NCBI RefSeq assembly: GCF_000482705.1
Contig: NZ_AXWO01000003.1
Location: 248,001 to 312,000 of the forward strand
Origin: Glycomyces arizonensis DSM 44726
GTDB lineage: Bacteria; Actinomycetota; Actinomycetes; Mycobacteriales; Micromonosporaceae
Length of the DNA stretch: 64,000 nt
Reading direction: 5' to 3'
The notes beneath the pieces were generated by a model. That model was given only the letters and a program-made list of their open reading frames with translations, made no database searches and was not told where the DNA came from. Within the stretch, counting starts at the first letter, position 1. Each line of letters starts with the position of its first letter. Positions 1 to 64,000 of the stretch are shown here, one piece after another. The position numbers were made by a program, and so were the translations under genes.

Positions 1-657
1 GGCATCGAGCCGCTTGTCGATCTCGGTGTCCACGCGGGAGACGAAGAACGAGGCCACCGACTGGATGGTGCTCAGGTCGTGGCCCGCCTCGCGGGCGGCC
101 TCCATTCCCGCCAGGAACGCCTCCATGACCTCCCGGTAGCGGTCCAGCGAGAAGATCAGCGTCACGTTCACGCTGATCCCGGCGGCCAGCGTCGCGGTGA
201 TGGCCGGCAGGCCCTCCTTGGTGGCGGGGATCTTGATCATCAGGTTGGGGCGGTCGACCGCCCACCACAGCGCCTTCGCCTCGGCGATCGTCGTCGCCGC
301 GTCGTGCGCCAGTCGCGGGTCCACCTCGAGCGAGACGCGCCCGTCGGTGCCGCTGTCGCTCTCGTAGGCCTCCCGCAGGACGTCGCACGCCCAGCGGATG
401 TCGTAGGTGGTGATCGAGCGGACCGCCTCCTCGACCTTCACCTTGCGGCGGGCGAGCTCGGCGATCTGCTCGTCGTAGGCCCCGCCCTTGGAGACGGCCT
501 TGGCGAAGATCGTCGGGTTCGACGTCACCCCCACCAGGCTGCGGGTGTCGATGAGCTCGGCGAGATTGCCGCTCTCGAGCCGCTCGCGCGAGATGTCGTC
601 GAGCCACACCGAGATGCCGGCCGCCGACAGGGCGGCGAGGTTCTGATTGGTGCTCAC
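1..657 (-). CDS. tal: Transaldolase (3' part cut off by window edge)
   Basis: Transaldolase moves a dihydroxyacetone unit between sedoheptulose 7-phosphate and glyceraldehyde 3-phosphate in the cytosolic non-oxidative pentose phosphate pathway. The 219 visible residues include [12 protein letters not shown] near residue 45 and [11 protein letters not shown], whose lysine forms the Schiff base. The actinobacterial enzyme is usually about 370 residues, so roughly 150 C-terminal residues lie outside the window. The GTG start at 657 follows a good GGAGGA ribosome site. The gene lies 51 bp downstream of tkt on the same strand and is probably cotranscribed with it. Confidence 0.96.
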
Positions 658-708
658 TGGTTCCTCCAGCCGATCTGGATAGTCCTCTGTGGCTTTAAAA
701 CTGGTTTC

Positions 709-2784
709 CTACTGTGCCTTCTTGATGGACGAGCGGGCCGCGTCGGCCACGGCCTCGGCGGTGATCCCGAACTCCTGGTACAGCCGCTCGTACGGCGCCG
801 AGGCCCCGAAGTGCTCCAGGGAGACGCTGACGCCCGCGTCGCCGACCAGGTCGCGCCACGGCATGGCGATCCCGGCCTCGACCGAGACGCGCGCCTTGAC
901 GTAGCCGGGCAGCACCGACTCGCGGTAGGCCTCGTCCTGGGCGTCGAACCACTCGCGGCACGGCATCGAGACCACGCGGGCCTTCACGCCGTCGGCGGCG
1001 AGGGCCTCGGCGGCCTGGACGGCCAGCTGCACCTCGGAGCCGGTGCCGATGAGGATCACGTCGGGCGTGCCCTCGGTGTCGGCCAGGACGTAGCCGCCCT
1101 TCGCGGCGCCCTCGGCGGAGGCGTACTTCGAACGGTCGAACGTCGGCACGGCCTGGCGGGTGAGCGCCAGCGCGGCCGGGCGCTCGGCGCTCTCCAGCAC
1201 GGTCTTCCAGACCACGGCGGTCTCGTTGGCGTCGCCGGGACGGACGACGTCGAGGCCCGGGATGGCGCGCAGCGCCGCCAGGTGCTCGACCGGCTGGTGG
1301 GTCGGGCCGTCCTCGCCCAGACCGATGGAGTCGTGCGTCCACACGAACGTCACCGGCGTCTTCATCAGGGCCGCCAGGCGCACCGCCGGGCGCATGTAGT
1401 CGGAGAACACCAGGAACGTGCCGCCGTACGGGCGGGTGGGGCCGTGCAGCTTGATGCCGTTGAGGATCGCGCCCATCGCGTGCTCGCGGATGCCGAAGTG
1501 GAGGGTGCGGCCGTACGGGTTGCCGGGGAACTTCTTGCTCTGGCGCTCCTCGGGCAGGAACGACGGCTCGCCGGTCATCGTGGTGTTGTTCGACCCGGCC
1601 AGGTCGGCCGAGCCGCCCCACAGCTCGGGCAGCACCGGCGCGAGCGCCTCGAGCACCTTGCCCGAGGCCGCGCGGGTGGCGACGCCCTTCTCGGACGCCT
1701 CGAACTCGGGCAGCGCGGCCGCGAAGTCCGCCGGGAGCTCACCGGCCCACAGGCGGTCGTGCAGGGCCTTGTTCGCCGGGTTGGCCGCGGCCCACTCGTC
1801 GAAGCCGGTCTGCCAGGCCGCGCGGGCGCTCTGGCCGCGCTCGACGGCGCCGCGCGTGTACGCCACGACCTCGTCGGCCACGGCGAAGGACTCGGCCGGG
1901 TCGAAGCCCAGGGCCTCCTTGGTGGCGGCCAGCTCGTCGGCGCCGAGCTTGGAGCCGTGGATGCCGCCGGTGTTCTGCTTGTTCGGGGCGGGCCAGCCGA
2001 TGATGGTCTTCAGGACGATCAGGCTCGGCTTCCCGGTCTCGGCCTTCGCGGTCTCGAGCGCCTCGTACAGGGCCTTCGGGTCCTCCTTGTACCGGGCGCC
2101 GGCGCGCCAGTCGACGGTCTGGACGTGCCAGCCGTAGGCCTCGTAGCGGGCCGCGACGTCCTCGGAGAGGGCGATGTTCGTGTCGTCCTCGATCGAGATC
2201 TCGTTGGAGTCGTAGATCAGGACCAGGTTGCCCAGCTGCTGGGTGCCCGCGACGGCCGAGGCCTCGTGGGTCACGCCCTCCTCGATGTCGCCGTCGGAGG
2301 CCAGCACGTACACGTGGTGGTCGAACGGGCTGGCGCCCTCCTCGGCCGAGGGGTCGAACAGGCCCCGCTCGCGGCGCGCCGCCATCGCCATGCCGACCGC
2401 CGTGGCCAGGCCCTGGCCGAGCGGCCCGGTGGTGGTCTCCACGCCCGCGGTGTGCCCGTGCTCGGGGTGCCCGGGAGTGAGCGAGCCCCACTGGCGCAGC
2501 TGCTTCAAGTCCTCCAGCGCCAGGCCGTACCCGGACAGGTAGAGCTGCACGTACAGGGTCAGGCTGGAGTGCCCGCAGGACAGCACGAAGCGGTCGCGGC
2601 CCTCCCAGTCCGGCTCGCTCGGGTCGTGCCGCATCACCTTCTGGAACAGGGTGTGGGCGACGGGAGCGAGGCTCATGGCCGTCCCAGGGTGGCCGTTGCC
2701 GGCCTTCTCGACCGCGTCGGCGGCCAGCAGCCGCGCCGTGTCAACCGCTTTCTGGTCGAGATCGGTCCACTCGAACTGTGCCAC
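709..2784 (-). CDS. tkt: Transketolase
   Basis: Thiamine-diphosphate transketolase transfers two-carbon units between sugar phosphates in the pentose phosphate pathway. The predicted protein is 691 residues, normal for the family. Visible marks are NGHPGTAMSLAP near the N-terminus, the ThDP/Mg motif SDGDIEEGVTHEA followed by IYDSNEISIED, and the pyrimidine domain with GIREHAMGAILNG. I chose the GTG at 2784 because AAGGAG lies 7 nt upstream and the family begins close to this point; an in-frame ATG at 2826 adds 14 residues with no family support. It is followed by tal and is divergent from ctaB, a conserved actinobacterial arrangement. Confidence 0.97.
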   Translation of the reverse strand: MAQFEWTDLDQKAVDTARLLAADAVEKAGNGHPGTAMSLAPVAHTLFQKVMRHDPSEPDWEGRDRFVLSCGHSSLTLYVQLYLSGYGLALEDLKQLRQWGSLTPGHPEHGHTAGVETTTGPLGQGLATAVGMAMAARRERGLFDPSAEEGASPFDHHVYVLASDGDIEEGVTHEASAVAGTQQLGNLVLIYDSNEISIEDDTNIALSEDVAARYEAYGWHVQTVDWRAGARYKEDPKALYEALETAKAETGKPSLIVLKTIIGWPAPNKQNTGGIHGSKLGADELAATKEALGFDPAESFAVADEVVAYTRGAVERGQSARAAWQTGFDEWAAANPANKALHDRLWAGELPADFAAALPEFEASEKGVATRAASGKVLEALAPVLPELWGGSADLAGSNNTTMTGEPSFLPEERQSKKFPGNPYGRTLHFGIREHAMGAILNGIKLHGPTRPYGGTFLVFSDYMRPAVRLAALMKTPVTFVWTHDSIGLGEDGPTHQPVEHLAALRAIPGLDVVRPGDANETAVVWKTVLESAERPAALALTRQAVPTFDRSKYASAEGAAKGGYVLADTEGTPDVILIGTGSEVQLAVQAAEALAADGVKARVVSMPCREWFDAQDEAYRESVLPGYVKARVSVEAGIAMPWRDLVGDAGVSVSLEHFGASAPYERLYQEFGITAEAVADAARSSIKKAQ

Positions 2785-2983
2785 TGCGATACTCCTTGAT
2801 ACTCGTCGCGTTCGGGCCATAGGCATCTGCCTTTCGACCCTACATACACAGGCTGAACTTTATGCGCAGTCTCTCGGAGGGCGAAATTCGAACTCTTGTG
2901 AACCCGCACACGAGCAAGTCTCCCACGATGAAGGCGCAGCTAGGGGCCCTCGGCCCGGGCCCCGGTCACAGCCGGGCGGCCCG

Positions 2984-2989
2984 TAGGGT
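2984..2989 (+). promoter_or_regulatory. -10 box next to the ctaB start
   Basis: TAGGGT lies 5 nt before GTG 2995 and 8 nt before ATG 2998. A TANNNT hexamer this close to the start, with no clear Shine-Dalgarno site, suggests a leaderless transcript. No convincing -35 hexamer was found. Confidence 0.45.
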
Positions 2990-2997
2990 GGGCCGTG

Positions 2998-3984
2998 ATG
3001 AACGAGGACCCGACCCGAGCCGCCGCCGTCGCCCCCACGCCCGCCGCCCGACCCAGCATCCGAGTGCCCGCCGAGGACCCCCAGGACGAGGCCCGCCCCA
3101 GCCTGAAGGCCCGCATCGGCGGCTACGTGTCGCTGACCAAGCCGCGCATCGTCGAGCTGCTCCTCATCACCACCGTCCCCGCGATGCTCGTCGCCGCCCG
3201 CCAGGAGTTCGACGGCCTGCCGTCCCTGGCCGCCGTCGTCGCCACCATCATCGGCGGCGCGCTCGCCGCCGGGTCGGCCAACGCCATCAACTGCTACATC
3301 GACCGCGACATCGACCAGCTCATGCGCCGCACCTCCAGGCGCCCGCTGGCCAAGCAGCAGATTCCGCCGAAGAACGCCCTGATCTTCGGGCTCACCATCG
3401 GCACCGTCGCCGTCGCGGGCATGTGGGCCGTGGTCGGGCCGCTCGCCGCCGCCCTCACCTTCGGCGCGATCGTCTACTACGACGTCGTCTACACGATCTG
3501 GCTCAAGCGCACCACCCCGTACAACACGGTGTGGGGCGGGGCCTGCGGCGCCGCACCGGTCCTCATCGGCTGGGCCGCCGTCACCGGCCACATGTCGTGG
3601 ATGGCGTGGGTGCTGTTCGCGATCGTGTTCCTGTGGCAGCCGCCGCACTTCTACGTCCTGGCCATGAAGTTCAAGGACGACTACGCCGCCGCGGGCATCC
3701 CGATGCTCCCGACCGTGGCCCCCGCCAAGCGCGTCGCGGTCGAGTCGGTCGTCTACGCCTGGCTGACCCTGGCCGTCTCGGTGGTCCCGTTCTGGCTCGG
3801 CTCGACCTGGCTGTATCTGGCCGTGGCCGTCATCACCGGCGGGCTGTTCGTCCTCGAGTCCCACAAGCTCCTCGCCCGCGTTAACCGCGGCGAGGACCCC
3901 AAGCCGATGCGGCTGTTCCACTGGTCCACCAGCTACCTCACGCTGCTGTTCCTGGCCCTCGCGGTCGACTCGTTCCTGATGTAG
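2998..3984 (+). CDS. ctaB: Protoheme IX farnesyltransferase (heme O synthase)
   Basis: This integral membrane UbiA-family prenyltransferase adds a farnesyl group to heme B to give heme O, the step before CtaA makes heme A for cytochrome c oxidase. The protein is about 328 residues. The first Asp-rich motif is visible in [18 protein letters not shown], followed by the family block [22 protein letters not shown] and multiple hydrophobic segments. An extra N-terminal stretch of about 40 residues rich in Ala and Pro precedes the first membrane helix. GTG 2995 and ATG 2998 are both possible starts. The gene is divergent from tkt. Its usual partner ctaA lies about 25 kb away here. Confidence 0.97.
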
Positions 3985-4031
3985 CGGTCGCCGGATCGCA
4001 ACGGGCCGTTCGAAAGTCCCGTACGACGGCA

Positions 4032-4053
4032 TGTCGGTCGCGCCGCCTAGGCT
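4032..4053 (+). promoter_or_regulatory. Promoter block of DUF4132 gene 1
   Basis: TGTCG at 4032-4036, then 11 nt, then TAGGCT at 4048-4053. The -10 box ends 7 nt before ATG 4061, so the transcript is probably leaderless. The same TGTCG-N11-TANGCT arrangement precedes the two other DUF4132 genes. Confidence 0.6.
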
Positions 4054-4060
4054 CGGCCGC

Positions 4061-7000
4061 ATGAACCACTCCGACAACACCGGTGGCACCGCCGACGAGG
4101 ACCGCCTCCGCCTCCCCGAGAGCTGGCGTCGGCACGTGCTGCCCTGGCGCGGCCGCGACGCCGCGAACAGCGCCGACCTCGACACCGAGATCGACCCCGC
4201 CGCGTCCGAGGCGGTGGCCCGGCGGATCGAGGAGTTCCGGCCGCTCATCGAGAGGGCCATGGCCAAGGGCGGCAGCGCCGAGCACTACATCCCGCTGGTG
4301 AAGGACCACCTCGAAGGCCGACCGAACCCGGCCGGGGCCGCCGCCCTGGCGCAGATGCTGGAGAGCACCGACTACCGCAAGGCCGACCCCGCCGGGCGGC
4401 GGCGGCATCTCGACGCCTGGCTCACCGACCACGGTCTCGCCTTCGCCACCGCCGCCGTCCTGGAGTCGTCGATGATGCACGGCTACCCGCTCAAGGAATC
4501 CTCCTACCTCTCCTGGCCCATCAGCTCCTACAGCTACCTGTACCAGCACGAGGTCTGGAAGGACCTCCAGGGATCGCTGCTGCGCATCCGCTCGCTCCTC
4601 GCCCTGGCCCCCGAGTCGGAATACCGCGAGATCGTCGCCGCGATCGACCCCCTCCGCACCGATGCGGAGCGGCGCATCGCCGCCGCGCTCCTGATGCCGA
4701 CCGAAGCGGCCTGGGTCAAGGACGCCTGCGACGCGCTCGACGGCTACTTCAGCCACCAGGGCGACGACTGGCCGATGTGGTCCTTCGCGGCCGCCCCCGA
4801 ATACCTCGGCCTGTTCCGAAGGCGCCACGTCGAGACCGATCACATCGACGCGCGCAACCTCGCCCCGCTGCTCGCCGGGCTGGGAACCGGTGCGCTGCCG
4901 TTCCTGACCAGCGCCCTGGAATGGGGCTTCGGGAGGCTCTCCAAACCGGCCCGCGCCGCCCTGCTGACCGCGATCGGGCTGCTGCCCTCGGACGAGGCCA
5001 CCGGTCACCTGATCGACAAGCTGGAGCTGTCCGGCGCGCTGAGCGCGGTCATCGACGTCGCCGAGCGGTTCCCCCACCGCACCCTCCGGGTCGTCGCGGC
5101 TCGGCTCGACGGCGCCGATCCGGCAATGCGAGCCCGACTCACGGGCGTCGTCAAGTCCTCCCCGGCACTGAACGCGGCGCTGCCCGCCGCCGACGAGCGG
5201 ACCCGCGAAGCGATCGCCGCGCTCGTCGACGAACCGGGCCGCGTACCCGACGCCCCCGCCGAGGCGCTGCCGCCGCTGCTGGCCGCCCCGCCGTGGACCG
5301 CCAAGCGCCGCAGGCCGAAACCGGTCGTCGTCGACGGCCTCGAGGCGTCCGGTGCGACGCGACTGGTCTGGGCCGACGGCGAACGGGAGCGCTGGGCCTC
5401 GCTGGAGCACGACTACTACTCGCGGTACTGCGGCGAAGACTGGTGGAAGGACGAAGCCGCAAAGGCGGTGAAGCACGACCGCGCCACCGACTACACGCGC
5501 GTACTCGCCTACGCGCCCATGGAGATCGCCGCATCCCTGCCGACCGAGGCGCGGGAGCGGTTCGGCTTCCCGCACGCGGTCGGGGACCTCCAGGCCATCC
5601 TCGGACGCTTCGGCACCGAGGTGGCCGACCGGATCGTGGAGCTGATCGCCGTCGAAAGCGTCCACCACAAGGCACTGCCGCCCATCGTGAGCCCGGCGGC
5701 CGCCCGGCTCGCCGCCGACTGGCTGGCCCGCCTCAAGTCGGCGCGCGCCAGCGCGGCGGCCTGGTTCGACCGCAACGGCCGCGAGGGCGCCCCGATGCTC
5801 GTCCCCGACGCGCTGGGCACCGGCAAGCGGGCCCGCCGCTCCGCCGAGGCCGCCCTCGCCTACGTGGCGAGGCGCCACGGCGCGGACGTCGTCCTCGCCG
5901 CCGCCGAATCTTACGGCGAGACGGCTCTCGAGGCGGTGCGCGCCCTGCTCGACGCCGACCCGCTGGACCCGCGCGAGGCGAAGCTCCCCAAGACCCCCGC
6001 GTGGGCCGAGGCCGCCATGCTGCCGCAGGTGCTCCTCAAGGGGCGGCGGGCGGCCCTGCCGCCCGCGTCGGTCGGGCACCTGACCACCGTGCTCGCCATC
6101 GACAAGCCCGAATTCCCCTACGCCGGAGTCGACGTCGTCGCCGAGGCCTGCGACGGCGACTCCCTGCGCGACTTCTCCTGGGCGCTGTTCGAGCAGTGGA
6201 TCGCCGTCGGAGGCCCCGCCAAGGAAGGATGGGCGTTCACCCAGCTCGCGCACTTCGCCGACGAGGAGACCATCAGGGAACTCGCCGAGATGGTCCGCGT
6301 GTGGCCCGGACAGCGCCAGCACAAGCGGGCCGTCACCGGGCTCGAAGTGCTCGGCGCGATCGGCTCGGAGAGCGCGCTGCGAGCCATCCACGTGATCTCC
6401 AGGAAGGTCAAGTTCAAGGGGATCAAGCAGGAGGCCAAGTGGCAGATCGACGCGATCGCCGAGGGACTCGGCCTCACCGTCGACCAGCTCGCCGACCGCC
6501 TCGTGCCCGACTTCGGGCTCGATGACGGGACGAGCCTGGTCCTCGACTACGGCCCCCGCCGGTTCACCGTCGGCTTCGACGAGCAGCTGAAGCCGTTCGT
6601 CGCCGACGAGGGCGGCAAGCCGCTGGGGCGCCTGCCCAAGCCCGGCGCGAAGGACGACGCCGAGCTCGCCGAGGCCGCCTACGAGCGGTTCGCGCAGCTG
6701 AGGAAGGAGCTCCGCACGGTCGCGAAGGAGCAGGTGCGCAGGTGTGAGCGGGCCATGGTCGACCAGCGCGCCTGGACGGTGCCCGAGTTCGGGGAGTTCT
6801 TCGTCGACCACCCGCTCATGCGGCACCTGGCCCGCCGCCTCGTCTGGCTCGCCGAGTCGGACGGCGAGCGGCGCGGTTTCCGGCTCGCCGAGGACACGAC
6901 CGTCACCGACGTCGAGGACGACGGGTTCGAGCTGCCCGGCGACGCCGTGATCCGCCTGGCGCACCCCGTCATGCTGGGGGACCGGCTCGCGACCTGGAGC

Positions 7001-7432
7001 GAGCTGTTCGCCGACTACGAGATCCTCCAGCCGTTCAAGCAGCTCGCGCGCCCGATCCCCGCCTTCACCGACGAGGAGCTGAAGACCGGCCGGATCACCC
7101 GCTTCGACGGCGCGACGCTCAAGTCCGGCAGCGTCATCGGCCTGGCGACCCACTGGGGCTGGGAGCGCCCCGCCTCCGACGGCTTCTGGGTCGAACCGGG
7201 CCTCCACCGCCCGCTCCCGGCGGGCGGATTCGTCGTCGTCTCGCTCGATCCCGGCGTCGAGAGCTACCTCGGCAGGATCGACTCCTCGCAGGTCCAGACC
7301 GTGCGCGCGGTGCGCCTGTCCGCCACCGCGGACTACGGCGAGGACTCCGGCGGCGCCCACCCGACCGACATCGACGCGCTCACCGCCGCCGAAGTGCTCG
7401 GCGACCTCGCCCGCGTCACGGGGACCGCCTGA
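4061..7432 (+). CDS. DUF4132 domain protein, paralogue 1
   Basis: Large cytoplasmic protein of 1123 residues with no signal peptide or membrane segment. The C-terminal DUF4132 domain spans roughly residues 825-1010: DYGPRRFTVGFDEQLKPFV, LPKPGAKDD, then FADYEILQPFKQLARP. The long N-terminal part is helical with HEAT/ARM-like segments such as LEVLGAIGSESAL; no catalytic motif was recognised. I chose ATG 4061 rather than ATG 4031 because all three paralogues then begin with a short tail before R/D/H-L-x-LP-x-W, and a -10 box sits between the two ATGs. The E. coli relative is YehI (MolR), whose function is unclear. The gene is the first of three paralogues upstream of a MoxR/VWA cluster. Confidence 0.85.
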   Translation: MNHSDNTGGTADEDRLRLPESWRRHVLPWRGRDAANSADLDTEIDPAASEAVARRIEEFRPLIERAMAKGGSAEHYIPLVKDHLEGRPNPAGAAALAQMLESTDYRKADPAGRRRHLDAWLTDHGLAFATAAVLESSMMHGYPLKESSYLSWPISSYSYLYQHEVWKDLQGSLLRIRSLLALAPESEYREIVAAIDPLRTDAERRIAAALLMPTEAAWVKDACDALDGYFSHQGDDWPMWSFAAAPEYLGLFRRRHVETDHIDARNLAPLLAGLGTGALPFLTSALEWGFGRLSKPARAALLTAIGLLPSDEATGHLIDKLELSGALSAVIDVAERFPHRTLRVVAARLDGADPAMRARLTGVVKSSPALNAALPAADERTREAIAALVDEPGRVPDAPAEALPPLLAAPPWTAKRRRPKPVVVDGLEASGATRLVWADGERERWASLEHDYYSRYCGEDWWKDEAAKAVKHDRATDYTRVLAYAPMEIAASLPTEARERFGFPHAVGDLQAILGRFGTEVADRIVELIAVESVHHKALPPIVSPAAARLAADWLARLKSARASAAAWFDRNGREGAPMLVPDALGTGKRARRSAEAALAYVARRHGADVVLAAAESYGETALEAVRALLDADPLDPREAKLPKTPAWAEAAMLPQVLLKGRRAALPPASVGHLTTVLAIDKPEFPYAGVDVVAEACDGDSLRDFSWALFEQWIAVGGPAKEGWAFTQLAHFADEETIRELAEMVRVWPGQRQHKRAVTGLEVLGAIGSESALRAIHVISRKVKFKGIKQEAKWQIDAIAEGLGLTVDQLADRLVPDFGLDDGTSLVLDYGPRRFTVGFDEQLKPFVADEGGKPLGRLPKPGAKDDAELAEAAYERFAQLRKELRTVAKEQVRRCERAMVDQRAWTVPEFGEFFVDHPLMRHLARRLVWLAESDGERRGFRLAEDTTVTDVEDDGFELPGDAVIRLAHPVMLGDRLATWSELFADYEILQPFKQLARPIPAFTDEELKTGRITRFDGATLKSGSVIGLATHWGWERPASDGFWVEPGLHRPLPAGGFVVVSLDPGVESYLGRIDSSQVQTVRAVRLSATADYGEDSGGAHPTDIDALTAAEVLGDLARVTGTA

Positions 7433-7436
7433 CGCG

Positions 7437-7482
7437 CGCCGCGGCGGCCGTGTTCCATAGTGGAAATACGGCCGCCGCGGCG
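7437..7482. terminator. Strong hairpin between DUF4132 genes 1 and 2
   Basis: Two perfect 15-nt arms (7437-7451 and 7468-7482, CGCCGCGGCGGCCGT and its complement) enclose a smaller TTCCA/TGGAA stem. It starts 5 nt after the stop codon of gene 1 and ends 12 nt before the promoter block of gene 2. This fits a terminator that insulates the two genes. Confidence 0.7.
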
Positions 7483-7494
7483 AACCGCCCGCGA

Positions 7495-7516
7495 TGTCGT
7501 ACCGGTTTCCTAAGCT
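7495..7516 (+). promoter_or_regulatory. Promoter block of DUF4132 gene 2
   Basis: TGTCG at 7495-7499, 11 nt, then TAAGCT at 7511-7516, which ends exactly 7 nt before ATG 7524. The block is nearly identical to the one before gene 3: both read TGTCG-n-ACCGG-n-T-n-CC-TANGCT. Confidence 0.65.
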
Positions 7517-7523
7517 GGCGACC

Positions 7524-10500
7524 ATGACCGAAACCCCGACGCCGTCGCTCCCCGACGAGCACCGACTGGACCTCCCCGCCGACTGGAGCCGGTACCTGCC
7601 CCTGCGGCGCGGCCAGGGCCGCCGCGGGATCGAAGCCGACCTCGCCCGCGCCGAGCGCACCCGCTCGCGGCTCTCGGCGGACCTCGAGGAGATCGTGCGG
7701 ATCCTCGAACTGGAGCCGAACGAGGGCTGCCGGGACGAGGGGCTGGCGTTCGCGGACGGGGAGCCCCACCCGTTCGGCGCGGCGGTGGTCGGCGTGATCG
7801 CCCAGCACATGCGCGCCGCCCACCGGGTGACGCCGTTCGACTTCTTCAACCTGGTGCTGGCCGACCACGGCCCGGCCGTCGCGGTGGCCGCCGCCGTGGA
7901 GTTCCTGGGCATGGTCCCCTCGTCGCGGCACGCCTCCGAAGGGCAGGTGGTGGTCCACTGGGCGAACCTGAACGGCCTCGAGCACGCCTGGAAGCCGCTC
8001 CGCTCCCTCATCGGCGCCGTCAGGGACCTGGTGGCCGCCGTCCCCGACGCCGAATACGCTTCGATCACCGCGCTCGTGGACCTCAGCCGGGGCACCGCTG
8101 TCAAACGCCTGGCGGCGGCCGTCCTCGTCCCGGAGGAGACCGCATGGGTGAAGGAGGCCTGCGCCGAGTACACCCACGGCTACCAGCGGAACTTCGTCAC
8201 GCTCCTGCTGCTCCAAGCCGCGAGCGCGGCCGGGCACGCCGAGGGCGCCCTCGCCCTGTTCGCGCAGGCCTACCGCAGAAGCGCCGACTGGACGGCGCCG
8301 CTGGTGGCCGCGGCCGGGACCGACGCCCTGCCGCACCTCACCGACGCGCTGGGGTACCGGGGCAACGCGAGCGAACGCAAGGCGCTGCTCGCCGCCATCG
8401 CGGTGCTGCCCGACGACGAGGCGATGGCCCACCTCCTCGACCACCTCGGCGAACCCCAGGTCATCACGTTCGCGACCGAGGCCGCCGCCCGGTTCCCCCG
8501 TCGCGCGCTCCGCCTCGCCGCCGCCAGGGCCGCAGACGCCGCGAGCGAGGAGCGCAGGCGCCTGGCCGCGATCCTCCGCTCCGACCCGGTCCTGCTCGAG
8601 ACCGCGCTGCCGACGCTCGACCGGGAGACGAGGGACGCCGTCGCGGCCGTCGTCGAGACGGGCGGGCGCCTCCCCGGCGCGTCCGAGGCCGAACTCCCCG
8701 CCCTCCTGGCGAACCCGCCCTGGGCGAGGAAGGGCGGCAAGCGCAAGGGTCCCGTCGTCGACGGCCTGGTGCCGCCGCCGGTGAACCGCGTCGAACTGGA
8801 CGAGTCCGAACGCGTGGACTTCGAATGGCGGCGCTCGGGGCGGGACCAGGCCCACTTCGACGCCATGGACCGGCACTTCGGCCGGGACGGCTTCGACTAC
8901 ACCGAGTTCTTCGTCTTCGCGTCGGTCGAGCTCGCCAGGGCGCGGCTCGGCGACTGGCACGGCGAGACCGAGAGCACCTGGAGCGGGGAGCTCAAGGAGA
9001 TCCTCCACCGCCTCGGCCCCGAAGCGACCGACCCCGTCCTGAAGGCCATCGCGGCGGAACCGGCCTACCGCGGCGAGGCGATCCTGGGAATCGTGAGCCT
9101 CGGCGCCGCCCGCACGGCCGCCGACTGGCTCGTCCGGCGCAAGTCCAGCCGCCGCCTCGCCGCGCGGTGGCTGGAGCTGCACTCCGCCGACGCCGCGCTA
9201 CTGCTCATCCCCGACGCGCTCGGCGCGAAGCGGAAGGAGCGGACCGCCGCCGAGGCGGCCCTGCGGCACCTGACCGTGACGTCCGGACCAGGGGCCGTGC
9301 GCGAGGCGGCCGAGGCACACGGGCCCGAGGCCGCCGCCGCGATCGAGGAGCTGACCGGCCGCGACCCGCTGGACCCGGTCGGCAAGCGGCTCCCGAAGAC
9401 CGCCGAGCAGTTCGCCCCGGCGCTCTTCCCGCAGGTCCTCCTCAAGGGACGCGAGCGGGCCCTCCCGGAGTCCGCCGTCGCGCACCTCGTCACCGTGCTG
9501 TCCATCGCCACCCCCGACTACCCGTACGCCGGGATCGGCGTCGTCGCCGAGCATTGCGACCGCGAGTCGCTCGCCCGCTTCTCGTGGGCGGTCTTCGAGC
9601 ACTGGCTCAACCTCGGCGCGCCGCCCAAGCACGGCTGGGCGCTCACGCAGCTCGCCCACTTCGCCGACGACGACACCGTCCGCGACCTCACCGCGCACCT
9701 CCGCCGGTGGCCCGGCATGAACCACCACAGGCGGGCCCTCACCGGGCTGGAGGTCCTCGGCGCGATCGGCAGCGAGGCCGCCCTGCGCGCTGTTCACTCG
9801 ATCGCCGAGAAGTCCGAGTTCGAGGCGCTCCGCATGGAGGCGGACACCCAGATCCGCGCCGTCGCCGACGGACTCGGCCTGAGCTGCGACCAGCTCGCCG
9901 ACCGGCTCGTCCCCGACTTCGGGCTCGGCGAGGCGCAGACCCTGCTCATCGACTACGGGCCGCGCCGGTTCACCGTCGGCTTCGACGAGCAGCTCAAGCC
10001 CTTCGTCACCGACGACAAGGGCAAGCAGCGCAAGGCATTGCCGAAACCTGGCGTGAAGGACGACGAGGAGCTCGCCCAGCGCGGCAGGAAGCGGTTCACG
10101 CAGCTGAAGAAGGAGCTGCGGACCGTCTCGGCCGAGCAGGTCAAGCGCATGGAGCGGGCCATGGTCGAGGGCCGCACCTGGTCCGCGGAGGAGTTCCGCC
10201 GCCACGTCGCCGAGCACGCCCTGGTGTGGCACCTGGCGCACCGCCTGGTGTGGCTGGCCGACGCGGGCGGGAAGCGGACGGCGTTCCGCCTGGCCGAGGA
10301 CCGCAGCTGCGCCGACGTCGAAGAGGACGACGTGGCGCTGCCCGGCGACGCGGTGATCCGCCTGGCGCACCCGGTGCTGCTGGGGGAGCAGGTCGGGCGG
10401 TGGTCGGAGCTCTTCGCCGACTACGAGCTCCTGCAGCCGTTCGCCCAGTTGGCGCGGCCCGCGATGGCGTTCACGCCCGAGGAGGACGCGACCGGGCGCC

Positions 10501-10796
10501 TGGAGCGGTTCGAGGGCCGCGAGGTCTCGACCGGCGCGCTGATGGGCCTGGCGGCCAAGGGGTGGGACCGCTCGGAGTCGTGGCGGGGCGGCTGGGAGGC
10601 GGGGATGTCCTACGTGCTGCCCGAGGCGGGCGTGCTGGCGATCGGCCTGGGCGCGGGCACGAGGGACACGACGCAGACGATCACGTCGGTGCGGTTGCAC
10701 CGGTCCGAGGGGAGCGACGCGAGCCTGCTGGACGCCGACCCGGTGCTGGCCTCCGAGGTCCTGGCCGGACTCGCGAAGGTGACGAAGACGCTCTGA
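7524..10796 (+). CDS. DUF4132 domain protein, paralogue 2
   Basis: Cytoplasmic protein of 1090 residues, close paralogue of the gene just upstream. The DUF4132 domain starts near residue 807 and shares DYGPRRFTVGFDEQLKPFV, LPKPGVKDD, KKELRTV and FADYELLQPFAQLARP with paralogue 1. The N-terminal two thirds again consist of helical repeat-like segments, for example GLEVLGAIGSEAALRAVH. ATG 7524 is set by the adjacent -10 box; an earlier in-frame start at 7494 would overlap that promoter. The gene lies 91 nt after paralogue 1 but is separated from it by a strong hairpin and its own promoter, so it appears to be an independent unit. Function unknown. Confidence 0.85.
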   Translation: MTETPTPSLPDEHRLDLPADWSRYLPLRRGQGRRGIEADLARAERTRSRLSADLEEIVRILELEPNEGCRDEGLAFADGEPHPFGAAVVGVIAQHMRAAHRVTPFDFFNLVLADHGPAVAVAAAVEFLGMVPSSRHASEGQVVVHWANLNGLEHAWKPLRSLIGAVRDLVAAVPDAEYASITALVDLSRGTAVKRLAAAVLVPEETAWVKEACAEYTHGYQRNFVTLLLLQAASAAGHAEGALALFAQAYRRSADWTAPLVAAAGTDALPHLTDALGYRGNASERKALLAAIAVLPDDEAMAHLLDHLGEPQVITFATEAAARFPRRALRLAAARAADAASEERRRLAAILRSDPVLLETALPTLDRETRDAVAAVVETGGRLPGASEAELPALLANPPWARKGGKRKGPVVDGLVPPPVNRVELDESERVDFEWRRSGRDQAHFDAMDRHFGRDGFDYTEFFVFASVELARARLGDWHGETESTWSGELKEILHRLGPEATDPVLKAIAAEPAYRGEAILGIVSLGAARTAADWLVRRKSSRRLAARWLELHSADAALLLIPDALGAKRKERTAAEAALRHLTVTSGPGAVREAAEAHGPEAAAAIEELTGRDPLDPVGKRLPKTAEQFAPALFPQVLLKGRERALPESAVAHLVTVLSIATPDYPYAGIGVVAEHCDRESLARFSWAVFEHWLNLGAPPKHGWALTQLAHFADDDTVRDLTAHLRRWPGMNHHRRALTGLEVLGAIGSEAALRAVHSIAEKSEFEALRMEADTQIRAVADGLGLSCDQLADRLVPDFGLGEAQTLLIDYGPRRFTVGFDEQLKPFVTDDKGKQRKALPKPGVKDDEELAQRGRKRFTQLKKELRTVSAEQVKRMERAMVEGRTWSAEEFRRHVAEHALVWHLAHRLVWLADAGGKRTAFRLAEDRSCADVEEDDVALPGDAVIRLAHPVLLGEQVGRWSELFADYELLQPFAQLARPAMAFTPEEDATGRLERFEGREVSTGALMGLAAKGWDRSESWRGGWEAGMSYVLPEAGVLAIGLGAGTRDTTQTITSVRLHRSEGSDASLLDADPVLASEVLAGLAKVTKTL

Positions 10797-10805
10797 AGGC
10801 CGGGT

Positions 10806-10842
10806 GGCGGTGGGCGAGCGTCGAGCGCTCGGGCCCACCGCC
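10806..10842. terminator. Shared hairpin between convergent genes
   Basis: Arms GGCGGTGGGC (10806-10815) and GCCCACCGCC (10833-10842) with an inner CGAGCG/CGCTCG stem. It lies between the 3' ends of DUF4132 gene 2 and the convergent methyltransferase gene and can serve both strands. Confidence 0.65.
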
Positions 10843-10864
10843 GCCGAATGACGCCCGCCTCCGC

Positions 10865-11692
10865 TCAGGCCTTTCTCGCGATGCCCGCCATCTGCGTGCG
10901 CTCGTAGGGCTCCAGGTCCTCGACTGCGGGGACCGGCAGGTCGGGCTGCTCCGGGAACCACCGCGAGATGTACTCCAGACCGGGCGGCGCCATCTCCATG
11001 CCGAGGAAGTGGCCCTCCAGCGCCGCGACCGGGCGGATCCAGCCGTTGCCGAGCGTCTCGATGCACGCCCGTGACAGCGCCCGCTGCTCGGGCTCGCCGG
11101 TGTCGGGCCAGGAGGTGATGAACAGGCGGCTGCCCGAGGCCACCGCGCCCATCAGCGTCGCGACGATGTCGTCGGGTCGCTGCTCGTCGCTGATCTGCAT
11201 GATCATTCCGATGATCATCACCGCGACCGGCCGCTCGAAGTCCAGGAAGGACAGGACCTCGGGGTCGGAGAGGATGCGCTCGGGCTCCAGCAGGTCGGCG
11301 CCGATCACGATGGCGTTGTGGTTCTCGGCGAGCAGGGACTTCGCGTGGGAGACGACCATCGGGTCGTGGTCGACGTAGACCACCCGGGCGTCGGGGTTGA
11401 TGTCCTGGGCCACCTCGTGGGTGTTCCGCTCGGTGGGCAGGCCGCACCCGATGTCGATGATCTGGTCGATCCCGGCCGCCCGCACCAGGTACTCGACGCC
11501 GCGGATGAGCCCGTTCCGGTTGAGCCTGGCGCATTCGCGCGCCCGCGGGATGTGGGCGGCGAAGACCTCGGCGGCCTCGCGGTCGACTTCGAAGTTGGTG
11601 GTGCCGCCCAAGAGCGCGTCGTAGACGCGGGCGGTCGTCGGCACGGTCGCGTCGATGCCCGAAGGCGGTTCGGCGGCTGCGGTCTCGGTCAT
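10865..11692 (-). CDS. SAM-dependent methyltransferase, DUF574 type
   Basis: Rossmann-fold methyltransferase of 275 residues from the actinobacterial family formerly called DUF574 (Methyltransf_19). Visible are VPTTARVYDALLGGTTNFEVD near the N-terminus (all before the core), the SAM loop DIGCGLPTERNTHE and the acidic strand end VVYVDHDPMV. Substrates of this family are generally not known. ATG 11692 has a strong GGAAGG site about 10 nt upstream; an upstream GTG would add 17 residues. It is the only minus-strand gene in the 4-24 kb stretch and interrupts the DUF4132 series. Whether it belongs to that system or was inserted by chance cannot be told. Confidence 0.9.
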   Translation of the reverse strand: MTETAAAEPPSGIDATVPTTARVYDALLGGTTNFEVDREAAEVFAAHIPRARECARLNRNGLIRGVEYLVRAAGIDQIIDIGCGLPTERNTHEVAQDINPDARVVYVDHDPMVVSHAKSLLAENHNAIVIGADLLEPERILSDPEVLSFLDFERPVAVMIIGMIMQISDEQRPDDIVATLMGAVASGSRLFITSWPDTGEPEQRALSRACIETLGNGWIRPVAALEGHFLGMEMAPPGLEYISRWFPEQPDLPVPAVEDLEPYERTQMAGIARKA

Positions 11693-11860
11693 GGTCGGCC
11701 TTCCTTCCGTGAGAGGTGAGCCCCGGAGGCATGCGAACCCCACTGCCGTGAGGTGTGTCCCACATTACTGGAGTTCGGGCCGCCGGGTGAGGCGGTTTTC
11801 GCCCGAACCCTTGCCCGAGAAGGAGGTGCGGCAGAGCGGCCGTCTTGCCGACCACCGCCG

Positions 11861-11872
11861 GTGTTCGAACAC
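11861..11872. repeat. 12-bp perfect palindrome upstream of DUF4132 gene 3
   Basis: GTGTTCGAACAC lies about 22 bp upstream of the TATGCT -10 box, in the -35 region. TTCGAA also occurs upstream of gene 1 but not gene 2. It could bind a dimeric regulator, but it is short and may be chance. Confidence 0.3.
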
Positions 11873-11877
11873 GGCGC

Positions 11878-11899
11878 TGTCGCACCGGCTCCCTATGCT
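11878..11899 (+). promoter_or_regulatory. Promoter block of DUF4132 gene 3 operon
   Basis: TGTCG at 11878-11882, 11 nt, then TATGCT at 11894-11899. Unlike genes 1 and 2, the start codon is 33 nt further on and has a GAAGGA ribosome site, so this transcript would have a short leader. It probably drives the operon through the VWA gene. Confidence 0.6.
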
Positions 11900-11932
11900 T
11901 CGTGGGACGCACTCGCCCGCCGAAGGACGGAT

Positions 11933-14900
11933 ATGACTGAACCTATTGCGCCCCAAGAGGATCAACTCATCCTCCCACCTGAATGGCTGGCCAGGGTCCT
12001 GCCTCGGCGGGGCAACGGCGTCAGGCGACCGGCCGGGCTCGACGGCGAGGCGCCGCTGCGCGTGCGCGAGCAGGTGGAGGCCAACCTTCCCTACCTGCAC
12101 CGGTCGCTGGAGAGCCCCGATTTCGACGCCGCGCTCGCGGCCGCCGGTCTCGCCCATCTCGAAGGGGAGCCGAGTCCCGAAGGCGCCGCCGTCGTGTCGC
12201 TCCTGCTGCGCGCCACCGAGCGCTACGGCTGGCAGACGTCGGTCTACCGTGGCCTGAAAATCAAGGCGAACCGCGAACCCTTCGAGTCGTGGGCCGTCGA
12301 GTTCGGCCTCCCGTTCGCCGTCAGCGCCGCCGTCGAAGAGCTCAGCTACGACATCGGCCGCTCCGGCAGCGGCGACGGCAAGGCCTGCCGCGTGCGGCCG
12401 GGGGACGGCACCCGGTTCGTCTGGCACCTGTGGGGCGACCCCGAAGGCCCGATCGCCGCCGCGCGCGGCCTCATCGCCGAGGCCGAGGCCGAGGAGTACC
12501 GGCGGACCGTCGCCGAAGCGGCCGAGCGCCGCACCACGCGCCTGCGCCGCACGGCGACGGCCTACCTCCTGCCCGACGAGGCCGACTGGGCCGCCCGCGC
12601 CTGCGAGGAGATGAGCGGCGACAACGGCGTGTTCGACCTCGGCCTCCTGTGGCTCGTCGTCGGCGACACGGCGCAACTGGCCCCGCTGCGCCGCAAGGCC
12701 GTCCACCCCGCGCACCTCAAGGGCCAGACGGTGGCGGAACTGGTGTGCAACCTCGGCGCCGCGGCCCTGCCGATCCTGACCGACACCTTGAACTACAAGA
12801 GCCTCGAAGCGCCGCAGCGCGCCGCGCTCTTCGAAGGCATCGCCATGCTGCCGTGCGACGAGGCGATGGCGTTCCTCATCGACCGCAGCGGCGAGCCGCA
12901 GGCGCCGCCCGCCGTGCGGTCGGCCGCCGCCCGGTTCCCCGTCCGCGCCGCCAAGACCCTCGCCTCGCGCGCCACCGCCCTCTCCGGGCTCGAACTCGCC
13001 AGGCTCGGCGGCCTGCTCCGCTCCGCCGACCCCGAGCGCTTCGCAGCGGCACTCGCGCACCTCGGCGAGGGCGAGCGCGCCGCCGTCACCGGCCTCGCAC
13101 CGGACGCGCCGGTCGCCGGACACGAGCGGCTGCCGCAGGTCCTGACCTCGCCGCCGTGGGCCAACCGCCGCGCGAAGGCCCCGCGCCGCCCCGCGCTGGC
13201 GCTCGAATCACCGCAGGAGATCGAGATCGTCTGGGAGCCCGCCGAATACGAGCGCGCCAGGGCGATCGAACCCGACTACCGCGAGTGGGACGAGGACGGC
13301 TACTGGAGCGGCATCAGCGGACAGGTCTACAACCAGGTCGGCCTGGCCCTCGCCGACGCCTTCTGGGGCCAGCTCGCCCGCAACGGCGCCCACGCCGCCG
13401 ACGCGATCGTGGAGCGGCTGCGCACGAAACCGCGGTACGGCAAGGCCCTCGTCCCCATCCGCAGCGCCAAGGCCGCGGCGCTCGCGGTCGACTGGCTGGC
13501 ACGCCGCATGTCGGCGCGCGCCCACGCCGTCGCCTGGCTCGACCGCCACGGCGAGCACGCGGTCCCGCTCCTCGCCCCCATGGCCCTCGGCTCGGACCGG
13601 CGCCGCCGCGGCGGCGCCGAGGTCGCACTGCGCCACGTGGCCGACCGGATCGGCGCCGAAGCGGCGGCCAAGGCCGCCGGGCACCACGGGCCCGAGGCCG
13701 CCGAGCGGATCGCCTCGCTGCTGGCGGGCGACGCCATGGAACCGCCCTTCGGTGTCGATCCCGCCCCCGGCGCCTGGGCGGACCCGGACATGCTGCCGCC
13801 CGTCCTGCTGCGGGACCGGGACGCCGCGCTGCCCCGTTCGGCGGTCTCGCACCTGATCGCGATCCTGTCGCTGTGGTCGCCGCTCGCGCCCTACCGCGGC
13901 GCCGACGCCGTGGCCGAGACGTGCGACCCCGAATCGCTCACCCGCTTCTGCCACGCCCTGTTCGAACTGTGGCTGTCGGCCGGCGCGCCCTCGTCCGACG
14001 CGTGGGCCGTCGGCCAGCTCGCCCGCTTCGGCACCGACGCGACCGTGGCGCTGCTCGAACCGATGGTCCGCTCCTGGCCGGGATCGAACCACGCCGACCG
14101 GGCCGTCCTCGGCCTGGAGGCCCTGGCCGCCATCGGCACCGAGGCGGCCTTCGGCGCGCTCTACCGCATGTCGCGCCTCGACAAGTTCCCCGCCACCACC
14201 CTCACCGCCCGCGAACTGGCCGAGCGGGTCGCCACCCGCCGCGGCTTCGACACCGAACGCTTCGCCGACCGGATCATCCCCGACCACGGGCTCGCCGACC
14301 CGGCCGCGCTGACGCTCGACTACGGCCCCAGGCACTTCAGCGTCCGCTTCGACGACCTGCTGCGCCCCCGCCTCGCCGACGACTCCGGCAAGCCCCGGCC
14401 CCGCCTGCCCAAACCCGGCGTGCGCGACGACGAGGCGACCGCTAGGGCGTCCATCGAGCGGTACAAGCGCCTGACCAAGGACGTCGAGCGCACCGCCGCC
14501 GAGCAGGCCCAGCGGCTCCGAGAGGCCATGCTCTCAGGCCGCACCTGGTCGGCCGGCGAGTTCCGCGCCCTCGCCGAGCACCCGATCGTCTCCTCCCTGG
14601 CCGGACGCCTCGTCTGGGCCACCGGTGAGGGCACCGGCTTCCGCCTCGCCGAGGACGGCGGCCTCGCCGACGTCCACGACCGCGAGATCGAACTCGGCCC
14701 CGACGCGGCGGTGCGCCTCGCCCACCCCGCGCTGCTCGGCGACGAACTCCCCGCCTGGATCCAGCTCTTCAGCGACTACACCGTCCTGCAACCGTTCCCG
14801 CAGCTCGCACGCCCCGCGATGGCCTTCGCCGCCGACGAGGCCGCCACCGGGCACCTGCGCCGCTTCGAAGGCGCCACCGCGACGATGGGCGCGCTCCAGG

Positions 14901-15184
14901 AGACGATGCGGTGGAGCGGCCGCTACGCTTCCCCCGAGGACTTCCGCACCCGCGTCTGGGGCTTCACCCGCCGAGTGACCGGCGGCTGGCTCCTGGCCGA
15001 CATCGACCCCGCCCCGGGCGCCCGCGAGCCCGACCCGCGCGGACGGCACCGCCTGGTCTCCGTGCGGCTCATGGCCACCCAGAACCGGCGCGCCGAGTTC
15101 GCCAGGCCGCTGCCCGGCGAGCGCCTCGGCCCCGTCGAGGCCTCCGAACTCCTCGCCGACCTGACCGGCGCCATCGAGCACTGA
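11933..15184 (+). CDS. DUF4132 domain protein, paralogue 3
   Basis: Cytoplasmic protein of 1083 residues and the most diverged of the three paralogues. The DUF4132 domain starts near residue 795 with DYGPRHFSVRFDDLLRPRL, then LPKPGVRDDEAT and FSDYTVLQPFPQLARP. Several positions that are identical in paralogues 1 and 2 have changed (GFDEQLKPF to RFDDLLRPR). The N-terminal half holds helical repeats. ATG 11933 follows GAAGGA; the long in-frame extension back to 11753 crosses the promoter and was rejected. It lies 51 nt upstream of the MoxR gene on the same strand, so it is the member most directly tied to the ATPase/VWA operon. Function unknown; E. coli counterpart YehI. Confidence 0.85.
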   Translation: MTEPIAPQEDQLILPPEWLARVLPRRGNGVRRPAGLDGEAPLRVREQVEANLPYLHRSLESPDFDAALAAAGLAHLEGEPSPEGAAVVSLLLRATERYGWQTSVYRGLKIKANREPFESWAVEFGLPFAVSAAVEELSYDIGRSGSGDGKACRVRPGDGTRFVWHLWGDPEGPIAAARGLIAEAEAEEYRRTVAEAAERRTTRLRRTATAYLLPDEADWAARACEEMSGDNGVFDLGLLWLVVGDTAQLAPLRRKAVHPAHLKGQTVAELVCNLGAAALPILTDTLNYKSLEAPQRAALFEGIAMLPCDEAMAFLIDRSGEPQAPPAVRSAAARFPVRAAKTLASRATALSGLELARLGGLLRSADPERFAAALAHLGEGERAAVTGLAPDAPVAGHERLPQVLTSPPWANRRAKAPRRPALALESPQEIEIVWEPAEYERARAIEPDYREWDEDGYWSGISGQVYNQVGLALADAFWGQLARNGAHAADAIVERLRTKPRYGKALVPIRSAKAAALAVDWLARRMSARAHAVAWLDRHGEHAVPLLAPMALGSDRRRRGGAEVALRHVADRIGAEAAAKAAGHHGPEAAERIASLLAGDAMEPPFGVDPAPGAWADPDMLPPVLLRDRDAALPRSAVSHLIAILSLWSPLAPYRGADAVAETCDPESLTRFCHALFELWLSAGAPSSDAWAVGQLARFGTDATVALLEPMVRSWPGSNHADRAVLGLEALAAIGTEAAFGALYRMSRLDKFPATTLTARELAERVATRRGFDTERFADRIIPDHGLADPAALTLDYGPRHFSVRFDDLLRPRLADDSGKPRPRLPKPGVRDDEATARASIERYKRLTKDVERTAAEQAQRLREAMLSGRTWSAGEFRALAEHPIVSSLAGRLVWATGEGTGFRLAEDGGLADVHDREIELGPDAAVRLAHPALLGDELPAWIQLFSDYTVLQPFPQLARPAMAFAADEAATGHLRRFEGATATMGALQETMRWSGRYASPEDFRTRVWGFTRRVTGGWLLADIDPAPGAREPDPRGRHRLVSVRLMATQNRRAEFARPLPGERLGPVEASELLADLTGAIEH

Positions 15185-15235
15185 CCCGAACACCGCACGT
15201 CCACGACACCCGCCCCGAGCACTAGAGAGCAGGCC

Positions 15236-16318
15236 ATGAGCCGGACCGAACCGAAACTCCAGAGGCCCCCCGCCGAACAGCGCTACGCCGACGAACTCGC
15301 CAAGCTCGCCGCCGACGACACCGCGCCCCGCCCGCCCGGCTGGGCCCTCAGCCTCCAGGCCGCCCGCACCTTCATCGTCGGCGACGAGAAGCTCGGCCTC
15401 GCCCGCAAGTTCGTCGGCGACCCGTCCCTGATCGACCGCGCCCTGGTCACCCTCGCCACCAACCGCGGCCTCATGCTCGTCGGCGACCCCGGCACCGCCA
15501 AGTCCCTGCTGTCCGAGCTCATCGCCGCCGCCGTCTCCGGCGACTCCACCCTCACCATCCAGGGCGGCGCCTCCACCACCGAGGACCAGATCGCCTACTC
15601 CTGGAACTACTCCCTGCTGGTCGCCGAGGGCCCCACCCCGCGCGCGCTCGTGCCCGCCCCCCTCTACCAGGGCATGGCCGAAGGCCGCGTCGTCCGCTTC
15701 GAGGAGATCACCCGCTGCCCCCTCGAAGTGCAGGACTCGCTGCTCTCGCCCCTGTCCGACCGGGTCCTGGCCGTCCCCGAGCTCGAAGGCGGCGACGGCA
15801 TGGTCTTCGCCCGCGAGGGCTTCAACATCATCGCCACCGCCAACACCCGCGACAGAGGCGTCAACGAGATGAGCGCGGCCCTCAAGCGCCGCTTCAACTT
15901 CGAGACGGTCTTCCCCATCGGCGACTTCGCCACCGAACTCGACCTGGTCGAGGCCGAGGCCGCCGCCGCCCTCGAACGCTCCGGCGTGCCCGTGCCGCCC
16001 AGCCGCGACGTCCTCGAAGTGCTCGTCCGCGTCTTCCGCGACCTGCGCTCGGGCGACGGCTCCGGCGACCGGATGCAGTCGGTCATGTCCACCGCCGAGG
16101 CCGTCTCCGTCGCCCACGCCGTGGGCATCAAGGCCTGGTACCTGCGCGGCGGCGAGGCCGCCGCCGGGGACATCGTCGACTGCATGGCCGGGGCCGCCGC
16201 CAAGGACAGCGCCGAGGACCTCGCCAGGCTCCGCCGCTACCTCGAACAGCGCGCCTCCAAGCGCAAGAGCGGGCACTGGCAGGACCTTTACCAGGCGCGC
16301 AACCTCCTGCCGGGCTGA
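15236..16318 (+). CDS. MoxR-type AAA+ ATPase, YehL subfamily
   Basis: AAA+ ATPase of 360 residues. The Walker A loop is GDPGTAKS at residues 83-90, the Walker B strand ends in VVRFEE near 153-158, and sensor 1 is IIATANTRD near 199-205. MoxR ATPases typically work with VWA-domain proteins as chaperone-like remodelling machines, and YehL is one of the recognised MoxR subfamilies. The size and the following DUF5682, VWA and SWIM genes match the E. coli yehL-yehM-yehP-yehQ order. The ATG start has a GAGAGCAGG site. The stop codon overlaps the next start (TGATG), so translation is probably coupled. The target of the machine is not known. Confidence 0.9.
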   Translation: MSRTEPKLQRPPAEQRYADELAKLAADDTAPRPPGWALSLQAARTFIVGDEKLGLARKFVGDPSLIDRALVTLATNRGLMLVGDPGTAKSLLSELIAAAVSGDSTLTIQGGASTTEDQIAYSWNYSLLVAEGPTPRALVPAPLYQGMAEGRVVRFEEITRCPLEVQDSLLSPLSDRVLAVPELEGGDGMVFAREGFNIIATANTRDRGVNEMSAALKRRFNFETVFPIGDFATELDLVEAEAAAALERSGVPVPPSRDVLEVLVRVFRDLRSGDGSGDRMQSVMSTAEAVSVAHAVGIKAWYLRGGEAAAGDIVDCMAGAAAKDSAEDLARLRRYLEQRASKRKSGHWQDLYQARNLLPG

Positions 16319-18630
16319 TGACCATGCCCGCCAACGACAATCTCCACGTCATCGGGGTGCGCCACCACTCGCCGGCCTGCGCGCGCCTCGTCGCCGACGC
16401 CGTCGACCGGCTCAGGCCCGCCCGCGTCCTCATCGAGGGCCCCGCGGACTTCAACGACCGCCTCGGCGAACTCGCCCTGGCGCACACCCTCCCCATCGCC
16501 ATCTACTCCTACATGGGCACCGAGGGCGGGGCCCGGCGCTCCTGGTCGCCGCTGTGCGACTACTCGCCCGAATGGGTCGCCCTCACCAAGGGCCGCGAGA
16601 GCGGCGCCGAGGTCCGCTTCATCGACCTGCCCGCCTGGCACGACGCCTTCGCCGAGATCGAGAACCGCTACTCCGACGCCGAACGCCGCTACGCCGACGC
16701 CACCGAGCGGCTGTGCCGCGAGTTCGCCGTCGACAACACCGACGCCCTGTGGGACCACCTCGTCGAGATCGCCGACCCCGGCGGCCTGGCCGAACGCCTC
16801 GAACGGTACTTCGACCTGGTGCGCGGCGAAGCCGAGACCACCGAACCCGGCAGCGCTGTTGCCGACAGCGCCCGCGAACGCCACATGGCCCAGTGGATCC
16901 GCGCCGCCCTCGCCGAGACCGACGGCCCGGTCCTGGTCGTCTGCGGCGGCTTCCACGCCCCCGCCCTGCGCCGCCTCGCCGCAGACGGCCCCAGCGCGCC
17001 GCCCGAAGTACCCCGGCCGCCGGACGGCGCCGACACCGGCAGCTTCCTCGTGCCCTACTCGTTCAAGCGGCTCGACGCCTTCGCCGGATACCAGTCCGGG
17101 ATGCCCTCGCCCGAGTACTACCAGCGGCTGTGGGACGACGGCGCCGAGGCGGCCGCGGGCGCGCTCGTCGAACTCATCGCCACCCGGCTGCGCGCCAAGG
17201 ACCAGGTCGTCTCGACCGCCGACCTCATCGGCGCCCGCAGCCTCACCGAAGGACTCGCGAGGCTGCGCGGCCACAGCCGCCCCGGCCGCACCGACCTGCT
17301 CGACGGCCTCGCCGCCGCCCTGGTCAGCGACGACCTCGAACAGCCGCTCCCGTGGACCAGGCGCGGCACGCTCACCGCCGGAACGCACCCGGTGGTCGTC
17401 GAGATGACCGCCGCGCTCACCGGCTCGCGCACCGGCACCCTCCACCCCGACACGCCCGCCCCGCCGCTCGTCGCCGACGTCGAGGCCGCCTTGGACCGGC
17501 TCGGCCTCGACGGCACCCGGCAGCCGAGCCTCGACCTCACCGACGGACGCGACCTCGAACGCAGCCGCACCCTGCACTGCCTGCGCCTGCTCGGCATCCC
17601 CGGGTTCGCCCGCGAGGACGGGCCCTCGGCCGGATCGGACGTGACCGCGAGCGAACGCTGGGATCTGCGCGACCGCGACGACCGGCTCCCGGCCGTGATC
17701 GAGGCCGGCGTCTACGGCGCGACCATCGGCGACGCCGCCCAGACCGTCCTGGAGCACCGGATCGACCGAGCCGGAAACGACCTCGACGCCCTCTCGGGCG
17801 TCCTGTTCGGCGCCGCGCTGTGCGGTCGGGCGCACCTGACCGACCGGCTCGGCGAGGCGATCGCCGACGGCGTCGCCGACTGCGGCGACCTCGCCGCCGT
17901 CGGCTCGGCGCTCACCGTCGCGCTCGCCCTGTGGCGCCACGACCACCTGTTCGGCACCGCGGGCAGCGACCTGTACGCCACCGTCATCACCGCGTGCGGC
18001 CACCGCGCGATGTGGCTCGCCGAAGGGCTGCACGCCGGTCCCGGCCCCGCCGAACTCGGACGGTTGAAAGCCCTGGCGGCCGTGCGGGACGCCGTCCGCC
18101 ACGCCCCGGCGCTCACCCCCGCCGCCGCATCGGTGGCGGCCACGGCGACCCGCATCGCCGCCGACGGCGCCGCACCGCCGGACCTGCGCGGCGGGGCCGC
18201 CGGGCTGGCGTGGTCGCTCGGCGCGTCCCTGGACGCCGCCGGGGCCGCCGCGGGCGTCTCCACACCCGACCGGCTGGGGGACTGGCTGGCCGGACTGTTC
18301 TGGGTCGCCAGGGAAGAGGTCCTGGCCGAGACCGCCGAGCACGGCGTCGTCCACGCCGTCGACGAGATCGTCGGCGACATGACCGACGACGAGTTCCTCG
18401 TGGCACTGCCGGCATTGCGGCAGGCGTTCGCGTTCTTCCCACCGCGCGAGCGGTCCCTGATCGCCGAGCAGCTGATCGCGCTGCGAGGCACCGGCGAGAG
18501 CGCCCGCTCCCTCCTCGCCAAGCAGCACGTCGACCCGGTGCTCGTCGCCGCCGCGCACGCCCTCGAAGCCCGCGTCGACGAGGTCCTGACTCGCGAACAT
18601 CTCACGGCCGCAACGAAGGAGCAGCGATGA
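16318..18630 (+). CDS. DUF5682 family protein (YehM-like)
   Basis: Cytoplasmic protein of 770 residues beginning with LHVIGVRHHSPACARLV, a His-rich N-terminal motif typical of DUF5682, followed by RPARVLIEGPADFNDRL. This beginning resembles the HxxH / E-G pattern of TraB/ChaN-like folds, which is an inference only. The rest is mainly helical with no recognised catalytic site. The length is very close to E. coli YehM (about 760 residues). The start overlaps the MoxR stop and the stop overlaps the start of the VWA gene (ATGA), placing it in the middle of a tightly coupled operon. The biochemical role of the family is unknown. Confidence 0.85.
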   Translation: MTMPANDNLHVIGVRHHSPACARLVADAVDRLRPARVLIEGPADFNDRLGELALAHTLPIAIYSYMGTEGGARRSWSPLCDYSPEWVALTKGRESGAEVRFIDLPAWHDAFAEIENRYSDAERRYADATERLCREFAVDNTDALWDHLVEIADPGGLAERLERYFDLVRGEAETTEPGSAVADSARERHMAQWIRAALAETDGPVLVVCGGFHAPALRRLAADGPSAPPEVPRPPDGADTGSFLVPYSFKRLDAFAGYQSGMPSPEYYQRLWDDGAEAAAGALVELIATRLRAKDQVVSTADLIGARSLTEGLARLRGHSRPGRTDLLDGLAAALVSDDLEQPLPWTRRGTLTAGTHPVVVEMTAALTGSRTGTLHPDTPAPPLVADVEAALDRLGLDGTRQPSLDLTDGRDLERSRTLHCLRLLGIPGFAREDGPSAGSDVTASERWDLRDRDDRLPAVIEAGVYGATIGDAAQTVLEHRIDRAGNDLDALSGVLFGAALCGRAHLTDRLGEAIADGVADCGDLAAVGSALTVALALWRHDHLFGTAGSDLYATVITACGHRAMWLAEGLHAGPGPAELGRLKALAAVRDAVRHAPALTPAAASVAATATRIAADGAAPPDLRGGAAGLAWSLGASLDAAGAAAGVSTPDRLGDWLAGLFWVAREEVLAETAEHGVVHAVDEIVGDMTDDEFLVALPALRQAFAFFPPRERSLIAEQLIALRGTGESARSLLAKQHVDPVLVAAAHALEARVDEVLTREHLTAATKEQR

Positions 18631-19751
18631 GCGCAGACCTGGAACGGTGGCGGCTGATCCTCGGCCCCGCCGCCGAGCAGCACTGCGGAGGACTGTCGGA
18701 CGAAGGCCGGGGCCGCGACGCCGCCCTCGAATGGCTCTACAGCCGCGACGACGACCTCGACAAGCGCGAGATCCGCCGCGGCGGCGCCCGCGGCGCGGGC
18801 AGCGGGGACTCCGTGCTCAACACCGTGGACTGGCTCGACGAGATCCACCGGCTCTTCCCCAAGGAGACCGTCGAACGGCTCGAGCGGGACGCCATCGAAC
18901 GCTACGAGATCGACGACATCGTCACCAACGCCGACGTCCTCGAACGCGTCGAACCGAACCCGGCGCTCCTCAAGGCCGTGCTGCGCACCAAGCACCTGAT
19001 GAACCCCCAGGTCCTGGCCGCCGCGCGCCGCATCGTCGCCGAAGTGGTCCGCCAGCTCGTCGAGAAGCTCTCCGTCCAGGTCCGCACCGCCTTCACCGGC
19101 AGCCGCGCCCGCCGCCCCAGCCACCACCGCCGCGCCCGCGACTTCGACCTGCGCCGCACCATCAAGGCCAACCTCAAGCACTACGACCCCGAGCGGAACC
19201 GGATCGCGATCGAGCGGCCGCACTTCCACTCGCGCACCGCCCGCAGGCTCGAGCAGTGGCAGATGATCCTCGTCGTCGACCAGTCCGGCTCGATGGCCGG
19301 ATCGGTCATCCACTCCGCGGTCACCGCCTCGTGCCTGTACGCCCTGCCGGGCCTCAAGACGCACCTGGTCGCCTTCGACTCAAGCGTCGTCGACCTCACC
19401 AGCGACGTCGACGACCCGGTCGAACTGCTCATGAAGGTCCAGCTCGGCGGCGGCACCGACATCGCACGGGCCGTCGACTACGCGGCCGGGCTCGTCGAGA
19501 ACCCCAGGCGCTCGATCATCGCGCTCGTCACCGACTTCTACGAGGGCGGCGACCCCTCGCGCCTCGTCAACACCGTCAAGCAGCTGTGCGAGCAGGGAAC
19601 CGAGTTCCTCGGACTGGCCGCATTGGACGAGGACGCCAACCCCTCGTACGACCGGGACCTCGCCGGGCGCCTGGCGTCCGCGGGCGCCCACATCGGCGCC
19701 ATGACGCCCGCGCACCTCGCCGAATTCGTCGCCGAAAGGCTGGGCAAGTGA
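18627..19751 (+). CDS. VWA domain protein (YehP-like)
   Basis: Protein of 374 residues with a C-terminal von Willebrand factor A domain. The metal-ion adhesion site is intact: DQSGSMAG (Asp218, Ser220, Ser222) and the downstream Thr in LGGGTDIARA. The N-terminal half is helical and highly basic near residues 158-180 (RARRPSHHRRARDFDLRR). VWA proteins of this type are the usual adaptor or effector partners of MoxR ATPases. The start overlaps the DUF5682 stop by 4 nt and has AAGGAG upstream. Size and order match E. coli yehP. It probably works in one complex with the neighbouring ATPase. Confidence 0.9.
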   Translation: MSADLERWRLILGPAAEQHCGGLSDEGRGRDAALEWLYSRDDDLDKREIRRGGARGAGSGDSVLNTVDWLDEIHRLFPKETVERLERDAIERYEIDDIVTNADVLERVEPNPALLKAVLRTKHLMNPQVLAAARRIVAEVVRQLVEKLSVQVRTAFTGSRARRPSHHRRARDFDLRRTIKANLKHYDPERNRIAIERPHFHSRTARRLEQWQMILVVDQSGSMAGSVIHSAVTASCLYALPGLKTHLVAFDSSVVDLTSDVDDPVELLMKVQLGGGTDIARAVDYAAGLVENPRRSIIALVTDFYEGGDPSRLVNTVKQLCEQGTEFLGLAALDEDANPSYDRDLAGRLASAGAHIGAMTPAHLAEFVAERLGK

Positions 19752-19860
19752 CCCACGCCCGTCACGCCCGCCCGTCGCCCACCGCCGCCCGACATCGGAA
19801 GCGCTTCGCGCTCGCGGTGCCAAGCCGGCGCCGCTTCGCGACGCCTCTCCCCAAACCGGA
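19752..19860 (+). other. 109-bp gap before the SWIM gene
   Basis: There is no gene here. The gap contains repeats of CGCTTCGCG around 19799-19838 that can fold into weak hairpins. This is the only break of more than 60 bp in the run from DUF4132 gene 3 to the SWIM gene, so the SWIM gene may be partly uncoupled. Confidence 0.4.
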
Positions 19861-21792
19861 GTGAACACTGTGCTCAGAGAAGACCTCCTCGCCCTCACCC
19901 CCGAGGGCCTCGCCGCGCTCGCCAACCGCGGCCTGGTCAAACGCGCCGCCAAGGAACTCGACGCCGGGACCGTCCCCGAACTCGACGTCGCCGCCGACGG
20001 CGCCGTCCGCGCCATCTTCCCCGACGGCACCGAGACCACCCTGCCCGCCGAAGGCGGCCTGGAGGCCGCCGCCTGCACCTGCTCGGCCACCGCGAAATGC
20101 CGCCACCGCGTCGGCGCCGTCCTCGCCTACCAGCGCCGCCACGAAGCCCCGAGCACCACCGCCGAAGCGACCGCCACTCCCGCATCGATCACCGACGAGC
20201 AGCTGCGCGAAGCGGTCGACCGCCACGCCCTCACCGCCGCCGAGAAGACCCGCCGCGCCGGGTACACCGCCAAGCTCACCTGGCCCGGCCCCGACCGGCC
20301 CGCCGTCGCCGAACTGCCCACCTGCACCATCTCGTTCCTCGTCCCCGGACAGCTCGGCTACGTCCACTCCGACGCGACCGGCCCCGCCCGCGACACCGGC
20401 ATCGTCCTCGCCGTCTGGGCCTTCCGCGAAGCCGAGGCCACCGAGGCGACCTCGATCAGCGTCGGCGGCGGCGCGAGCGAGGCCGAGCTCTCCGAGGCCA
20501 CGACGCTCGCCGAGCAGGTGCTCCTCGGCGGCGTCGAGAGCGTCGACGGCGTCCTGGCCGCCGCGCTCACCCGCGAAGCCGAGTCCCTGACCAAGCGCCG
20601 GATGCACTGGCCCGCGGGCGCCATGCGCGACCTCATCGGTCAAGTCCAGCGCTACCGCGAACGCTCGGCCTCCTACGACCCGCAGCGCTTCGCCGCACTC
20701 CTGGCCGAACTGCCCGCCCGCCACCGCGCCGGCCGCTCGCCTTCGGGCACGCCGAACTCGCAGGTCCTCGGCAGCGACGAAGTCGACCAGACGCCCCTGA
20801 AACTCGTGCGGCTCACCGCCCTCGGCTGCCGCATCGGCACCGACGGCGAACGCCGGACCGCCGAGCTGTTCCTCGCCCACCCCGAGACCGGCATGGTCCT
20901 CACCGTCGCCCGCGACTGGGAGATCCCCGAAGACCGGCCCCTCACCGGCCACGACCTGGCCGGGCGCCGCCTCGCCGGGTGCCGGATCGGCACGCTCGCC
21001 GCGGGCAACGTCGTCTCCGAGGCCGCCAGCCGCACCGCCGCCCGCGCCCTCAAGCTCGGCACCGGCCGCCTCGCCAAGACCCAGGTGCTCCCGCTGGGCC
21101 GCTCCTGGGACGAGCTGCCCGCGAGCCTGCGCGTCACCGATCTCGACGCCGCCCGCGAGCAGCTGTCCGCGATGCCGCCGGGCATGATCCGCCCGCGCGT
21201 CGCCGCCGAACTCGTCCGCGTCGTCGCCGTCGACCGGATCGAGACGGCCGGATACGATCCCGCCTCGCAGACCTTCGAAGCGGTCTTCACCGCCCCGGGC
21301 GGCGGCAGCGCCCGCCTGCTGGCCGTCCACCGCGCCGCCGCCCCCGGCGCGCTCGAAGCCATCGAGGCCGCCCTGGCCCGAGGGACGCGGGCGATCGCCG
21401 GGACGCTGCGCCGCCACCGCGGCGAGCTCGTCGTCGAGCCCACCGCGCTCCTCACCGACGAGGGCCCCGTCGTCCCCGACCTCGCGCCCGGCGACGACTC
21501 GGCCGAACTCGGCGCCGCGGCTGAGACCGAACGCGATCCCCTCGCGGCCGCCCTCGACGGCGCGCTCGACGTCTGCGCCGATCTCGCCCACCGCGGGCTG
21601 CGACAGGCCCGCGAGCCCTCCCGTCAGCGCGTCGAAGCCGCCGCCGCTACACTGCACCGTGTCGGGTTGCGAAGGGCCGCAATTGATTTCGTCCACCTGT
21701 CCAAAACGTTGGGCGAAGACGACGACGCCGCGCGAACCGCGGCCTGGACCGAAGCCGCCATCCGGACGCTCGTCACCGCCGAGCTACACTGA
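19861..21792 (+). CDS. SWIM zinc-finger protein (YehQ-like)
   Basis: Protein of 643 residues. A SWIM zinc finger is visible near the N-terminus as C72-T-C74-x5-C80-R-H82, the CxC...CxH pattern used for nucleic-acid or protein binding. The remainder has no recognised catalytic motif. The GTG start at 19861 has a CCGGAG site partly overlapping upstream sequence. Length and position match E. coli yehQ, which ends the same gene set. It could supply target recognition for the MoxR/VWA complex; that is inference. It is the last gene of the block; malic enzyme follows after 147 bp. Confidence 0.85.
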   Translation: MNTVLREDLLALTPEGLAALANRGLVKRAAKELDAGTVPELDVAADGAVRAIFPDGTETTLPAEGGLEAAACTCSATAKCRHRVGAVLAYQRRHEAPSTTAEATATPASITDEQLREAVDRHALTAAEKTRRAGYTAKLTWPGPDRPAVAELPTCTISFLVPGQLGYVHSDATGPARDTGIVLAVWAFREAEATEATSISVGGGASEAELSEATTLAEQVLLGGVESVDGVLAAALTREAESLTKRRMHWPAGAMRDLIGQVQRYRERSASYDPQRFAALLAELPARHRAGRSPSGTPNSQVLGSDEVDQTPLKLVRLTALGCRIGTDGERRTAELFLAHPETGMVLTVARDWEIPEDRPLTGHDLAGRRLAGCRIGTLAAGNVVSEAASRTAARALKLGTGRLAKTQVLPLGRSWDELPASLRVTDLDAAREQLSAMPPGMIRPRVAAELVRVVAVDRIETAGYDPASQTFEAVFTAPGGGSARLLAVHRAAAPGALEAIEAALARGTRAIAGTLRRHRGELVVEPTALLTDEGPVVPDLAPGDDSAELGAAAETERDPLAAALDGALDVCADLAHRGLRQAREPSRQRVEAAAATLHRVGLRRAAIDFVHLSKTLGEDDDAARTAAWTEAAIRTLVTAELH

Positions 21793-21835
21793 CCCGCCTC
21801 TGGGAGATCCCCGGTCTCGGCGAAGCTCGCGAGCC

Positions 21836-21943
21836 ATGAATCAGCAGAGCTCTGTCTCCAGCCACGCGAACGACCGGCGCAGCACCGTCCGGGTTCGACA
21901 GTCGGCGATCATCATCGAAGCAATGAGGCTTGAAACCACGTGA
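21836..21943 (+). CDS. Possible 35-residue ORF upstream of malic enzyme
   Basis: ATG 21836 opens a 35-codon frame whose TGA overlaps the GTG start of the malic enzyme gene (GTGA). The stretch is less GC-rich than its surroundings and codon use is not typical. No convincing ribosome site is visible. It may be a leader peptide or chance. Confidence 0.2.
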   Translation: MNQQSSVSSHANDRRSTVRVRQSAIIIEAMRLETT

Positions 21944-23076
21944 TCGACATGCAGGACCCGATATTCCTCGCCCACCGCGGCGGAAAACTGCGCACCGCCG
22001 CCACCGTCCCACTCGACAGCCGAGAGGACCTCTCCATCGCCTACACGCCCGGCGTCGCCCGCGTCTGCGAGGCCATCGCCGACGACGCCGCGCTCGCCCG
22101 CGACTACACCTGGCGGTCCAACCTGGTCGCCGTCGTCACCGACGGCACCGCCGTGCTCGGCCTCGGCGACATCGGACCGGCCGCGTCCCTGCCGGTCATG
22201 GAGGGCAAAGCGGCCCTGTTCCGGCAGTTCGCGGGCGTCGACGCCGTCCCGATCTGCCTCGACACCACCGACCCCGACGCGATCGTGGCGGCCGTGACCG
22301 CCATCGCCCCCTCCTTCGGCGGCATCAACCTCGAAGACATCGCGGCGCCGCGCTGCTTCGAGGTCGAATCGCGGCTCAAGGCCGCCCTCGACATCCCCGT
22401 CTTCCACGACGACCAGCACGGCACCGCCGTCGTCGTCCTCGCCGCGCTCCGGGGCGCCCTGCGGCTCCAGGGCCGCGAGACGGGCGACGTCACCGCCGCC
22501 GTCGTCGGGGCCGGGGCCGCGGGCGTCGCCATCACCGAGATCCTCCGCTTCGCGGGCGTCGGCGACATCATCGTCTGCGACTCGACCGGCATCATCCACC
22601 CCGGCAGGGAGCGGCTGAGCCCGGTCAAGGAGGAGCTCGCCAAGGCCACCAACCGCTTCGGGCGCACCGGCGGCGTCGCCGAGGCCCTGGACGGCACCGA
22701 CGTCCTCATCGGCGTCTCCGGCGGCCTCGTCCCCGAATCGGCGCTCGCCGGGATGGCCGACGACGCGATCGTGTTCGCCCTGGCCAACCCGAGGCCCGAA
22801 GTGGACCCGGCCGTCGCCGCGAAGCACGCCGCGATCGTCGCCACCGGCCGCAGCGACTTCCCCAACCAGATCAACAACGTCCTGGCCTTCCCCGGGATCT
22901 TCCGCGGCGCCCTCGACGCCGACGCGAAGGACATCACCGAGGACATGAAGCTCGCCGCCGCGGAGGCGATCGCCGATTGCGTCGGCGACGACCTGGCCGC
23001 CGACCACATCGTGCCATCGGCGCTCGACCCGCGCGTCGCACCGGCCGTCGCCGCGGCGGTGAAGGCCGCCGCCTGA
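21940..23076 (+). CDS. NAD(P)-dependent malic enzyme (short form)
   Basis: Oxidatively decarboxylates malate to pyruvate, linking the citric acid cycle to pyruvate supply. The 378-residue protein lacks the phosphotransacetylase-like extension of MaeB. Visible are the malate site SIAYTPGVARVCEAI, the metal and active-site segment FHDDQHGTAVVVLAAL, the nucleotide-binding loop VVGAGAAGVAI and FALANPRPEV near the C-terminus. The cofactor cannot be assigned from sequence alone. GTG 21940 and ATG 21949 are both possible starts; GTG has a weak GAGG 11 nt upstream. It stands alone between the SWIM gene and a sulfotransferase. Confidence 0.94.
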   Translation: MIDMQDPIFLAHRGGKLRTAATVPLDSREDLSIAYTPGVARVCEAIADDAALARDYTWRSNLVAVVTDGTAVLGLGDIGPAASLPVMEGKAALFRQFAGVDAVPICLDTTDPDAIVAAVTAIAPSFGGINLEDIAAPRCFEVESRLKAALDIPVFHDDQHGTAVVVLAALRGALRLQGRETGDVTAAVVGAGAAGVAITEILRFAGVGDIIVCDSTGIIHPGRERLSPVKEELAKATNRFGRTGGVAEALDGTDVLIGVSGGLVPESALAGMADDAIVFALANPRPEVDPAVAAKHAAIVATGRSDFPNQINNVLAFPGIFRGALDADAKDITEDMKLAAAEAIADCVGDDLAADHIVPSALDPRVAPAVAAAVKAAA

Positions 23077-23328
23077 GGAACCGATGCCATGCGGCACCCG
23101 GGTGGCGCTCGACGGGCCCGGCACCGGAACGCGACGTCGCCGGCGCCCGCTCCGCGGCCGGCGAGCCGGTCCGGCCCGAGGACACCCGCTCGGCCGGACC
23201 GCCGCGGCGGCCGGCGACGGCGCGACCGCAGTGGACGGCGGACGGTCGTCGAGTGGCGGGAGGATTGCGCTACGGTACGTGAGGATTACTCCCAATGGTG
23301 ATGAACGCCAGTGGAGAGAGGACACCCT
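23077..23328 (+). other. 252-bp intergenic region before the sulfotransferase
   Basis: I see no gene here. A -10-like TACGGT lies at 23271-23276, about 50 nt before the sulfotransferase start, without a convincing -35 box. The first part is very GC-rich and shows no clear terminator. Confidence 0.35.
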
Positions 23329-24552
23329 ATGCGCCGTACCACCGCTCGCCTGCACCTCGTCAACGCGCTGACCGCCTTCGCCGCCCGTGCCCGGCACGAC
23401 CCCGGCCGCGTCTTCGACCGGCTGCTCCACGAGCAGCGCTCCGTTTCCCGAGAGGTCACTCTCACCGAGGAGGACGAAAGCGAACTCCAGCACCTCCGCA
23501 CCTTCCTCGGTTTCATCGCCGAGGTCGACTCGCTCAGCGGCGTCGGCTGGCTGTCGGTCCGCGACATGGTCGAGACCCGCATCAGGAACAGGTTCGTCGT
23601 CCGCCGCCTCCAGGCCGAACACCCCGAAATCCTCAAGGAGCGGATCGAAGCACCCGTGTTCGTCATCGGCCTGCCGCGCACCGCCACGACCCTCACCCAC
23701 AAGATCCTGGCGGGCGCGTCCGCCGGACGCGGACCGTACATGTGGGAGATGGACAACATCGGCCTGCCCCGGCCCGAGAGCGAGGTCGCCAAGCTCCGCA
23801 AGCGGACGCAGAAGCGTCTGGATCAGATCCTCGCGCTGAGCCCGTCGTGGTCGCGGATACATCCGGTCCGGGCCGACTGGGTGGAGGAGATCTACTTCCT
23901 GCTCAACCAGAGCCGCCTGCACAACACGATGGCGCCGATGCCGGATTACCTCGAGTTCCTGAGCACCTACGACGCCAGGCCGGACTACCGGTTCGTCCGC
24001 GACGTCCTCCAGATCCTCCAGTTCCGGCGCCCGACACCGCGGTGGGTGCTGAAGCACCCCGACTGCCTGGGCGAAACCGCCGCGATTCACCACGTCTTCC
24101 CCGACGCGAAGTTCGTGTGGACCCACCGCGACCCGCACACGGTCATGGGCTCGATGTGCTCGATGGCCGAGTCCCTGGCCTACCTGCACAACCGGCCGGG
24201 GGCCGTCGATCCGCACGCGATCGGCGGGATCTGGCTCCGGATCCTGCCCGAGATGGTCGAGCGGGCCCGCCGCGCGCGCGGCCGGATGCCCCGTGAGAAC
24301 ACGGTGGACGTCGCCTACCACGCGATGATGGCCGACCCGTTCGCGTACGTGCCGGAACTGTTCGAGCAGCTCGATCTGAAATGGACCGAGGCCGACGACC
24401 GCAACCTCGAAGAGGCCCTCGACCGCCCGCGCGACCAGCGCGGTCACGAGTATTCGATGGTCCACTACGGTCTCGATCCGGCCATGGTCGACGAGGCGTT
24501 CGGCGACTACGGCCTGTTCGTGGAGAACCTCACCGTCGACCGGTCGCGCTGA
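23329..24552 (+). CDS. Sulfotransferase family protein
   Basis: PAPS-dependent sulfotransferase-like protein of 407 residues. The 5'-phosphosulfate loop is visible as GLPRTATTL at residues 114-122, and the 3'-phosphate-binding region follows around KFVWTHRDPHTVMGSM. The architecture fits the large bacterial sulfotransferase family whose acceptors are mostly unknown (carbohydrates, lipids or peptides). ATG 23329 has GAGAGGA about 7 nt upstream; GTG 23311 would add 6 residues and overlap that site. Its last 23 nt overlap the end of the convergent ADP-ribosylglycohydrolase gene. No other sulfate-activation gene is nearby. Confidence 0.88.
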   Translation: MRRTTARLHLVNALTAFAARARHDPGRVFDRLLHEQRSVSREVTLTEEDESELQHLRTFLGFIAEVDSLSGVGWLSVRDMVETRIRNRFVVRRLQAEHPEILKERIEAPVFVIGLPRTATTLTHKILAGASAGRGPYMWEMDNIGLPRPESEVAKLRKRTQKRLDQILALSPSWSRIHPVRADWVEEIYFLLNQSRLHNTMAPMPDYLEFLSTYDARPDYRFVRDVLQILQFRRPTPRWVLKHPDCLGETAAIHHVFPDAKFVWTHRDPHTVMGSMCSMAESLAYLHNRPGAVDPHAIGGIWLRILPEMVERARRARGRMPRENTVDVAYHAMMADPFAYVPELFEQLDLKWTEADDRNLEEALDRPRDQRGHEYSMVHYGLDPAMVDEAFGDYGLFVENLTVDRSR

Positions 24553-25495
24553 TCCGCGCGGCCAGGTCCGCCATCGTCTGGCGGCCCTCGATCTGGGCGG
24601 TCCACTCGGCGGGGAGCGCGCCGTGGCCGTAGGCCGCGCCCAGCAGGTTCCCCAGGATCGCCCCCGTCGAGTCCGAGTCGCCGCCGTGGCTGACGGCCGC
24701 CACCAGCGCCGCACGCACGTCGTCGGTGCCCAGCAGGCAGTACACGGCGATCGCCAGGGCCTCCTCGGCGACCCAGCCCTCGCCGAGCGGGGCGCACGAG
24801 TTCGGTGCGGGCACGACGTTCCCGGCCAGCTCGAAGGCCCGCTGGAGGGCGTCGGCGGTCTCGGAGCGGTCGAGGCTCTGGCGCAGGTGCAGCATCGTGT
24901 GCGACACGGCCTTCTGGGCGCTCTCGCCGCCGAGCAGGTGGGCCGTCATCATCGCGAACGCACCGGCCGCCGCCCCGGCGGTCGGGTGGCCGTGGGTGAG
25001 CGCCGAGCACGCGTGCGCCAGCTTGTAGGCCTCGGCGGGGGAGGAGGCGAGGAGCCCGAACGGGGCCGAGCGCATGACCGTCCCGCAGCCCTTGGACTCG
25101 GGGTTGACGCCGGGCTCGGCCCCCTTCGCCAGCCCGGACAGGCACGCGTTGCCCGGGGCGCGCCGCATGTAGAGCCACGGCTCGGCGGCCAGGCCCCGCG
25201 ACCCCATGGGCGGCATCGGCTTGGTCTGCGTGTCGTACCAGCGCAGGTACGCGCGGCGGACCGAGGCGACCTCGTCGCCCTCGGCGGTCTCCAGGAGCCC
25301 TTCGGCGGTGAACAGCGTCATCTGCGTGTCGTCGGAGACGTGGTTGTGGCGCAGTTCGGCCACCCCCGCCGGTCCCCACTCGCGCTCGATCTGCGGCCAG
25401 GAGTCGAATTCGACCTGGTATCCCAGTGCGTCGCCGACGGCGCCTCCGATGAGGCAGCCCAGGATCCGGTCGTCTGCGGTGAGGGGAGCAGTCAC
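24530..25495 (-). CDS. ADP-ribosylglycohydrolase family protein
   Basis: Protein of 321 residues of the DraG/ARH family, which removes ADP-ribose from proteins or small molecules using two Mg ions. The metal ligands are all present: GGAVGDALGYQVEF at the N-terminus, SDDTQMTLFT, and GGDSDSTGAILGNLLGA near the C-terminus. The GTG start at 25495 fits because the conserved domain begins about ten residues later and a TACAAT -10 box lies 6 nt upstream. Longer frames reaching 25690 would run over the divergent arabinofuranosidase promoter. No ADP-ribosyltransferase is seen nearby, so the substrate is unknown. Confidence 0.92.
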   Translation of the reverse strand: MTAPLTADDRILGCLIGGAVGDALGYQVEFDSWPQIEREWGPAGVAELRHNHVSDDTQMTLFTAEGLLETAEGDEVASVRRAYLRWYDTQTKPMPPMGSRGLAAEPWLYMRRAPGNACLSGLAKGAEPGVNPESKGCGTVMRSAPFGLLASSPAEAYKLAHACSALTHGHPTAGAAAGAFAMMTAHLLGGESAQKAVSHTMLHLRQSLDRSETADALQRAFELAGNVVPAPNSCAPLGEGWVAEEALAIAVYCLLGTDDVRAALVAAVSHGGDSDSTGAILGNLLGAAYGHGALPAEWTAQIEGRQTMADLAARISATGRR

Positions 25496-25501
25496 TCCCG
25501 G

Positions 25502-25507
25502 ATTGTA
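25502..25507 (-). promoter_or_regulatory. -10 box next to ADP-ribosylglycohydrolase start
   Basis: Read on the minus strand, TACAAT is followed by 6 nt and then the GTG start. This points to a leaderless transcript. No strong -35 box was found. Confidence 0.5.
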
Positions 25508-25547
25508 TTCGCGGCGTTCGAGGCCGGGAATTCGGAGGTCCTGGCCC

Positions 25548-25583
25548 TTGACTGCGTGATCGATAACATGAACAATGTATCGA
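25548..25583 (+). promoter_or_regulatory. Promoter and operator of the arabinofuranosidase gene
   Basis: -35 TTGACT (25548-25553), 17-nt spacer, -10 AACAAT (25571-25576). An inverted repeat covers the spacer and -10: TCGATAACAT (25560-25569) and ATGTATCGA (25575-25583). A LacI-type repressor site is likely. TGATCGATAA in the spacer is also present in the spacer of the GH9 cellulase promoter. Confidence 0.6.
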
Positions 25584-25610
25584 CATGCTTCAAACCGGAG
25601 GACTGAGCAC

Positions 25611-28121
25611 ATGAAGCCCCCGAAACGACCCCGAACGATGGCCGCAGTGGCCGTGGCGGCCGCGGCGACCGTCGTGGCCACGTCCCTCACCGCGAGCGGA
25701 GCCGCGGCCCACGGCCATCATCACGATCACGACGTCGACGCCGAGATCGAGGTCGACCTCGACGATGCGACCGCCATCTCGGACCGCCTCTACGGACTGT
25801 TCTACGAGGACATCAACCACGCCGCCGACGGCGGCCTCTACGCCGAGCTCGTCCAGAACCGCTCGTTCGAGTTCAGCCCCGCCGACAACGGCTCGTACCA
25901 CGCGCTGACCGCCTGGACCGTCGAAGGCGATGCCGTTGTTACCGATAACGATTCGCTCAACGAGAACAACGTCAACCACCTCAGCGCCGCGGCCGGATCC
26001 ACGATCGTCAACGCCGGGTACAACTCCGGCATGAACCTCCAGGCCGGTGCCGCCTACGACTTCAGCGTCTGGGCCAAGACCGGTTCCGGCGCCGAACTCA
26101 CCGTGCAGCTCCTCGACGCCACCGGCACGGCCGCCAGTGAACCGGCGACCGTCACCGCTCCCGCGGGCGAATGGACGAAGCTGGAGGCCACGCTCGGCGC
26201 CACCGCGTCCACCATCGACGGACGCCTGTCGGTGAGCACCGACGCCGAGGTCGCCCTCGACATGGTCTCGCTGTTCCCCGAGGAGACCTTCATGGACCGC
26301 GAGAACGGCCTGCGGCCCGATCTCGCCCAGCTCATCGCCGAACTAGAACCGTCCTTTCTGCGCTTTCCGGGCGGCTGCCTGGTGAACACCGGTTCGTTCG
26401 ATCCGGACAGCCGCCAGCGGTTCTACAACTGGAAGGACACCGTCGGCCCGGTCGAAGAGCGCAAGGCCAACTTCAACACCTGGGGCTACAACCAGACCTA
26501 CGGCCTGGGCTACTACGAGTACTTCCAGTTCGCCGAGGACATCGGCGCCGAAGCCCTTCCGGTGGTGCAGGCGGGGGTGACCGGCTGCGGCTGGAACGAG
26601 GTCGCCACGCCCGAACAGGTCGACCAGCTGGTGCAGGACGCGCTCGACCTGATCGAGTTCGCCAACGGCGGCGCCGACACCGAGTGGGGCTCCCTCCGCG
26701 CCCAGATGGGCCACCCCGAGCCGTTCGGCCTGGAGTACATCGCCGTGGGCAACGAGGAGCCGAACGCCGACGGGTACGCCGCGAACTACCCCGAGTTCGA
26801 CGCGGCGATCCGCGAGGCCTACCCGGAGATGCAGGTCATCGCCAACTCCGGCCCCGACGACCAGGGCACGGTCTTCGACCGCGGCTGGGAGCTCGCCCGC
26901 GAGTACGACGCGGACCTGGTCGACGAGCACTACTACAACTCGCCGGAGTGGTTCTTCTCCAACAACGACCGCTACGACTCCTACGACCGCCAGGGCCCGC
27001 ACGTGTTCCTCGGCGAGTACGCCTCCCGGTCCAACACGTGGTGGAGCGCGCTGTCGGAGGCCTCGTACCTGACCGGCATCGAGCGCAACGGCGACGTGGT
27101 CGACCTGGCCTCGTACGCGCCGCTGCTGTCCAACATCGACTATGTGGACTGGGCGCCGGACATGATCTGGTTCGACAACCACCAGGCCGTGAAGTCGGCG
27201 AGCTACGAGATCCAGAAGCTGTTCAGCACCAACGCCGGTGACGAGGTCTTCGCCTCCGAATTGGAGGCCGACCCGATCGAGCAGCCCGACATCGCCGGAG
27301 GCATCGGCCTGGCCACGTGGAACACCGCCGCGACCTACGACGACGTGAAGGTCACCGCCGCCGACGGCTCGGTCCTGTTCGAGGACGACTTCGCCGATGG
27401 CGCCGGAGCCTGGACGCCCTCGGGGCCGGGAGGCACGCCCACCGGCACATGGGAAGTGGTCGACGGCGCCTACCAGCAGACCGCGATCGTCACCGACGCC
27501 CGCTCGGTGGCGGGCGAGGCCGACTGGTCGAACTACACCATGGAGGTCCAGGCCACCAAGACCGCCGGTGACGAGGGCTTCCTCATCATGTTCGGCGTCG
27601 AAGGGTCCGACGACTACTACTGGTGGAACCTCGGCGGCTGGGGCAACACCACCTCGGCGTTGGAGAAGTCCAGCGGCGGCGGCAAGTCCACGCTGGTCAA
27701 CCACGACACCGTGATCGAGACCGGCCGCACCTACGACCTCCGCCTGGAGGTCCGCGGGCGCACCATCACCGGCTTCGTCGACGGCGAGCAGGTGTTCAGC
27801 GTCGTGGACGAGCAGCAGATCGAGCCGCTGTACCAGGTCGTCACGCGCGACGAGGAGACCGGCGCGGTCACGATCAAGGTCGTGAACGCCCAGGACCACC
27901 CGATGACGACCGAGATCGAGCTGGAGGGCCAGAAGCTCAAGAAGAACGGCTCGGTCACGACGATCGCGTGCGACCCGGGCTGCGACAACATCCTCGGCGA
28001 GGAGCCGGTGGTCTACCCGGTGACCGACGAGAAGGTCCATCACCTGGGCAACGAGTTCACCTACGAGTTCGAGCCCTACTCGGTGACCTTCATAGAACTG
28101 GAGCCGCGCGGCAGGCACTGA
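25611..28121 (+). CDS. Secreted GH51 alpha-L-arabinofuranosidase with lectin-like insert
   Basis: Secreted glycosidase of 836 residues that should release arabinose from arabinoxylan or arabinan. A signal peptide covers about residues 1-33, followed by a His-rich stretch (HGHHHDHDVD). A beta-sandwich carbohydrate-binding segment appears at about 85-220. The GH51 barrel has acid/base Glu382 in VGNEEPN and nucleophile Glu469 in VFLGEYAS. A concanavalin-like domain (about 560-735, starting GGIGLATWNTAATYDDVKV) sits between the barrel and the final beta domain. ATG 25611 has a GGAGG site; an upstream ATG at 25575 lies inside the operator. It is divergent from the ADP-ribosylglycohydrolase gene and ends in a clear hairpin. 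Confidence 0.93.
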   Translation: MKPPKRPRTMAAVAVAAAATVVATSLTASGAAAHGHHHDHDVDAEIEVDLDDATAISDRLYGLFYEDINHAADGGLYAELVQNRSFEFSPADNGSYHALTAWTVEGDAVVTDNDSLNENNVNHLSAAAGSTIVNAGYNSGMNLQAGAAYDFSVWAKTGSGAELTVQLLDATGTAASEPATVTAPAGEWTKLEATLGATASTIDGRLSVSTDAEVALDMVSLFPEETFMDRENGLRPDLAQLIAELEPSFLRFPGGCLVNTGSFDPDSRQRFYNWKDTVGPVEERKANFNTWGYNQTYGLGYYEYFQFAEDIGAEALPVVQAGVTGCGWNEVATPEQVDQLVQDALDLIEFANGGADTEWGSLRAQMGHPEPFGLEYIAVGNEEPNADGYAANYPEFDAAIREAYPEMQVIANSGPDDQGTVFDRGWELAREYDADLVDEHYYNSPEWFFSNNDRYDSYDRQGPHVFLGEYASRSNTWWSALSEASYLTGIERNGDVVDLASYAPLLSNIDYVDWAPDMIWFDNHQAVKSASYEIQKLFSTNAGDEVFASELEADPIEQPDIAGGIGLATWNTAATYDDVKVTAADGSVLFEDDFADGAGAWTPSGPGGTPTGTWEVVDGAYQQTAIVTDARSVAGEADWSNYTMEVQATKTAGDEGFLIMFGVEGSDDYYWWNLGGWGNTTSALEKSSGGGKSTLVNHDTVIETGRTYDLRLEVRGRTITGFVDGEQVFSVVDEQQIEPLYQVVTRDEETGAVTIKVVNAQDHPMTTEIELEGQKLKKNGSVTTIACDPGCDNILGEEPVVYPVTDEKVHHLGNEFTYEFEPYSVTFIELEPRGRH

Positions 28122-28130
28122 CCGAACGCC

Positions 28131-28168
28131 GAAGCGCGGCCCGGCCTTTCTCGGACGGGCCGCGCTTC
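28131..28168. terminator. Terminator after the arabinofuranosidase
   Basis: Perfect 13-nt arms GAAGCGCGGCCCG (28131-28143) and its complement (28156-28168) with a 12-nt loop. It lies between convergent genes and touches the stop of vapC. Confidence 0.75.
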
Positions 28169-28571
28169 ATCGCCTGATGTCGCGCTGGCGAAGCTCCGTT
28201 AGTACGGAAGCGACAGCCTTGAAGTCGTTGTCGACATGCAGCAGTGTCAGATCGTTGAGCACCGCGGTCGCGCACAGGAGCAGGTCGACGACCCCGGCGC
28301 TCCGGTGCTGGCCCATCTGAGTGAGCTTGTACTGCGCCGTTTCGATCCAGGCCCACGCCTTTTTCGGAACCGGCACATAGGCGTAGGCCAGATCGAGGTC
28401 CTCGGCCAGTTCATCCCTGTGCCGAGGACTCTGAGCGGAGAAGAGGAATTCGACCCGTGTGGCGTCGGATATGCCGACCGACTTGGCGCTGATCTCTTGT
28501 TCCCAGACCTCTCGTGTGCCGGGATTTCTGAGTAGGTGCCAGATGGCCGAAGTATCGATAAGGAAGGTCAT
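28167..28571 (-). CDS. vapC: PIN-domain toxin, VapC type
   Basis: Predicted ribonuclease toxin of 134 residues. The four acidic PIN residues are visible: Asp6 in LIDTSAIW, Glu41 in RVEFLFS, Asp96 in GVVDLLLC and Asp114/116 in HVDNDF. VapC enzymes cut RNA and are blocked by the paired antitoxin. It starts 8 nt after the antitoxin gene on the same strand, the normal antitoxin-toxin order. The pair lies at the edge between the accessory stretch and ctaA. All catalytic positions are intact, so the toxin may be active. Confidence 0.92.
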   Translation of the reverse strand: MTFLIDTSAIWHLLRNPGTREVWEQEISAKSVGISDATRVEFLFSAQSPRHRDELAEDLDLAYAYVPVPKKAWAWIETAQYKLTQMGQHRSAGVVDLLLCATAVLNDLTLLHVDNDFKAVASVLTELRQRDIRR

Positions 28572-28579
28572 CGCGCCGG

Positions 28580-28831
28580 TTACGCCGCCTGCTCTGCCTG
28601 ATCGAACGCCGCCTTGCGCGCCTCTTTTGCTGCCATGTGCGCGTTGGCGGCGGCGTCGAACTCTCCTCGCTCTCCACGCTCGGCCAGCCGCCGCAGCGCC
28701 TGGAGCCGCTTGGTCCTCGCCGTGTACTCCTCCAGTGCCCGGTTCACCGTTTCTTTCTTCGTCTTAGCGCCCATGAGATCCATGGCCTCTGCCAGGGCAT
28801 CGTCGTTGATGTCAATCTGCGTAAGAGACAT
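28580..28831 (-). CDS. vapB: VapB-type antitoxin
   Basis: Small protein of 83 residues with a ribbon-helix-helix N-terminus (SLTQIDINDDALAEAMDLMG then KKETVNRALEEY) that should bind DNA as a dimer, and an acidic/Ala-rich C-terminal tail for toxin binding. This is the DUF2191/VapB type. ATG 28831 has GAGG 5 nt upstream; an alternative ATG two codons earlier is less well placed. The upstream region is AT-rich with TGTACAT and ATGTATA motifs that could be its own operator. Confidence 0.9.
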   Translation of the reverse strand: MSLTQIDINDDALAEAMDLMGAKTKKETVNRALEEYTARTKRLQALRRLAERGERGEFDAAANAHMAAKEARKAAFDQAEQAA

Positions 28832-28890
28832 ACACACCTCACGTTAATGTACATGGAATTTATACATCATCATGATAACACAGGATAGTG
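28832..28890 (-). promoter_or_regulatory. AT-rich vapBC promoter region
   Basis: This short stretch is one of the most AT-rich parts of the window and contains ATGTATAAATT and ATGTACAT on the minus strand. It fits a self-regulated toxin-antitoxin promoter. The exact -35/-10 boxes are not certain. Confidence 0.4.
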
Positions 28891-28938
28891 AGTCGATGCG
28901 AATGAGATAGCGCTGCGCGCCAAGAGGTCTCGGAGCCG

Positions 28939-29934
28939 TCAGTTCGTTGCGGCGATTTCGGGCTCGGCGGTTGCCGGTTCGGGGGCGTCCGTTTCGTCTG
29001 TCGCCTCGTCGCCCACCACGATCAGGTGCGGCGCCGTCTCCAGCGGGGTGCGCTTGCGCAACGTGAACGGCACCGACAGCGCGCTGACCCACAGCAGCGA
29101 CGCGCCCAGCATGTGCAGGCCGACGATCAGCTCGGGCAATCCCAGGTAGTACTGCATGTACCCGATCGCGCCCTGGAGCAGCTCCACGCCCAGCAGCACG
29201 TACGCCGCCCGCTTCGCGCGCTCGGGCGCGCCCACCGCGTGCACCGCCGCGACCATCGCCACGCTCAGGCCGATCAGCAGCCACACTCCGTCGGCGTGCA
29301 GCTGCGCCGCGAACTCGGGGTCCAGCCCGTTGCGCGGCGAGTCCGGGTCGCCCGCGTGCGGGCCCGAGCCGGTGACCATCACGCCCAGCACGATGACCGC
29401 GAACGCCACCGCCGCCACCGCCTTGGCGAGCGTCCCCACCGCGCCCGGCACCAGCGGCACCGTCGGCCCGTCCGGCTCGCCCGAGCGGAAGTACAGCGCC
29501 GTGGTGAACACCAGGATCACGATCGACGCCAGGAAGTGCAGGCCCACCACCCACGGGTTCAAATCGCTCCACACCGTGATGCCGCCGATCACCGCCTGCG
29601 CGGGCACGAAGCACAGCACGCCGAGCGAGAGCTTCACCAGCGAGGACCGGCGCGGCGTCCGCATCCACGCCGCCAGGAGCGCCCCCACCGCCAACACGAC
29701 CAGCACCCACGTCAGCATGCGGTTGCCGAACTCGATCGCGCCGTGGATGCCCATCGCCTGGGTCGCCACCAAGGAGTCCTCGGTGCACTTGGGCCACTGC
29801 GCGCAGCCCAGTCCCGAGTCGGTCAGGCGCACCGCGCCTCCCGTGACGACGATGCCGACGTTCGCGATCAGGCTCGCCAGCGCCCACCGCCGCACGGCGC
29901 GCGGCTGTCCGAACCACCTCTGCAACAGCTTCAC
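28939..29934 (-). CDS. ctaA: Heme A synthase (COX15/CtaA)
   Basis: Membrane enzyme of 331 residues that oxidises heme O to heme A for cytochrome c oxidase. Eight hydrophobic helices alternate with the conserved His positions IHGAIEFGNRML, LHFLASIVI, LHADGVWLLIG and LHMLGASLLW. The Cys pair in GLGCAQWPKC near residues 44-50 matches the extracytoplasmic loop cysteines of the family. A Glu/Ala-rich tail of about 30 residues follows the last helix. The GTG start at 29934 has a -10 box TACATT 7 nt upstream and no Shine-Dalgarno. It is divergent from the suf operon, as in many actinobacteria, but far from ctaB. Confidence 0.96.
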   Translation of the reverse strand: MKLLQRWFGQPRAVRRWALASLIANVGIVVTGGAVRLTDSGLGCAQWPKCTEDSLVATQAMGIHGAIEFGNRMLTWVLVVLAVGALLAAWMRTPRRSSLVKLSLGVLCFVPAQAVIGGITVWSDLNPWVVGLHFLASIVILVFTTALYFRSGEPDGPTVPLVPGAVGTLAKAVAAVAFAVIVLGVMVTGSGPHAGDPDSPRNGLDPEFAAQLHADGVWLLIGLSVAMVAAVHAVGAPERAKRAAYVLLGVELLQGAIGYMQYYLGLPELIVGLHMLGASLLWVSALSVPFTLRKRTPLETAPHLIVVGDEATDETDAPEPATAEPEIAATN

Positions 29935-29941
29935 AGCGCCG

Positions 29942-29947
29942 AATGTA
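29942..29947 (-). promoter_or_regulatory. -10 box next to ctaA start
   Basis: On the minus strand TACATT, 7 nt, then GTG 29934. Likely leaderless. Confidence 0.5.
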
Positions 29948-30013
29948 ACCGGGACGCCGGACGCGGCCGCCGCCCCGGTGCCCGGATGTGGGCTGCGGCC
30001 GCCTTTTCCGAGC

Positions 30014-30032
30014 TGAGGTTAGGCAATCCTGC
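30014..30032. promoter_or_regulatory. Possible iron box (IdeR/DmdR type)
   Basis: TGAGGTTAGGCAATCCTGC matches the 19-bp actinobacterial iron-box consensus TTAGGTTAGGCTAACCTAA at 14 positions by my count. It lies between the divergent ctaA and sufR promoters, about 27 bp upstream of the sufR -35 box. Iron-dependent control of Fe-S and heme genes would make sense, but binding is inferred. Confidence 0.45.
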
Positions 30033-30058
30033 GTGCCAGATTTCACGATCGGGCCCTG

Positions 30059-30087
30059 TCGACACCGCGAAGCGAATTAAGTAACAT
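30059..30087 (+). promoter_or_regulatory. sufR operon promoter
   Basis: -35 TCGACA (30059-30064), 17-nt spacer, -10 TAACAT (30082-30087), then 7 nt to GTG 30095. Probably a leaderless transcript for the whole suf operon. Confidence 0.6.
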
Positions 30088-30094
30088 TTTCCTT

Positions 30095-30877
30095 GTGGAA
30101 ATGGTGACGAGGGTCGGCGGCAGCCACTCGACCGACGGGGAGACCCGCCGCCGAGTGTCGCAGCTGCTGCTCGAAAGCGGCCACGCCACGGTCGCCGAGC
30201 TCGCCCGCGCCCTCGGCATCACCGCCACCGCCACCCGCCGCCATCTCGACGTCATGGAGTCCGAGGGTCAGGTCGAGACGCGCGTCGTCAAGACCCCGCG
30301 GCGCGGCCGCCCGGCGAAGCAGTACCAGCTCACCTCCGCCGCCCGCGCCTCCTTCGGCCACACCTACGACGACCTCGCGATGGAGGCGCTCCGCTGGATC
30401 CGCCGCTTCGAAGGCGAGGACGCCATCGGCGCCTTCGCCGCCGAGCAGGTCACGCGCCTGGAGGCCCGGTGCACGGCCGCCCTCGGCGCGGCCGACGCCG
30501 ACGACCCGATGGCCAGGGCCCAGGCGCTCGCGGACGCCCTCTCGGGCGAGGGCTACGCCGCCACGGCGTCGGTCATCGCCTCGGGCGGGCAGCTGTGCCA
30601 GCACCACTGCCCGGTGGCCGGAGTGGCGGCGGAGTTTCCGCAGCTGTGCGAGGCGGAGACCCGCGTCATCAGCAAACTGCTGGGCGTCCACGTCCAGCGA
30701 CTGGCGACGATCGCCAACGGCGACGGCGTGTGCACCACGCACGTCCCGGCAAGGCACGGCGGCCGCGAAGCGGCCCCCGGTCACGGCGGCGCGGGCCCGG
30801 TGCCGCTGCCCGCCCCGCGGCGCACGAGCACGGAACGACCGGACCAATCCGAACGACAGGTCAAAGGTGAGGCTTGA
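30095..30877 (+). CDS. sufR: Fe-S sensing suf operon repressor SufR
   Basis: Winged-helix transcription regulator of 260 residues. The HTH lies at about residues 18-65 ([20 protein letters not shown]), followed by a basic wing. A cluster-binding set is visible: Cys168-x3-Cys172 with two His between (QLCQHHCP), Cys185 in FPQLCEAE and Cys213 in GDGVCTTHV. SufR binds a [4Fe-4S] cluster and represses suf when clusters are sufficient. GTG 30095 is set by the promoter 7 nt upstream. The gene heads the operon and its stop lies 1 nt before sufB ATG, so it is cotranscribed with its targets. Confidence 0.93.
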
Positions 30878-30878
30878 G

Positions 30879-32312
30879 ATGACCGACACGCAGAAGACCC
30901 CGCAATTGAGCCAGGAGGAGGCCCTCGCCTCCCTGGAGCGGTACGAGTACGGCTGGGCCGACTCGGACCTCGCCGGCGCGAACGCCAAACGCGGCCTGAC
31001 CGAGGAGGTCGTCCGCGACATCTCGGGGCGCAAGAACGAGCCCGAGTGGATGCTCCAGCGCCGCCTCAAAGGCCACAAGCTCTTCGAGCGCAAGCCCATG
31101 CCGAACTGGGGCGCCGACCTCTCCGGCATCGACTTCGACAACATCAAGTACTACGTCGAGGCCTCCGAGAAGCAGGCCGAGTCCTGGGAAGAACTGCCCG
31201 AGGACATCAAGAAGACCTACGACAAGCTGGGCATCCCCGAGGCCGAGCGCCAGCAGCTGGTCTCCGGCGTCGCCGCCCAGTACGAGTCGACCGTGCTCTA
31301 CCACTCCATCCGCGAGGACCTGGAGGAGCAGGGCGTCATCTTCATGGACACCGACACCGGCCTGCGGGAGCACCCCGAGCTGTTCGAGGAGTACTTCGGC
31401 TCGGTCATCCCCACCGGCGACAACAAGTTCGCGGCCCTGAACACGGCCGTGTGGTCCGGCGGGTCCTTCATCTACGTGCCCAAGGGCGTCCACGTCGAGA
31501 TCCCGCTCCAGGCCTACTTCCGGATCAACACCGAGAACATGGGCCAGTTCGAGCGCACGCTCATCATCGCCGACGAGGGCTCGTTCGTGCACTACATCGA
31601 GGGCTGCACCGCCCCGGTCTACTCCTCGGACTCGCTGCACTCGGCGGTCGTGGAGATCATCGTCAAGAAGGACGCCCGCGTCCGCTACACGACCATCCAG
31701 AACTGGTCGTCCAACGTCTACAACCTGGTCACCAAGCGCGCGATCGCCGAGCAGGGCGCCACCATGGAATGGGTCGACGGCAACCTCGGCTCCAAGGTCA
31801 CCATGAAGTACCCGGCCGTCATCCTCACCGGCGAGCACGCCAAGGGCGAGGTCCTGTCCGTGGCGATGGCCGGTGAGGGCCAGCACCAGGACACCGGCGC
31901 GAAGATGACCCACGCCGCGCCCCACACCTCCTCGACGATCGTCTCCAAGTCGATCTCCCGCGGCGGCGGGCGCACCTCTTACCGCGGCCTGGTCAAGGTC
32001 GACGACGGCTCGCACCACGCCAAGTCCACGGTCAAGTGCGACGCGCTCCTGGTCGACACGATCTCCCGCTCCGACACCTACCCGTACGTCGACATCCGCG
32101 AGGACGACGTCGACATGGGCCACGAGGCCACGGTCTCCAAGATCGGCGAGGACCAGATGTTCTACCTCATGAGCCGCGGCCTGACGGAGGACGAGGCCGC
32201 CGCCATGATCGTGCGCGGCTTCATCGAGCCGATCGCCAAGGAGCTGCCGATGGAGTACGCCCTGGAGCTCAACCGCCTCATCGAGCTGCAAATGGAAGGC
32301 GCGGTCGGTTAA
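30879..32312 (+). CDS. sufB: Fe-S cluster assembly protein SufB
   Basis: Scaffold subunit of the SufBC2D complex, 477 residues. It shows [20 protein letters not shown], the Cys-bearing [11 protein letters not shown] and [19 protein letters not shown] segments, all typical of SufB. ATG 30879 is preceded by AGGTGAGG; the earlier GTG 30867 lies within the ribosome site and adds 4 residues. The gene follows sufR directly and is followed by sufD. No intein insertion is seen, unlike in some mycobacterial SufB proteins. Confidence 0.97.
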
Positions 32313-32345
32313 GCGGCCCGTACGGACAAGGAACCAAGAGATCTG

Positions 32346-33530
32346 ATGAGCATCGAAGTAGCATCGCGCCCGCACACTCACGGAGCGGGCGAGGCGCCGC
32401 CCAAGACGAAGTCGCAGCTGCTGCGCTCGTTCGACCCCGCCGACTTCCCGGCCCTCCACGGCCGCGAAGAGGACTGGCGGTTCACGCCGATCAAGCGCCT
32501 CGCCGGCCTCGACGACGCCGACACCGCCCGCGCGATCAAGCCCGTCGAGTACACCGCGCGCGAGCTGCCCGCCGGCGTCAAGACCGAGACGGTCGCCAAG
32601 GACGACCCGCGCCCCGGCTCGATCCTCACGCCCTTCGACCGGCCCAGCGCCGTCGCCTGGGCCGGGACCGGCCGCGCCCTCGTCGTCACCGTCGAACCCG
32701 AGGCCGAGATCGCCGAACCGGTCTGGATCGACGTGACCGGCGGCGGCCTCGACGGCGCCTCCTGGGCCCACACCTTCATCGACGTCGGCCACCACGCCGA
32801 CGTCACCTTGATCCTGCGCCACACCGGCCCCGCCCGCCTCGGCGACAACGTCGAGATCGCCGTCGGCGACGGCGCGCACCTGCGCCTGGTCGCCGTCGCC
32901 GAATGGGACCGCGAATCGGTCCAGGTCGAGCACCAGAAGGCCCGCCTCGGCACCGACGCGAAGCTCGACCACATCGCCGTCAGCCTCGGCGGCGACCTGG
33001 TCCGCCAGTTCCTGTCGGTCGACTACGCCGGGCGCGGTGGCTCTGTCGACGCCTACGGCCTGTACTTCGCCGACGCCGGGCAGCACATCGAGCACCGCCA
33101 GCTGGTCGACCACTCGGTGCCCGACTGCCGCTCGAACGTCAACTACCGCGGCGCCCTCCAAGGCGAGACCGCCCACACCGTCTGGGTCGGCGACGTCCTC
33201 ATCCAGGACGCCGCCACCGGCACCGACACCTACGAGATCAACCGGAACCTCGTGCTCTCCGACGGCGCCCGCGCCGACTCGGTGCCCAACCTCGAGATCG
33301 AGACCGGCGAGATCGTCGGCGCCGGGCACGCCTCGACCACCGGCCGCTTCGACGAGGAGCACCTGTTCTACCTCCAGTCGAGGGGCATCCCCGAGGACGA
33401 GGCCCGCCGCCTGGTCGTCAAGGGCTTCTTCAACGAGATCGTCCAGAAGATCCCGTCCGAGGACCTGCGCGAGGAGCTCACCGAGGCCGTCGTCGCCCGC
33501 CTCGATGCCGGAGGAGCCGTCGCCTCATGA
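32346..33530 (+). CDS. sufD: Fe-S cluster assembly protein SufD
   Basis: Protein of 394 residues, paralogous to SufB and the second scaffold subunit of SufBC2D. The C-terminal beta-helix region shows RQLVDHSVPDCRSNVNYRGA, DTYEINRNLVLSDGA and HLFYLQSRGIPEDEARRLVV, typical of SufD. The ATG at 32346 is preceded by AAGAGATCTG. The stop overlaps the Rieske gene start (ATGA), implying coupled translation. Confidence 0.96.
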   Translation: MSIEVASRPHTHGAGEAPPKTKSQLLRSFDPADFPALHGREEDWRFTPIKRLAGLDDADTARAIKPVEYTARELPAGVKTETVAKDDPRPGSILTPFDRPSAVAWAGTGRALVVTVEPEAEIAEPVWIDVTGGGLDGASWAHTFIDVGHHADVTLILRHTGPARLGDNVEIAVGDGAHLRLVAVAEWDRESVQVEHQKARLGTDAKLDHIAVSLGGDLVRQFLSVDYAGRGGSVDAYGLYFADAGQHIEHRQLVDHSVPDCRSNVNYRGALQGETAHTVWVGDVLIQDAATGTDTYEINRNLVLSDGARADSVPNLEIETGEIVGAGHASTTGRFDEEHLFYLQSRGIPEDEARRLVVKGFFNEIVQKIPSEDLREELTEAVVARLDAGGAVAS

Positions 33531-33862
33531 CCGACGCCGATTTCCTGCGCGTGTGCGCGCTCGACGACCTGCCGGAGTCGGAGGCCGTCGCCGCCGACAT
33601 CCACGGCACGTCGATCGTGCTCGTGCGCAAGGAGGAAGAGGTGTTCGCCCTCTACGACGAGTGCTCCCACGCCGCCGTGGCGCTCTCGGAGGGCGACGTC
33701 GAGGACTGCACGCTGGAGTGCTGGCTGCACGGGTCGATGTTCGACCTGCGCACCGGCAAGCCCACCGGGCCGCCCGCCACCACACCGGTGGCGAGCTACC
33801 CCGTCGAAGTCCGCGACGGCGACGTCTACCTCAGCCTGAAGCCCAAGACCACCGAAGCCTAA
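33527..33862 (+). CDS. Rieske [2Fe-2S] ferredoxin-like protein
   Basis: Small soluble protein of 111 residues with the Rieske ligands Cys46-x-His48 (ECSHAAV) and Cys65-x2-His68 (CWLHGSMF). It resembles bacterial biphenyl-dioxygenase-type ferredoxins that carry electrons. A gene of this type lies between sufD and sufC in many actinobacteria, so it probably serves Fe-S assembly, for example by supplying electrons, though its exact role is not established. It starts within the sufD stop. Confidence 0.93.
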   Translation: MTDADFLRVCALDDLPESEAVAADIHGTSIVLVRKEEEVFALYDECSHAAVALSEGDVEDCTLECWLHGSMFDLRTGKPTGPPATTPVASYPVEVRDGDVYLSLKPKTTEA

Positions 33863-33875
33863 GAGGAAGCCAGTA

Positions 33876-34637
<762 letters not shown>

Positions 34638-34666
34638 GCCATGCCTTGAAAGGAAGTAGGACCAAC

Positions 34667-35935
34667 GTGGAGGCAGCAAGCAAGCTCGACGTCGAGTCGA
34701 TCCGGGCGGACTTCCCGATCCTGCGGCGCAAGATCGGGGACAAACCGCTCGCCTACCTCGACTCGGCGGCCACGTCGCAGAAGCCCGCCCAGGTGACCGA
34801 CGCGATGCGGCGGTTCACCGACCACTCGAACGCCAACATCTCGCGTTCGGTCCACACCCTCGCCTCCGAGGCCACCGAGGCCTACGAGGGCGCGAGGGCG
34901 AAGGTCGCGGACTTCATCGGCGCGATCAGCCACGACGAGGTGGTCTTCACCAAGAACTCCACCGAGTCGATCAACCTGGTCGCCTACGCCTTCCAGAACG
35001 CGGTGGCAGAGCGCGGCGCCGACCCGCGCTTCGTGCTGGGGCCGGGCGACGAGGTCGTGGTGACCGAGATGGAGCACCACGCCAACCTCGTGCCCTGGCA
35101 GCAGCTGTGCCTGCGCACCGGCGCCACGCTCCGCTGGATCGGCATCACCGACACCGGCCGCCTCGACCTGGAGCACCTCGACGAGGTCATCAACGAGCGC
35201 ACCAAGGTCGTCTCGTTCGTGCACGTCGCGAACCTGCTGGGCACGGTGAACCCGACCTCGCAGATCGTCGCCCGCGCCAAGGAGGTCGGCGCCCTGGTCG
35301 GGCTCGACTCCTCGCAGGCCGTGCCGCACCTCCCGGTCGACGTGACCGAGCTCGGAGTCGACTTCATCGCCTTCACCGGCCACAAGATGCTCGGTCCCAC
35401 CGGCATCGGCGTCCTGTGGGCGAAGGCCGAACTGCTCGACGCGATGCCGCCGTTCCTGACCGGCGGCTCGATGATCGAGACGGTCACCATGGAGCGCACC
35501 ACGTTCGCGAAGGCCCCGGCGAAGTTCGAGGCGGGCACGCCGCCGGTCGCCGAGGCCGTCGGCCTCGCCGCCGCCGTCGACTACCTCGCCGCGCTCGGCA
35601 TGGACAACGTCCGCGCCCACGAGAAGGAGCTCGCCGCCTACATGCTCGAACGGCTGGAGACCGTCGACGGGCTGACCGTCATCGGCCCGCGCGTGCCCAT
35701 CGGCCGCGGCGCGACGGTCTCGTTCGAGCTCGACGGCGTCCACCCGCACGACGTCGGCCAGGTCCTCGACTCCGAGGGCGTCGCCGTCCGCGTCGGCCAC
35801 CACTGCGCCAAACCGACCTGCGTCCGCTTCGGCGTCACCGCCACCACCCGCGCCTCGGGCTACGTCTACACGACCACCGAGGAAATAGACCGCTTGGTGT
35901 CGGCGTTGGAGCAGGTGCGAAAGGTGTTTGCTTGA
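34667..35935 (+). CDS. sufS: Cysteine desulfurase SufS
   Basis: PLP enzyme of 422 residues that takes sulfur from cysteine for cluster assembly. PLP lysine is Lys240 in FTGHKMLGPTG; the persulfide cysteine is Cys380 in VGHHCAKPTC. Such group II desulfurases pass sulfur to SufU. The GTG at 34667 follows AAGGAAGTAGG; an in-frame TTG at 34646 would sit on the ribosome site. Its stop overlaps the sufU start (TGATG). Confidence 0.97.
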   Translation: MEAASKLDVESIRADFPILRRKIGDKPLAYLDSAATSQKPAQVTDAMRRFTDHSNANISRSVHTLASEATEAYEGARAKVADFIGAISHDEVVFTKNSTESINLVAYAFQNAVAERGADPRFVLGPGDEVVVTEMEHHANLVPWQQLCLRTGATLRWIGITDTGRLDLEHLDEVINERTKVVSFVHVANLLGTVNPTSQIVARAKEVGALVGLDSSQAVPHLPVDVTELGVDFIAFTGHKMLGPTGIGVLWAKAELLDAMPPFLTGGSMIETVTMERTTFAKAPAKFEAGTPPVAEAVGLAAAVDYLAALGMDNVRAHEKELAAYMLERLETVDGLTVIGPRVPIGRGATVSFELDGVHPHDVGQVLDSEGVAVRVGHHCAKPTCVRFGVTATTRASGYVYTTTEEIDRLVSALEQVRKVFA

Positions 35936-36402
35936 TGAATCTCGACGAGCTGTACCAGGAAGTCATCCTCGACCACTACAAGCGGCCCCGCGGCGTCGGC
36001 CTGCGCGAGCCCTACGAGGGCGAATCGCACCAGGTCAACCCGACCTGCGGCGACGAGATCACTTTGCGCGTCCACGTCGAAGGCGGCACCGTCGCCGACG
36101 TCTCGTACGAGAACGTGGGCTGCTCGATCTCCAAGGCCTCGGCGTCGGTGCTGTACGAGCTGGTCAAGGGCGCCTCGGTCGAGGACTCGCTGGAGCGCCT
36201 CGGCGAGTTCACCGAGCTGATGAACTCCAAGGGCCAGGGCGAAGGCGACGAGGAGACCCTGGAGGACGCCGTCGCGTTCGCCGGAGTGTCGAAGTACCCC
36301 ATGCGCGTCAAGTGCGCGCTGCTGGGCTGGATGGCGTTCAAGGACGCGCTGGTCCGCGCAGAAGCAGCTGTACCGACTCCTGGAGGGGGAGCCGAGCAAT
36401 GA
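35935..36402 (+). CDS. sufU: Sulfur transfer protein SufU
   Basis: Zinc-dependent sulfurtransferase of 155 residues that accepts sulfur from SufS. The zinc ligands are visible: Cys38 and Asp40 (NPTCGDEI), Cys63 (VGCSISKAS) and Cys127 (VKCALLGW). The insert between residues 75 and 120 distinguishes SufU from IscU. The start overlaps the sufS stop; the stop overlaps the sufT start. Confidence 0.96.
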   Translation: MNLDELYQEVILDHYKRPRGVGLREPYEGESHQVNPTCGDEITLRVHVEGGTVADVSYENVGCSISKASASVLYELVKGASVEDSLERLGEFTELMNSKGQGEGDEETLEDAVAFAGVSKYPMRVKCALLGWMAFKDALVRAEAAVPTPGGGAEQ

Positions 36403-36737
36403 CCGAAGCAACGAAGGCCAAAGAAGAGGACATCCTCGAGGCGATGAAGGACGTCGTCGACCCCGAGCTCGGCATCAACGTCGTCGACCTGGGTCTGATC
36501 TACGGCGTGCACGTCGACGAGGAGAACATCGCCACGCTCGACATGACGCTGACCTCGGCGGCCTGTCCGCTCACCGACGTCATCGAGGACCAGTCCCGCT
36601 CGGCGCTCACGAGCGGCGCCGAGGGCGGCCTGGTCTCCGACATCCGCATCAACTGGGTGTGGATCCCGCCGTGGGGCCCGGACAAGATCACCGACGAGGG
36701 CCGCGACCAGCTGCGCGCGTTGGGCTTCAACGTCTAG
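36399..36737 (+). CDS. sufT: SufT / MIP18 family Fe-S maturation protein
   Basis: Protein of 112 residues of the DUF59/MIP18 family that helps deliver Fe-S clusters. Visible are MKDVVDPELGINVVDLGLIY and the conserved Cys in TSAACPLTDVIED, then WIPPWGPDKITDEG. It overlaps sufU by 4 nt (ATGA) and completes the suf operon. The name metal-sulfur cluster assembly factor is equally suitable. Confidence 0.95.
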   Translation: MTEATKAKEEDILEAMKDVVDPELGINVVDLGLIYGVHVDEENIATLDMTLTSAACPLTDVIEDQSRSALTSGAEGGLVSDIRINWVWIPPWGPDKITDEGRDQLRALGFNV

Positions 36738-36739
36738 CG

Positions 36740-37396
36740 ATGGCCAAGATCCGCCCCGCCTCGGGCGGCGGCCGGATCGTCGAGGTCGAACCCGAACGGC
36801 TCCCGAAGTGGGTCGCGAACTTCGCCGAACGCAACGGCGGCATCGCCTCCCACCGCGCCGACGGTGACGCCTGGACGATCGAGTCGAACGACGGAACGCC
36901 GGCGAGCGTCGCGTGGACGCTCGCCGGCGGCATCCCCGCCGAATGGCTCCTCGACGACGAGCCCGTCACGGCCGCCGAACGCCTCCGCGACTACGCCCTC
37001 GAACCGCGCCGCCTCGGCGTCCTCCTGGCGCGCAAGGGCGCCTACTCGGTCGGCGTCGTCGTGGACGGCCGCGTGGAGGCCTCCAAGACCGACACCGCCT
37101 ACGTCCAGGGCAAGACGAAGGCGGGCGGCCAGTCCCAGCAGCGCTTCGCCCGCCGCCGCGAAGGCCAGGCGAAGGCCGCCGGGAAGCGCGCCGCCGAAGC
37201 CGCCGCGGCGGTGCTCGCGAACGCCGACCTCGACGCCCTGGTGACCGGGGGAGCGGTGGACGCGATCCTCGACGACCCGCGCCTGAGGCATCTCTCCCCG
37301 TCCATCCACTTCGGTGACATCGCCGAGCCCAAGCGGGCGCTGCTGACCGAGACGGCCTACCGCGCCATCGGCTTCACCGTCCACATTCCCGGTTGA
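36740..37396 (+). CDS. acVLRF1-type peptidyl-tRNA hydrolase
   Basis: Protein of 218 residues matching the actinobacterial Vms1-like release factor family, which cleaves peptidyl-tRNA on stalled large ribosomal subunits. The hallmark is KTKAGGQSQQRFARRREGQ near residues 125-143, an eRF1-type catalytic loop with GGQ-like Gly-Gly-Gln. The start is 2 nt after the sufT stop, so it probably rides on the suf transcript, though its role lies in ribosome rescue. There is no separate ribosome site of note. Confidence 0.88.
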   Translation: MAKIRPASGGGRIVEVEPERLPKWVANFAERNGGIASHRADGDAWTIESNDGTPASVAWTLAGGIPAEWLLDDEPVTAAERLRDYALEPRRLGVLLARKGAYSVGVVVDGRVEASKTDTAYVQGKTKAGGQSQQRFARRREGQAKAAGKRAAEAAAAVLANADLDALVTGGAVDAILDDPRLRHLSPSIHFGDIAEPKRALLTETAYRAIGFTVHIPG

Positions 37397-37450
37397 GGGG
37401 GCATGCGGGCCTCCCGTTGGCGGCCGGACGGACCGATCGCACCCGACCGC

Positions 37451-37456
37451 TAGACT
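37451..37456 (+). promoter_or_regulatory. -10 box of the kinase gene
   Basis: TAGACT lies about 50 nt before GTG 37509. The leader holds a GAGGA ribosome site. No firm -35 box was found. Confidence 0.4.
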
Positions 37457-37508
37457 GTGGGCCGATTTTCGAAACACCCAGCACCACGGTCGAATCCGAG
37501 GATCCCGC

Positions 37509-38996
37509 GTGACCGAGACCCTGCTAGCGAACCGCTACCGACTCGACAGCCTCATCGCGACCGGCGGCATGGGCGCGGTGTGGCGCGCCCACGACATCCG
37601 GCTCGACCGCGCCGTCGCCGTCAAACTCCTCAAGAACTCCCTGTTCGAGGACGGCGAGCGCTCCCGGGCGCGGTTCGAGCGCGAGGCCAGGGCCGCCGCG
37701 AGGCTGAAGGGTCCCGGCATCGTCGCCGTCCACGACCACGGCGAGGCCACCCTCCAGGACGAGCAGGTGGCCTACCTCGTCATGGAGCTCGTCGAGGGCG
37801 AATCGCTGTCGGCGGTCCTCGACCGCGAGGAGCGGCTGCCCGCGGAGCGGACGCTCGACATCGCCGCGTCCGTCGCCACGGCGCTCGACGCCGCCCACCG
37901 CCAGGGCATCGTCCACCGCGACATCAAACCCGCGAACATCCTCATCGACGAGGACGGCACCGTCAAACTCGTCGACTTCGGCGTCGCCCAGGTCAGCGGG
38001 GTCACCGCCCTGACCTCCAGCGGCGTCTCGCTCGGCACCCTCACCTACGCCGCGCCCGAACAGCTCGGCCCCGGCGAGGTCACCGCCGCCACCGACCTCT
38101 ACGCGCTCGGCGCGGTCGCCTACGAATGCCTCGCCGGGCGCCCGCCCTTCGACTCCACCGACCCGAAGACCGTCGTCGCCGGGCACCTGAGCACCGCGCC
38201 GCCGCCCCTGCCCGACGACGTGCCCGCCGGGGCCGCGGCCGTGATCCTCAAGGCGCTCGCGAAGGAACCGGGGCGGCGCTGGGCCTCGGGCACGGCCTTC
38301 GCCGAGGCGTGCCGGACGGCCCTGCACGAAGCGGCGACCCTCCCCATCGCCCCTCCGCGGCCCGCCCCGCCCGCCGCCCCGCCGAACCGGGACCCGATCG
38401 GCACCGCCGCGCAAGCGGCGCGGCGCCGCTGGCCGTGGAGGATCACCGTCACCGCCGCGGCGGCAGCGGCCCTGCTCCTCGCGGCCGTGCTCGTCTGGTC
38501 GCCCTGGCGCGACGCCCCCGACGGCCGCATCACCGGACAGGAGTCGGGCACCGGCGAGGACGCCGCGGCCACCACGGCGGCACCCGAGGAGGACACGACC
38601 TCCCCGGACCCGTCCCCGAGCACCGCCCCCGCATCGCCCGAGGCCACCGGCGCGGACGACGGCGCGGATGACGGCGCGGACGACGGCGCCGAGAACGGCG
38701 AGGAGGGCTCCGGCTCGGATCCGGACGGCGAGACCGGCGACGGCGCCGAAGCGGACGGGCCCGAGCCGCCCGAGGTCCCCGACGTCGTCGGCCAGTCGTC
38801 ATCGGACGCCCGGGCCGAGCTCGCCGCCGCCGGTTTCGAGCACCTCGAATACTGGATGCCCCAGCCGTACGCCTACTCGCCGTGGCCCGAGGACTGCCAG
38901 GTCATGTCCCAGAGCCCGGCGGCCGGAGCGACCGCCGACACCGACGAGACGATACGGCTGGAGGTCTTCGACCCCTACCCCTCGGACTGCCCGTGA
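37509..38996 (+). CDS. Membrane Ser/Thr protein kinase with one PASTA domain
   Basis: Kinase of 495 residues. The cytoplasmic kinase domain (about 8-280) has GGMGAVW, Lys39 in AVAVKLL, HRDIKPAN (136-143) and LVDFGVAQ. One transmembrane helix lies near 310-331. Outside the membrane is an acidic linker with ADDG repeats, then one PASTA domain (about 420-492) starting VPDVVGQSSSDARAEL with two Cys near its end. PASTA kinases such as PknB sense muropeptides or lipid II. PknB has four PASTA units; this one has a single unit and is not in the pknB/pbpA/rodA cluster, so it is a side-branch kinase. Confidence 0.93.
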   Translation: MTETLLANRYRLDSLIATGGMGAVWRAHDIRLDRAVAVKLLKNSLFEDGERSRARFEREARAAARLKGPGIVAVHDHGEATLQDEQVAYLVMELVEGESLSAVLDREERLPAERTLDIAASVATALDAAHRQGIVHRDIKPANILIDEDGTVKLVDFGVAQVSGVTALTSSGVSLGTLTYAAPEQLGPGEVTAATDLYALGAVAYECLAGRPPFDSTDPKTVVAGHLSTAPPPLPDDVPAGAAAVILKALAKEPGRRWASGTAFAEACRTALHEAATLPIAPPRPAPPAAPPNRDPIGTAAQAARRRWPWRITVTAAAAAALLLAAVLVWSPWRDAPDGRITGQESGTGEDAAATTAAPEEDTTSPDPSPSTAPASPEATGADDGADDGADDGAENGEEGSGSDPDGETGDGAEADGPEPPEVPDVVGQSSSDARAELAAAGFEHLEYWMPQPYAYSPWPEDCQVMSQSPAAGATADTDETIRLEVFDPYPSDCP

Positions 38997-39003
38997 CCCG
39001 GCG

Positions 39004-40611
39004 TCACGGTGAGGTGTCCGCCCTGATCTCGGCGGCCCTCGCGTCGGTGTCATCGCCGTAGTCGGCGGGCTTGGCCCCGCGCAGCTCCAAGTCCGGCAGG
39101 AACAGCGTCATGATGATCGCGACGGCGGCGATCGAGGCGGCCACCGTGAACACCATGTCCAGGCCGTCGGTGAACGCCAGTTGCACGACCTCCTTGATCG
39201 GATCGGGCAGGCCCTGCACCACCGTCGGCGACTCCATCACGTTCGACAGGTCGGCGTCGCTGAGGTCCGTCTGACCGCCGCCCACCTGGGCGATCGCCCC
39301 CGGCAGGTTCGCCTCCAGCTCGCCGTTGAGCCTGGAGTTCATGACCGCGCCGAGCAGCGCCGTCCCGATGGCCCCGCCGAGCGACCTGGCGAAGTTGTTG
39401 GTCGACGTCCCCGCGCCCAGGTCCTCGACCGAGACGATGTTCTGCATGGCCAGCACCAGCGGCTGCATGAACATGCCCATGCCGCCGCCGAGCACGAGCA
39501 TGTAGATCGCGCTCTGCCACAGCGGCGTGTCCAGGTGCAGCTGCGTGAACAGGGTCAGCCCGGCCGTGGTGACGACGGACCCGGACACCAGGAACCACTT
39601 GTAGCGCCCGATCTTGGAGATGATGAACCCCGACGAGATCGACGTCAGGAGCATCCCGCCCATCATCGGCAGCATGAGCAGGCCGGAGCCCGTCGGCGAG
39701 TAGCCGCGCACCATCTGGAAGAACAGCGGGATGTAGACGATGCCGGAGAACATCGCGACGCCGAAGACGAGCGCGATCGCGGCGGCGAGGCTGAACGTGC
39801 CGTGGCGGAACATCCGCAGCGGCAGGATCGGCTCCTCGGCCCGCGTCTCCACGTACACGAACAGGACCCCCAGGATCGCGGCGGCGGTGAACAGGGCGAT
39901 GATCACCCCCGACGTCCACGGGTACGTCTGCCCGCCCCACGTGGTGGCCAGCAGCAGGCAGACCACCGCCGGGACGAGGCAGGCCGCGCCGAGGTAGTCG
40001 ATCTTGTGCTGCCGCGTGGGCAGCTTGTGGCGGCGCAGCACGAGGTCGACCGCGATGAGCGCGGCCAGGCCGGTCGGCAGGTTGATGTAGAAGATCCAGC
40101 GCCAGTCCACCTCGGCGAGCCACCCGCCGAGCACCGGCCCGGCCACCGACGAGATGGCGAACACGCCGCCGAACAGGCCCTGGTACTTGCCCCGCTCGCG
40201 GGGCGGCAGCACGTCGGAGACGATCGTGAACGCCAAGGTCATCAACCCGCCCGCGCCCAGGCCCTGGAGGCCCCGGAAGATCACCAGCTGGAGCATGTTC
40301 TGCGCCAGACCCGCCAGCGCCGAGGCGAGCAGGAACACCGTGATCGCGAGCAGGATGATCCGCCGCCTGCCGTACAGGTCGCTCATCTTGCCGTACAGCG
40401 GGGCCGACGCGGTGGTGGCGATGAGGTAGGCGGTGACGACCCACGTGTAGTCGCTCATGCCCTGCAGGTCGCCCACGATCGTGGGCAGGGCGGTGCCCAC
40501 GATCGTCTGGTCCAGGGAGGCCAGGAGCATCGCGAGCATGAGCGCGCCGAAGAGCGTGAACAGCTCCCGGCGGCTCAGCATCTGACCGGCCTGCCTCGCG
40601 TCATCGCCCAT
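39004..40611 (-). CDS. MFS drug exporter, DHA2 family
   Basis: Proton-driven membrane exporter of 535 residues with about 14 transmembrane helices. TM1 carries SLDQTIVGTALPTIVGDL, the DHA2 signature with a membrane Asp; motif A is GKMSDLYGRRRI; motif C-like GLGAGGLMTLAFTI/GPVLGGWLA follow. Substrates are probably hydrophobic cations or antibiotics. The gene ends 7 nt from the convergent kinase gene. A -10 box TACGCT lies 7 nt before its ATG. Confidence 0.92.
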   Translation of the reverse strand: MGDDARQAGQMLSRRELFTLFGALMLAMLLASLDQTIVGTALPTIVGDLQGMSDYTWVVTAYLIATTASAPLYGKMSDLYGRRRIILLAITVFLLASALAGLAQNMLQLVIFRGLQGLGAGGLMTLAFTIVSDVLPPRERGKYQGLFGGVFAISSVAGPVLGGWLAEVDWRWIFYINLPTGLAALIAVDLVLRRHKLPTRQHKIDYLGAACLVPAVVCLLLATTWGGQTYPWTSGVIIALFTAAAILGVLFVYVETRAEEPILPLRMFRHGTFSLAAAIALVFGVAMFSGIVYIPLFFQMVRGYSPTGSGLLMLPMMGGMLLTSISSGFIISKIGRYKWFLVSGSVVTTAGLTLFTQLHLDTPLWQSAIYMLVLGGGMGMFMQPLVLAMQNIVSVEDLGAGTSTNNFARSLGGAIGTALLGAVMNSRLNGELEANLPGAIAQVGGGQTDLSDADLSNVMESPTVVQGLPDPIKEVVQLAFTDGLDMVFTVAASIAAVAIIMTLFLPDLELRGAKPADYGDDTDARAAEIRADTSP

Positions 40612-40618
40612 AAAGGCG

Positions 40619-40624
40619 AGCGTA
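40619..40624 (-). promoter_or_regulatory. -10 box next to the MFS gene start
   Basis: On the minus strand TACGCT, 7 nt, then ATG 40611. It suggests a separate leaderless transcript for the exporter although the GH42 gene ends just upstream. Confidence 0.4.
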
Positions 40625-40657
40625 TGGCGCGACTCGCGTTCGGCGTGCCGGAAACGA

Positions 40658-42571
40658 CTATTCGGCGCGCTTGTCGACCACCCACGCGCCGGCCGGGACG
40701 ATGACGCGGCCGACCTGAGTCTCGGCGTCGGTGTGGTTGATGACGAAGCGCCACGGGCCGCGGTCGACGACGTCGACGCCGGGCGAGCCGGGCCCGTTCA
40801 GTTCGAGCGCCTCGAACAGGCGGTCCCACGCCTCGTCGACGAGCTTGCACGAGACGTACCAGGCCTCGCCCTCCCCGAACGGGTTGACGGTGACGGCGGG
40901 CTGGTTCTCGATGACCTCGCCGGTGGCGTACTGGGTGACGCACTGGGCGCCGCGCAGCTCGACCAGTTCGCAGAAGCGCTCGGCGGCGCCGAAGTTCCAC
41001 AGCGCCCGCAGCTCGCCGGCCGGCTGGGGGAGGTGCTCGAGGACGCGGATGCCGAACAGGTCGGTGAGCCCGCCGAGGAAGCCGCCGAGCCAGATCTGGC
41101 AGTGCTCGTCGACCGCGCCGGTGAGGTAGGAGGCGACCAGCCGCCCGCCCCCGGCGGTGAACCAGCGCAGGTTCTCGGCGGCGGCCTCGCTGAGCACGTA
41201 CGTGGAGGGGGCGATCACGGTGGAGTACTTCCCGAGCTCGCCCTCGGGGGCGACGAAGTCGACGGTCACGCCGCGGTCGCGCAGCACCCGGTGGATCTGG
41301 GACACGTTCTCGAAGTAGTCGACCTTCGCCGGGAGCGAGGCGTGGCCGCCGGTGGCCCACCACGACTCGGGGCTCCACAGGATCGCGACGTCGGCCGCGA
41401 CGGGCTCGTCCACCGTCGCGGCGAGGCCCGGGAGCGCCCGCCCGAACTCGACGACCTCGCGGAAGCCTCGCGTGTCCTTGCCGGCGTGGGGCACCAGCGC
41501 GGAGTGCCACTGCTCGGCGCCGCCGCGACCGGAGCGCCACTGGAAGAACATGGCGCCCTTGGAGCCGCGGCTGATGTGGATCATCGAGTGGCGGCTCATG
41601 CGGCCCGGGCCCTTGGCGATGGCCCCGTCGGGGCTGTGGACGGCGCCCGCGGACTGCTCCATGAGCAGCCACGGCTTCCCTCCGGCCCAGGAGCGGGACA
41701 GGTCGGCGTGGAGGGCGCTCTGCCGCTCGGCGGTCTCGTCCGCGTCGTTGGGATAGGAGTCGAAGGCGACGAGGTCGACTTCGCTCGACCACTGCCACTG
41801 GTCGACCGGGACCCACTGGCCGAACACGTAGTTCGTGGTGACGGGGATCTCGGGGTCGGCCTCGCGCAGGAGGTCGCGCTGGGCGCGGAAGTGGTCGAGC
41901 AGCGCGTCGGAGGTGAAGCGCTTGAAGTCGAGCTCGTGGGCGGGGTTGGCGAGGTACTGGGTGGCGCGGGGCGCGAGGATCTGGTCCCACTCGGAGTACG
42001 CCTGGGACCAGAACGAGCCCCACCACGCCGCGTTGAGGGCCTCCAGCGTCTCGTATTTCCGCTGGAGCCAGGCGCGGAAGGCCCGCTCGGCGTGTGCGGA
42101 GTGGCTCGTGGAGCCGTACTCGTTGTGCACGTGCCACATCGCCAGGGCCGGGTGCTCGGCGTAGCGCTCGGCGAGCTTCCCGGCGATCCGCAGGCTCGCC
42201 TCGCGGTAGGCCGGGGCGTGGACGTCATAGGTGTCGCGTGAGCCGTGGACCTGGAGCGTCCCGTCGGGGCGCGTGTTCAGCGCGTCGGGGTAGGCGAGGG
42301 TGAACCACGGCGGCGGGGACGCGGTCGGGGTGGCCAGGGCGACGCTGACACCGCCCTCGTGGAGCTTGTCGAGGACGCGGTCGAGCCAGCCGAAGTCGTA
42401 CTCGCCCTCCTTCGGTTCGAGCCTGGACCACGAGAAGATGCCGAGGCTGACGAGGTTGACCCCGGCCTCGCGCATGAGGGCGACGTCGTCGTCCCACACG
42501 TCCTCGGGCCACTGCTCGGGGTTGTAGTCACCGCCGTAGCAGAGTCCGTCGACGCCTTTGGGCCAGTGCAT
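40658..42571 (-). CDS. GH42 beta-galactosidase
   Basis: Intracellular enzyme of 637 residues without a signal peptide, hydrolysing terminal beta-galactosides, often from plant galactans. The barrel starts GGDYNPEQWPEDVWDDDVALM. Catalytic residues are Glu151 (HVHNEYG, acid/base) and Glu305 (LLMEQSAG, nucleophile). The trimerisation domain and short C-terminal beta domain follow. GAGAGGA precedes the ATG. A palindromic operator lies just upstream. No transporter or regulator for galactosides is next to it in the window. Confidence 0.95.
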   Translation of the reverse strand: MHWPKGVDGLCYGGDYNPEQWPEDVWDDDVALMREAGVNLVSLGIFSWSRLEPKEGEYDFGWLDRVLDKLHEGGVSVALATPTASPPPWFTLAYPDALNTRPDGTLQVHGSRDTYDVHAPAYREASLRIAGKLAERYAEHPALAMWHVHNEYGSTSHSAHAERAFRAWLQRKYETLEALNAAWWGSFWSQAYSEWDQILAPRATQYLANPAHELDFKRFTSDALLDHFRAQRDLLREADPEIPVTTNYVFGQWVPVDQWQWSSEVDLVAFDSYPNDADETAERQSALHADLSRSWAGGKPWLLMEQSAGAVHSPDGAIAKGPGRMSRHSMIHISRGSKGAMFFQWRSGRGGAEQWHSALVPHAGKDTRGFREVVEFGRALPGLAATVDEPVAADVAILWSPESWWATGGHASLPAKVDYFENVSQIHRVLRDRGVTVDFVAPEGELGKYSTVIAPSTYVLSEAAAENLRWFTAGGGRLVASYLTGAVDEHCQIWLGGFLGGLTDLFGIRVLEHLPQPAGELRALWNFGAAERFCELVELRGAQCVTQYATGEVIENQPAVTVNPFGEGEAWYVSCKLVDEAWDRLFEALELNGPGSPGVDVVDRGPWRFVINHTDAETQVGRVIVPAGAWVVDKRAE

Positions 42572-42599
42572 GAGGGTGTCCTCTCGACAAGCGGGGTGT

Positions 42600-42626
42600 G
42601 AGTTAGTTGCCTGACAAAACTAACTC
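42600..42626. promoter_or_regulatory. Palindromic operator before GH42 gene
   Basis: Perfect 9-nt arms GAGTTAGTT (42600-42608) and AACTAACTC (42618-42626) with a 9-nt centre. The pattern resembles ROK-family (XylR/NagC-like) operators with TTAGTTT half sites. It lies 29 bp upstream of the GH42 start. No ROK regulator is encoded in the window. Confidence 0.65.
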
Positions 42627-42676
42627 GCTTCGGGGAACTCGGCCAACCACTTCCCGGCCGACGCGTCCCGGGGCGC

Positions 42677-43396
42677 TCATTCGGGGGTGAGCGCCGCGAA
42701 CCGCTCCGAGCGCAGCCGCTCGGGCCAGGTGTCGTCGACCGGCGGCAGCGTGGCCGGGTCGATGCCCACCGCCCACGACAGCAGCAGGTCGGCCAGCCGC
42801 GGATTCCGCGCCAGCGCCGGGCCGTGCATGTAGGTGCCCACGACGTGCCCCGCCCAGGCGCCCTCGGTGGCGCCGTCGTTGCCGATCCCGGCGCTCACGT
42901 GCGCCAGCGGCTGCACGGCCTCGCCGAGGTGGGTGCGCCCGCCGTGGTTCTCGAAGCCGGTGATCGGGCCGATGCCCAGCACCGGCGAGCCCTCACCGGC
43001 GACCTCGCCCACGGCCCGGCTCTCGCCCCGGTCCGAGCGCAGGTCGAGGATCCCCAGGCCCGCGTAGCAGCGGCCGTTGGCGTAGAACGACTCGCCGAGC
43101 AGCTGGTAGCCCGCGCAGATCGCCAGGATCGGCTTCCCCGACTCGGCGGCCCTGGCCAGAGCGCCGTCGTCGAGCAGCCGCTCGGCCGCCACCGCCTGCG
43201 GGCCGTCCTCGCCGCCGCCGATGAGGTAGATGTCGGCGCCGTGCGGGATGTGCTGGTCCGAGCGGACCTGCATCGGCTCGACGTCGATGCCGCGGGCGCG
43301 GGCCCGGTGGGCCAGCACCAGCAGGTTGCCCCGGTCGCCGTAGGTCGACAGCAGGTCGGGGTAGAGCCAGACGATGCGCAGTGTGCTAATTGACAC
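42677..43396 (-). CDS. gatD: Glutamine amidotransferase GatD (lipid II amidation)
   Basis: Type 1 glutaminase subunit of 239 residues that supplies ammonia to MurT for amidating the D-Glu of lipid II. Nucleophile Cys94 lies in LAICAGYQLLG and the partner His191 in GTYMHGP. Typical GatD start LRIVWLYPDLLSTYGDRGN is seen. The GTG at 43396 makes it overlap the end of murT by 11 nt, which fits a translationally coupled pair. A longer frame reaching 43642 overlaps murT coding sequence and was rejected. Confidence 0.94.
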   Translation of the reverse strand: MSISTLRIVWLYPDLLSTYGDRGNLLVLAHRARARGIDVEPMQVRSDQHIPHGADIYLIGGGEDGPQAVAAERLLDDGALARAAESGKPILAICAGYQLLGESFYANGRCYAGLGILDLRSDRGESRAVGEVAGEGSPVLGIGPITGFENHGGRTHLGEAVQPLAHVSAGIGNDGATEGAWAGHVVGTYMHGPALARNPRLADLLLSWAVGIDPATLPPVDDTWPERLRSERFAALTPE

Positions 43397-44630
43397 GATT
43401 GAATTCCGCCCTAATGTCTTGGAACGCCGTGTAGTTCGCGACGACCTCGACCGGCCCCGGCGCCACGGCCGCGATCGCCGCCCTGATGTCGTCGACGACG
43501 ATGTAGTCCACCCGGTCGACCTCCAAGCGGACGGCCAGGTCCGTGCGCCGGTCACCGGTGACGACGACCTTGCGCCCGGCCAGCGAGGTGAAGTCGACGT
43601 CGTAGATCCAGGAGGTGTCGAAGCCGTCCACCTCGCGGGCATTGAGCGAGAGCACCACCGGCGGGTCCTTCTCGATCATGTCGAACGACTCGAGCCAGCC
43701 GGCGGGGTTCTTCGCCAGCAGCAGGCGCAGCTGCCGCCCGTCGCGCTCGACCTTCGCGTAGCGCCCCGCGACCGAGGTCACCTGCGCCAGCCGCGGCGCG
43801 GCCTGGGCCGGCTCGACCCCGAACAGGCTCGCGATGGCCAGGGCGGTGGCGGCGTTGGCGCGGTTGACCCGGCCCGGCAGCTGGAGGCTGAGGTCGTAGC
43901 GGCGCCCGTCGGGGCCGACGACGGCCTCGCCGGTGTGGGCCACCGACCACTGCGGAGAGGGCCGGTTCAGGCCGCAGTTGGTGCAGCGCCAGAACTCCCC
44001 GAAGCGGTCGAGGTGCGAGCCGCAGTTGGGGCAGATCGCCGAGTCGGCCGTCCAGCTCTGCCCGGCCGCGACCCACACGACCCGCTCGCACACCGAGGCC
44101 GCCCACACGATGAGCGGGTCGTCGGCGTTGGCGACGATGGTCGTCTGGCCCGCGGAGACCTGGAGCGTCTGGCGCCACTTCGCCGCCAGGGCGGTCACCT
44201 CCATGGCCCGGTCGAGCTGGTCGCGCGAGAGGTTGAGCAGCGCCACCACCTTCGGGTGCGCCGCGTCGAGCAGCTGCCCGAGGTAGTGCTCGTCGCATTC
44301 GAGCGCCGCGTAGGTGGCCTTGGGCGCTTTGGCCAGGGCGGTGGTGTGCCCGGTGGGCATGTTGGCCCCGAACGAGTTCGTGGCGACCTTCCCGATGGCC
44401 TCCAGCGCCGCGGTGGTGAAGCGCGTGGTGGTGGTCTTGCCGTTGGTGCCCGAGACGAGGACGACGTGGCGGCCGTCGGCGAGCAGCTCCAGGAGCCGGG
44501 GCTCGACTATCAGCCCCACGCGCCCCCCGATGACCGAGCCGTCACCGCGCCCGGTCGCTCGCGACAGCGCCGCTGCCGTCCGCAGCAGTGCGGTGGCGAA
44601 TTTCGCGCGTGGTGGCAGGTTCGCGCTCAT
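43386..44630 (-). CDS. murT: Lipid II isoglutaminyl synthase subunit MurT
   Basis: Mur-ligase-like protein of 414 residues that activates the D-Glu carboxylate of lipid II for amidation with GatD. The P-loop is SGTNGKTTTTR (60-70). A four-Cys zinc ribbon interrupts the central domain: Cys200, Cys203, Cys216 and Cys219 (CPNC...CTNC). The C-terminal DUF1727 domain follows with SLNAREVDGFDTSWIYDV. The gene is upstream of gatD and divergent from the mraZ operon across an 800-bp gene-free gap. Confidence 0.96.
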   Translation of the reverse strand: MSANLPPRAKFATALLRTAAALSRATGRGDGSVIGGRVGLIVEPRLLELLADGRHVVLVSGTNGKTTTTRFTTAALEAIGKVATNSFGANMPTGHTTALAKAPKATYAALECDEHYLGQLLDAAHPKVVALLNLSRDQLDRAMEVTALAAKWRQTLQVSAGQTTIVANADDPLIVWAASVCERVVWVAAGQSWTADSAICPNCGSHLDRFGEFWRCTNCGLNRPSPQWSVAHTGEAVVGPDGRRYDLSLQLPGRVNRANAATALAIASLFGVEPAQAAPRLAQVTSVAGRYAKVERDGRQLRLLLAKNPAGWLESFDMIEKDPPVVLSLNAREVDGFDTSWIYDVDFTSLAGRKVVVTGDRRTDLAVRLEVDRVDYIVVDDIRAAIAAVAPGPVEVVANYTAFQDIRAEFNRVN

Positions 44631-45446
44631 GCGGGCTCGCTTTCCACTTGATCGGACTCGACGACTATGCAGAAGAGTTTGTCACATGTCCCGCTGTGCT
44701 CGTGCTGAGCGTGAGGGGTGCGTGAGGCTGATTGCGCTGCGGCGCGGACGCCCCAGGAAGCGGCGGGGGCCCCGGCCCCGGAGCCCGGCCCGGCGGCCCC
44801 GCCGGTGCGAGCCGGGAGCCGACGACAGGACTGCGGCCAGCGGCCTCACGGGCGCGAACCGCGGAGATCCCGGTCAAGCGCATGGTCTTCCACGAGACCG
44901 GCGGTCCCACGGGTGTGAACCGCGGGCCGTCAGTTCGGCTTCGAGCGTGTTCAGGCCGCCTCCGGAGCGGGCCGCGGCCGCCCGGCGCGCCGCGCTGTCG
45001 CGAGATCCCCGAGGTTCTGGTCCTGCTCGCCTCCGTCCCGCGCACGCCGCGCCGCGCTGCCGCGAGCGGGCCTCGCAATCGCCACAGGGGACGCAGTGGT
45101 CCATCGATCGCTTCCGGTGACGACACCAGTACCAAACGTGTCCAAATTGGTCGCACACGGTGCGGACCCGACTCCGCTCCTCCCGGTTCGCTTGGGCGCC
45201 TTGGCGGTCGCAATGAGTGAATTGTGAATGAACCTAGCGTCTGTGGCCTTCCTCGCCCACTCGCCACTCCACTTCACTCCACCGATGCTGAGCTGCGCCT
45301 TCACCATTCGAAGCATGAATGTCGGCGCAAAACAACCCCCACGGGTGGGGGGAAGTGGAGTATGGTGGGGCGCATTGGCGGGACGGGGCTCCCGCCGACG
45401 CGGCATGGGAGGCCGCGAAGCCTGAGAGTCACGGGGGGTGGTGCCG
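44631..45446. other. Gene-free region between murT and mraZ
   Basis: I see no convincing gene in these 816 bp. Open frames exist on both strands but have Arg/Pro-rich, family-free translations. There are degenerate direct repeats: CACGGGCGCGAACCGCGG near 44846 and CACGGGTGTGAACCGCGG near 44908 (16 of 18 identical), and CGCGCCGCGCTG-n-CGCGAG near 44978 and 45048. The right end (45340-45446) is the mraZ promoter and leader. I looked for RNase P RNA features such as GAGGAAAGTCC and did not find them. Confidence 0.5.
45346..45370 (+). promoter_or_regulatory. MraZ-binding repeats overlapping the mraZ promoter
   Basis: Three direct repeats with exact 5-nt spacers: TGGGG (45346), TGGAG (45356) and TGGGG (45366). 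TGGGN repeats at this spacing are the known MraZ target. A -10-like TATGGT (45361-45366) lies inside the array, so bound MraZ would block its own operon. Confidence 0.75.
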
Positions 45447-45905
45447 ATGTTCCTCGGTACCCACAACCCCCGCCTGGACGACAAGGGCCGCGTCATCCTC
45501 CCCGCGAAGTTCAGGGAAGCACTCGCGGAGGGGGTGGTGATCACGAAGGGCCAGGAGCGGTGCCTCTACGTCTTCCCCGAAGAGGAGTTCGCCCGCCTGG
45601 CCGACGCGCTCCAGGCCGCGCCCATGTCGAGCAAGACCGCCCGCGCCTACAACCGGGTGTTCTTCGCCTCGGCCCACGACGAGGTCCCCGACAAGCAGGG
45701 CCGCGTGACGATCCCGCCGAGACTGCGCCAATACGCCGGACTCGACCGCGACCTGATCGTCATCGGCGCCTCGAACCGCGTCGAGATCTGGAACGCCGAC
45801 ACCTGGGAGGCGTACCTGGAGGCCTCCGAGGAGGACTTCGCCGACATCGAAGAGGGCGACCTGCCCGAAGGCCTGTTAGTCGAACGACATGTGAGAAGGA
45901 GGTGA
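45447..45905 (+). CDS. mraZ: Transcriptional regulator MraZ
   Basis: DNA-binding protein of 152 residues that regulates the division and cell wall operon it heads. Two SpoVT-AbrB-like units carry the signature [14 protein letters not shown] near residue 11 and [14 protein letters not shown] near residue 83. ATG 45447 has a G-rich ribosome site; GTG 45438 adds three residues. The last codons of mraZ contain AGGAGG, which serves rsmH. Confidence 0.96.
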
Positions 45906-45910
45906 GTGAC

Positions 45911-46876
45911 ATGGACGCACCGCACGTGCCCGTCATGCTCGACGAGGTGCTCGACTACCTCGCGCCCGCCGCGTCGCGGCCCGGCGCGCTCGCCGTCGAC
46001 GCCACGCTCGGCGCCGGCGGCCACACCGAGGCGCTCCTGACCGCTCACCCCGGCCTCACCGTCATCGGCGTCGACCGCGACCCGACCGCGCTCGAACTCG
46101 CCTCCAAGCGACTGACCGACTTCGGGGACCGCTTCATCCCGGCCCGCGCCGTCTACGACGCGATCCCCGCCGTCCTCGCCGAGCACGGCCACGAGCGGGC
46201 CGACGCGGTCCTGTTCGACCTCGGCGTCTCCTCCATGCAGCTCGACCGGCCCGAGCGCGGCTTCGCCTACGCCCAGGACGCCCCGCTGGACATGCGCATG
46301 AACCCCGACGACCGCCTCACCGCCGAGATCGTCGTCAACACCTACGAGGTGACCGAGCTCGTGCGCATCCTGCGCGACTACGGCGAGGAGAAGTTCGCGC
46401 CCCGCGTCGCCAAGGCCATCGCCGCGGCCCGCGCCAAGGCCCCGATCACCTCCAGCCGGGAGCTCGCCGACCTGGTGCGCGACGCCATCCCGGCCGCGAC
46501 CCGACGCACCGGCGGCAACCCCGCCAAGCGGACCTTCCAGGCCCTGCGCATCGAGGTCAACGGCGAACTCGACACCTGGCGGGCGGCCCTGCCCGCCGCA
46601 CTCGACGCGCTCGCGCCCGGCGGCCGCGTCGTGGTGATGTCCTACCACTCCCTGGAAGACCGCATCACAAAACAGGTGCTGGCGCAGCGCGCCAAATCTG
46701 CCACCCCGGCCGGCCTGCCGGTCGACCTCCCCGGAACCGAGCCCACCTTTCGACTCCTGACAAGGAAAGCCCAGCAACCGACCAAGACCGAACTCGACCG
46801 AAACCCGCGATCGGCGCCCGCGCGACTGCGCGCCGCCGAGCGGATCGCACCGACCGGAGAAGGAGGCGACTCATGA
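45911..46876 (+). CDS. rsmH: 16S rRNA (cytosine1402-N4)-methyltransferase
   Basis: SAM-dependent methyltransferase of 321 residues modifying the ribosomal P site. It shows the SAM loop VDATLGAGGHTEALL, FDLGVSSMQLDRPERGF, LDMRMNP and the C-terminal MSYHSLEDRITKQ. The start lies 5 nt after the mraZ stop with AGGAGG inside mraZ. The stop overlaps ftsL by 4 nt (ATGA). Confidence 0.97.
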   Translation: MDAPHVPVMLDEVLDYLAPAASRPGALAVDATLGAGGHTEALLTAHPGLTVIGVDRDPTALELASKRLTDFGDRFIPARAVYDAIPAVLAEHGHERADAVLFDLGVSSMQLDRPERGFAYAQDAPLDMRMNPDDRLTAEIVVNTYEVTELVRILRDYGEEKFAPRVAKAIAAARAKAPITSSRELADLVRDAIPAATRRTGGNPAKRTFQALRIEVNGELDTWRAALPAALDALAPGGRVVVMSYHSLEDRITKQVLAQRAKSATPAGLPVDLPGTEPTFRLLTRKAQQPTKTELDRNPRSAPARLRAAERIAPTGEGGDS

Positions 46877-47436
46877 GCAACGAGCCCTACCGTCGGCCCC
46901 GAGCAGACGCCGACGAGATCATCAAGGCCGCCCGCCGCCGGGCCCGCGCCGCATCGTCGCGGCGACGGTCCCTCGTCGGCGAGGCGGGCGAGGCTCCGGT
47001 CGTCGACGGCTCCCTGGCGGTCCAGCCCGAGGCCGTGCCCGTCGAGGCGCCCCCCGAGCGGAAGGCCGAGCCCGAGCCGGTCAAGCGCGCCCGCACCGCC
47101 CCGCGCCCCGCGGCCAAGCCCGCGGCCGAGCCGGTCGAGCTGCCGCGCCCCGCGTTCGTCGGCGGGGTCCTCGCGCTGGTCGTCGCCGGGATCGTGGGCC
47201 TGTTGCTGCTGAACACGGTCATCAACGAGGACGCCTACCGCCTCCAGGACCTCCGCACGGAGGCCGCCGACCTCGACCAGACCGAGCAGGAGCTCCAGAG
47301 CGAGCTCAACGAGCTGAAGTCGCCGAACAACCTGGAAGTGAAGGCCAGCCAGTACGGCATGGTCGAGCCCGACAAGGTCGTCCACCTGAACCTGTCCGAC
47401 GGGTCCACCGTCGAGGTGCCCTGGAACGGAGAGTGA
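46873..47436 (+). CDS. ftsL: FtsL-like divisome protein
   Basis: Bitopic membrane protein of 187 residues. The cytoplasmic part (1-93) is basic and then Pro/Ala/Glu-rich; a single membrane helix spans about 95-114; a short coiled coil (about 120-150, RLQDLRTEAADLDQTEQELQ) follows outside. FtsL links FtsQ/DivIC and the FtsWI synthase. Sequence is weakly conserved, so the name rests on topology and its place between rsmH and ftsI. Confidence 0.85.
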   Translation: MSNEPYRRPRADADEIIKAARRRARAASSRRRSLVGEAGEAPVVDGSLAVQPEAVPVEAPPERKAEPEPVKRARTAPRPAAKPAAEPVELPRPAFVGGVLALVVAGIVGLLLLNTVINEDAYRLQDLRTEAADLDQTEQELQSELNELKSPNNLEVKASQYGMVEPDKVVHLNLSDGSTVEVPWNGE

Positions 47437-47439
47437 CCG

Positions 47440-49584
47440 GTGGAAGCATCCGACCCCCGTCGACGGCGCGACCCCTCCTCCATCTCGAGAGCCCGTCGTT
47501 ACACGCCTCGCGGACGCACCGTCCGCGAGGCGGCTTCCGATTCGGCCGAGGACAACCGGGCCCGCGAGCACGGCGCGCGCGACCGCGAGGCCGCGCGCCG
47601 CGCCCGCAGCCGCGAGGCCAAGGAGCACGCGGCCGACGACCTCGCCGCGAAGCGCCGCCGCGAGGCCGCCGCCCGCTCCCGGCAGCGCCGCCAGCGCGAG
47701 AGCGCCGCCGACAGCCGCGAGATCCCCAGACCGCGCCGGGAGGCGCCCGCGCGCCGCCCCGCGCCGCGGAGCCCCGGCACGCCCGGACCCCGGCGCCCCG
47801 CCCCAGGCCGCGCCCCCTCCGTCCGCCCCATCCGCGACCTGCCCCGCACCGGCAACCCCGCCCGGCGGCTCCGCTTCGCCTCCGCCGTGGTCCTCATCCT
47901 GCTCGTCGTCGCCGGAGGCCGGCTCGTCCAACTCCAGGTCACCGACTCGGCCGCCTATGCCGCCGAGGCGTTCAACCAGCGCCTGTTCACCGAGCCGCTC
48001 CCCGCCTCGCGCGGAGCGATCCTCGACCGCAACGGCAACGCGCTGGCCTACTCCGTCGAGGCCAACTTCATCGCCGTCGACCCCACCCGCGTCACCGGTG
48101 ACGCGGCGCAGCTGGCCGCCCGGCTCGCCCCCCTGCTCGGCCGCCCCGCCTCCGAACTCGAACCGCTCATCGCCACCGACAAGACCGCCGAGGGCGACCC
48201 GATCCAGTTCGCCTACCTCCAGCGCGGCGTCGACCTCGCCGTCGGCGACCAGATCGCCGAGATGGACGACCCGGGCCTCATCGTCGGCGACGACGAGCGC
48301 CGCATCGTGCCCGGACACGACCTCGCCGCCAATATCATCGGCTTCACCGGCGTCGACACCGCCACGGGCCTCAGCGGCCTGGAGGCCTCCTACGACGACT
48401 GGCTCAGCGGCACCGACGGCGAGGTCTCCTACGAGCGCGGCCGGGCCGGCCAGCCGATCCCCGGCGCGTTCTACCGCGAGGAGCCGGCCGTGCCCGGCAA
48501 CGACCTCCAGCTCACCATCGACGCCGACCTCCAGTACCAGGTGCAGAAGATCCTCGAGGACACCGTCGAGGAGCACGAGGGCAAGTTCGGCTCGGCGATG
48601 GTCATGGAGGTCGGCACCGGCGAGATGCTCGCGATGGCCTCCACGCCGACCTACGACGCGGCCAACCCCTTCGACGTCGAGGACGAAGAGGCCTACCGCG
48701 ACTACGGCACCCAGGCCACCGTCGACCCCGGCTCCATCCACAAGGCCATCATCTTCGCCGCCGCTCTCGAAGAGGGCTGCATCGAGGCCGACGGCACCAT
48801 GTTCGTGCCCCAGACGATCAACAAGGGCGGCACGACCTACGAGGACCACTACCCGCACGGCGACGCGATGCTGAGCCTGGCCGGGATCATCGCCCAGTCC
48901 TCGAACGTCGGCACCATCGAGCTGGCCGACTGCCTGGGGGCGGAGAAGGTCTACGAGTACCAGCAGCTGTTCGGGCTCGGCGAGCCCACCGGCGTCGGCG
49001 TCGCCGGGGAGGCCCCCGGCATGCTCCACGCCCCCGAGGACTGGTGGGGCACCTCCTACGGCTCCGTGCCGATCGGCCACGAGAGCACCGCCACGATCAT
49101 CCAGATGGCCGCCGCCTACGGCGCGATCGCCAACGACGGCGAGTACGTGCAGCCGACCCTCATCGACCACAAGCTCGACGCCGACGGCAACGCCGTGGAG
49201 GACAGCGCCGAGCCCGAGACGCACCGCGTCATGTCCCAGCAGAACGCCGAAGACCTGCAGTACCTGCTCCAGGCGCCCATCGTCGACGACACCGGCACCG
49301 CGCGCGGCGCCGCGCTGGAGAACTACCACCTGGCGGGCAAGACCGGCACCGGCGGCCTGGCCGAGGACGGCGGGTACGCGCCGGGCAACGTGGCCTCGAT
49401 GGTGGGCTTCGCCCCGGCCGAGGACCCGCAGTACGTGGTGGCCGTCAGCGTGTACGTGCCCAACGGGGGAGGCGGCGGCGGGACCACCGGACAGGCGTTC
49501 AAGGACATCAACGAGTTCACGTTGAGCTACTTCGGGGTTCCGCCCTCGACGGGGCCCGCCCCGGAGTTCGACGTGTGGGGGTGA
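47440..49584 (+). CDS. ftsI: Division-specific penicillin-binding protein FtsI (PBP3)
   Basis: Class B transpeptidase of 714 residues cross-linking septal peptidoglycan. The active-site set is intact: SxxK as PGSIHKA, SxN as SSN in AQSSNVGTIE, and KTG in AGKTGTGG. SIHK differs from the more common SxFK. The N-terminal cytoplasmic region is very long (about 145 residues) and extremely Arg-rich before the membrane helix at about 146-162. GTG 47440 is 3 nt after the ftsL stop. The usual next genes murE-murF-mraY are absent; a PAC2 gene follows. Confidence 0.95.
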   Translation: MEASDPRRRRDPSSISRARRYTPRGRTVREAASDSAEDNRAREHGARDREAARRARSREAKEHAADDLAAKRRREAAARSRQRRQRESAADSREIPRPRREAPARRPAPRSPGTPGPRRPAPGRAPSVRPIRDLPRTGNPARRLRFASAVVLILLVVAGGRLVQLQVTDSAAYAAEAFNQRLFTEPLPASRGAILDRNGNALAYSVEANFIAVDPTRVTGDAAQLAARLAPLLGRPASELEPLIATDKTAEGDPIQFAYLQRGVDLAVGDQIAEMDDPGLIVGDDERRIVPGHDLAANIIGFTGVDTATGLSGLEASYDDWLSGTDGEVSYERGRAGQPIPGAFYREEPAVPGNDLQLTIDADLQYQVQKILEDTVEEHEGKFGSAMVMEVGTGEMLAMASTPTYDAANPFDVEDEEAYRDYGTQATVDPGSIHKAIIFAAALEEGCIEADGTMFVPQTINKGGTTYEDHYPHGDAMLSLAGIIAQSSNVGTIELADCLGAEKVYEYQQLFGLGEPTGVGVAGEAPGMLHAPEDWWGTSYGSVPIGHESTATIIQMAAAYGAIANDGEYVQPTLIDHKLDADGNAVEDSAEPETHRVMSQQNAEDLQYLLQAPIVDDTGTARGAALENYHLAGKTGTGGLAEDGGYAPGNVASMVGFAPAEDPQYVVAVSVYVPNGGGGGGTTGQAFKDINEFTLSYFGVPPSTGPAPEFDVWG

Positions 49585-49669
49585 GCCCGCTCCGGGTCTC
49601 GCGTTCAGGGGAATGGAGGGTCGGGATCGCGCGTTAATCTAGGGCGTCTAGAAGAAGGAGCCGATTGCT

Positions 49670-50581
49670 TTGAACGTTGACCCTTGGGCACTGTGCGACG
49701 TCCTCGCCGACCCTCCCGAGGCGCGGGGTGCGGTGCTGCTGCACTTCCTCGACGGGTTCATGGACGCGGGCTCGGCCGGGCGCGGCGTCGTCGACTACCT
49801 CTTCGACGAGTTCGAGCACACCCCGGTGGCGTCGTTCGACGTCGATCAGCTGATCGACTACCGCTCGCGCCGCCCGAACCTGACGTTCGCGCTCGACCGC
49901 TGGTCCGACTTCGAGGCGCCGCAGCTGGTCGTCTACCTGATGCGGGACCGCTCCGAGCGCCCGTTCCTGCTGCTGACCGGGCCGGAGCCCGACTTCGCCT
50001 GGGAGCGGTTCGTGGACGCCACGGAGGACCTGATCGACCATTGGAACGTGCCGCTGACCGTCGGCTTCCAGGGCATCCCGATGGGGGTGCCGCACACGCG
50101 CGAGTTGGGGATGACCGTGCACGCGACCCGGCCCGAGCTGGTCTTCGACAACCGGCCGATGTTCAACGAGGTGACGGTGCCCGGGAACGCGGCGGGACTG
50201 CTGGAGTACCGGCTCGGCGAGTCGGGGCGCGACGCGGTCGGGCTGTCGGTCCACGTGCCCCACTACGTGATGCAGATGACCTACCCGGCGGCCACGATCC
50301 GCCTGCTGGAGGGCATCAGGGAGGCCACCGGCCTCGACCTGCCGTCCGACCCGGCGCTGGAGGACGACCGCTCGCGCGTCGACGCCGACATCGCCGAGCA
50401 GGTGGCGGAGTCCGAAGAGGTCTCCGACGTCGTGAAGTCCCTTGAGGAGCAGTACGACTCGTTCACCGAGGCCGCCGAGGCCGACGAGATGCTCCAAGAG
50501 GGACGCATGCCCACCGCCGACGAGCTGGGGGCCGCGTTCGAGCACTTCCTCGCGGAGCGCCAGAGGCCCGACGATGACTGA
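49670..50581 (+). CDS. PAC2 family protein
   Basis: Cytoplasmic protein of 303 residues related to the proteasome assembly chaperone PAC2 family (PF-type DUF with FEHTPVASFDVDQLIDYRSRRP). Such proteins are widespread in actinobacteria; their function there is not well defined. TTG 49670 is the likely start, with AAGGAG 9 nt upstream. A -10-like TAATCT lies at 49635-49640. The C-terminal 80 residues are acidic and helical. It ends just before a strong bidirectional terminator. Confidence 0.88.
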   Translation: MNVDPWALCDVLADPPEARGAVLLHFLDGFMDAGSAGRGVVDYLFDEFEHTPVASFDVDQLIDYRSRRPNLTFALDRWSDFEAPQLVVYLMRDRSERPFLLLTGPEPDFAWERFVDATEDLIDHWNVPLTVGFQGIPMGVPHTRELGMTVHATRPELVFDNRPMFNEVTVPGNAAGLLEYRLGESGRDAVGLSVHVPHYVMQMTYPAATIRLLEGIREATGLDLPSDPALEDDRSRVDADIAEQVAESEEVSDVVKSLEEQYDSFTEAAEADEMLQEGRMPTADELGAAFEHFLAERQRPDDD

Positions 50582-50619
50582 CACAGGCGACTGAACACAC
50601 CACGATTGCGCGCCACAAC

Positions 50620-50660
50620 GCGAAGCGGGTCCGGCCATCAGATGGTCGGACCCGCTTCGC
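50620..50660. terminator. Bidirectional terminator between PAC2 gene and typA
   Basis: GCGAAGCGGGTCCG (50620-50633) pairs perfectly with CGGACCCGCTTCGC (50647-50660); the centre can pair further (CCATC/GATGG). It lies between two convergent genes. Confidence 0.8.
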
Positions 50661-50669
50661 GCTCGCGGC

Positions 50670-52541
<1,872 letters not shown>

Positions 52542-52632
52542 GACGTCGATTGTCCCTTAACGGCGCCGGAGAATCTCGATCAGGCCCCGTGACGGCCGAC
52601 ACGGGAGAGTAAATTTCACATTAGTGTTTCGA

Positions 52633-52661
52633 CTGACACGAACTGACTCAATTCGTACAGT
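52633..52661 (+). promoter_or_regulatory. Promoter of the secreted glucosaminidase gene
   Basis: -35 CTGACA (52633-52638), 17-nt spacer, -10 TACAGT (52656-52661), then 8 nt to ATG 52670. Likely leaderless. Confidence 0.55.
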
Positions 52662-52669
52662 TCCGATGT

Positions 52670-53785
52670 ATGGGTGCATACAACATCGCCATCAGGTTCG
52701 CAATGGTCCCGGCGCTGGCCGCGGTCGCGGTGCTGAGCGGCGCCCTCCCCGCCGCTGCCGCCGCCCCGGCAACGGTTCCGGCCGCGGTCGTCGACACCTC
52801 CGGCAGCACGCTCAACGTGCGCTCGGGCCCGGCCACCGACCAGCGGACCGTCGAGGCCCTCGCCGACGGCGCGAGCGTGACGATCACCTGCAAGGTCCGC
52901 GGCGAGCACATCGACGGCACCGTGCGCTCCACCGCCACGTGGGTGCTCATCGGCAAGGACCGCTGGATCAGCCACGCCTACGTCCGCCTCACCGGCGGCG
53001 ACGCCGACCTGCCCTGGTGCTCGGCCGCCGGGCAGAAGGCCACCTACGCCACGGTCGCCACCGGCGGCACCGCCGTCCTCAACGTCCGCGCCGACGCCGA
53101 CTCCGGCTCCGACAAGGTCGGCACCTACCGCGACGGCACCACCGTGCAGGTCGAATGCCAGGTATGGGGCCAGTCCGTCGACGGCGAGGTCGCCGAGACC
53201 AACGTCTGGTACCGCGTCGGCGAGGGCCGCCACGTCGCCGCCGCCTACGTCCGGTGGAGCGAGGGCGAGCCGTGGCTGCCCTGGTGCGGCCAGGACCCGC
53301 CCTCGGTGCCCAAAGGCGGAAACCAGGACTTCATCGACCGGCACGCCGAGGCCGCCCGCAGCAGCCAGCGCGCCACCGGCGTCCCCGCCTCGGTGACCCT
53401 CGCCCAGGCGATCCTGGAGACCGGCTGGGGCAAGAGCCCGCTGGCCCGCGAGGACCACAACCTCTTCGGGATGAAGTGCTTCGGCTCGCCCGGCGACTAC
53501 GCCATCGGCTGCCGCGACTACGCCACCTTCGAGTGCAGCCCCACCGGCGGGTGCTTCGACATGGACGCGACCTTCCGTGCCTACGCCGGGATCGCCGACT
53601 CCTACCGCGACCACGGCGAGCTGCTCTCGGGCTGGTCGCGATACGCCGCGGCCATGGCGCACAAGGACGACCCCGACCGGTTCGCCCGAGAGATCCACAA
53701 GGCCGGATACGCCACCGACCCGCAGTACGCCGACAAGCTCATCGAGCTCATGGGGAAGTACGACCTCTACCGCTACGACGCCTGA
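52670..53785 (+). CDS. Secreted SH3-domain glucosaminidase (GH73-like)
   Basis: Secreted cell-wall hydrolase of 371 residues. A signal peptide covers about 1-30 (ALPAAAAA). Two bacterial SH3 units follow (STLNVRSGPATDQRTV and AVLNVRADADSGSDKV), each ending in LPWC. The C-terminal catalytic domain has SVTLAQAILETGWGKSPLA with Glu250, then HNLFGMKC, typical of FlgJ/LytG-like N-acetylglucosaminidases. Paired cysteines suggest disulfides. ATG 52670 is fixed by the promoter 8 nt upstream. It stands alone between typA and uvrA. Confidence 0.92.
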   Translation: MGAYNIAIRFAMVPALAAVAVLSGALPAAAAAPATVPAAVVDTSGSTLNVRSGPATDQRTVEALADGASVTITCKVRGEHIDGTVRSTATWVLIGKDRWISHAYVRLTGGDADLPWCSAAGQKATYATVATGGTAVLNVRADADSGSDKVGTYRDGTTVQVECQVWGQSVDGEVAETNVWYRVGEGRHVAAAYVRWSEGEPWLPWCGQDPPSVPKGGNQDFIDRHAEAARSSQRATGVPASVTLAQAILETGWGKSPLAREDHNLFGMKCFGSPGDYAIGCRDYATFECSPTGGCFDMDATFRAYAGIADSYRDHGELLSGWSRYAAAMAHKDDPDRFAREIHKAGYATDPQYADKLIELMGKYDLYRYDA

Positions 53786-53890
53786 GTGAGGTGCCGCATT
53801 CGCCTTCGGTGACCGCGGGGGGAAGCGGGTAGTCTCGACAGGTGGGCCGGCGCGCGAGCGCGGCCCCGCGATTCTGTCGGACCCGAAGGT

Positions 53891-53896
53891 TAGATT
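53891..53896 (+). promoter_or_regulatory. -10 box next to uvrA start
   Basis: TAGATT, 6 nt, then GTG 53903. A second TANNNT (TAGTCT) lies near 53830. No SOS box of the actinobacterial type was seen. Confidence 0.4.
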
Positions 53897-53902
53897 CCCA
53901 CG

Positions 53903-56800
<2,898 letters not shown>

Positions 56801-56868
56801 CGGCTTCGCCCGAGCGCCGCCCGTGTCGCTCGCGGCGGTGAGCGCCGCCGCGTGCGAGCATCTGCGGC

Positions 56869-57465
56869 ATGCTCATCGCCGGTGCGGCTGCGGCCGCGCT
56901 CCTCGTCGGCCCGGGCCTGAGCCGGTGCGTCGCCCTGGCCACGGACCGCAGGCCCGATCCGCGCCTGTTCGCCGCGGTCGCGTTCGCCGCCGCGCTGCTG
57001 GTCGCCTGGCGTGCCGAGAGTCCGCTGCACGGGGCGGCGCTGGCCTTGACGGCGGCGATGGGGATCGTCGCCGGTTGGATCGACGCGTACGAGCGTCGCC
57101 TGCCCGATGTGCTGGTGCTGCCCGCGTATCCCGCGGTGGCGGCGCTGCTGCTGGCCACCGCCGACCCTGACGCCATGCTGCGCGCGGCGGCCTGCGCCGG
57201 GGCCGGGGCGGTCCTCTACCTCGCGGGACACGCCGTCGGCCAGGTCGGCTTCGGCGACGTCAAACTCGCGGGCCTGCTCGGCCTCGTCCTCGGCTGGACG
57301 TCGTGGGAGGCCGCCGCCATTGCCGTGGTCGCGGTGGTCGTTATAGGCGGTATGCAGGCAATTGCGGTGCTCGCATTGCGACGAAGTGAATTCCCATTGG
57401 GGCCCGCAATGCTGCTCGGCGCTAGTGCCGCCCTTGTAATTACAAACATGGGCATTACTCACTAA
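56869..57465 (+). CDS. A24-type prepilin peptidase (short form)
   Basis: Membrane aspartyl protease of 198 residues with about six helices. The two catalytic Asp motifs are Asp72 in GWIDAYERRLPD and Asp130 in GFGDVKLAG. It lacks the N-terminal methylase domain of PilD, so it resembles CpaA/TadV-type enzymes. No pilin or secretion genes are adjacent in the window. The last third is less GC-rich than its surroundings. In several actinobacteria such a gene is found near aroC, which is also close here. Confidence 0.88.
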   Translation: MLIAGAAAAALLVGPGLSRCVALATDRRPDPRLFAAVAFAAALLVAWRAESPLHGAALALTAAMGIVAGWIDAYERRLPDVLVLPAYPAVAALLLATADPDAMLRAAACAGAGAVLYLAGHAVGQVGFGDVKLAGLLGLVLGWTSWEAAAIAVVAVVVIGGMQAIAVLALRRSEFPLGPAMLLGASAALVITNMGITH

Positions 57466-57530
57466 CGATGCGTCAACAAATAAAATGCCGCGACACTTGG
57501 TAAATCCAATGAAATCAGGTGAAAGTTGCA

Positions 57531-57536
57531 TATAGT
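57531..57536 (+). promoter_or_regulatory. -10-like box before small secreted protein gene
   Basis: TATAGT lies about 62 nt upstream of ATG 57598 in an AT-rich stretch (57466-57597). No certain -35 box. Confidence 0.35.
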
Positions 57537-57597
57537 CATGACCGGTTCTGCAAATCGGGACCGACCATCGAAATCGAAATCGATTAAGGGAGCGTTC

Positions 57598-57906
57598 ATG
57601 CTTCAAAAAGCTCTTAAGGGCGCCGCCGTCGCCGGTGCCTCGGCTGCCCTCGCCGTCGGTATGGCCTCGCCCGCCATGGCCGGAGGCTCCGACTACACGT
57701 ACGACCCGGATGACTTCGGCGGAGTCAACCTGCTGTCGAACTTCTGCCTCGACGTCACCGACCTCCTCGACGTGGTCGACGTGGACGTTCTCACCATGAC
57801 CGGTGGCAACAACTGCAGCTTCACCGACAGTGAGATCCACGCCAACGGCAACGACGTGGACCTCGACGACGACGAGGGTCACCACCACCACCACTGGGAC
57901 GACTGA
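57598..57906 (+). CDS. Small secreted acidic protein with His-rich tail
   Basis: Protein of 102 residues. A signal peptide is clear (LQKALKGAAVAGASAALAVG, cleavage after SPAMA). The mature part of about 75 residues is rich in Asp, has two Cys (NFCLDV and NNCSFT) that could form a disulfide, and ends DLDDDEGHHHHHWDD, a possible metal site. I do not recognise the family; it is in the size range of chaplins but lacks their motif. The ATG has AAGGGAG about 7 nt upstream, in an AT-rich region, and a strong terminator follows. Confidence 0.8.
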   Translation: MLQKALKGAAVAGASAALAVGMASPAMAGGSDYTYDPDDFGGVNLLSNFCLDVTDLLDVVDVDVLTMTGGNNCSFTDSEIHANGNDVDLDDDEGHHHHHWDD

Positions 57907-57925
57907 TCACGTCGTAACACGTTGA

Positions 57926-57957
57926 CGAGGGGCGGTCCGAAATCGGACCGCCCCTCG
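57926..57957. terminator. Bidirectional terminator
   Basis: Perfect 15-nt arms CGAGGGGCGGTCCGA (57926-57940) and its complement (57943-57957), followed by TTCGTGT. It lies between the convergent small secreted protein gene and the GH9 gene. Confidence 0.85.
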
Positions 57958-57968
57958 TTCGTGTCATG

Positions 57969-58013
57969 CCATCCAGACGTATGGCATCCAGTCGTACGTC
58001 ATCCGGCCGTGCA
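57969..58013. repeat. Three 15-bp tandem repeats over the GH9 stop codon
   Basis: Units at 57969-57983, 57984-57998 and 57999-58013 share CATCC-r-G-n-CGT. The third unit contains the GH9 stop codon. In frame, the other two units have sense codons in that place. Confidence 0.55.
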
Positions 58014-60596
58014 GGTCACCGACGACGGTTCGAGCGCCGCTCGGCCGTCCGTTCCGCCGATGAACCCGAAGGTGTACTCCTGGCCCGGCTGGAGCGGATA
58101 GCCGCCGCCGAGGTTGCTCGCCGTCACCAGGTGGCCCTCCTGGACCACGTCGGCGCTCCAGGACTGCTCGAGCGTCTGCCCGGTCGGCATCGCCCAGCGC
58201 ACCGTCAGCGACTCCAGCGGCTCGTCACCGGTGTTGGTGACCACCACCTGGGCGTTGTACCCGTCGTCCCACGAGCCGTTGACGGTGTACTCCACCGCGC
58301 ACGAGGGCGAGGCCGCCGTGGCCGTCTGGTTGGCCGCGAAGTTCGCCACCTGCGCCAGCGGGGCGTTCCAGTTGATGGTGAGCTCGTTGGTCGAGAACGA
58401 CCCGATGTCGTCGATGTAGCACATCTGCGGAGCGCAGCCGGGGAGCCACCGCTGGGCCTCGGGGTCCCACGTCGCGGCGTCCGAGTTCGGGCCGCCCGAG
58501 AGCGTCCCGTCCGGCGGGTGCGGCAGGGTCGGGTCGAGCTGGTGGGCGTACCAGCGGGTGTGCTGGTTCTGCGAGTAGTGGCTGCCGTAGCCGGTCACAT
58601 AGGAGTTGCCCATAGCGTTGCGGCCGAGGATGTAGTCCAGTCCGCTCAGGACCCCGTCGCGGAACCGCTGCTCCCCGGTGAGGTCGTAGGCGGCGCCGAC
58701 GACGACCATCGCGTTGAGCACCGAGCTGTTCGAGCCCCATGCGAAGTTGCCGTCGTTGCCGTAGGCCAGGTCCCACGGACTGGCGGCCTGCTGGTCGAGG
58801 AAGTCCTCGGCCCCGGCGACGACCTGGTCGACGATCGCCTGGCGGTCCGGCAGGTCGTTGGGCACCAAGGCGAGGTCGAGCTTCCCGAGCTGGGCGACCG
58901 ACGCCCAGCCGAACGGGGAGGCGAACACGTCGTCGGCCCCGTGCAGCTCCGAGCCGGCCAGGTAGTCGGCGTACGGCTGCTCGCCGGTGGTGATGAACAG
59001 CTCGGCCGCGGCCCAGTAGAACTCGTCGGTGACGTTGTTGTCGCCGTAAGGGCCGCCTCCGGCGGGGCTGGTGAGCGGCGCGTAGATGTCCGGGTGCGCC
59101 AGCGCGGCGGCCCACGCGGTCTCGGCCGTGCTCAGGCACTGCGCGGCGAAGTCGGCGTCGTACGGCGCGAACAGCCGGGCGCACTGGGCGCCGGCGGCGG
59201 CCACGTTCAGCGTCGCCGCCGTCGAGGGCGGGTAGAGGTAGCGCGGCTGCGGGTCGTCGGCGGGCAGGAGCGGCAGCCCGGTCCAGGCCTCGTCGTGGAC
59301 CTTGTGGTGGACCATCCCGGCGAGCTCCTCACCGGCGGGCACCTGCATGCTCAGCAGGAACTCCATCTCCCAGCGGGCCTCGTTGAGGACGTCGGGGACG
59401 TCGTCGCCGTGCTCGGGGAGGCGCAGGCTCCCGTCCGCCAGGCGGGCCGGATCGCCGCCGGGGGCGTTCAGGGCCCGCTCGTAGACGCTCATGACCTGCG
59501 CGGCCGAGATGCCGCCGTTGACGACGTACTTGCCGTGGTCGCCCGCGTCGTACCAGCCGCCGGAGACGTCCAGGGTGTAGTCGCAGGCGTCCTCGAAGCA
59601 CGGCACCGAGACGTCGCCCTGGTTGGGCGCGACGCCGACGTGCCCGGCCTCGCGGCCGTAGCCGGGGGCGATCGCGTCGTCGATGGCGATGCCCGAGCGC
59701 TGCGGGTAGTAGAACGAGAGGGCGTCGGCGGCCAGGTCCGAGTAGATGTCGCCGCCGATCGCGAACGGGTAGGACGTCTCGCCGTCGGCGGTGAGGGTGA
59801 AGTCCGATCCGGTCGCGGTCACCGACGAGAAGTCGATGGTGTGGACCGAGGACCCCGAGGTGGCGTCCTCACCGTGGACGGCCGTCTCACCGGTGGCGAC
59901 GACCTCGCCCGCCGCGTCGGCGAGCTCCCAGGCGACCGGCTCGGTCGCGTCGGTGACCACGGTGGCGTGCTTGGGGCCGTCCGGCAGGTAGCCGACCTGG
60001 TTGACACGCACGCGCGGCCCGGTGTCGGGCTCGTAGACGGGCGGTTCGGCGTCGGTGAGCAAGGCGACCTCCGAGATGCAGAGCTGCCAGGGTACGTCGC
60101 TGCGGCCGATCTGGAAGGCCAGCTGGGCGTCGTCCCAGGTGGCGTTCGAGGTGAAGGTGTAGCTGTAGGTCTGCGGCTCGACGTCGAGGAGCGGGAACTC
60201 CTCCATCTGCATCGGCCAGGGGTCGACGTCGCGTTGGACGAGCGCGCGGACGCTGAGAGGCGTGGAAGCCCGGGCGGTGAACTGCAGCTCGTAGGATTCG
60301 CCCTCGGTCAGCGGGACGTCGTTCTGGCCGATGATGGCGTCCCAGGCGTTGACCGTTCCACCCGGCACGTCGAGGCACCATTCGCCGTCGGCGACGGCCC
60401 CGGTGAGGTTGGCGGTGTGCCACCACGGGTCGGTGCCCGAGGCGAAGTCGCCGTTGATGATGAGGTTGGTCGGCTCTTCCTCCTGAGCGTAGGCCGTGGT
60501 GACCGCGGCGGCCGAGAGCGCCAGGGCTCCGGCGGTGGCCGCCGCGAGGACGGCTCGGCGCGGTATTCGTGAGGGTAGATGGAGCAGGCGCGGCAT
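57999..60596 (-). CDS. Secreted modular GH9 cellulase with CBM4/9 and CBM2
   Basis: Secreted endoglucanase or cellobiohydrolase-like enzyme of 865 residues. Signal peptide about 1-37 (cut near AYA-QE). Domains in order: CBM4/9 beta-sandwich (about 42-180), Ig-like CelD N-terminal domain (about 193-282, VRVNQVGYLPDGPKHATVV), GH9 barrel (about 285-750) with Asp350 and Asp353 in GGWYDAGDHGKYV and catalytic Glu738 in NELTINWNAP, and C-terminal cellulose-binding CBM2 (Cys766 to Cys862). AAGGGA precedes the ATG. It has its own promoter with a LacI-type box and sits downstream of a LacI regulator. Confidence 0.95.
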   Translation of the reverse strand: MPRLLHLPSRIPRRAVLAAATAGALALSAAAVTTAYAQEEEPTNLIINGDFASGTDPWWHTANLTGAVADGEWCLDVPGGTVNAWDAIIGQNDVPLTEGESYELQFTARASTPLSVRALVQRDVDPWPMQMEEFPLLDVEPQTYSYTFTSNATWDDAQLAFQIGRSDVPWQLCISEVALLTDAEPPVYEPDTGPRVRVNQVGYLPDGPKHATVVTDATEPVAWELADAAGEVVATGETAVHGEDATSGSSVHTIDFSSVTATGSDFTLTADGETSYPFAIGGDIYSDLAADALSFYYPQRSGIAIDDAIAPGYGREAGHVGVAPNQGDVSVPCFEDACDYTLDVSGGWYDAGDHGKYVVNGGISAAQVMSVYERALNAPGGDPARLADGSLRLPEHGDDVPDVLNEARWEMEFLLSMQVPAGEELAGMVHHKVHDEAWTGLPLLPADDPQPRYLYPPSTAATLNVAAAGAQCARLFAPYDADFAAQCLSTAETAWAAALAHPDIYAPLTSPAGGGPYGDNNVTDEFYWAAAELFITTGEQPYADYLAGSELHGADDVFASPFGWASVAQLGKLDLALVPNDLPDRQAIVDQVVAGAEDFLDQQAASPWDLAYGNDGNFAWGSNSSVLNAMVVVGAAYDLTGEQRFRDGVLSGLDYILGRNAMGNSYVTGYGSHYSQNQHTRWYAHQLDPTLPHPPDGTLSGGPNSDAATWDPEAQRWLPGCAPQMCYIDDIGSFSTNELTINWNAPLAQVANFAANQTATAASPSCAVEYTVNGSWDDGYNAQVVVTNTGDEPLESLTVRWAMPTGQTLEQSWSADVVQEGHLVTASNLGGGYPLQPGQEYTFGFIGGTDGRAALEPSSVTCTAG

Positions 60597-60618
60597 GGTG
60601 TTCCCTTCAAATCAACAT

Positions 60619-60632
60619 TGGGAGCGGTACCA
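60619..60632. promoter_or_regulatory. CebR-like operator before the GH9 cellulase
   Basis: TGGGAGCGGTACCA matches the Streptomyces CebR box TGGGAGCGCTCCCA at 12 of 14 positions. It lies just downstream of the -10 box, around the expected transcription start, a position suited to repression. Confidence 0.7.
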
Positions 60633-60638
60633 ACGCAC

Positions 60639-60667
60639 ATCCTGTCATCTTTATCGATCAATGTCAA
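60639..60667 (-). promoter_or_regulatory. Promoter of the GH9 cellulase gene
   Basis: On the minus strand: -35 TTGACA (60662-60667), 17-nt spacer, -10 CAGGAT (60639-60644). The spacer contains TGATCGATAA, also present in the arabinofuranosidase promoter spacer. Confidence 0.65.
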
Positions 60668-60721
60668 TAGACGGATTTAAGGAGATCGATGCAGAGGGGT
60701 GCTCGGGATGCGGAGGGGCGC

Positions 60722-61771
60722 TCAGGCGAGCACGGGCCCGCTCGTGCCGCGGACGAGCAGCTTCGACTCCAGCTTCAGGTACGCCCCCGCTTCCCGCGCG
60801 CCGCGGAGCTGCTCGTCGGCCGCCCGCACCGCCAGGTGCGCCAGCCTCGGCACGTCCTGGCGCACGGTCGTCAGGTCGATGTGGCTGAGCCCGGCGATGT
60901 GGCTGTCGTCATAGCCGACGATGGAGACCTGCTCAGGGACCTTCACGCCCGCGCGGGTGAAGACGTCGAGCAGGCCGATGGCGCACTGGTCGTTCGAGGC
61001 GAACACGGCCGTCGGCAGCGGTCGGCCCTCGGCGAGCATCGCCCGGGCCGCCTCGCTGCCCGCCTCCTCGGTGTGGTTGCCGGCGATGACGCGGATGCGG
61101 TCGGCCAGCCCGTGGGAGCGCATCGCATCGCGGTAGGCCCGGCGGCGCTCCGGCGCGCCCGGCCGCGAGCCGCCACTGACGTGGACGATGTCGCGGTGGC
61201 CCAGGCCCACGAGGTAGTCGATCACCGACCGCGCGCCGGGCCGGTCGTAGGAGGTCACGACGTCGAGCGGCGCGCCCGGGAGGTGGCGGCCGACCACGAC
61301 GGTGGGGATGCGCCGGGCGATCGCGGTGACGTCGGCGTCGGGGATGGTCGGGCCGCACAGCAGCAGCGCCTCGCTGCGGTGCCCGATGAGCGCCTCGATC
61401 GCCTTGTGCTCGTCGCGCGTGGGGACGGCCGCGCTCAGCACCAGGTCGTAGCCGAGCTCCTCGGCGGCCGGGTAGATCGCCTCGACCAGGTCGACGTGGT
61501 AGGGGTTGCGGGCGGTGAAGAGAACGCCGAGCACCTTGCTGCGGCCCCGCGCCAAGAGGCGCGCGGCCATGTCCGGCCGGTAGCCGAGCTCGGCGGCGGC
61601 CGCGAAGACCCGCTCGCGGGTCTGGGGGCTGGCGCCCGGCTGGCCTCGGAACACCAGGGACACCAGTGCCCGCGACACGCCCACCTTCGCGGCCACGTCG
61701 GCCATGGTGGGCTTGCGCGACCGCGGTGCCGGGGCGCGGTCGGATTGGGATCGCGGTTTTCGGGGGTTCAT
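60722..61771 (-). CDS. LacI family regulator, probably of the GH9 gene
   Basis: Repressor of 349 residues with an N-terminal helix-turn-helix at about 22-45 (TMADVAAKVGVSRALVSLVF) after a basic 20-residue tail, and a periplasmic-binding-protein-like sugar domain ending before residue 349. ATG 61771 follows GGAAGGAAA; a frame reaching 61840 was not chosen. The gene is 125 bp upstream of the GH9 cellulase on the same strand, and a CebR-like operator lies in that gap, so cello-oligosaccharide control is likely. The effector is inferred. Confidence 0.9.
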   Translation of the reverse strand: MNPRKPRSQSDRAPAPRSRKPTMADVAAKVGVSRALVSLVFRGQPGASPQTRERVFAAAAELGYRPDMAARLLARGRSKVLGVLFTARNPYHVDLVEAIYPAAEELGYDLVLSAAVPTRDEHKAIEALIGHRSEALLLCGPTIPDADVTAIARRIPTVVVGRHLPGAPLDVVTSYDRPGARSVIDYLVGLGHRDIVHVSGGSRPGAPERRRAYRDAMRSHGLADRIRVIAGNHTEEAGSEAARAMLAEGRPLPTAVFASNDQCAIGLLDVFTRAGVKVPEQVSIVGYDDSHIAGLSHIDLTTVRQDVPRLAHLAVRAADEQLRGAREAGAYLKLESKLLVRGTSGPVLA

Positions 61772-61919
61772 CGCATCGTTTCCTTCCGATACGGACGAGT
61801 CGAACCGTGAGGGGCGCGCGGGGAGGCGCGGAGATGTCATTCTATCCCCGCGAACAGCCGAAACTAGCGCGCTCCAGTCACGCGGAGGCCACTGTGGCCA
61901 CTGAGGCGACCATATTCAC

Positions 61920-61949
61920 TTGAGCCGCCGCCGGCCGCGCCCGTAGGCT
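61920..61949 (+). promoter_or_regulatory. Promoter of the YqeY-like gene
   Basis: -35 TTGAGC (61920-61925), 18-nt spacer, -10 TAGGCT (61944-61949), then 7 nt to ATG 61957. Likely leaderless. Confidence 0.6.
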
Positions 61950-61956
61950 CAGACGC

Positions 61957-62298
61957 ATGTCAGTGCGCGAAAGGCTCAAGCAGGACCTCAAACAGGCCAT
62001 GAAGGAGCGGAACCGGCCGGCCGTCTCCGCGATCAAGTCGGCGCTGTCGGCCATCGACAACGCCGGGGCCGTCGACGCCGTGCCGGTCGACTCCGCCGCG
62101 CCGCTCGGCCCCGCGGGCCTCGCCGCCGACGTCCCGCGCCGCGAGCTGACCGAGGACGAGGTCGTCGCCATCGTCCGCGCCGAGGCCGACGAGCTGCGGG
62201 CGGCCGCCGAGGAGTACGAGGGCTACGGCAAGGGCGAGCGCGCCGAGGAGCTGCGCTCGGCCCTGCGGGCCCTCGCGCCCTACACCGGCGCCGCCTGA
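61957..62298 (+). CDS. GatB/YqeY domain protein
   Basis: Protein of 113 residues related to the YqeY/GatB C-terminal domain, a small tRNA-binding-like helical fold. The typical start RLKQDLKQAMKERNRPAVSAI and the acidic ELTEDEVVAIVRAEADELRAA are present. Most YqeY proteins are about 150 residues; this is the shorter actinobacterial form. The exact role is unknown. It is followed by aroC after 69 bp. Confidence 0.88.
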   Translation: MSVRERLKQDLKQAMKERNRPAVSAIKSALSAIDNAGAVDAVPVDSAAPLGPAGLAADVPRRELTEDEVVAIVRAEADELRAAAEEYEGYGKGERAEELRSALRALAPYTGAA

Positions 62299-62355
62299 AG
62301 CTCAGCCGGTGGGACACCCGTCCCACCAGGTGCGCGATCGCGGCGGCCGGGGTGG

Positions 62356-62361
62356 CAGACT
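62356..62361 (+). promoter_or_regulatory. Possible -10 box next to aroC start
   Basis: CAGACT, 6 nt, then GTG 62368. The first base departs from TANNNT, so this is weak. Confidence 0.3.
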
Positions 62362-62367
62362 TGAGGC

Positions 62368-63546
62368 GTGTTGCGATGGATGACAGCTGGAGAATCACAC
62401 GGACCCGAGCTCGTGGTCACCCTCGACGGCCTGCCCGCGGGCGTCGAGCTGACCACCGGCGCCGTGGCCGCCGAACTGGCCCGCCGCCGCCTCGGCTACG
62501 GACGCGGCGCCCGCATGAAGTTCGAGGCCGACCAGGTCGGCTTCATCGGCGGCGTCCGCCACGGCCGCACCCTCGGCTCGCCCGTCGCCATCAAGGTCGG
62601 CAACACCGAGTGGCCCAAGTGGGAGCAGGTCATGGCCGCCGACCCCGTCGACGAGGCCGTCCTGGAAGGACTCGCCCGCAACGCGCCCCTCACCCGCCCC
62701 CGGCCCGGCCACGCCGACCTGGCCGGGATGCAGAAGTACGACCACGCCGACGCCCGCCCCATCCTCGAGCGCGCCTCCGCCCGCGAGACCGCCGCGCGCG
62801 TCGCCGGAGGCACCGCCGCCAAGGCGTTCCTGAAGCAGGCCTTCGGCATCGAGATCGTCTCCCACGTCAAGGCCCTCGGGCCCGTCCGCGTCAAGGACGG
62901 CACCGTCCCCGCCCCGGCCGACGCCGAGGCCGTCGACGCCGACCCGATGCGCTGCCTCGACCCCGACGCCTCGGCCCGCATGGTCGCCGAGGTCGACGCC
63001 GCCAAGAAGGACGCCGACACCCTCGGCGGCGTCGTCGAGGTCCTCGCCTACAACGTCCCGCCCGGCCTGGGCTCCCACGTCCAATGGGATCGCAAGCTCG
63101 ACGCCCGCCTCGCCACCGCGCTCATGTCCATCCAGTCGGTCAAGGCCGTCGAGATCGGCGACGGCCTCATGCAGGCGAGCGTCCGCGGCTCGGCCGCCCA
63201 CGACGAGATCGTCCCCGGCGCCGCAGGCGTCGAGCGCCTCACCGACCGCGCGGGGGGCCTCGAAGGCGGCATCACCACCGGCCAGCCCGTGCGCGTCTCG
63301 GCGATGCTCAAGCCGATCTCGTCCCTGACGAGGCCGCTGCGCACCGTCGACACCGCCACCGGCGAGGCGGCCGAGGCCATCAACCAGCGCTCCGACGTGT
63401 GCGCCGTCCCCGCCGGGGCCGTCGTCGCCGAGGCGATGGTCGCCTACGTCCTCGCCGAGGCCGCCCTCGAGAAGTTCGGCGGCGACTCCGTCGCCGAGGC
63501 CAGGCGCAACTGCGAGTCCTACCTCGAGCACCTGCGGGTGAAGTGA
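62368..63546 (+). CDS. aroC: Chorismate synthase
   Basis: FMN-dependent enzyme of 392 residues that makes chorismate from EPSP, the last common step to aromatic amino acids. It opens [15 protein letters not shown] and carries the family regions [27 protein letters not shown] and [17 protein letters not shown]. The GTG start gives the standard N-terminus. Its stop overlaps the aroK start (TGATG). Confidence 0.98.
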
Positions 63547-64000
63547 TGGGACTCGTCGTCATCGTCGGCCCGCCCGGCTCGGGCAAGACCACCGTCGGCA
63601 CCGCGCTCGCCGAGCGCCTCGGCACGACCTTCCGCGACACCGACGCCGACATCGCCGCCGCGGCCGGCAAGCCGATCCCGGACATCTTCATCGACCACGG
63701 CGAGGACCACTTCCGCGCGCTCGAACGCGAGGCCGTGCGCCGCGCCGTCGCCGAGCACGACGGCGTCCTCGCGCTCGGCGGGGGAGCGGTCATGGCCGAG
63801 GCCACCCGCAAGCTCCTGGCCGACGTGCCCGTCGTCCACCTCCTGGTCGACCTCGCCGACGCCGTCAAGCGCACCGAGATCGACCGCGGCCGCCCGCTCC
63901 TGGCGGTCAACCCGCGCGCCACGCTCCGCAGGCTCATGGACGAGCGCCTCCCGCTCTACCGGGAGGTCGCCGACATCGAGATCGACACCAGCGGCAGGGC
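63546..64000 (+). CDS. aroK: Shikimate kinase (3' end cut off by window)
   Basis: ATP-dependent kinase phosphorylating shikimate. The visible 151 residues start LVVIVGPPGSGKTTVGTAL (Walker A), then FRDTDADIAAAAGKPIPDIF for shikimate binding, GGGAVMAE near residue 79 and the lid region EIDRGRPLL. The family is about 165-175 residues, so only the last part is missing. It starts in the aroC stop, so the two are coupled. Confidence 0.96.
   Translation, partial: MGLVVIVGPPGSGKTTVGTALAERLGTTFRDTDADIAAAAGKPIPDIFIDHGEDHFRALEREAVRRAVAEHDGVLALGGGAVMAEATRKLLADVPVVHLLVDLADAVKRTEIDRGRPLLAVNPRATLRRLMDERLPLYREVADIEIDTSGR

Follow-up and report, generated by a model that had tools for sequence, protein, structure and literature searches.

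A Yeh-type MoxR/VWA gene set with three DUF4132 genes and a DNA-damage-type promoter word in Glycomyces arizonensis

The locus and its E. coli counterpart

The window analysed here (64,000 nucleotides of Glycomyces arizonensis DSM 44726) carries three DUF4132 genes followed by genes for a MoxR ATPase, a DUF5682 protein, a VWA protein and a SWIM protein, and for this gene set an earlier note, made from the letters alone, had both the members and the coordinates right. DUF4132 copy 1 (4061-7432, plus strand, 1123 aa, PF13569 at E 1.4e-56, with an alternative upstream ATG at 4031) is followed by copy 2 (7494-10796, plus strand, PF13569 at E 2.6e-56), which has 1100 aa counted from its first ATG; the lengths of 1123 and 1083 aa given earlier for the other copies hold, while the 1090 aa given for copy 2 start at a later ATG. 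Copy 3 (11933-15184, plus strand, 1083 aa, PF13569 at E 1.2e-44) is the first gene of the ATPase operon and precedes, all on the plus strand, the genes for the MoxR AAA+ ATPase (15236-16318; AAA_5, PF07728, E 9.7e-34), the DUF5682 protein (16318-18630; PF18934, E 4e-109), the VWA protein (18627-19751; VWA_CoxE, PF05762, E 4.4e-56) and the SWIM zinc-finger protein (19861-21792), orthologues of YehL, YehM, YehP and YehQ respectively. Pfam matching recovered DUF4132 three times, AAA_5, DUF5682 and VWA_CoxE, but the SWIM protein has no Pfam match of its own and is recognized by CxCx5CxH at residue 72. MoxR and DUF5682 overlap by 1 nt and DUF5682 and VWA by 4 nt, and a gap of 109 nt separates VWA from SWIM.

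The trio precedes the ATPase set in the order described earlier, but it is interrupted between copies 2 and 3 by a minus-strand SAM-methyltransferase gene (10868-11692, PF04672 at E 2.7e-77), so that the three DUF4132 genes are not one operon. The methyltransferase is not thought to be a member of the system; its cluster (C27) occurs at 3 of 50 loci, all Glycomyces-like (the window, L006 and the Glycomyces tenuis locus L012). Genes around the system look housekeeping-like, among them a malic enzyme (Pfam) and a transketolase-like gene (by eye).

The proposed agreement with yehL, yehM, yehP and yehQ holds in both order and sequence when compared with E. coli K-12 (NC_000913, BLASTP): identity is 65% over 364 columns for MoxR/YehL, 57% for VWA/YehP, 37.5% for DUF5682/YehM, 31% for SWIM/YehQ and 28-32% over 413-662 columns for DUF4132/YehI. 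The gene order yehI-L-M-P-Q is common to both, the five families of the window standing in identical order within yehF-(yehH)-yehI-yehK-yehL-yehM-yehP-yehQ. Equating DUF4132 with yehI stands as well, but not the label MolR, which we take to be the name of yehF/yehH; further DUF4132 matches in E. coli lie in yehH, an annotated pseudogene, and the WGR gene is yehF. A WGR domain is ascribed to MolR in extracts of PMC8533742. Unlike E. coli yeh, the window has three DUF4132 genes with a methyltransferase in between, and its DUF4132 proteins gave no WGR match. By similarity to YehL and local gene structure the window MoxR can be assigned to the YehL subfamily; this kind is already known, and the proposed role is what is new. 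The literature searched gives no function for the yeh set, near-universal as yehL-M-P is in E. coli (at ≥80% cover it occurs in 5165 of 5426 genomes, almost always on the chromosome).

One system with a variable partner

The earlier proposal of a single system is borne out: Actinobacteria and E. coli, as well as a plasmid of Iodobacter and a record from Nonomuraea, have the same genes in the same order, and in two conjugative plasmids of rhizobia DUF4132 is located within the operon. The Iodobacter copy adjoins restriction genes and insertion sequences. Among the fetched loci the core MoxR-DUF5682-VWA is mostly joined by a large variable partner and a SWIM-type protein; 32 of 49 loci have the strict CxC..CxH, and another 9 encode a looser Cys/His protein. 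We surveyed 148 genomes of the class, window included, with up to six DUF5682 candidates per genome scored in the first pass. Within this sample DUF4132 lay within 10 kb of DUF5682 at 5/5 places of the window's kind (305-366 bits), at 7/7 of type C and at 0/24 scoring above 740 bits. DUF5682 itself is patchy (31/148 genomes). Scatter of DUF4132 apart from the set, which the earlier note had named as evidence against a single system, was half borne out: of the 33 DUF4132 matches in the 148 genomes, one of them below cut-off, 16 had no DUF5682 within 10 kb, but 17 of the 19 genomes with DUF4132 also had DUF5682 (Fisher 4e-12, kinship not corrected for). Judged from gene content and order, the set almost certainly forms one multi-protein system.

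As anticipated, DUF4132 copy number varies, from 1 to 4 beside a single ATPase, and both sequence comparison and grouping bear out that the third copy is diverged and lies inside the ATPase operon. Copy 1 falls together with the first, incomplete DUF4132 of the Glycomyces tenuis locus L012 (77% over 305 columns), copy 2 has 72% identity to the third copy of that locus, and copy 3 groups with copy 3 of L005, likewise beside MoxR (SH-aLRT 100, 54% identity). Expansion of the DUF4132 copies is separate in each lineage. The window copies share 31-33% identity over residues 1-450 and 40-56% over residues 801-1133. A fourth DUF4132 gene of the genome is unlinked, on contig 13. Of six DUF4132 proteins from outside the window, three carry a fused WGR domain. 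The idea of interchangeable target-recognition subunits would fit both the expansion by lineage and the lower conservation of the N-terminal part, and we put DUF4132 as a client or site receptor slightly short of an even call.

The window MoxR has an intact P-loop (GDPGTAKS) and an RRF motif, and the window VWA protein an intact DxSxS, as DQSGSM (D.S.SM occurs in 43/43 separate VWA proteins), so that P-loop and MIDAS are those predicted for a functional MoxR/VWA pair. For DUF5682 a role as hydrolase is more tentative. RHH, E, D, RE..M and GxxH are invariant in 23/23 aligned proteins (types A-C; type D left out), and of the TIKI 2His/2Glu set the RHH His, the xEGP/ELP Glu and the GxxH His are invariant in these same sequences; among 49 proteins [CR]HH.P occurs in 48, E[GL]P in 38 and RE..M..G[GA].H in 49. 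These conserved His and Glu residues and the late GxxH resemble the TIKI/TraB/ChaN/Ere superfamily (extracts of PMC6254334), to which there are weak profile matches at the same site, for ChaN in 9 of 23 DUF5682 proteins below the Pfam cut-off and for TraB in 2 of 23, but the glutamate of the superfamily's ExH is replaced by Arg (Cys in type D). The best ChaN E-value, 0.0074, is below the family's gathering score, a separate scan gave a weak match in only 1 of 8 proteins, and a PDB sequence search with DUF5682 matched nothing meaningful. CBM46, an unrelated family, reaches E 0.0047 in one DUF5682 member. The N-terminal domain is a candidate TIKI/TraB/ChaN-like hydrolase, an assignment that we consider possible but somewhat doubtful.

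A promoter word of the DNA-damage type

The word TGTCGGTC-N8-TAGGCT at 4032-4053 (plus strand) ends 7 nt 5' of the ATG at 4061, a leaderless geometry, and has one mismatch to the PafBC (RecA-NDp) promoter word, which we take to be TGTCRGTG-N8-TANNNT in mycobacteria. It is the sole match with at most one mismatch in the 64 kb window, where 0.32 are expected and 28 of 100 shuffles give at least one. A weaker variant of the core, TGTCGCAC-N8-TATGCT at 11878-11899 (plus strand), stands 33 nt before the ATG at 11933 with three mismatches to the consensus; an identical word stands upstream of MoxR in L012, and the TGTCG[CT]A variant occurs at 7/69 system starts vs 1/266 others. A heme O synthase-like gene (by eye) on the same strand ends 76 nt before the ATG at 4061, which makes read-through transcription possible.

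We compared 69 system starts, from four system variants (A-D), with 266 other starts from the same loci. The relaxed core TGTC-N12-TANNNT precedes 32/69 system starts vs 3/266 others, and the exact word 16/69 (type A 3, B 6, C 4, D 3) vs 1/266, counts for which p-values are overstated because many of the loci are related. Cores with a spacing of 10, 11 or 13 occur at 0/69 system starts, and even the relaxed core is absent at 37/69. Allowing up to one mismatch, the word is found at 24 of 46 loci, against a maximum of 2 loci for any of 60 shuffled motifs. It is exact at 6 of 7 further system loci, in 3 of 8 unlinked DUF4132 regions and on two related named Streptomyces plasmids. Nonomuraea L144 and Rhodococcus L148 gave no match, and the rhizobial and Iodobacter operons have no box within 300 nt.

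In the host genome the word stands 6-7 nt before the starts of radA, recO, recN, polA and DNA polymerase IV, and the identical TGTCGGTC variant 7 nt before the first in-frame ATG of recA (second ATG at 40 nt); many further motif matches precede genes without known repair role, or no gene. The genome also has a PafBC-like pair, adjacent WCX (PF25583) genes at G000:C22, a contig shared with the proteasome ATPase, named by position and by eye, with no NCBIfam models matching. The window shares with the PafBC regulon of mycobacteria its promoter word and a PafBC-like pair in the host, while the terms MoxR, SWIM and VWA are absent from the PafBC papers PMC6789036, PMC8223512 and PMC11804915. In Streptomyces venezuelae the mycobacterial PafBC motif is reportedly not apparently conserved (portions of PMC9380542). 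Taken together, the operon is very probably DNA-damage-induced in actinobacteria, as far as promoter sequences tell.

Damage control has been reported in other lineages under other regulators. E. coli molR is listed among LexA-regulated genes (excerpts of PMC11039860 and PMC4576408), a LexA-type control where the window carries a PafBC-type word; CTGG-N8-ACAG, with one mismatch, ends 9 nt before yehF, with 12 other such sites in those 28 kb. In Deinococcus radiodurans mitomycin C raises DUF4132 and WGR proteins, an increase that is absent from an irrE mutant (excerpts of PMC8533742), and published Deinococcus data (DdrO) agree in direction with damage control.

A candidate remodelling machine

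Among the roles offered earlier, a stress response has gained specific evidence, for DNA damage. The resemblance of its promoter to those in front of DNA-repair genes suggests a machine that would help cells to handle DNA damage; at about even confidence, we read the set as a MoxR/VWA remodelling machine that is induced by DNA damage and uses DUF4132 as its variable receptor for clients. As in NorQ/NorD, CbbQ/CbbO, RavA/ViaA and CoxD/CoxE, an AAA+ MoxR ATPase lies beside its cognate VWA/MIDAS gene, but the Yeh set differs in its DNA-damage-type promoter words and in three further recurrent partners: DUF5682, a SWIM-type protein and a large protein, either DUF4132 or another.

A first alternative is a chaperone for maturing a metallocofactor or complex, of the CoxD/CoxE or NorQ/NorD type, in which MoxR/VWA would open a metalloenzyme and DUF5682/DUF4132 help load metal, as in the old MolR-molybdate idea. 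Known-function MoxR/VWA pairs mature enzymes (parts of PMC9976466 and PMC3893208), the window VWA belongs to VWA_CoxE, heme-synthesis-like genes (by eye) flank the system at 2998-3981 and 28942-29934, and molR was named after molybdate use (a title in the references of PMC8533742). We regard this chaperone as unlikely given the damage-type promoter, moeA/moeB that are unchanged where the DUF4132 gene rises (excerpts of PMC8533742), and the lack of any prominent metalloenzyme gene among the recurrent neighbours identified, a minority of flanking genes.

A conflict system against phages or mobile elements, with DUF4132 copies recognizing varying invaders, MoxR/VWA as threshold switch and damage control as infection sensor, would account for lineage-specific DUF4132 expansion, patchy DUF5682, conjugative-plasmid copies and the restriction genes and insertion sequences near the Iodobacter copy. 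A MoxR-vWA pair with a third large component also recalls the MoxR-vWA ternary systems of Kaur et al. (2020), proposed as a threshold switch in conflict (parts of PMC7159879), whose main text lacks the terms YehL, SWIM and MolR. Unlike those systems, the window's bpMoxR match (20.7 bits) is below the cut-off of 27 and the set is near-universal and chromosomal in E. coli; this frequency, and PADLOC models matching 0/7 proteins at E 0.01, make the conflict role offered earlier less favoured, and with housekeeping-like window neighbours we judge it improbable. A general stress protein-quality-control chaperone with DNA damage as one inducer among several is very unlikely: cyanobacterial MoxR confers resistance to various stresses in E. 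coli (extracts of PMC11432383) and non-repair genes follow many host motif matches, but some DUF4132 proteins carry WGR domains and damage-type control spans three phyla (excerpts of PMC8533742 and PMC11039860).

For the damage-induced remodelling machine we infer client and chemistry as follows. Single-stranded DNA would activate PafBC and switch on the operon; the MoxR ring would be coupled by the VWA protein, through its MIDAS, to the client, as in NorQ/NorD. DUF4132 subunits, with their conserved C-terminal part, faster-changing N-terminal part and, in some lineages, WGR, would together with the SWIM protein direct the motor to a client that is probably a protein on damaged DNA, and DUF5682, through its TIKI/ChaN-type-looking N-terminal domain, might cleave or process the motor's substrate. 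A more far-reaching picture, quite unlikely if conceivable, makes the Yeh system the bacterial equivalent of the extract-and-cleave machines by which eukaryotes free damaged DNA of proteins: DUF4132 (with WGR) and SWIM would find the damaged DNA and the protein trapped on it, MoxR/VWA would pull that protein off and DUF5682, as a TIKI-type peptidase, would cut it, in a system rebuilt in at least four architectures under three unrelated damage regulators (PafBC, LexA and DdrO).

The promoter word bears on the existence of a PafBC response in Streptomyces, left open in PMC9380542. With a damage-type word in all four actinobacterial architectures, alongside the E. coli and Deinococcus reports, this orphan ATPase becomes a directly testable DNA-damage factor.

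The gene set and its four architectures

The seven system genes of the window (G000:C3:248001-312000, within a genome of 5.05 Mb; GC content about 70%), namely three DUF4132 genes followed by MoxR, DUF5682, VWA and SWIM-type genes, all lie on the forward strand at 4061-21792. The closest named relative of the DUF5682 protein is from Glycomyces tenuis (88% identity). The earlier note had proposed that the last four genes follow E. coli yehL-M-P-Q, with DUF4132 corresponding to yehI, and this is borne out: the gene order in E. coli K-12 is that of the window, with identities of 65% (MoxR to YehL), 57% (VWA to YehP), 37.5% (DUF5682 to YehM), 31% (SWIM to YehQ) and 28-32% (DUF4132 to YehI). The YehL subfamily of MoxR proteins is already recognised in a passage of PMC3893208. 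Within E. coli, further DUF4132 matches fall in yehH, an annotated pseudogene, and yehF, upstream in the set, encodes a protein that is WGR alone. Most of the set is absent from E. coli KFu022, where the annotation between metG and yehR is limited to fragments of WGR and VWA genes and a yehQ with a frameshift (L166, 7752-11400).

Of the 148 genomes examined from the class, 31 have DUF5682, 19 have DUF4132 (18 above cut-off) and 17 have both, a co-occurrence (Fisher 4e-12) uncorrected for relatedness. We annotated 50 loci, in stretches of 7.7-32 kb and with purpose-built profiles: the window, the unlinked fourth DUF4132 gene of its genome (L045), and the system loci L005-L013 and L048-L086. Type A (14 loci including the window, and counting the short contig L013, which is without DUF4132 and ends inside DUF5682) reads DUF4132, MoxR, DUF5682, VWA, SWIM; DUF4132 copy number, for which the earlier note had asked whether it varies, does so from one to four. 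Type B (20 loci) has C3-cluster genes, MoxR, DUF5682 and VWA, where C3 is a mixed cluster of SWIM and DUF5691 proteins found in 19 of the 20 loci, with a strict CxC..CxH pattern in 14. Type C (five loci) has a short DUF4132, a 1680-aa protein, MoxR, DUF5682 and VWA in a single reading frame, and a SWIM-type protein (CxC..CxH in 5/5). Type D (10 loci) runs from a small Cys/His protein, whose pattern, judged by eye, is its own in 9/10, through a 470-aa protein to VWA, MoxR and DUF5682. Profile comparison joined the SWIM proteins of types A and C at 95%; the links A-B (42%, E 3e-4) and B-D (53%, E 1e-4) are less firm, and A-D, B-C and C-D gave no match (unrelated controls 0.1-0.2%). A Methyltransf_19 gene (10868-11692, reverse strand) separates DUF4132 copies 2 and 3 in the window, and such a gene stands between or beside DUF4132 copies in only 3 of the 50 loci, all Glycomyces-like (the window, L006 and L012).

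The proximity of DUF4132 to DUF5682 follows these types: across the 148 genomes the two lie within 10 kb at 5/5 places at 305-366 bits and at 7/7 of type C, and at 0/24 places above 740 bits, 0/2 of split type B and 0/10 of type D. Where the system sits on conjugative plasmids (Sinorhizobium, Allorhizobium), its genes run MoxR, DUF5682, DUF4132, VWA, SWIM. Common homology of the large partners found no hhalign support (DUF4132, DUF5691 and clusters C6 and C16, at most 0.8%) apart from DUF4132 with cluster C17 (93.9%). HEAT matches are weak and confined to a single DUF5691 protein and 5 of 17 DUF4132 proteins, so the idea of the large partners as a HEAT scaffold is only a suggestion.

A PafBC-type promoter word at system starts

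The word TGTCRGTG-N8-TANNNT, which we take to be the RecA-NDp/PafBC consensus, has one match in the window at up to one mismatch (0.32 expected), at 4032-4053, 7 nt before the ATG at 4061. A same-strand gene ends 76 nt upstream of this ATG, so transcription may also read through into the system. Scanning the 50 loci from 250 nt upstream to 30 nt inside the first predicted gene, we found that exact words accompany 16 of the 69 system starts (three in type A, six in B, four in C and three in D) versus 1 of 266 other starts. At up to one mismatch the counts are 29/69 versus 5/266, and one of these five control starts, kept among the controls, in fact belongs to a DUF4132 gene (L074, 1582-3867, reverse strand). 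The relaxed core TGTC-N12-TANNNT occurred at 32/69 versus 3/266, and with a spacing of 10, 11 or 13 at 0/69 system starts. Once the corrected start in the window is included, which brings the starts to 70, the word is present at up to one mismatch in 24 of 46 loci, while 60 shuffled motifs reach at most two loci; because many loci are related, the associated p-values are overstated.

Seven further system loci came from the 148 genomes, six with the exact word at the operon start and the seventh with a one-mismatch site to which no predicted start was assigned. The exact word was also present in three of eight unlinked DUF4132 regions, in two of them 7 nt ahead of a small gene that immediately precedes DUF4132, and absent from the other five. 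The unlinked DUF4132 loci L151-L153 (of genomes G101, G123 and G057) may represent another DUF4132 system, made up of two genes: L152 and L153 each encode a 130-aa protein (in L152 without Pfam match) ahead of a DUF4132-DUF7737 protein, with the exact word 7 nt before the 130-aa gene, and in L151 the word stands at a like position without an assigned gene. On the Streptomyces plasmid L146 the exact word lies 85 nt before an annotated short DUF4132, and at the matching place in its relative L149. No word was found in the Nonomuraea and Rhodococcus records of the named plasmid collection, and its Embleya record has one away from DUF4132. The motif is described as not conserved in S. venezuelae in part of PMC9380542; despite that report, exact words are present on L146 and L149 and in the genomes of family f19.

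The genome of G. arizonensis holds 98 matches at up to one mismatch versus 22 for the pattern read backward. Among 47 distinct matches examined (30 fetched automatically, the remainder from hand-picked stretches), seven show a leaderless geometry of 6-7 nt, before recA (counted from the first in-frame ATG; a further ATG lies at 40 nt), radA, recO, polA, recN, DNA polymerase IV and an SRAP-like gene, and another is found 56 nt upstream of the proteasome ATPase gene; these names are confirmed by NCBIfam save the SRAP-like one, given by eye. Many other matches precede genes of no known repair role, or no gene found, so the word alone is no proof of a damage promoter. Contig 22, which carries the proteasome ATPase, also has adjacent WCX-domain genes, a pair without NCBIfam match. 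Their names, PafB/PafC, were given from position and visual inspection, as were those of Dop, PafA and the proteasome subunits on this contig.

LexA boxes, phage origin and neighbouring genes

LexA-type control in the window was rejected, as no exact copy of CGAAC-N4-GTTCG, the SOS box of actinobacteria, lies close to the system; at up to one mismatch there are 7 sites in 64 kb versus 4.2 expected, and those at 16800 and 17940, each with one mismatch, both fall inside DUF5682. Two exact boxes, at 50853-50866 and 51192-51205, are separated by about 340 bp and fall within long reading frames. On two rhizobial plasmids no alpha box GTTC-N7-GTTC was found within 300 nt of the operon, the nearest lying about 690 nt upstream (Sinorhizobium plasmid L141). 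LexA-like boxes in the Iodobacter and Proteus records all carry one mismatch, and in the former no annotated gene of the operon has one in the 300 nt upstream of it. In E. coli, molR is counted among known LexA-regulated genes in sections of PMC11039860 and PMC4576408; a CTGG-N8-ACAG site, one mismatch from consensus, ends 9 nt before yehF, and the same 28-kb stretch holds 12 other one-mismatch sites. For D. radiodurans, PMC8533742 reports that mitomycin C raises the levels of DRA0166 (a DUF4132 protein) and DR2173 (a WGR protein), an increase that an irrE mutant does not show. Among the open-licence papers listed, none was recognised as treating this set as one system or as reporting its regulation by DNA damage in actinobacteria.

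Phage origin of the system was likewise rejected: its protein P0001 had no match among phages, P0004 had one (42%, in an unannotated 14-kb record), and close-relative patterns had none in viral contigs. Type I restriction genes and insertion sequences adjoin the plasmid-borne Yeh system of Iodobacter (L143, 19174-22831).

The third gene downstream of the system encodes an ADP-ribosylglycohydrolase (24533-25612, reverse strand; PF03747, E 1.6e-74) whose cluster also occurs in L005, L006 and L012. PARP proteins connect WGR with ADP-ribose chemistry, but the placement may be plain synteny. Genes judged by eye to be heme O synthase-like (2998-3981, forward) and heme A synthase-like (28942-29934, reverse) flank the region, and two small adjacent genes (28170-28831, reverse) resemble, again by eye, a VapBC toxin-antitoxin pair. 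An ARAGORN tRNA-Pro call antisense inside the SWIM gene (21240-21329, reverse) is probably spurious.

Protein chemistry and a proposed mechanism

The MoxR protein of the window has the P-loop GDPGTAKS and RRF, and D.S.SM occurs in all 43 separate VWA proteins. A narrow Walker-A pattern fits 29 of 49 MoxR proteins, the others showing variants such as GxPGTAKT. In the DUF5682 N-terminal domain, RHH, E, D, RE..M and GxxH are invariant in 23/23 aligned proteins of types A-C, and over 49 proteins the patterns [CR]HH.P, E[GL]P and a late motif occur in 48, 38 and 49. A Pfam scan of the 23 domains gave sub-cut-off hits only, to ChaN (9, best E 0.0074), TraB (2) and DUF5694 (2), with unrelated families also appearing in single members (CBM46, E 0.0047); full-length scans gave ChaN in 2/9 and 1/8. 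Proteins sought for profile comparison were found in 1 (ChaN) and 0 (TraB) of 98 genomes. Compared with the 2His/2Glu set of TIKI enzymes, as given in part of PMC6254334, DUF5682 shares His, Glu and His, whereas Arg replaces the first Glu; we treat this resemblance as a lead, not a membership. Against PDB sequences DUF5682 had no meaningful match, its hits to designed PPR proteins covering a helical segment outside the motifs, and DUF4132 had none either.

When 32 DUF4132 proteins were placed in a tree, built by a quick method with support from SH-aLRT only, copies clustered by lineage: Catenulispora (98), Actinomadura (94), genome G078 (100) and Glycomyces (91, drawn open). The counterparts of window copies 1 and 2 are in G. 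tenuis, where MoxR is without adjacent DUF4132; that of copy 3, at 54% identity, is in G. buryatensis and there too adjoins MoxR. Pairwise, the window copies are 31-33% identical over the N-terminal 450 residues and 40-56% over the C-terminal third. In E. coli, yehI is more variable than yehL-P (90-95% identity in 2054/5285 records versus 6/5290). WGR, which binds DNA ends in PARP proteins, is fused N-terminally to DUF4132 in three of six non-window proteins examined (L073, L074 and Sinorhizobium L141), and absent from the other three (L072, Iodobacter and YehI); the domain scan found none in the window copies.

By analogy with the NorQ/NorD pair of MoxR and VWA proteins, as presented in part of PMC9976466, MoxR and VWA would form an ATP-driven remodeller in which the VWA/MIDAS surface would touch the client. 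DUF4132, variable and repeatedly duplicated, is the best candidate for the subunit that would select the client or site. A link to nucleic acid is suggested by WGR and SWIM, and DUF5682 may cleave.
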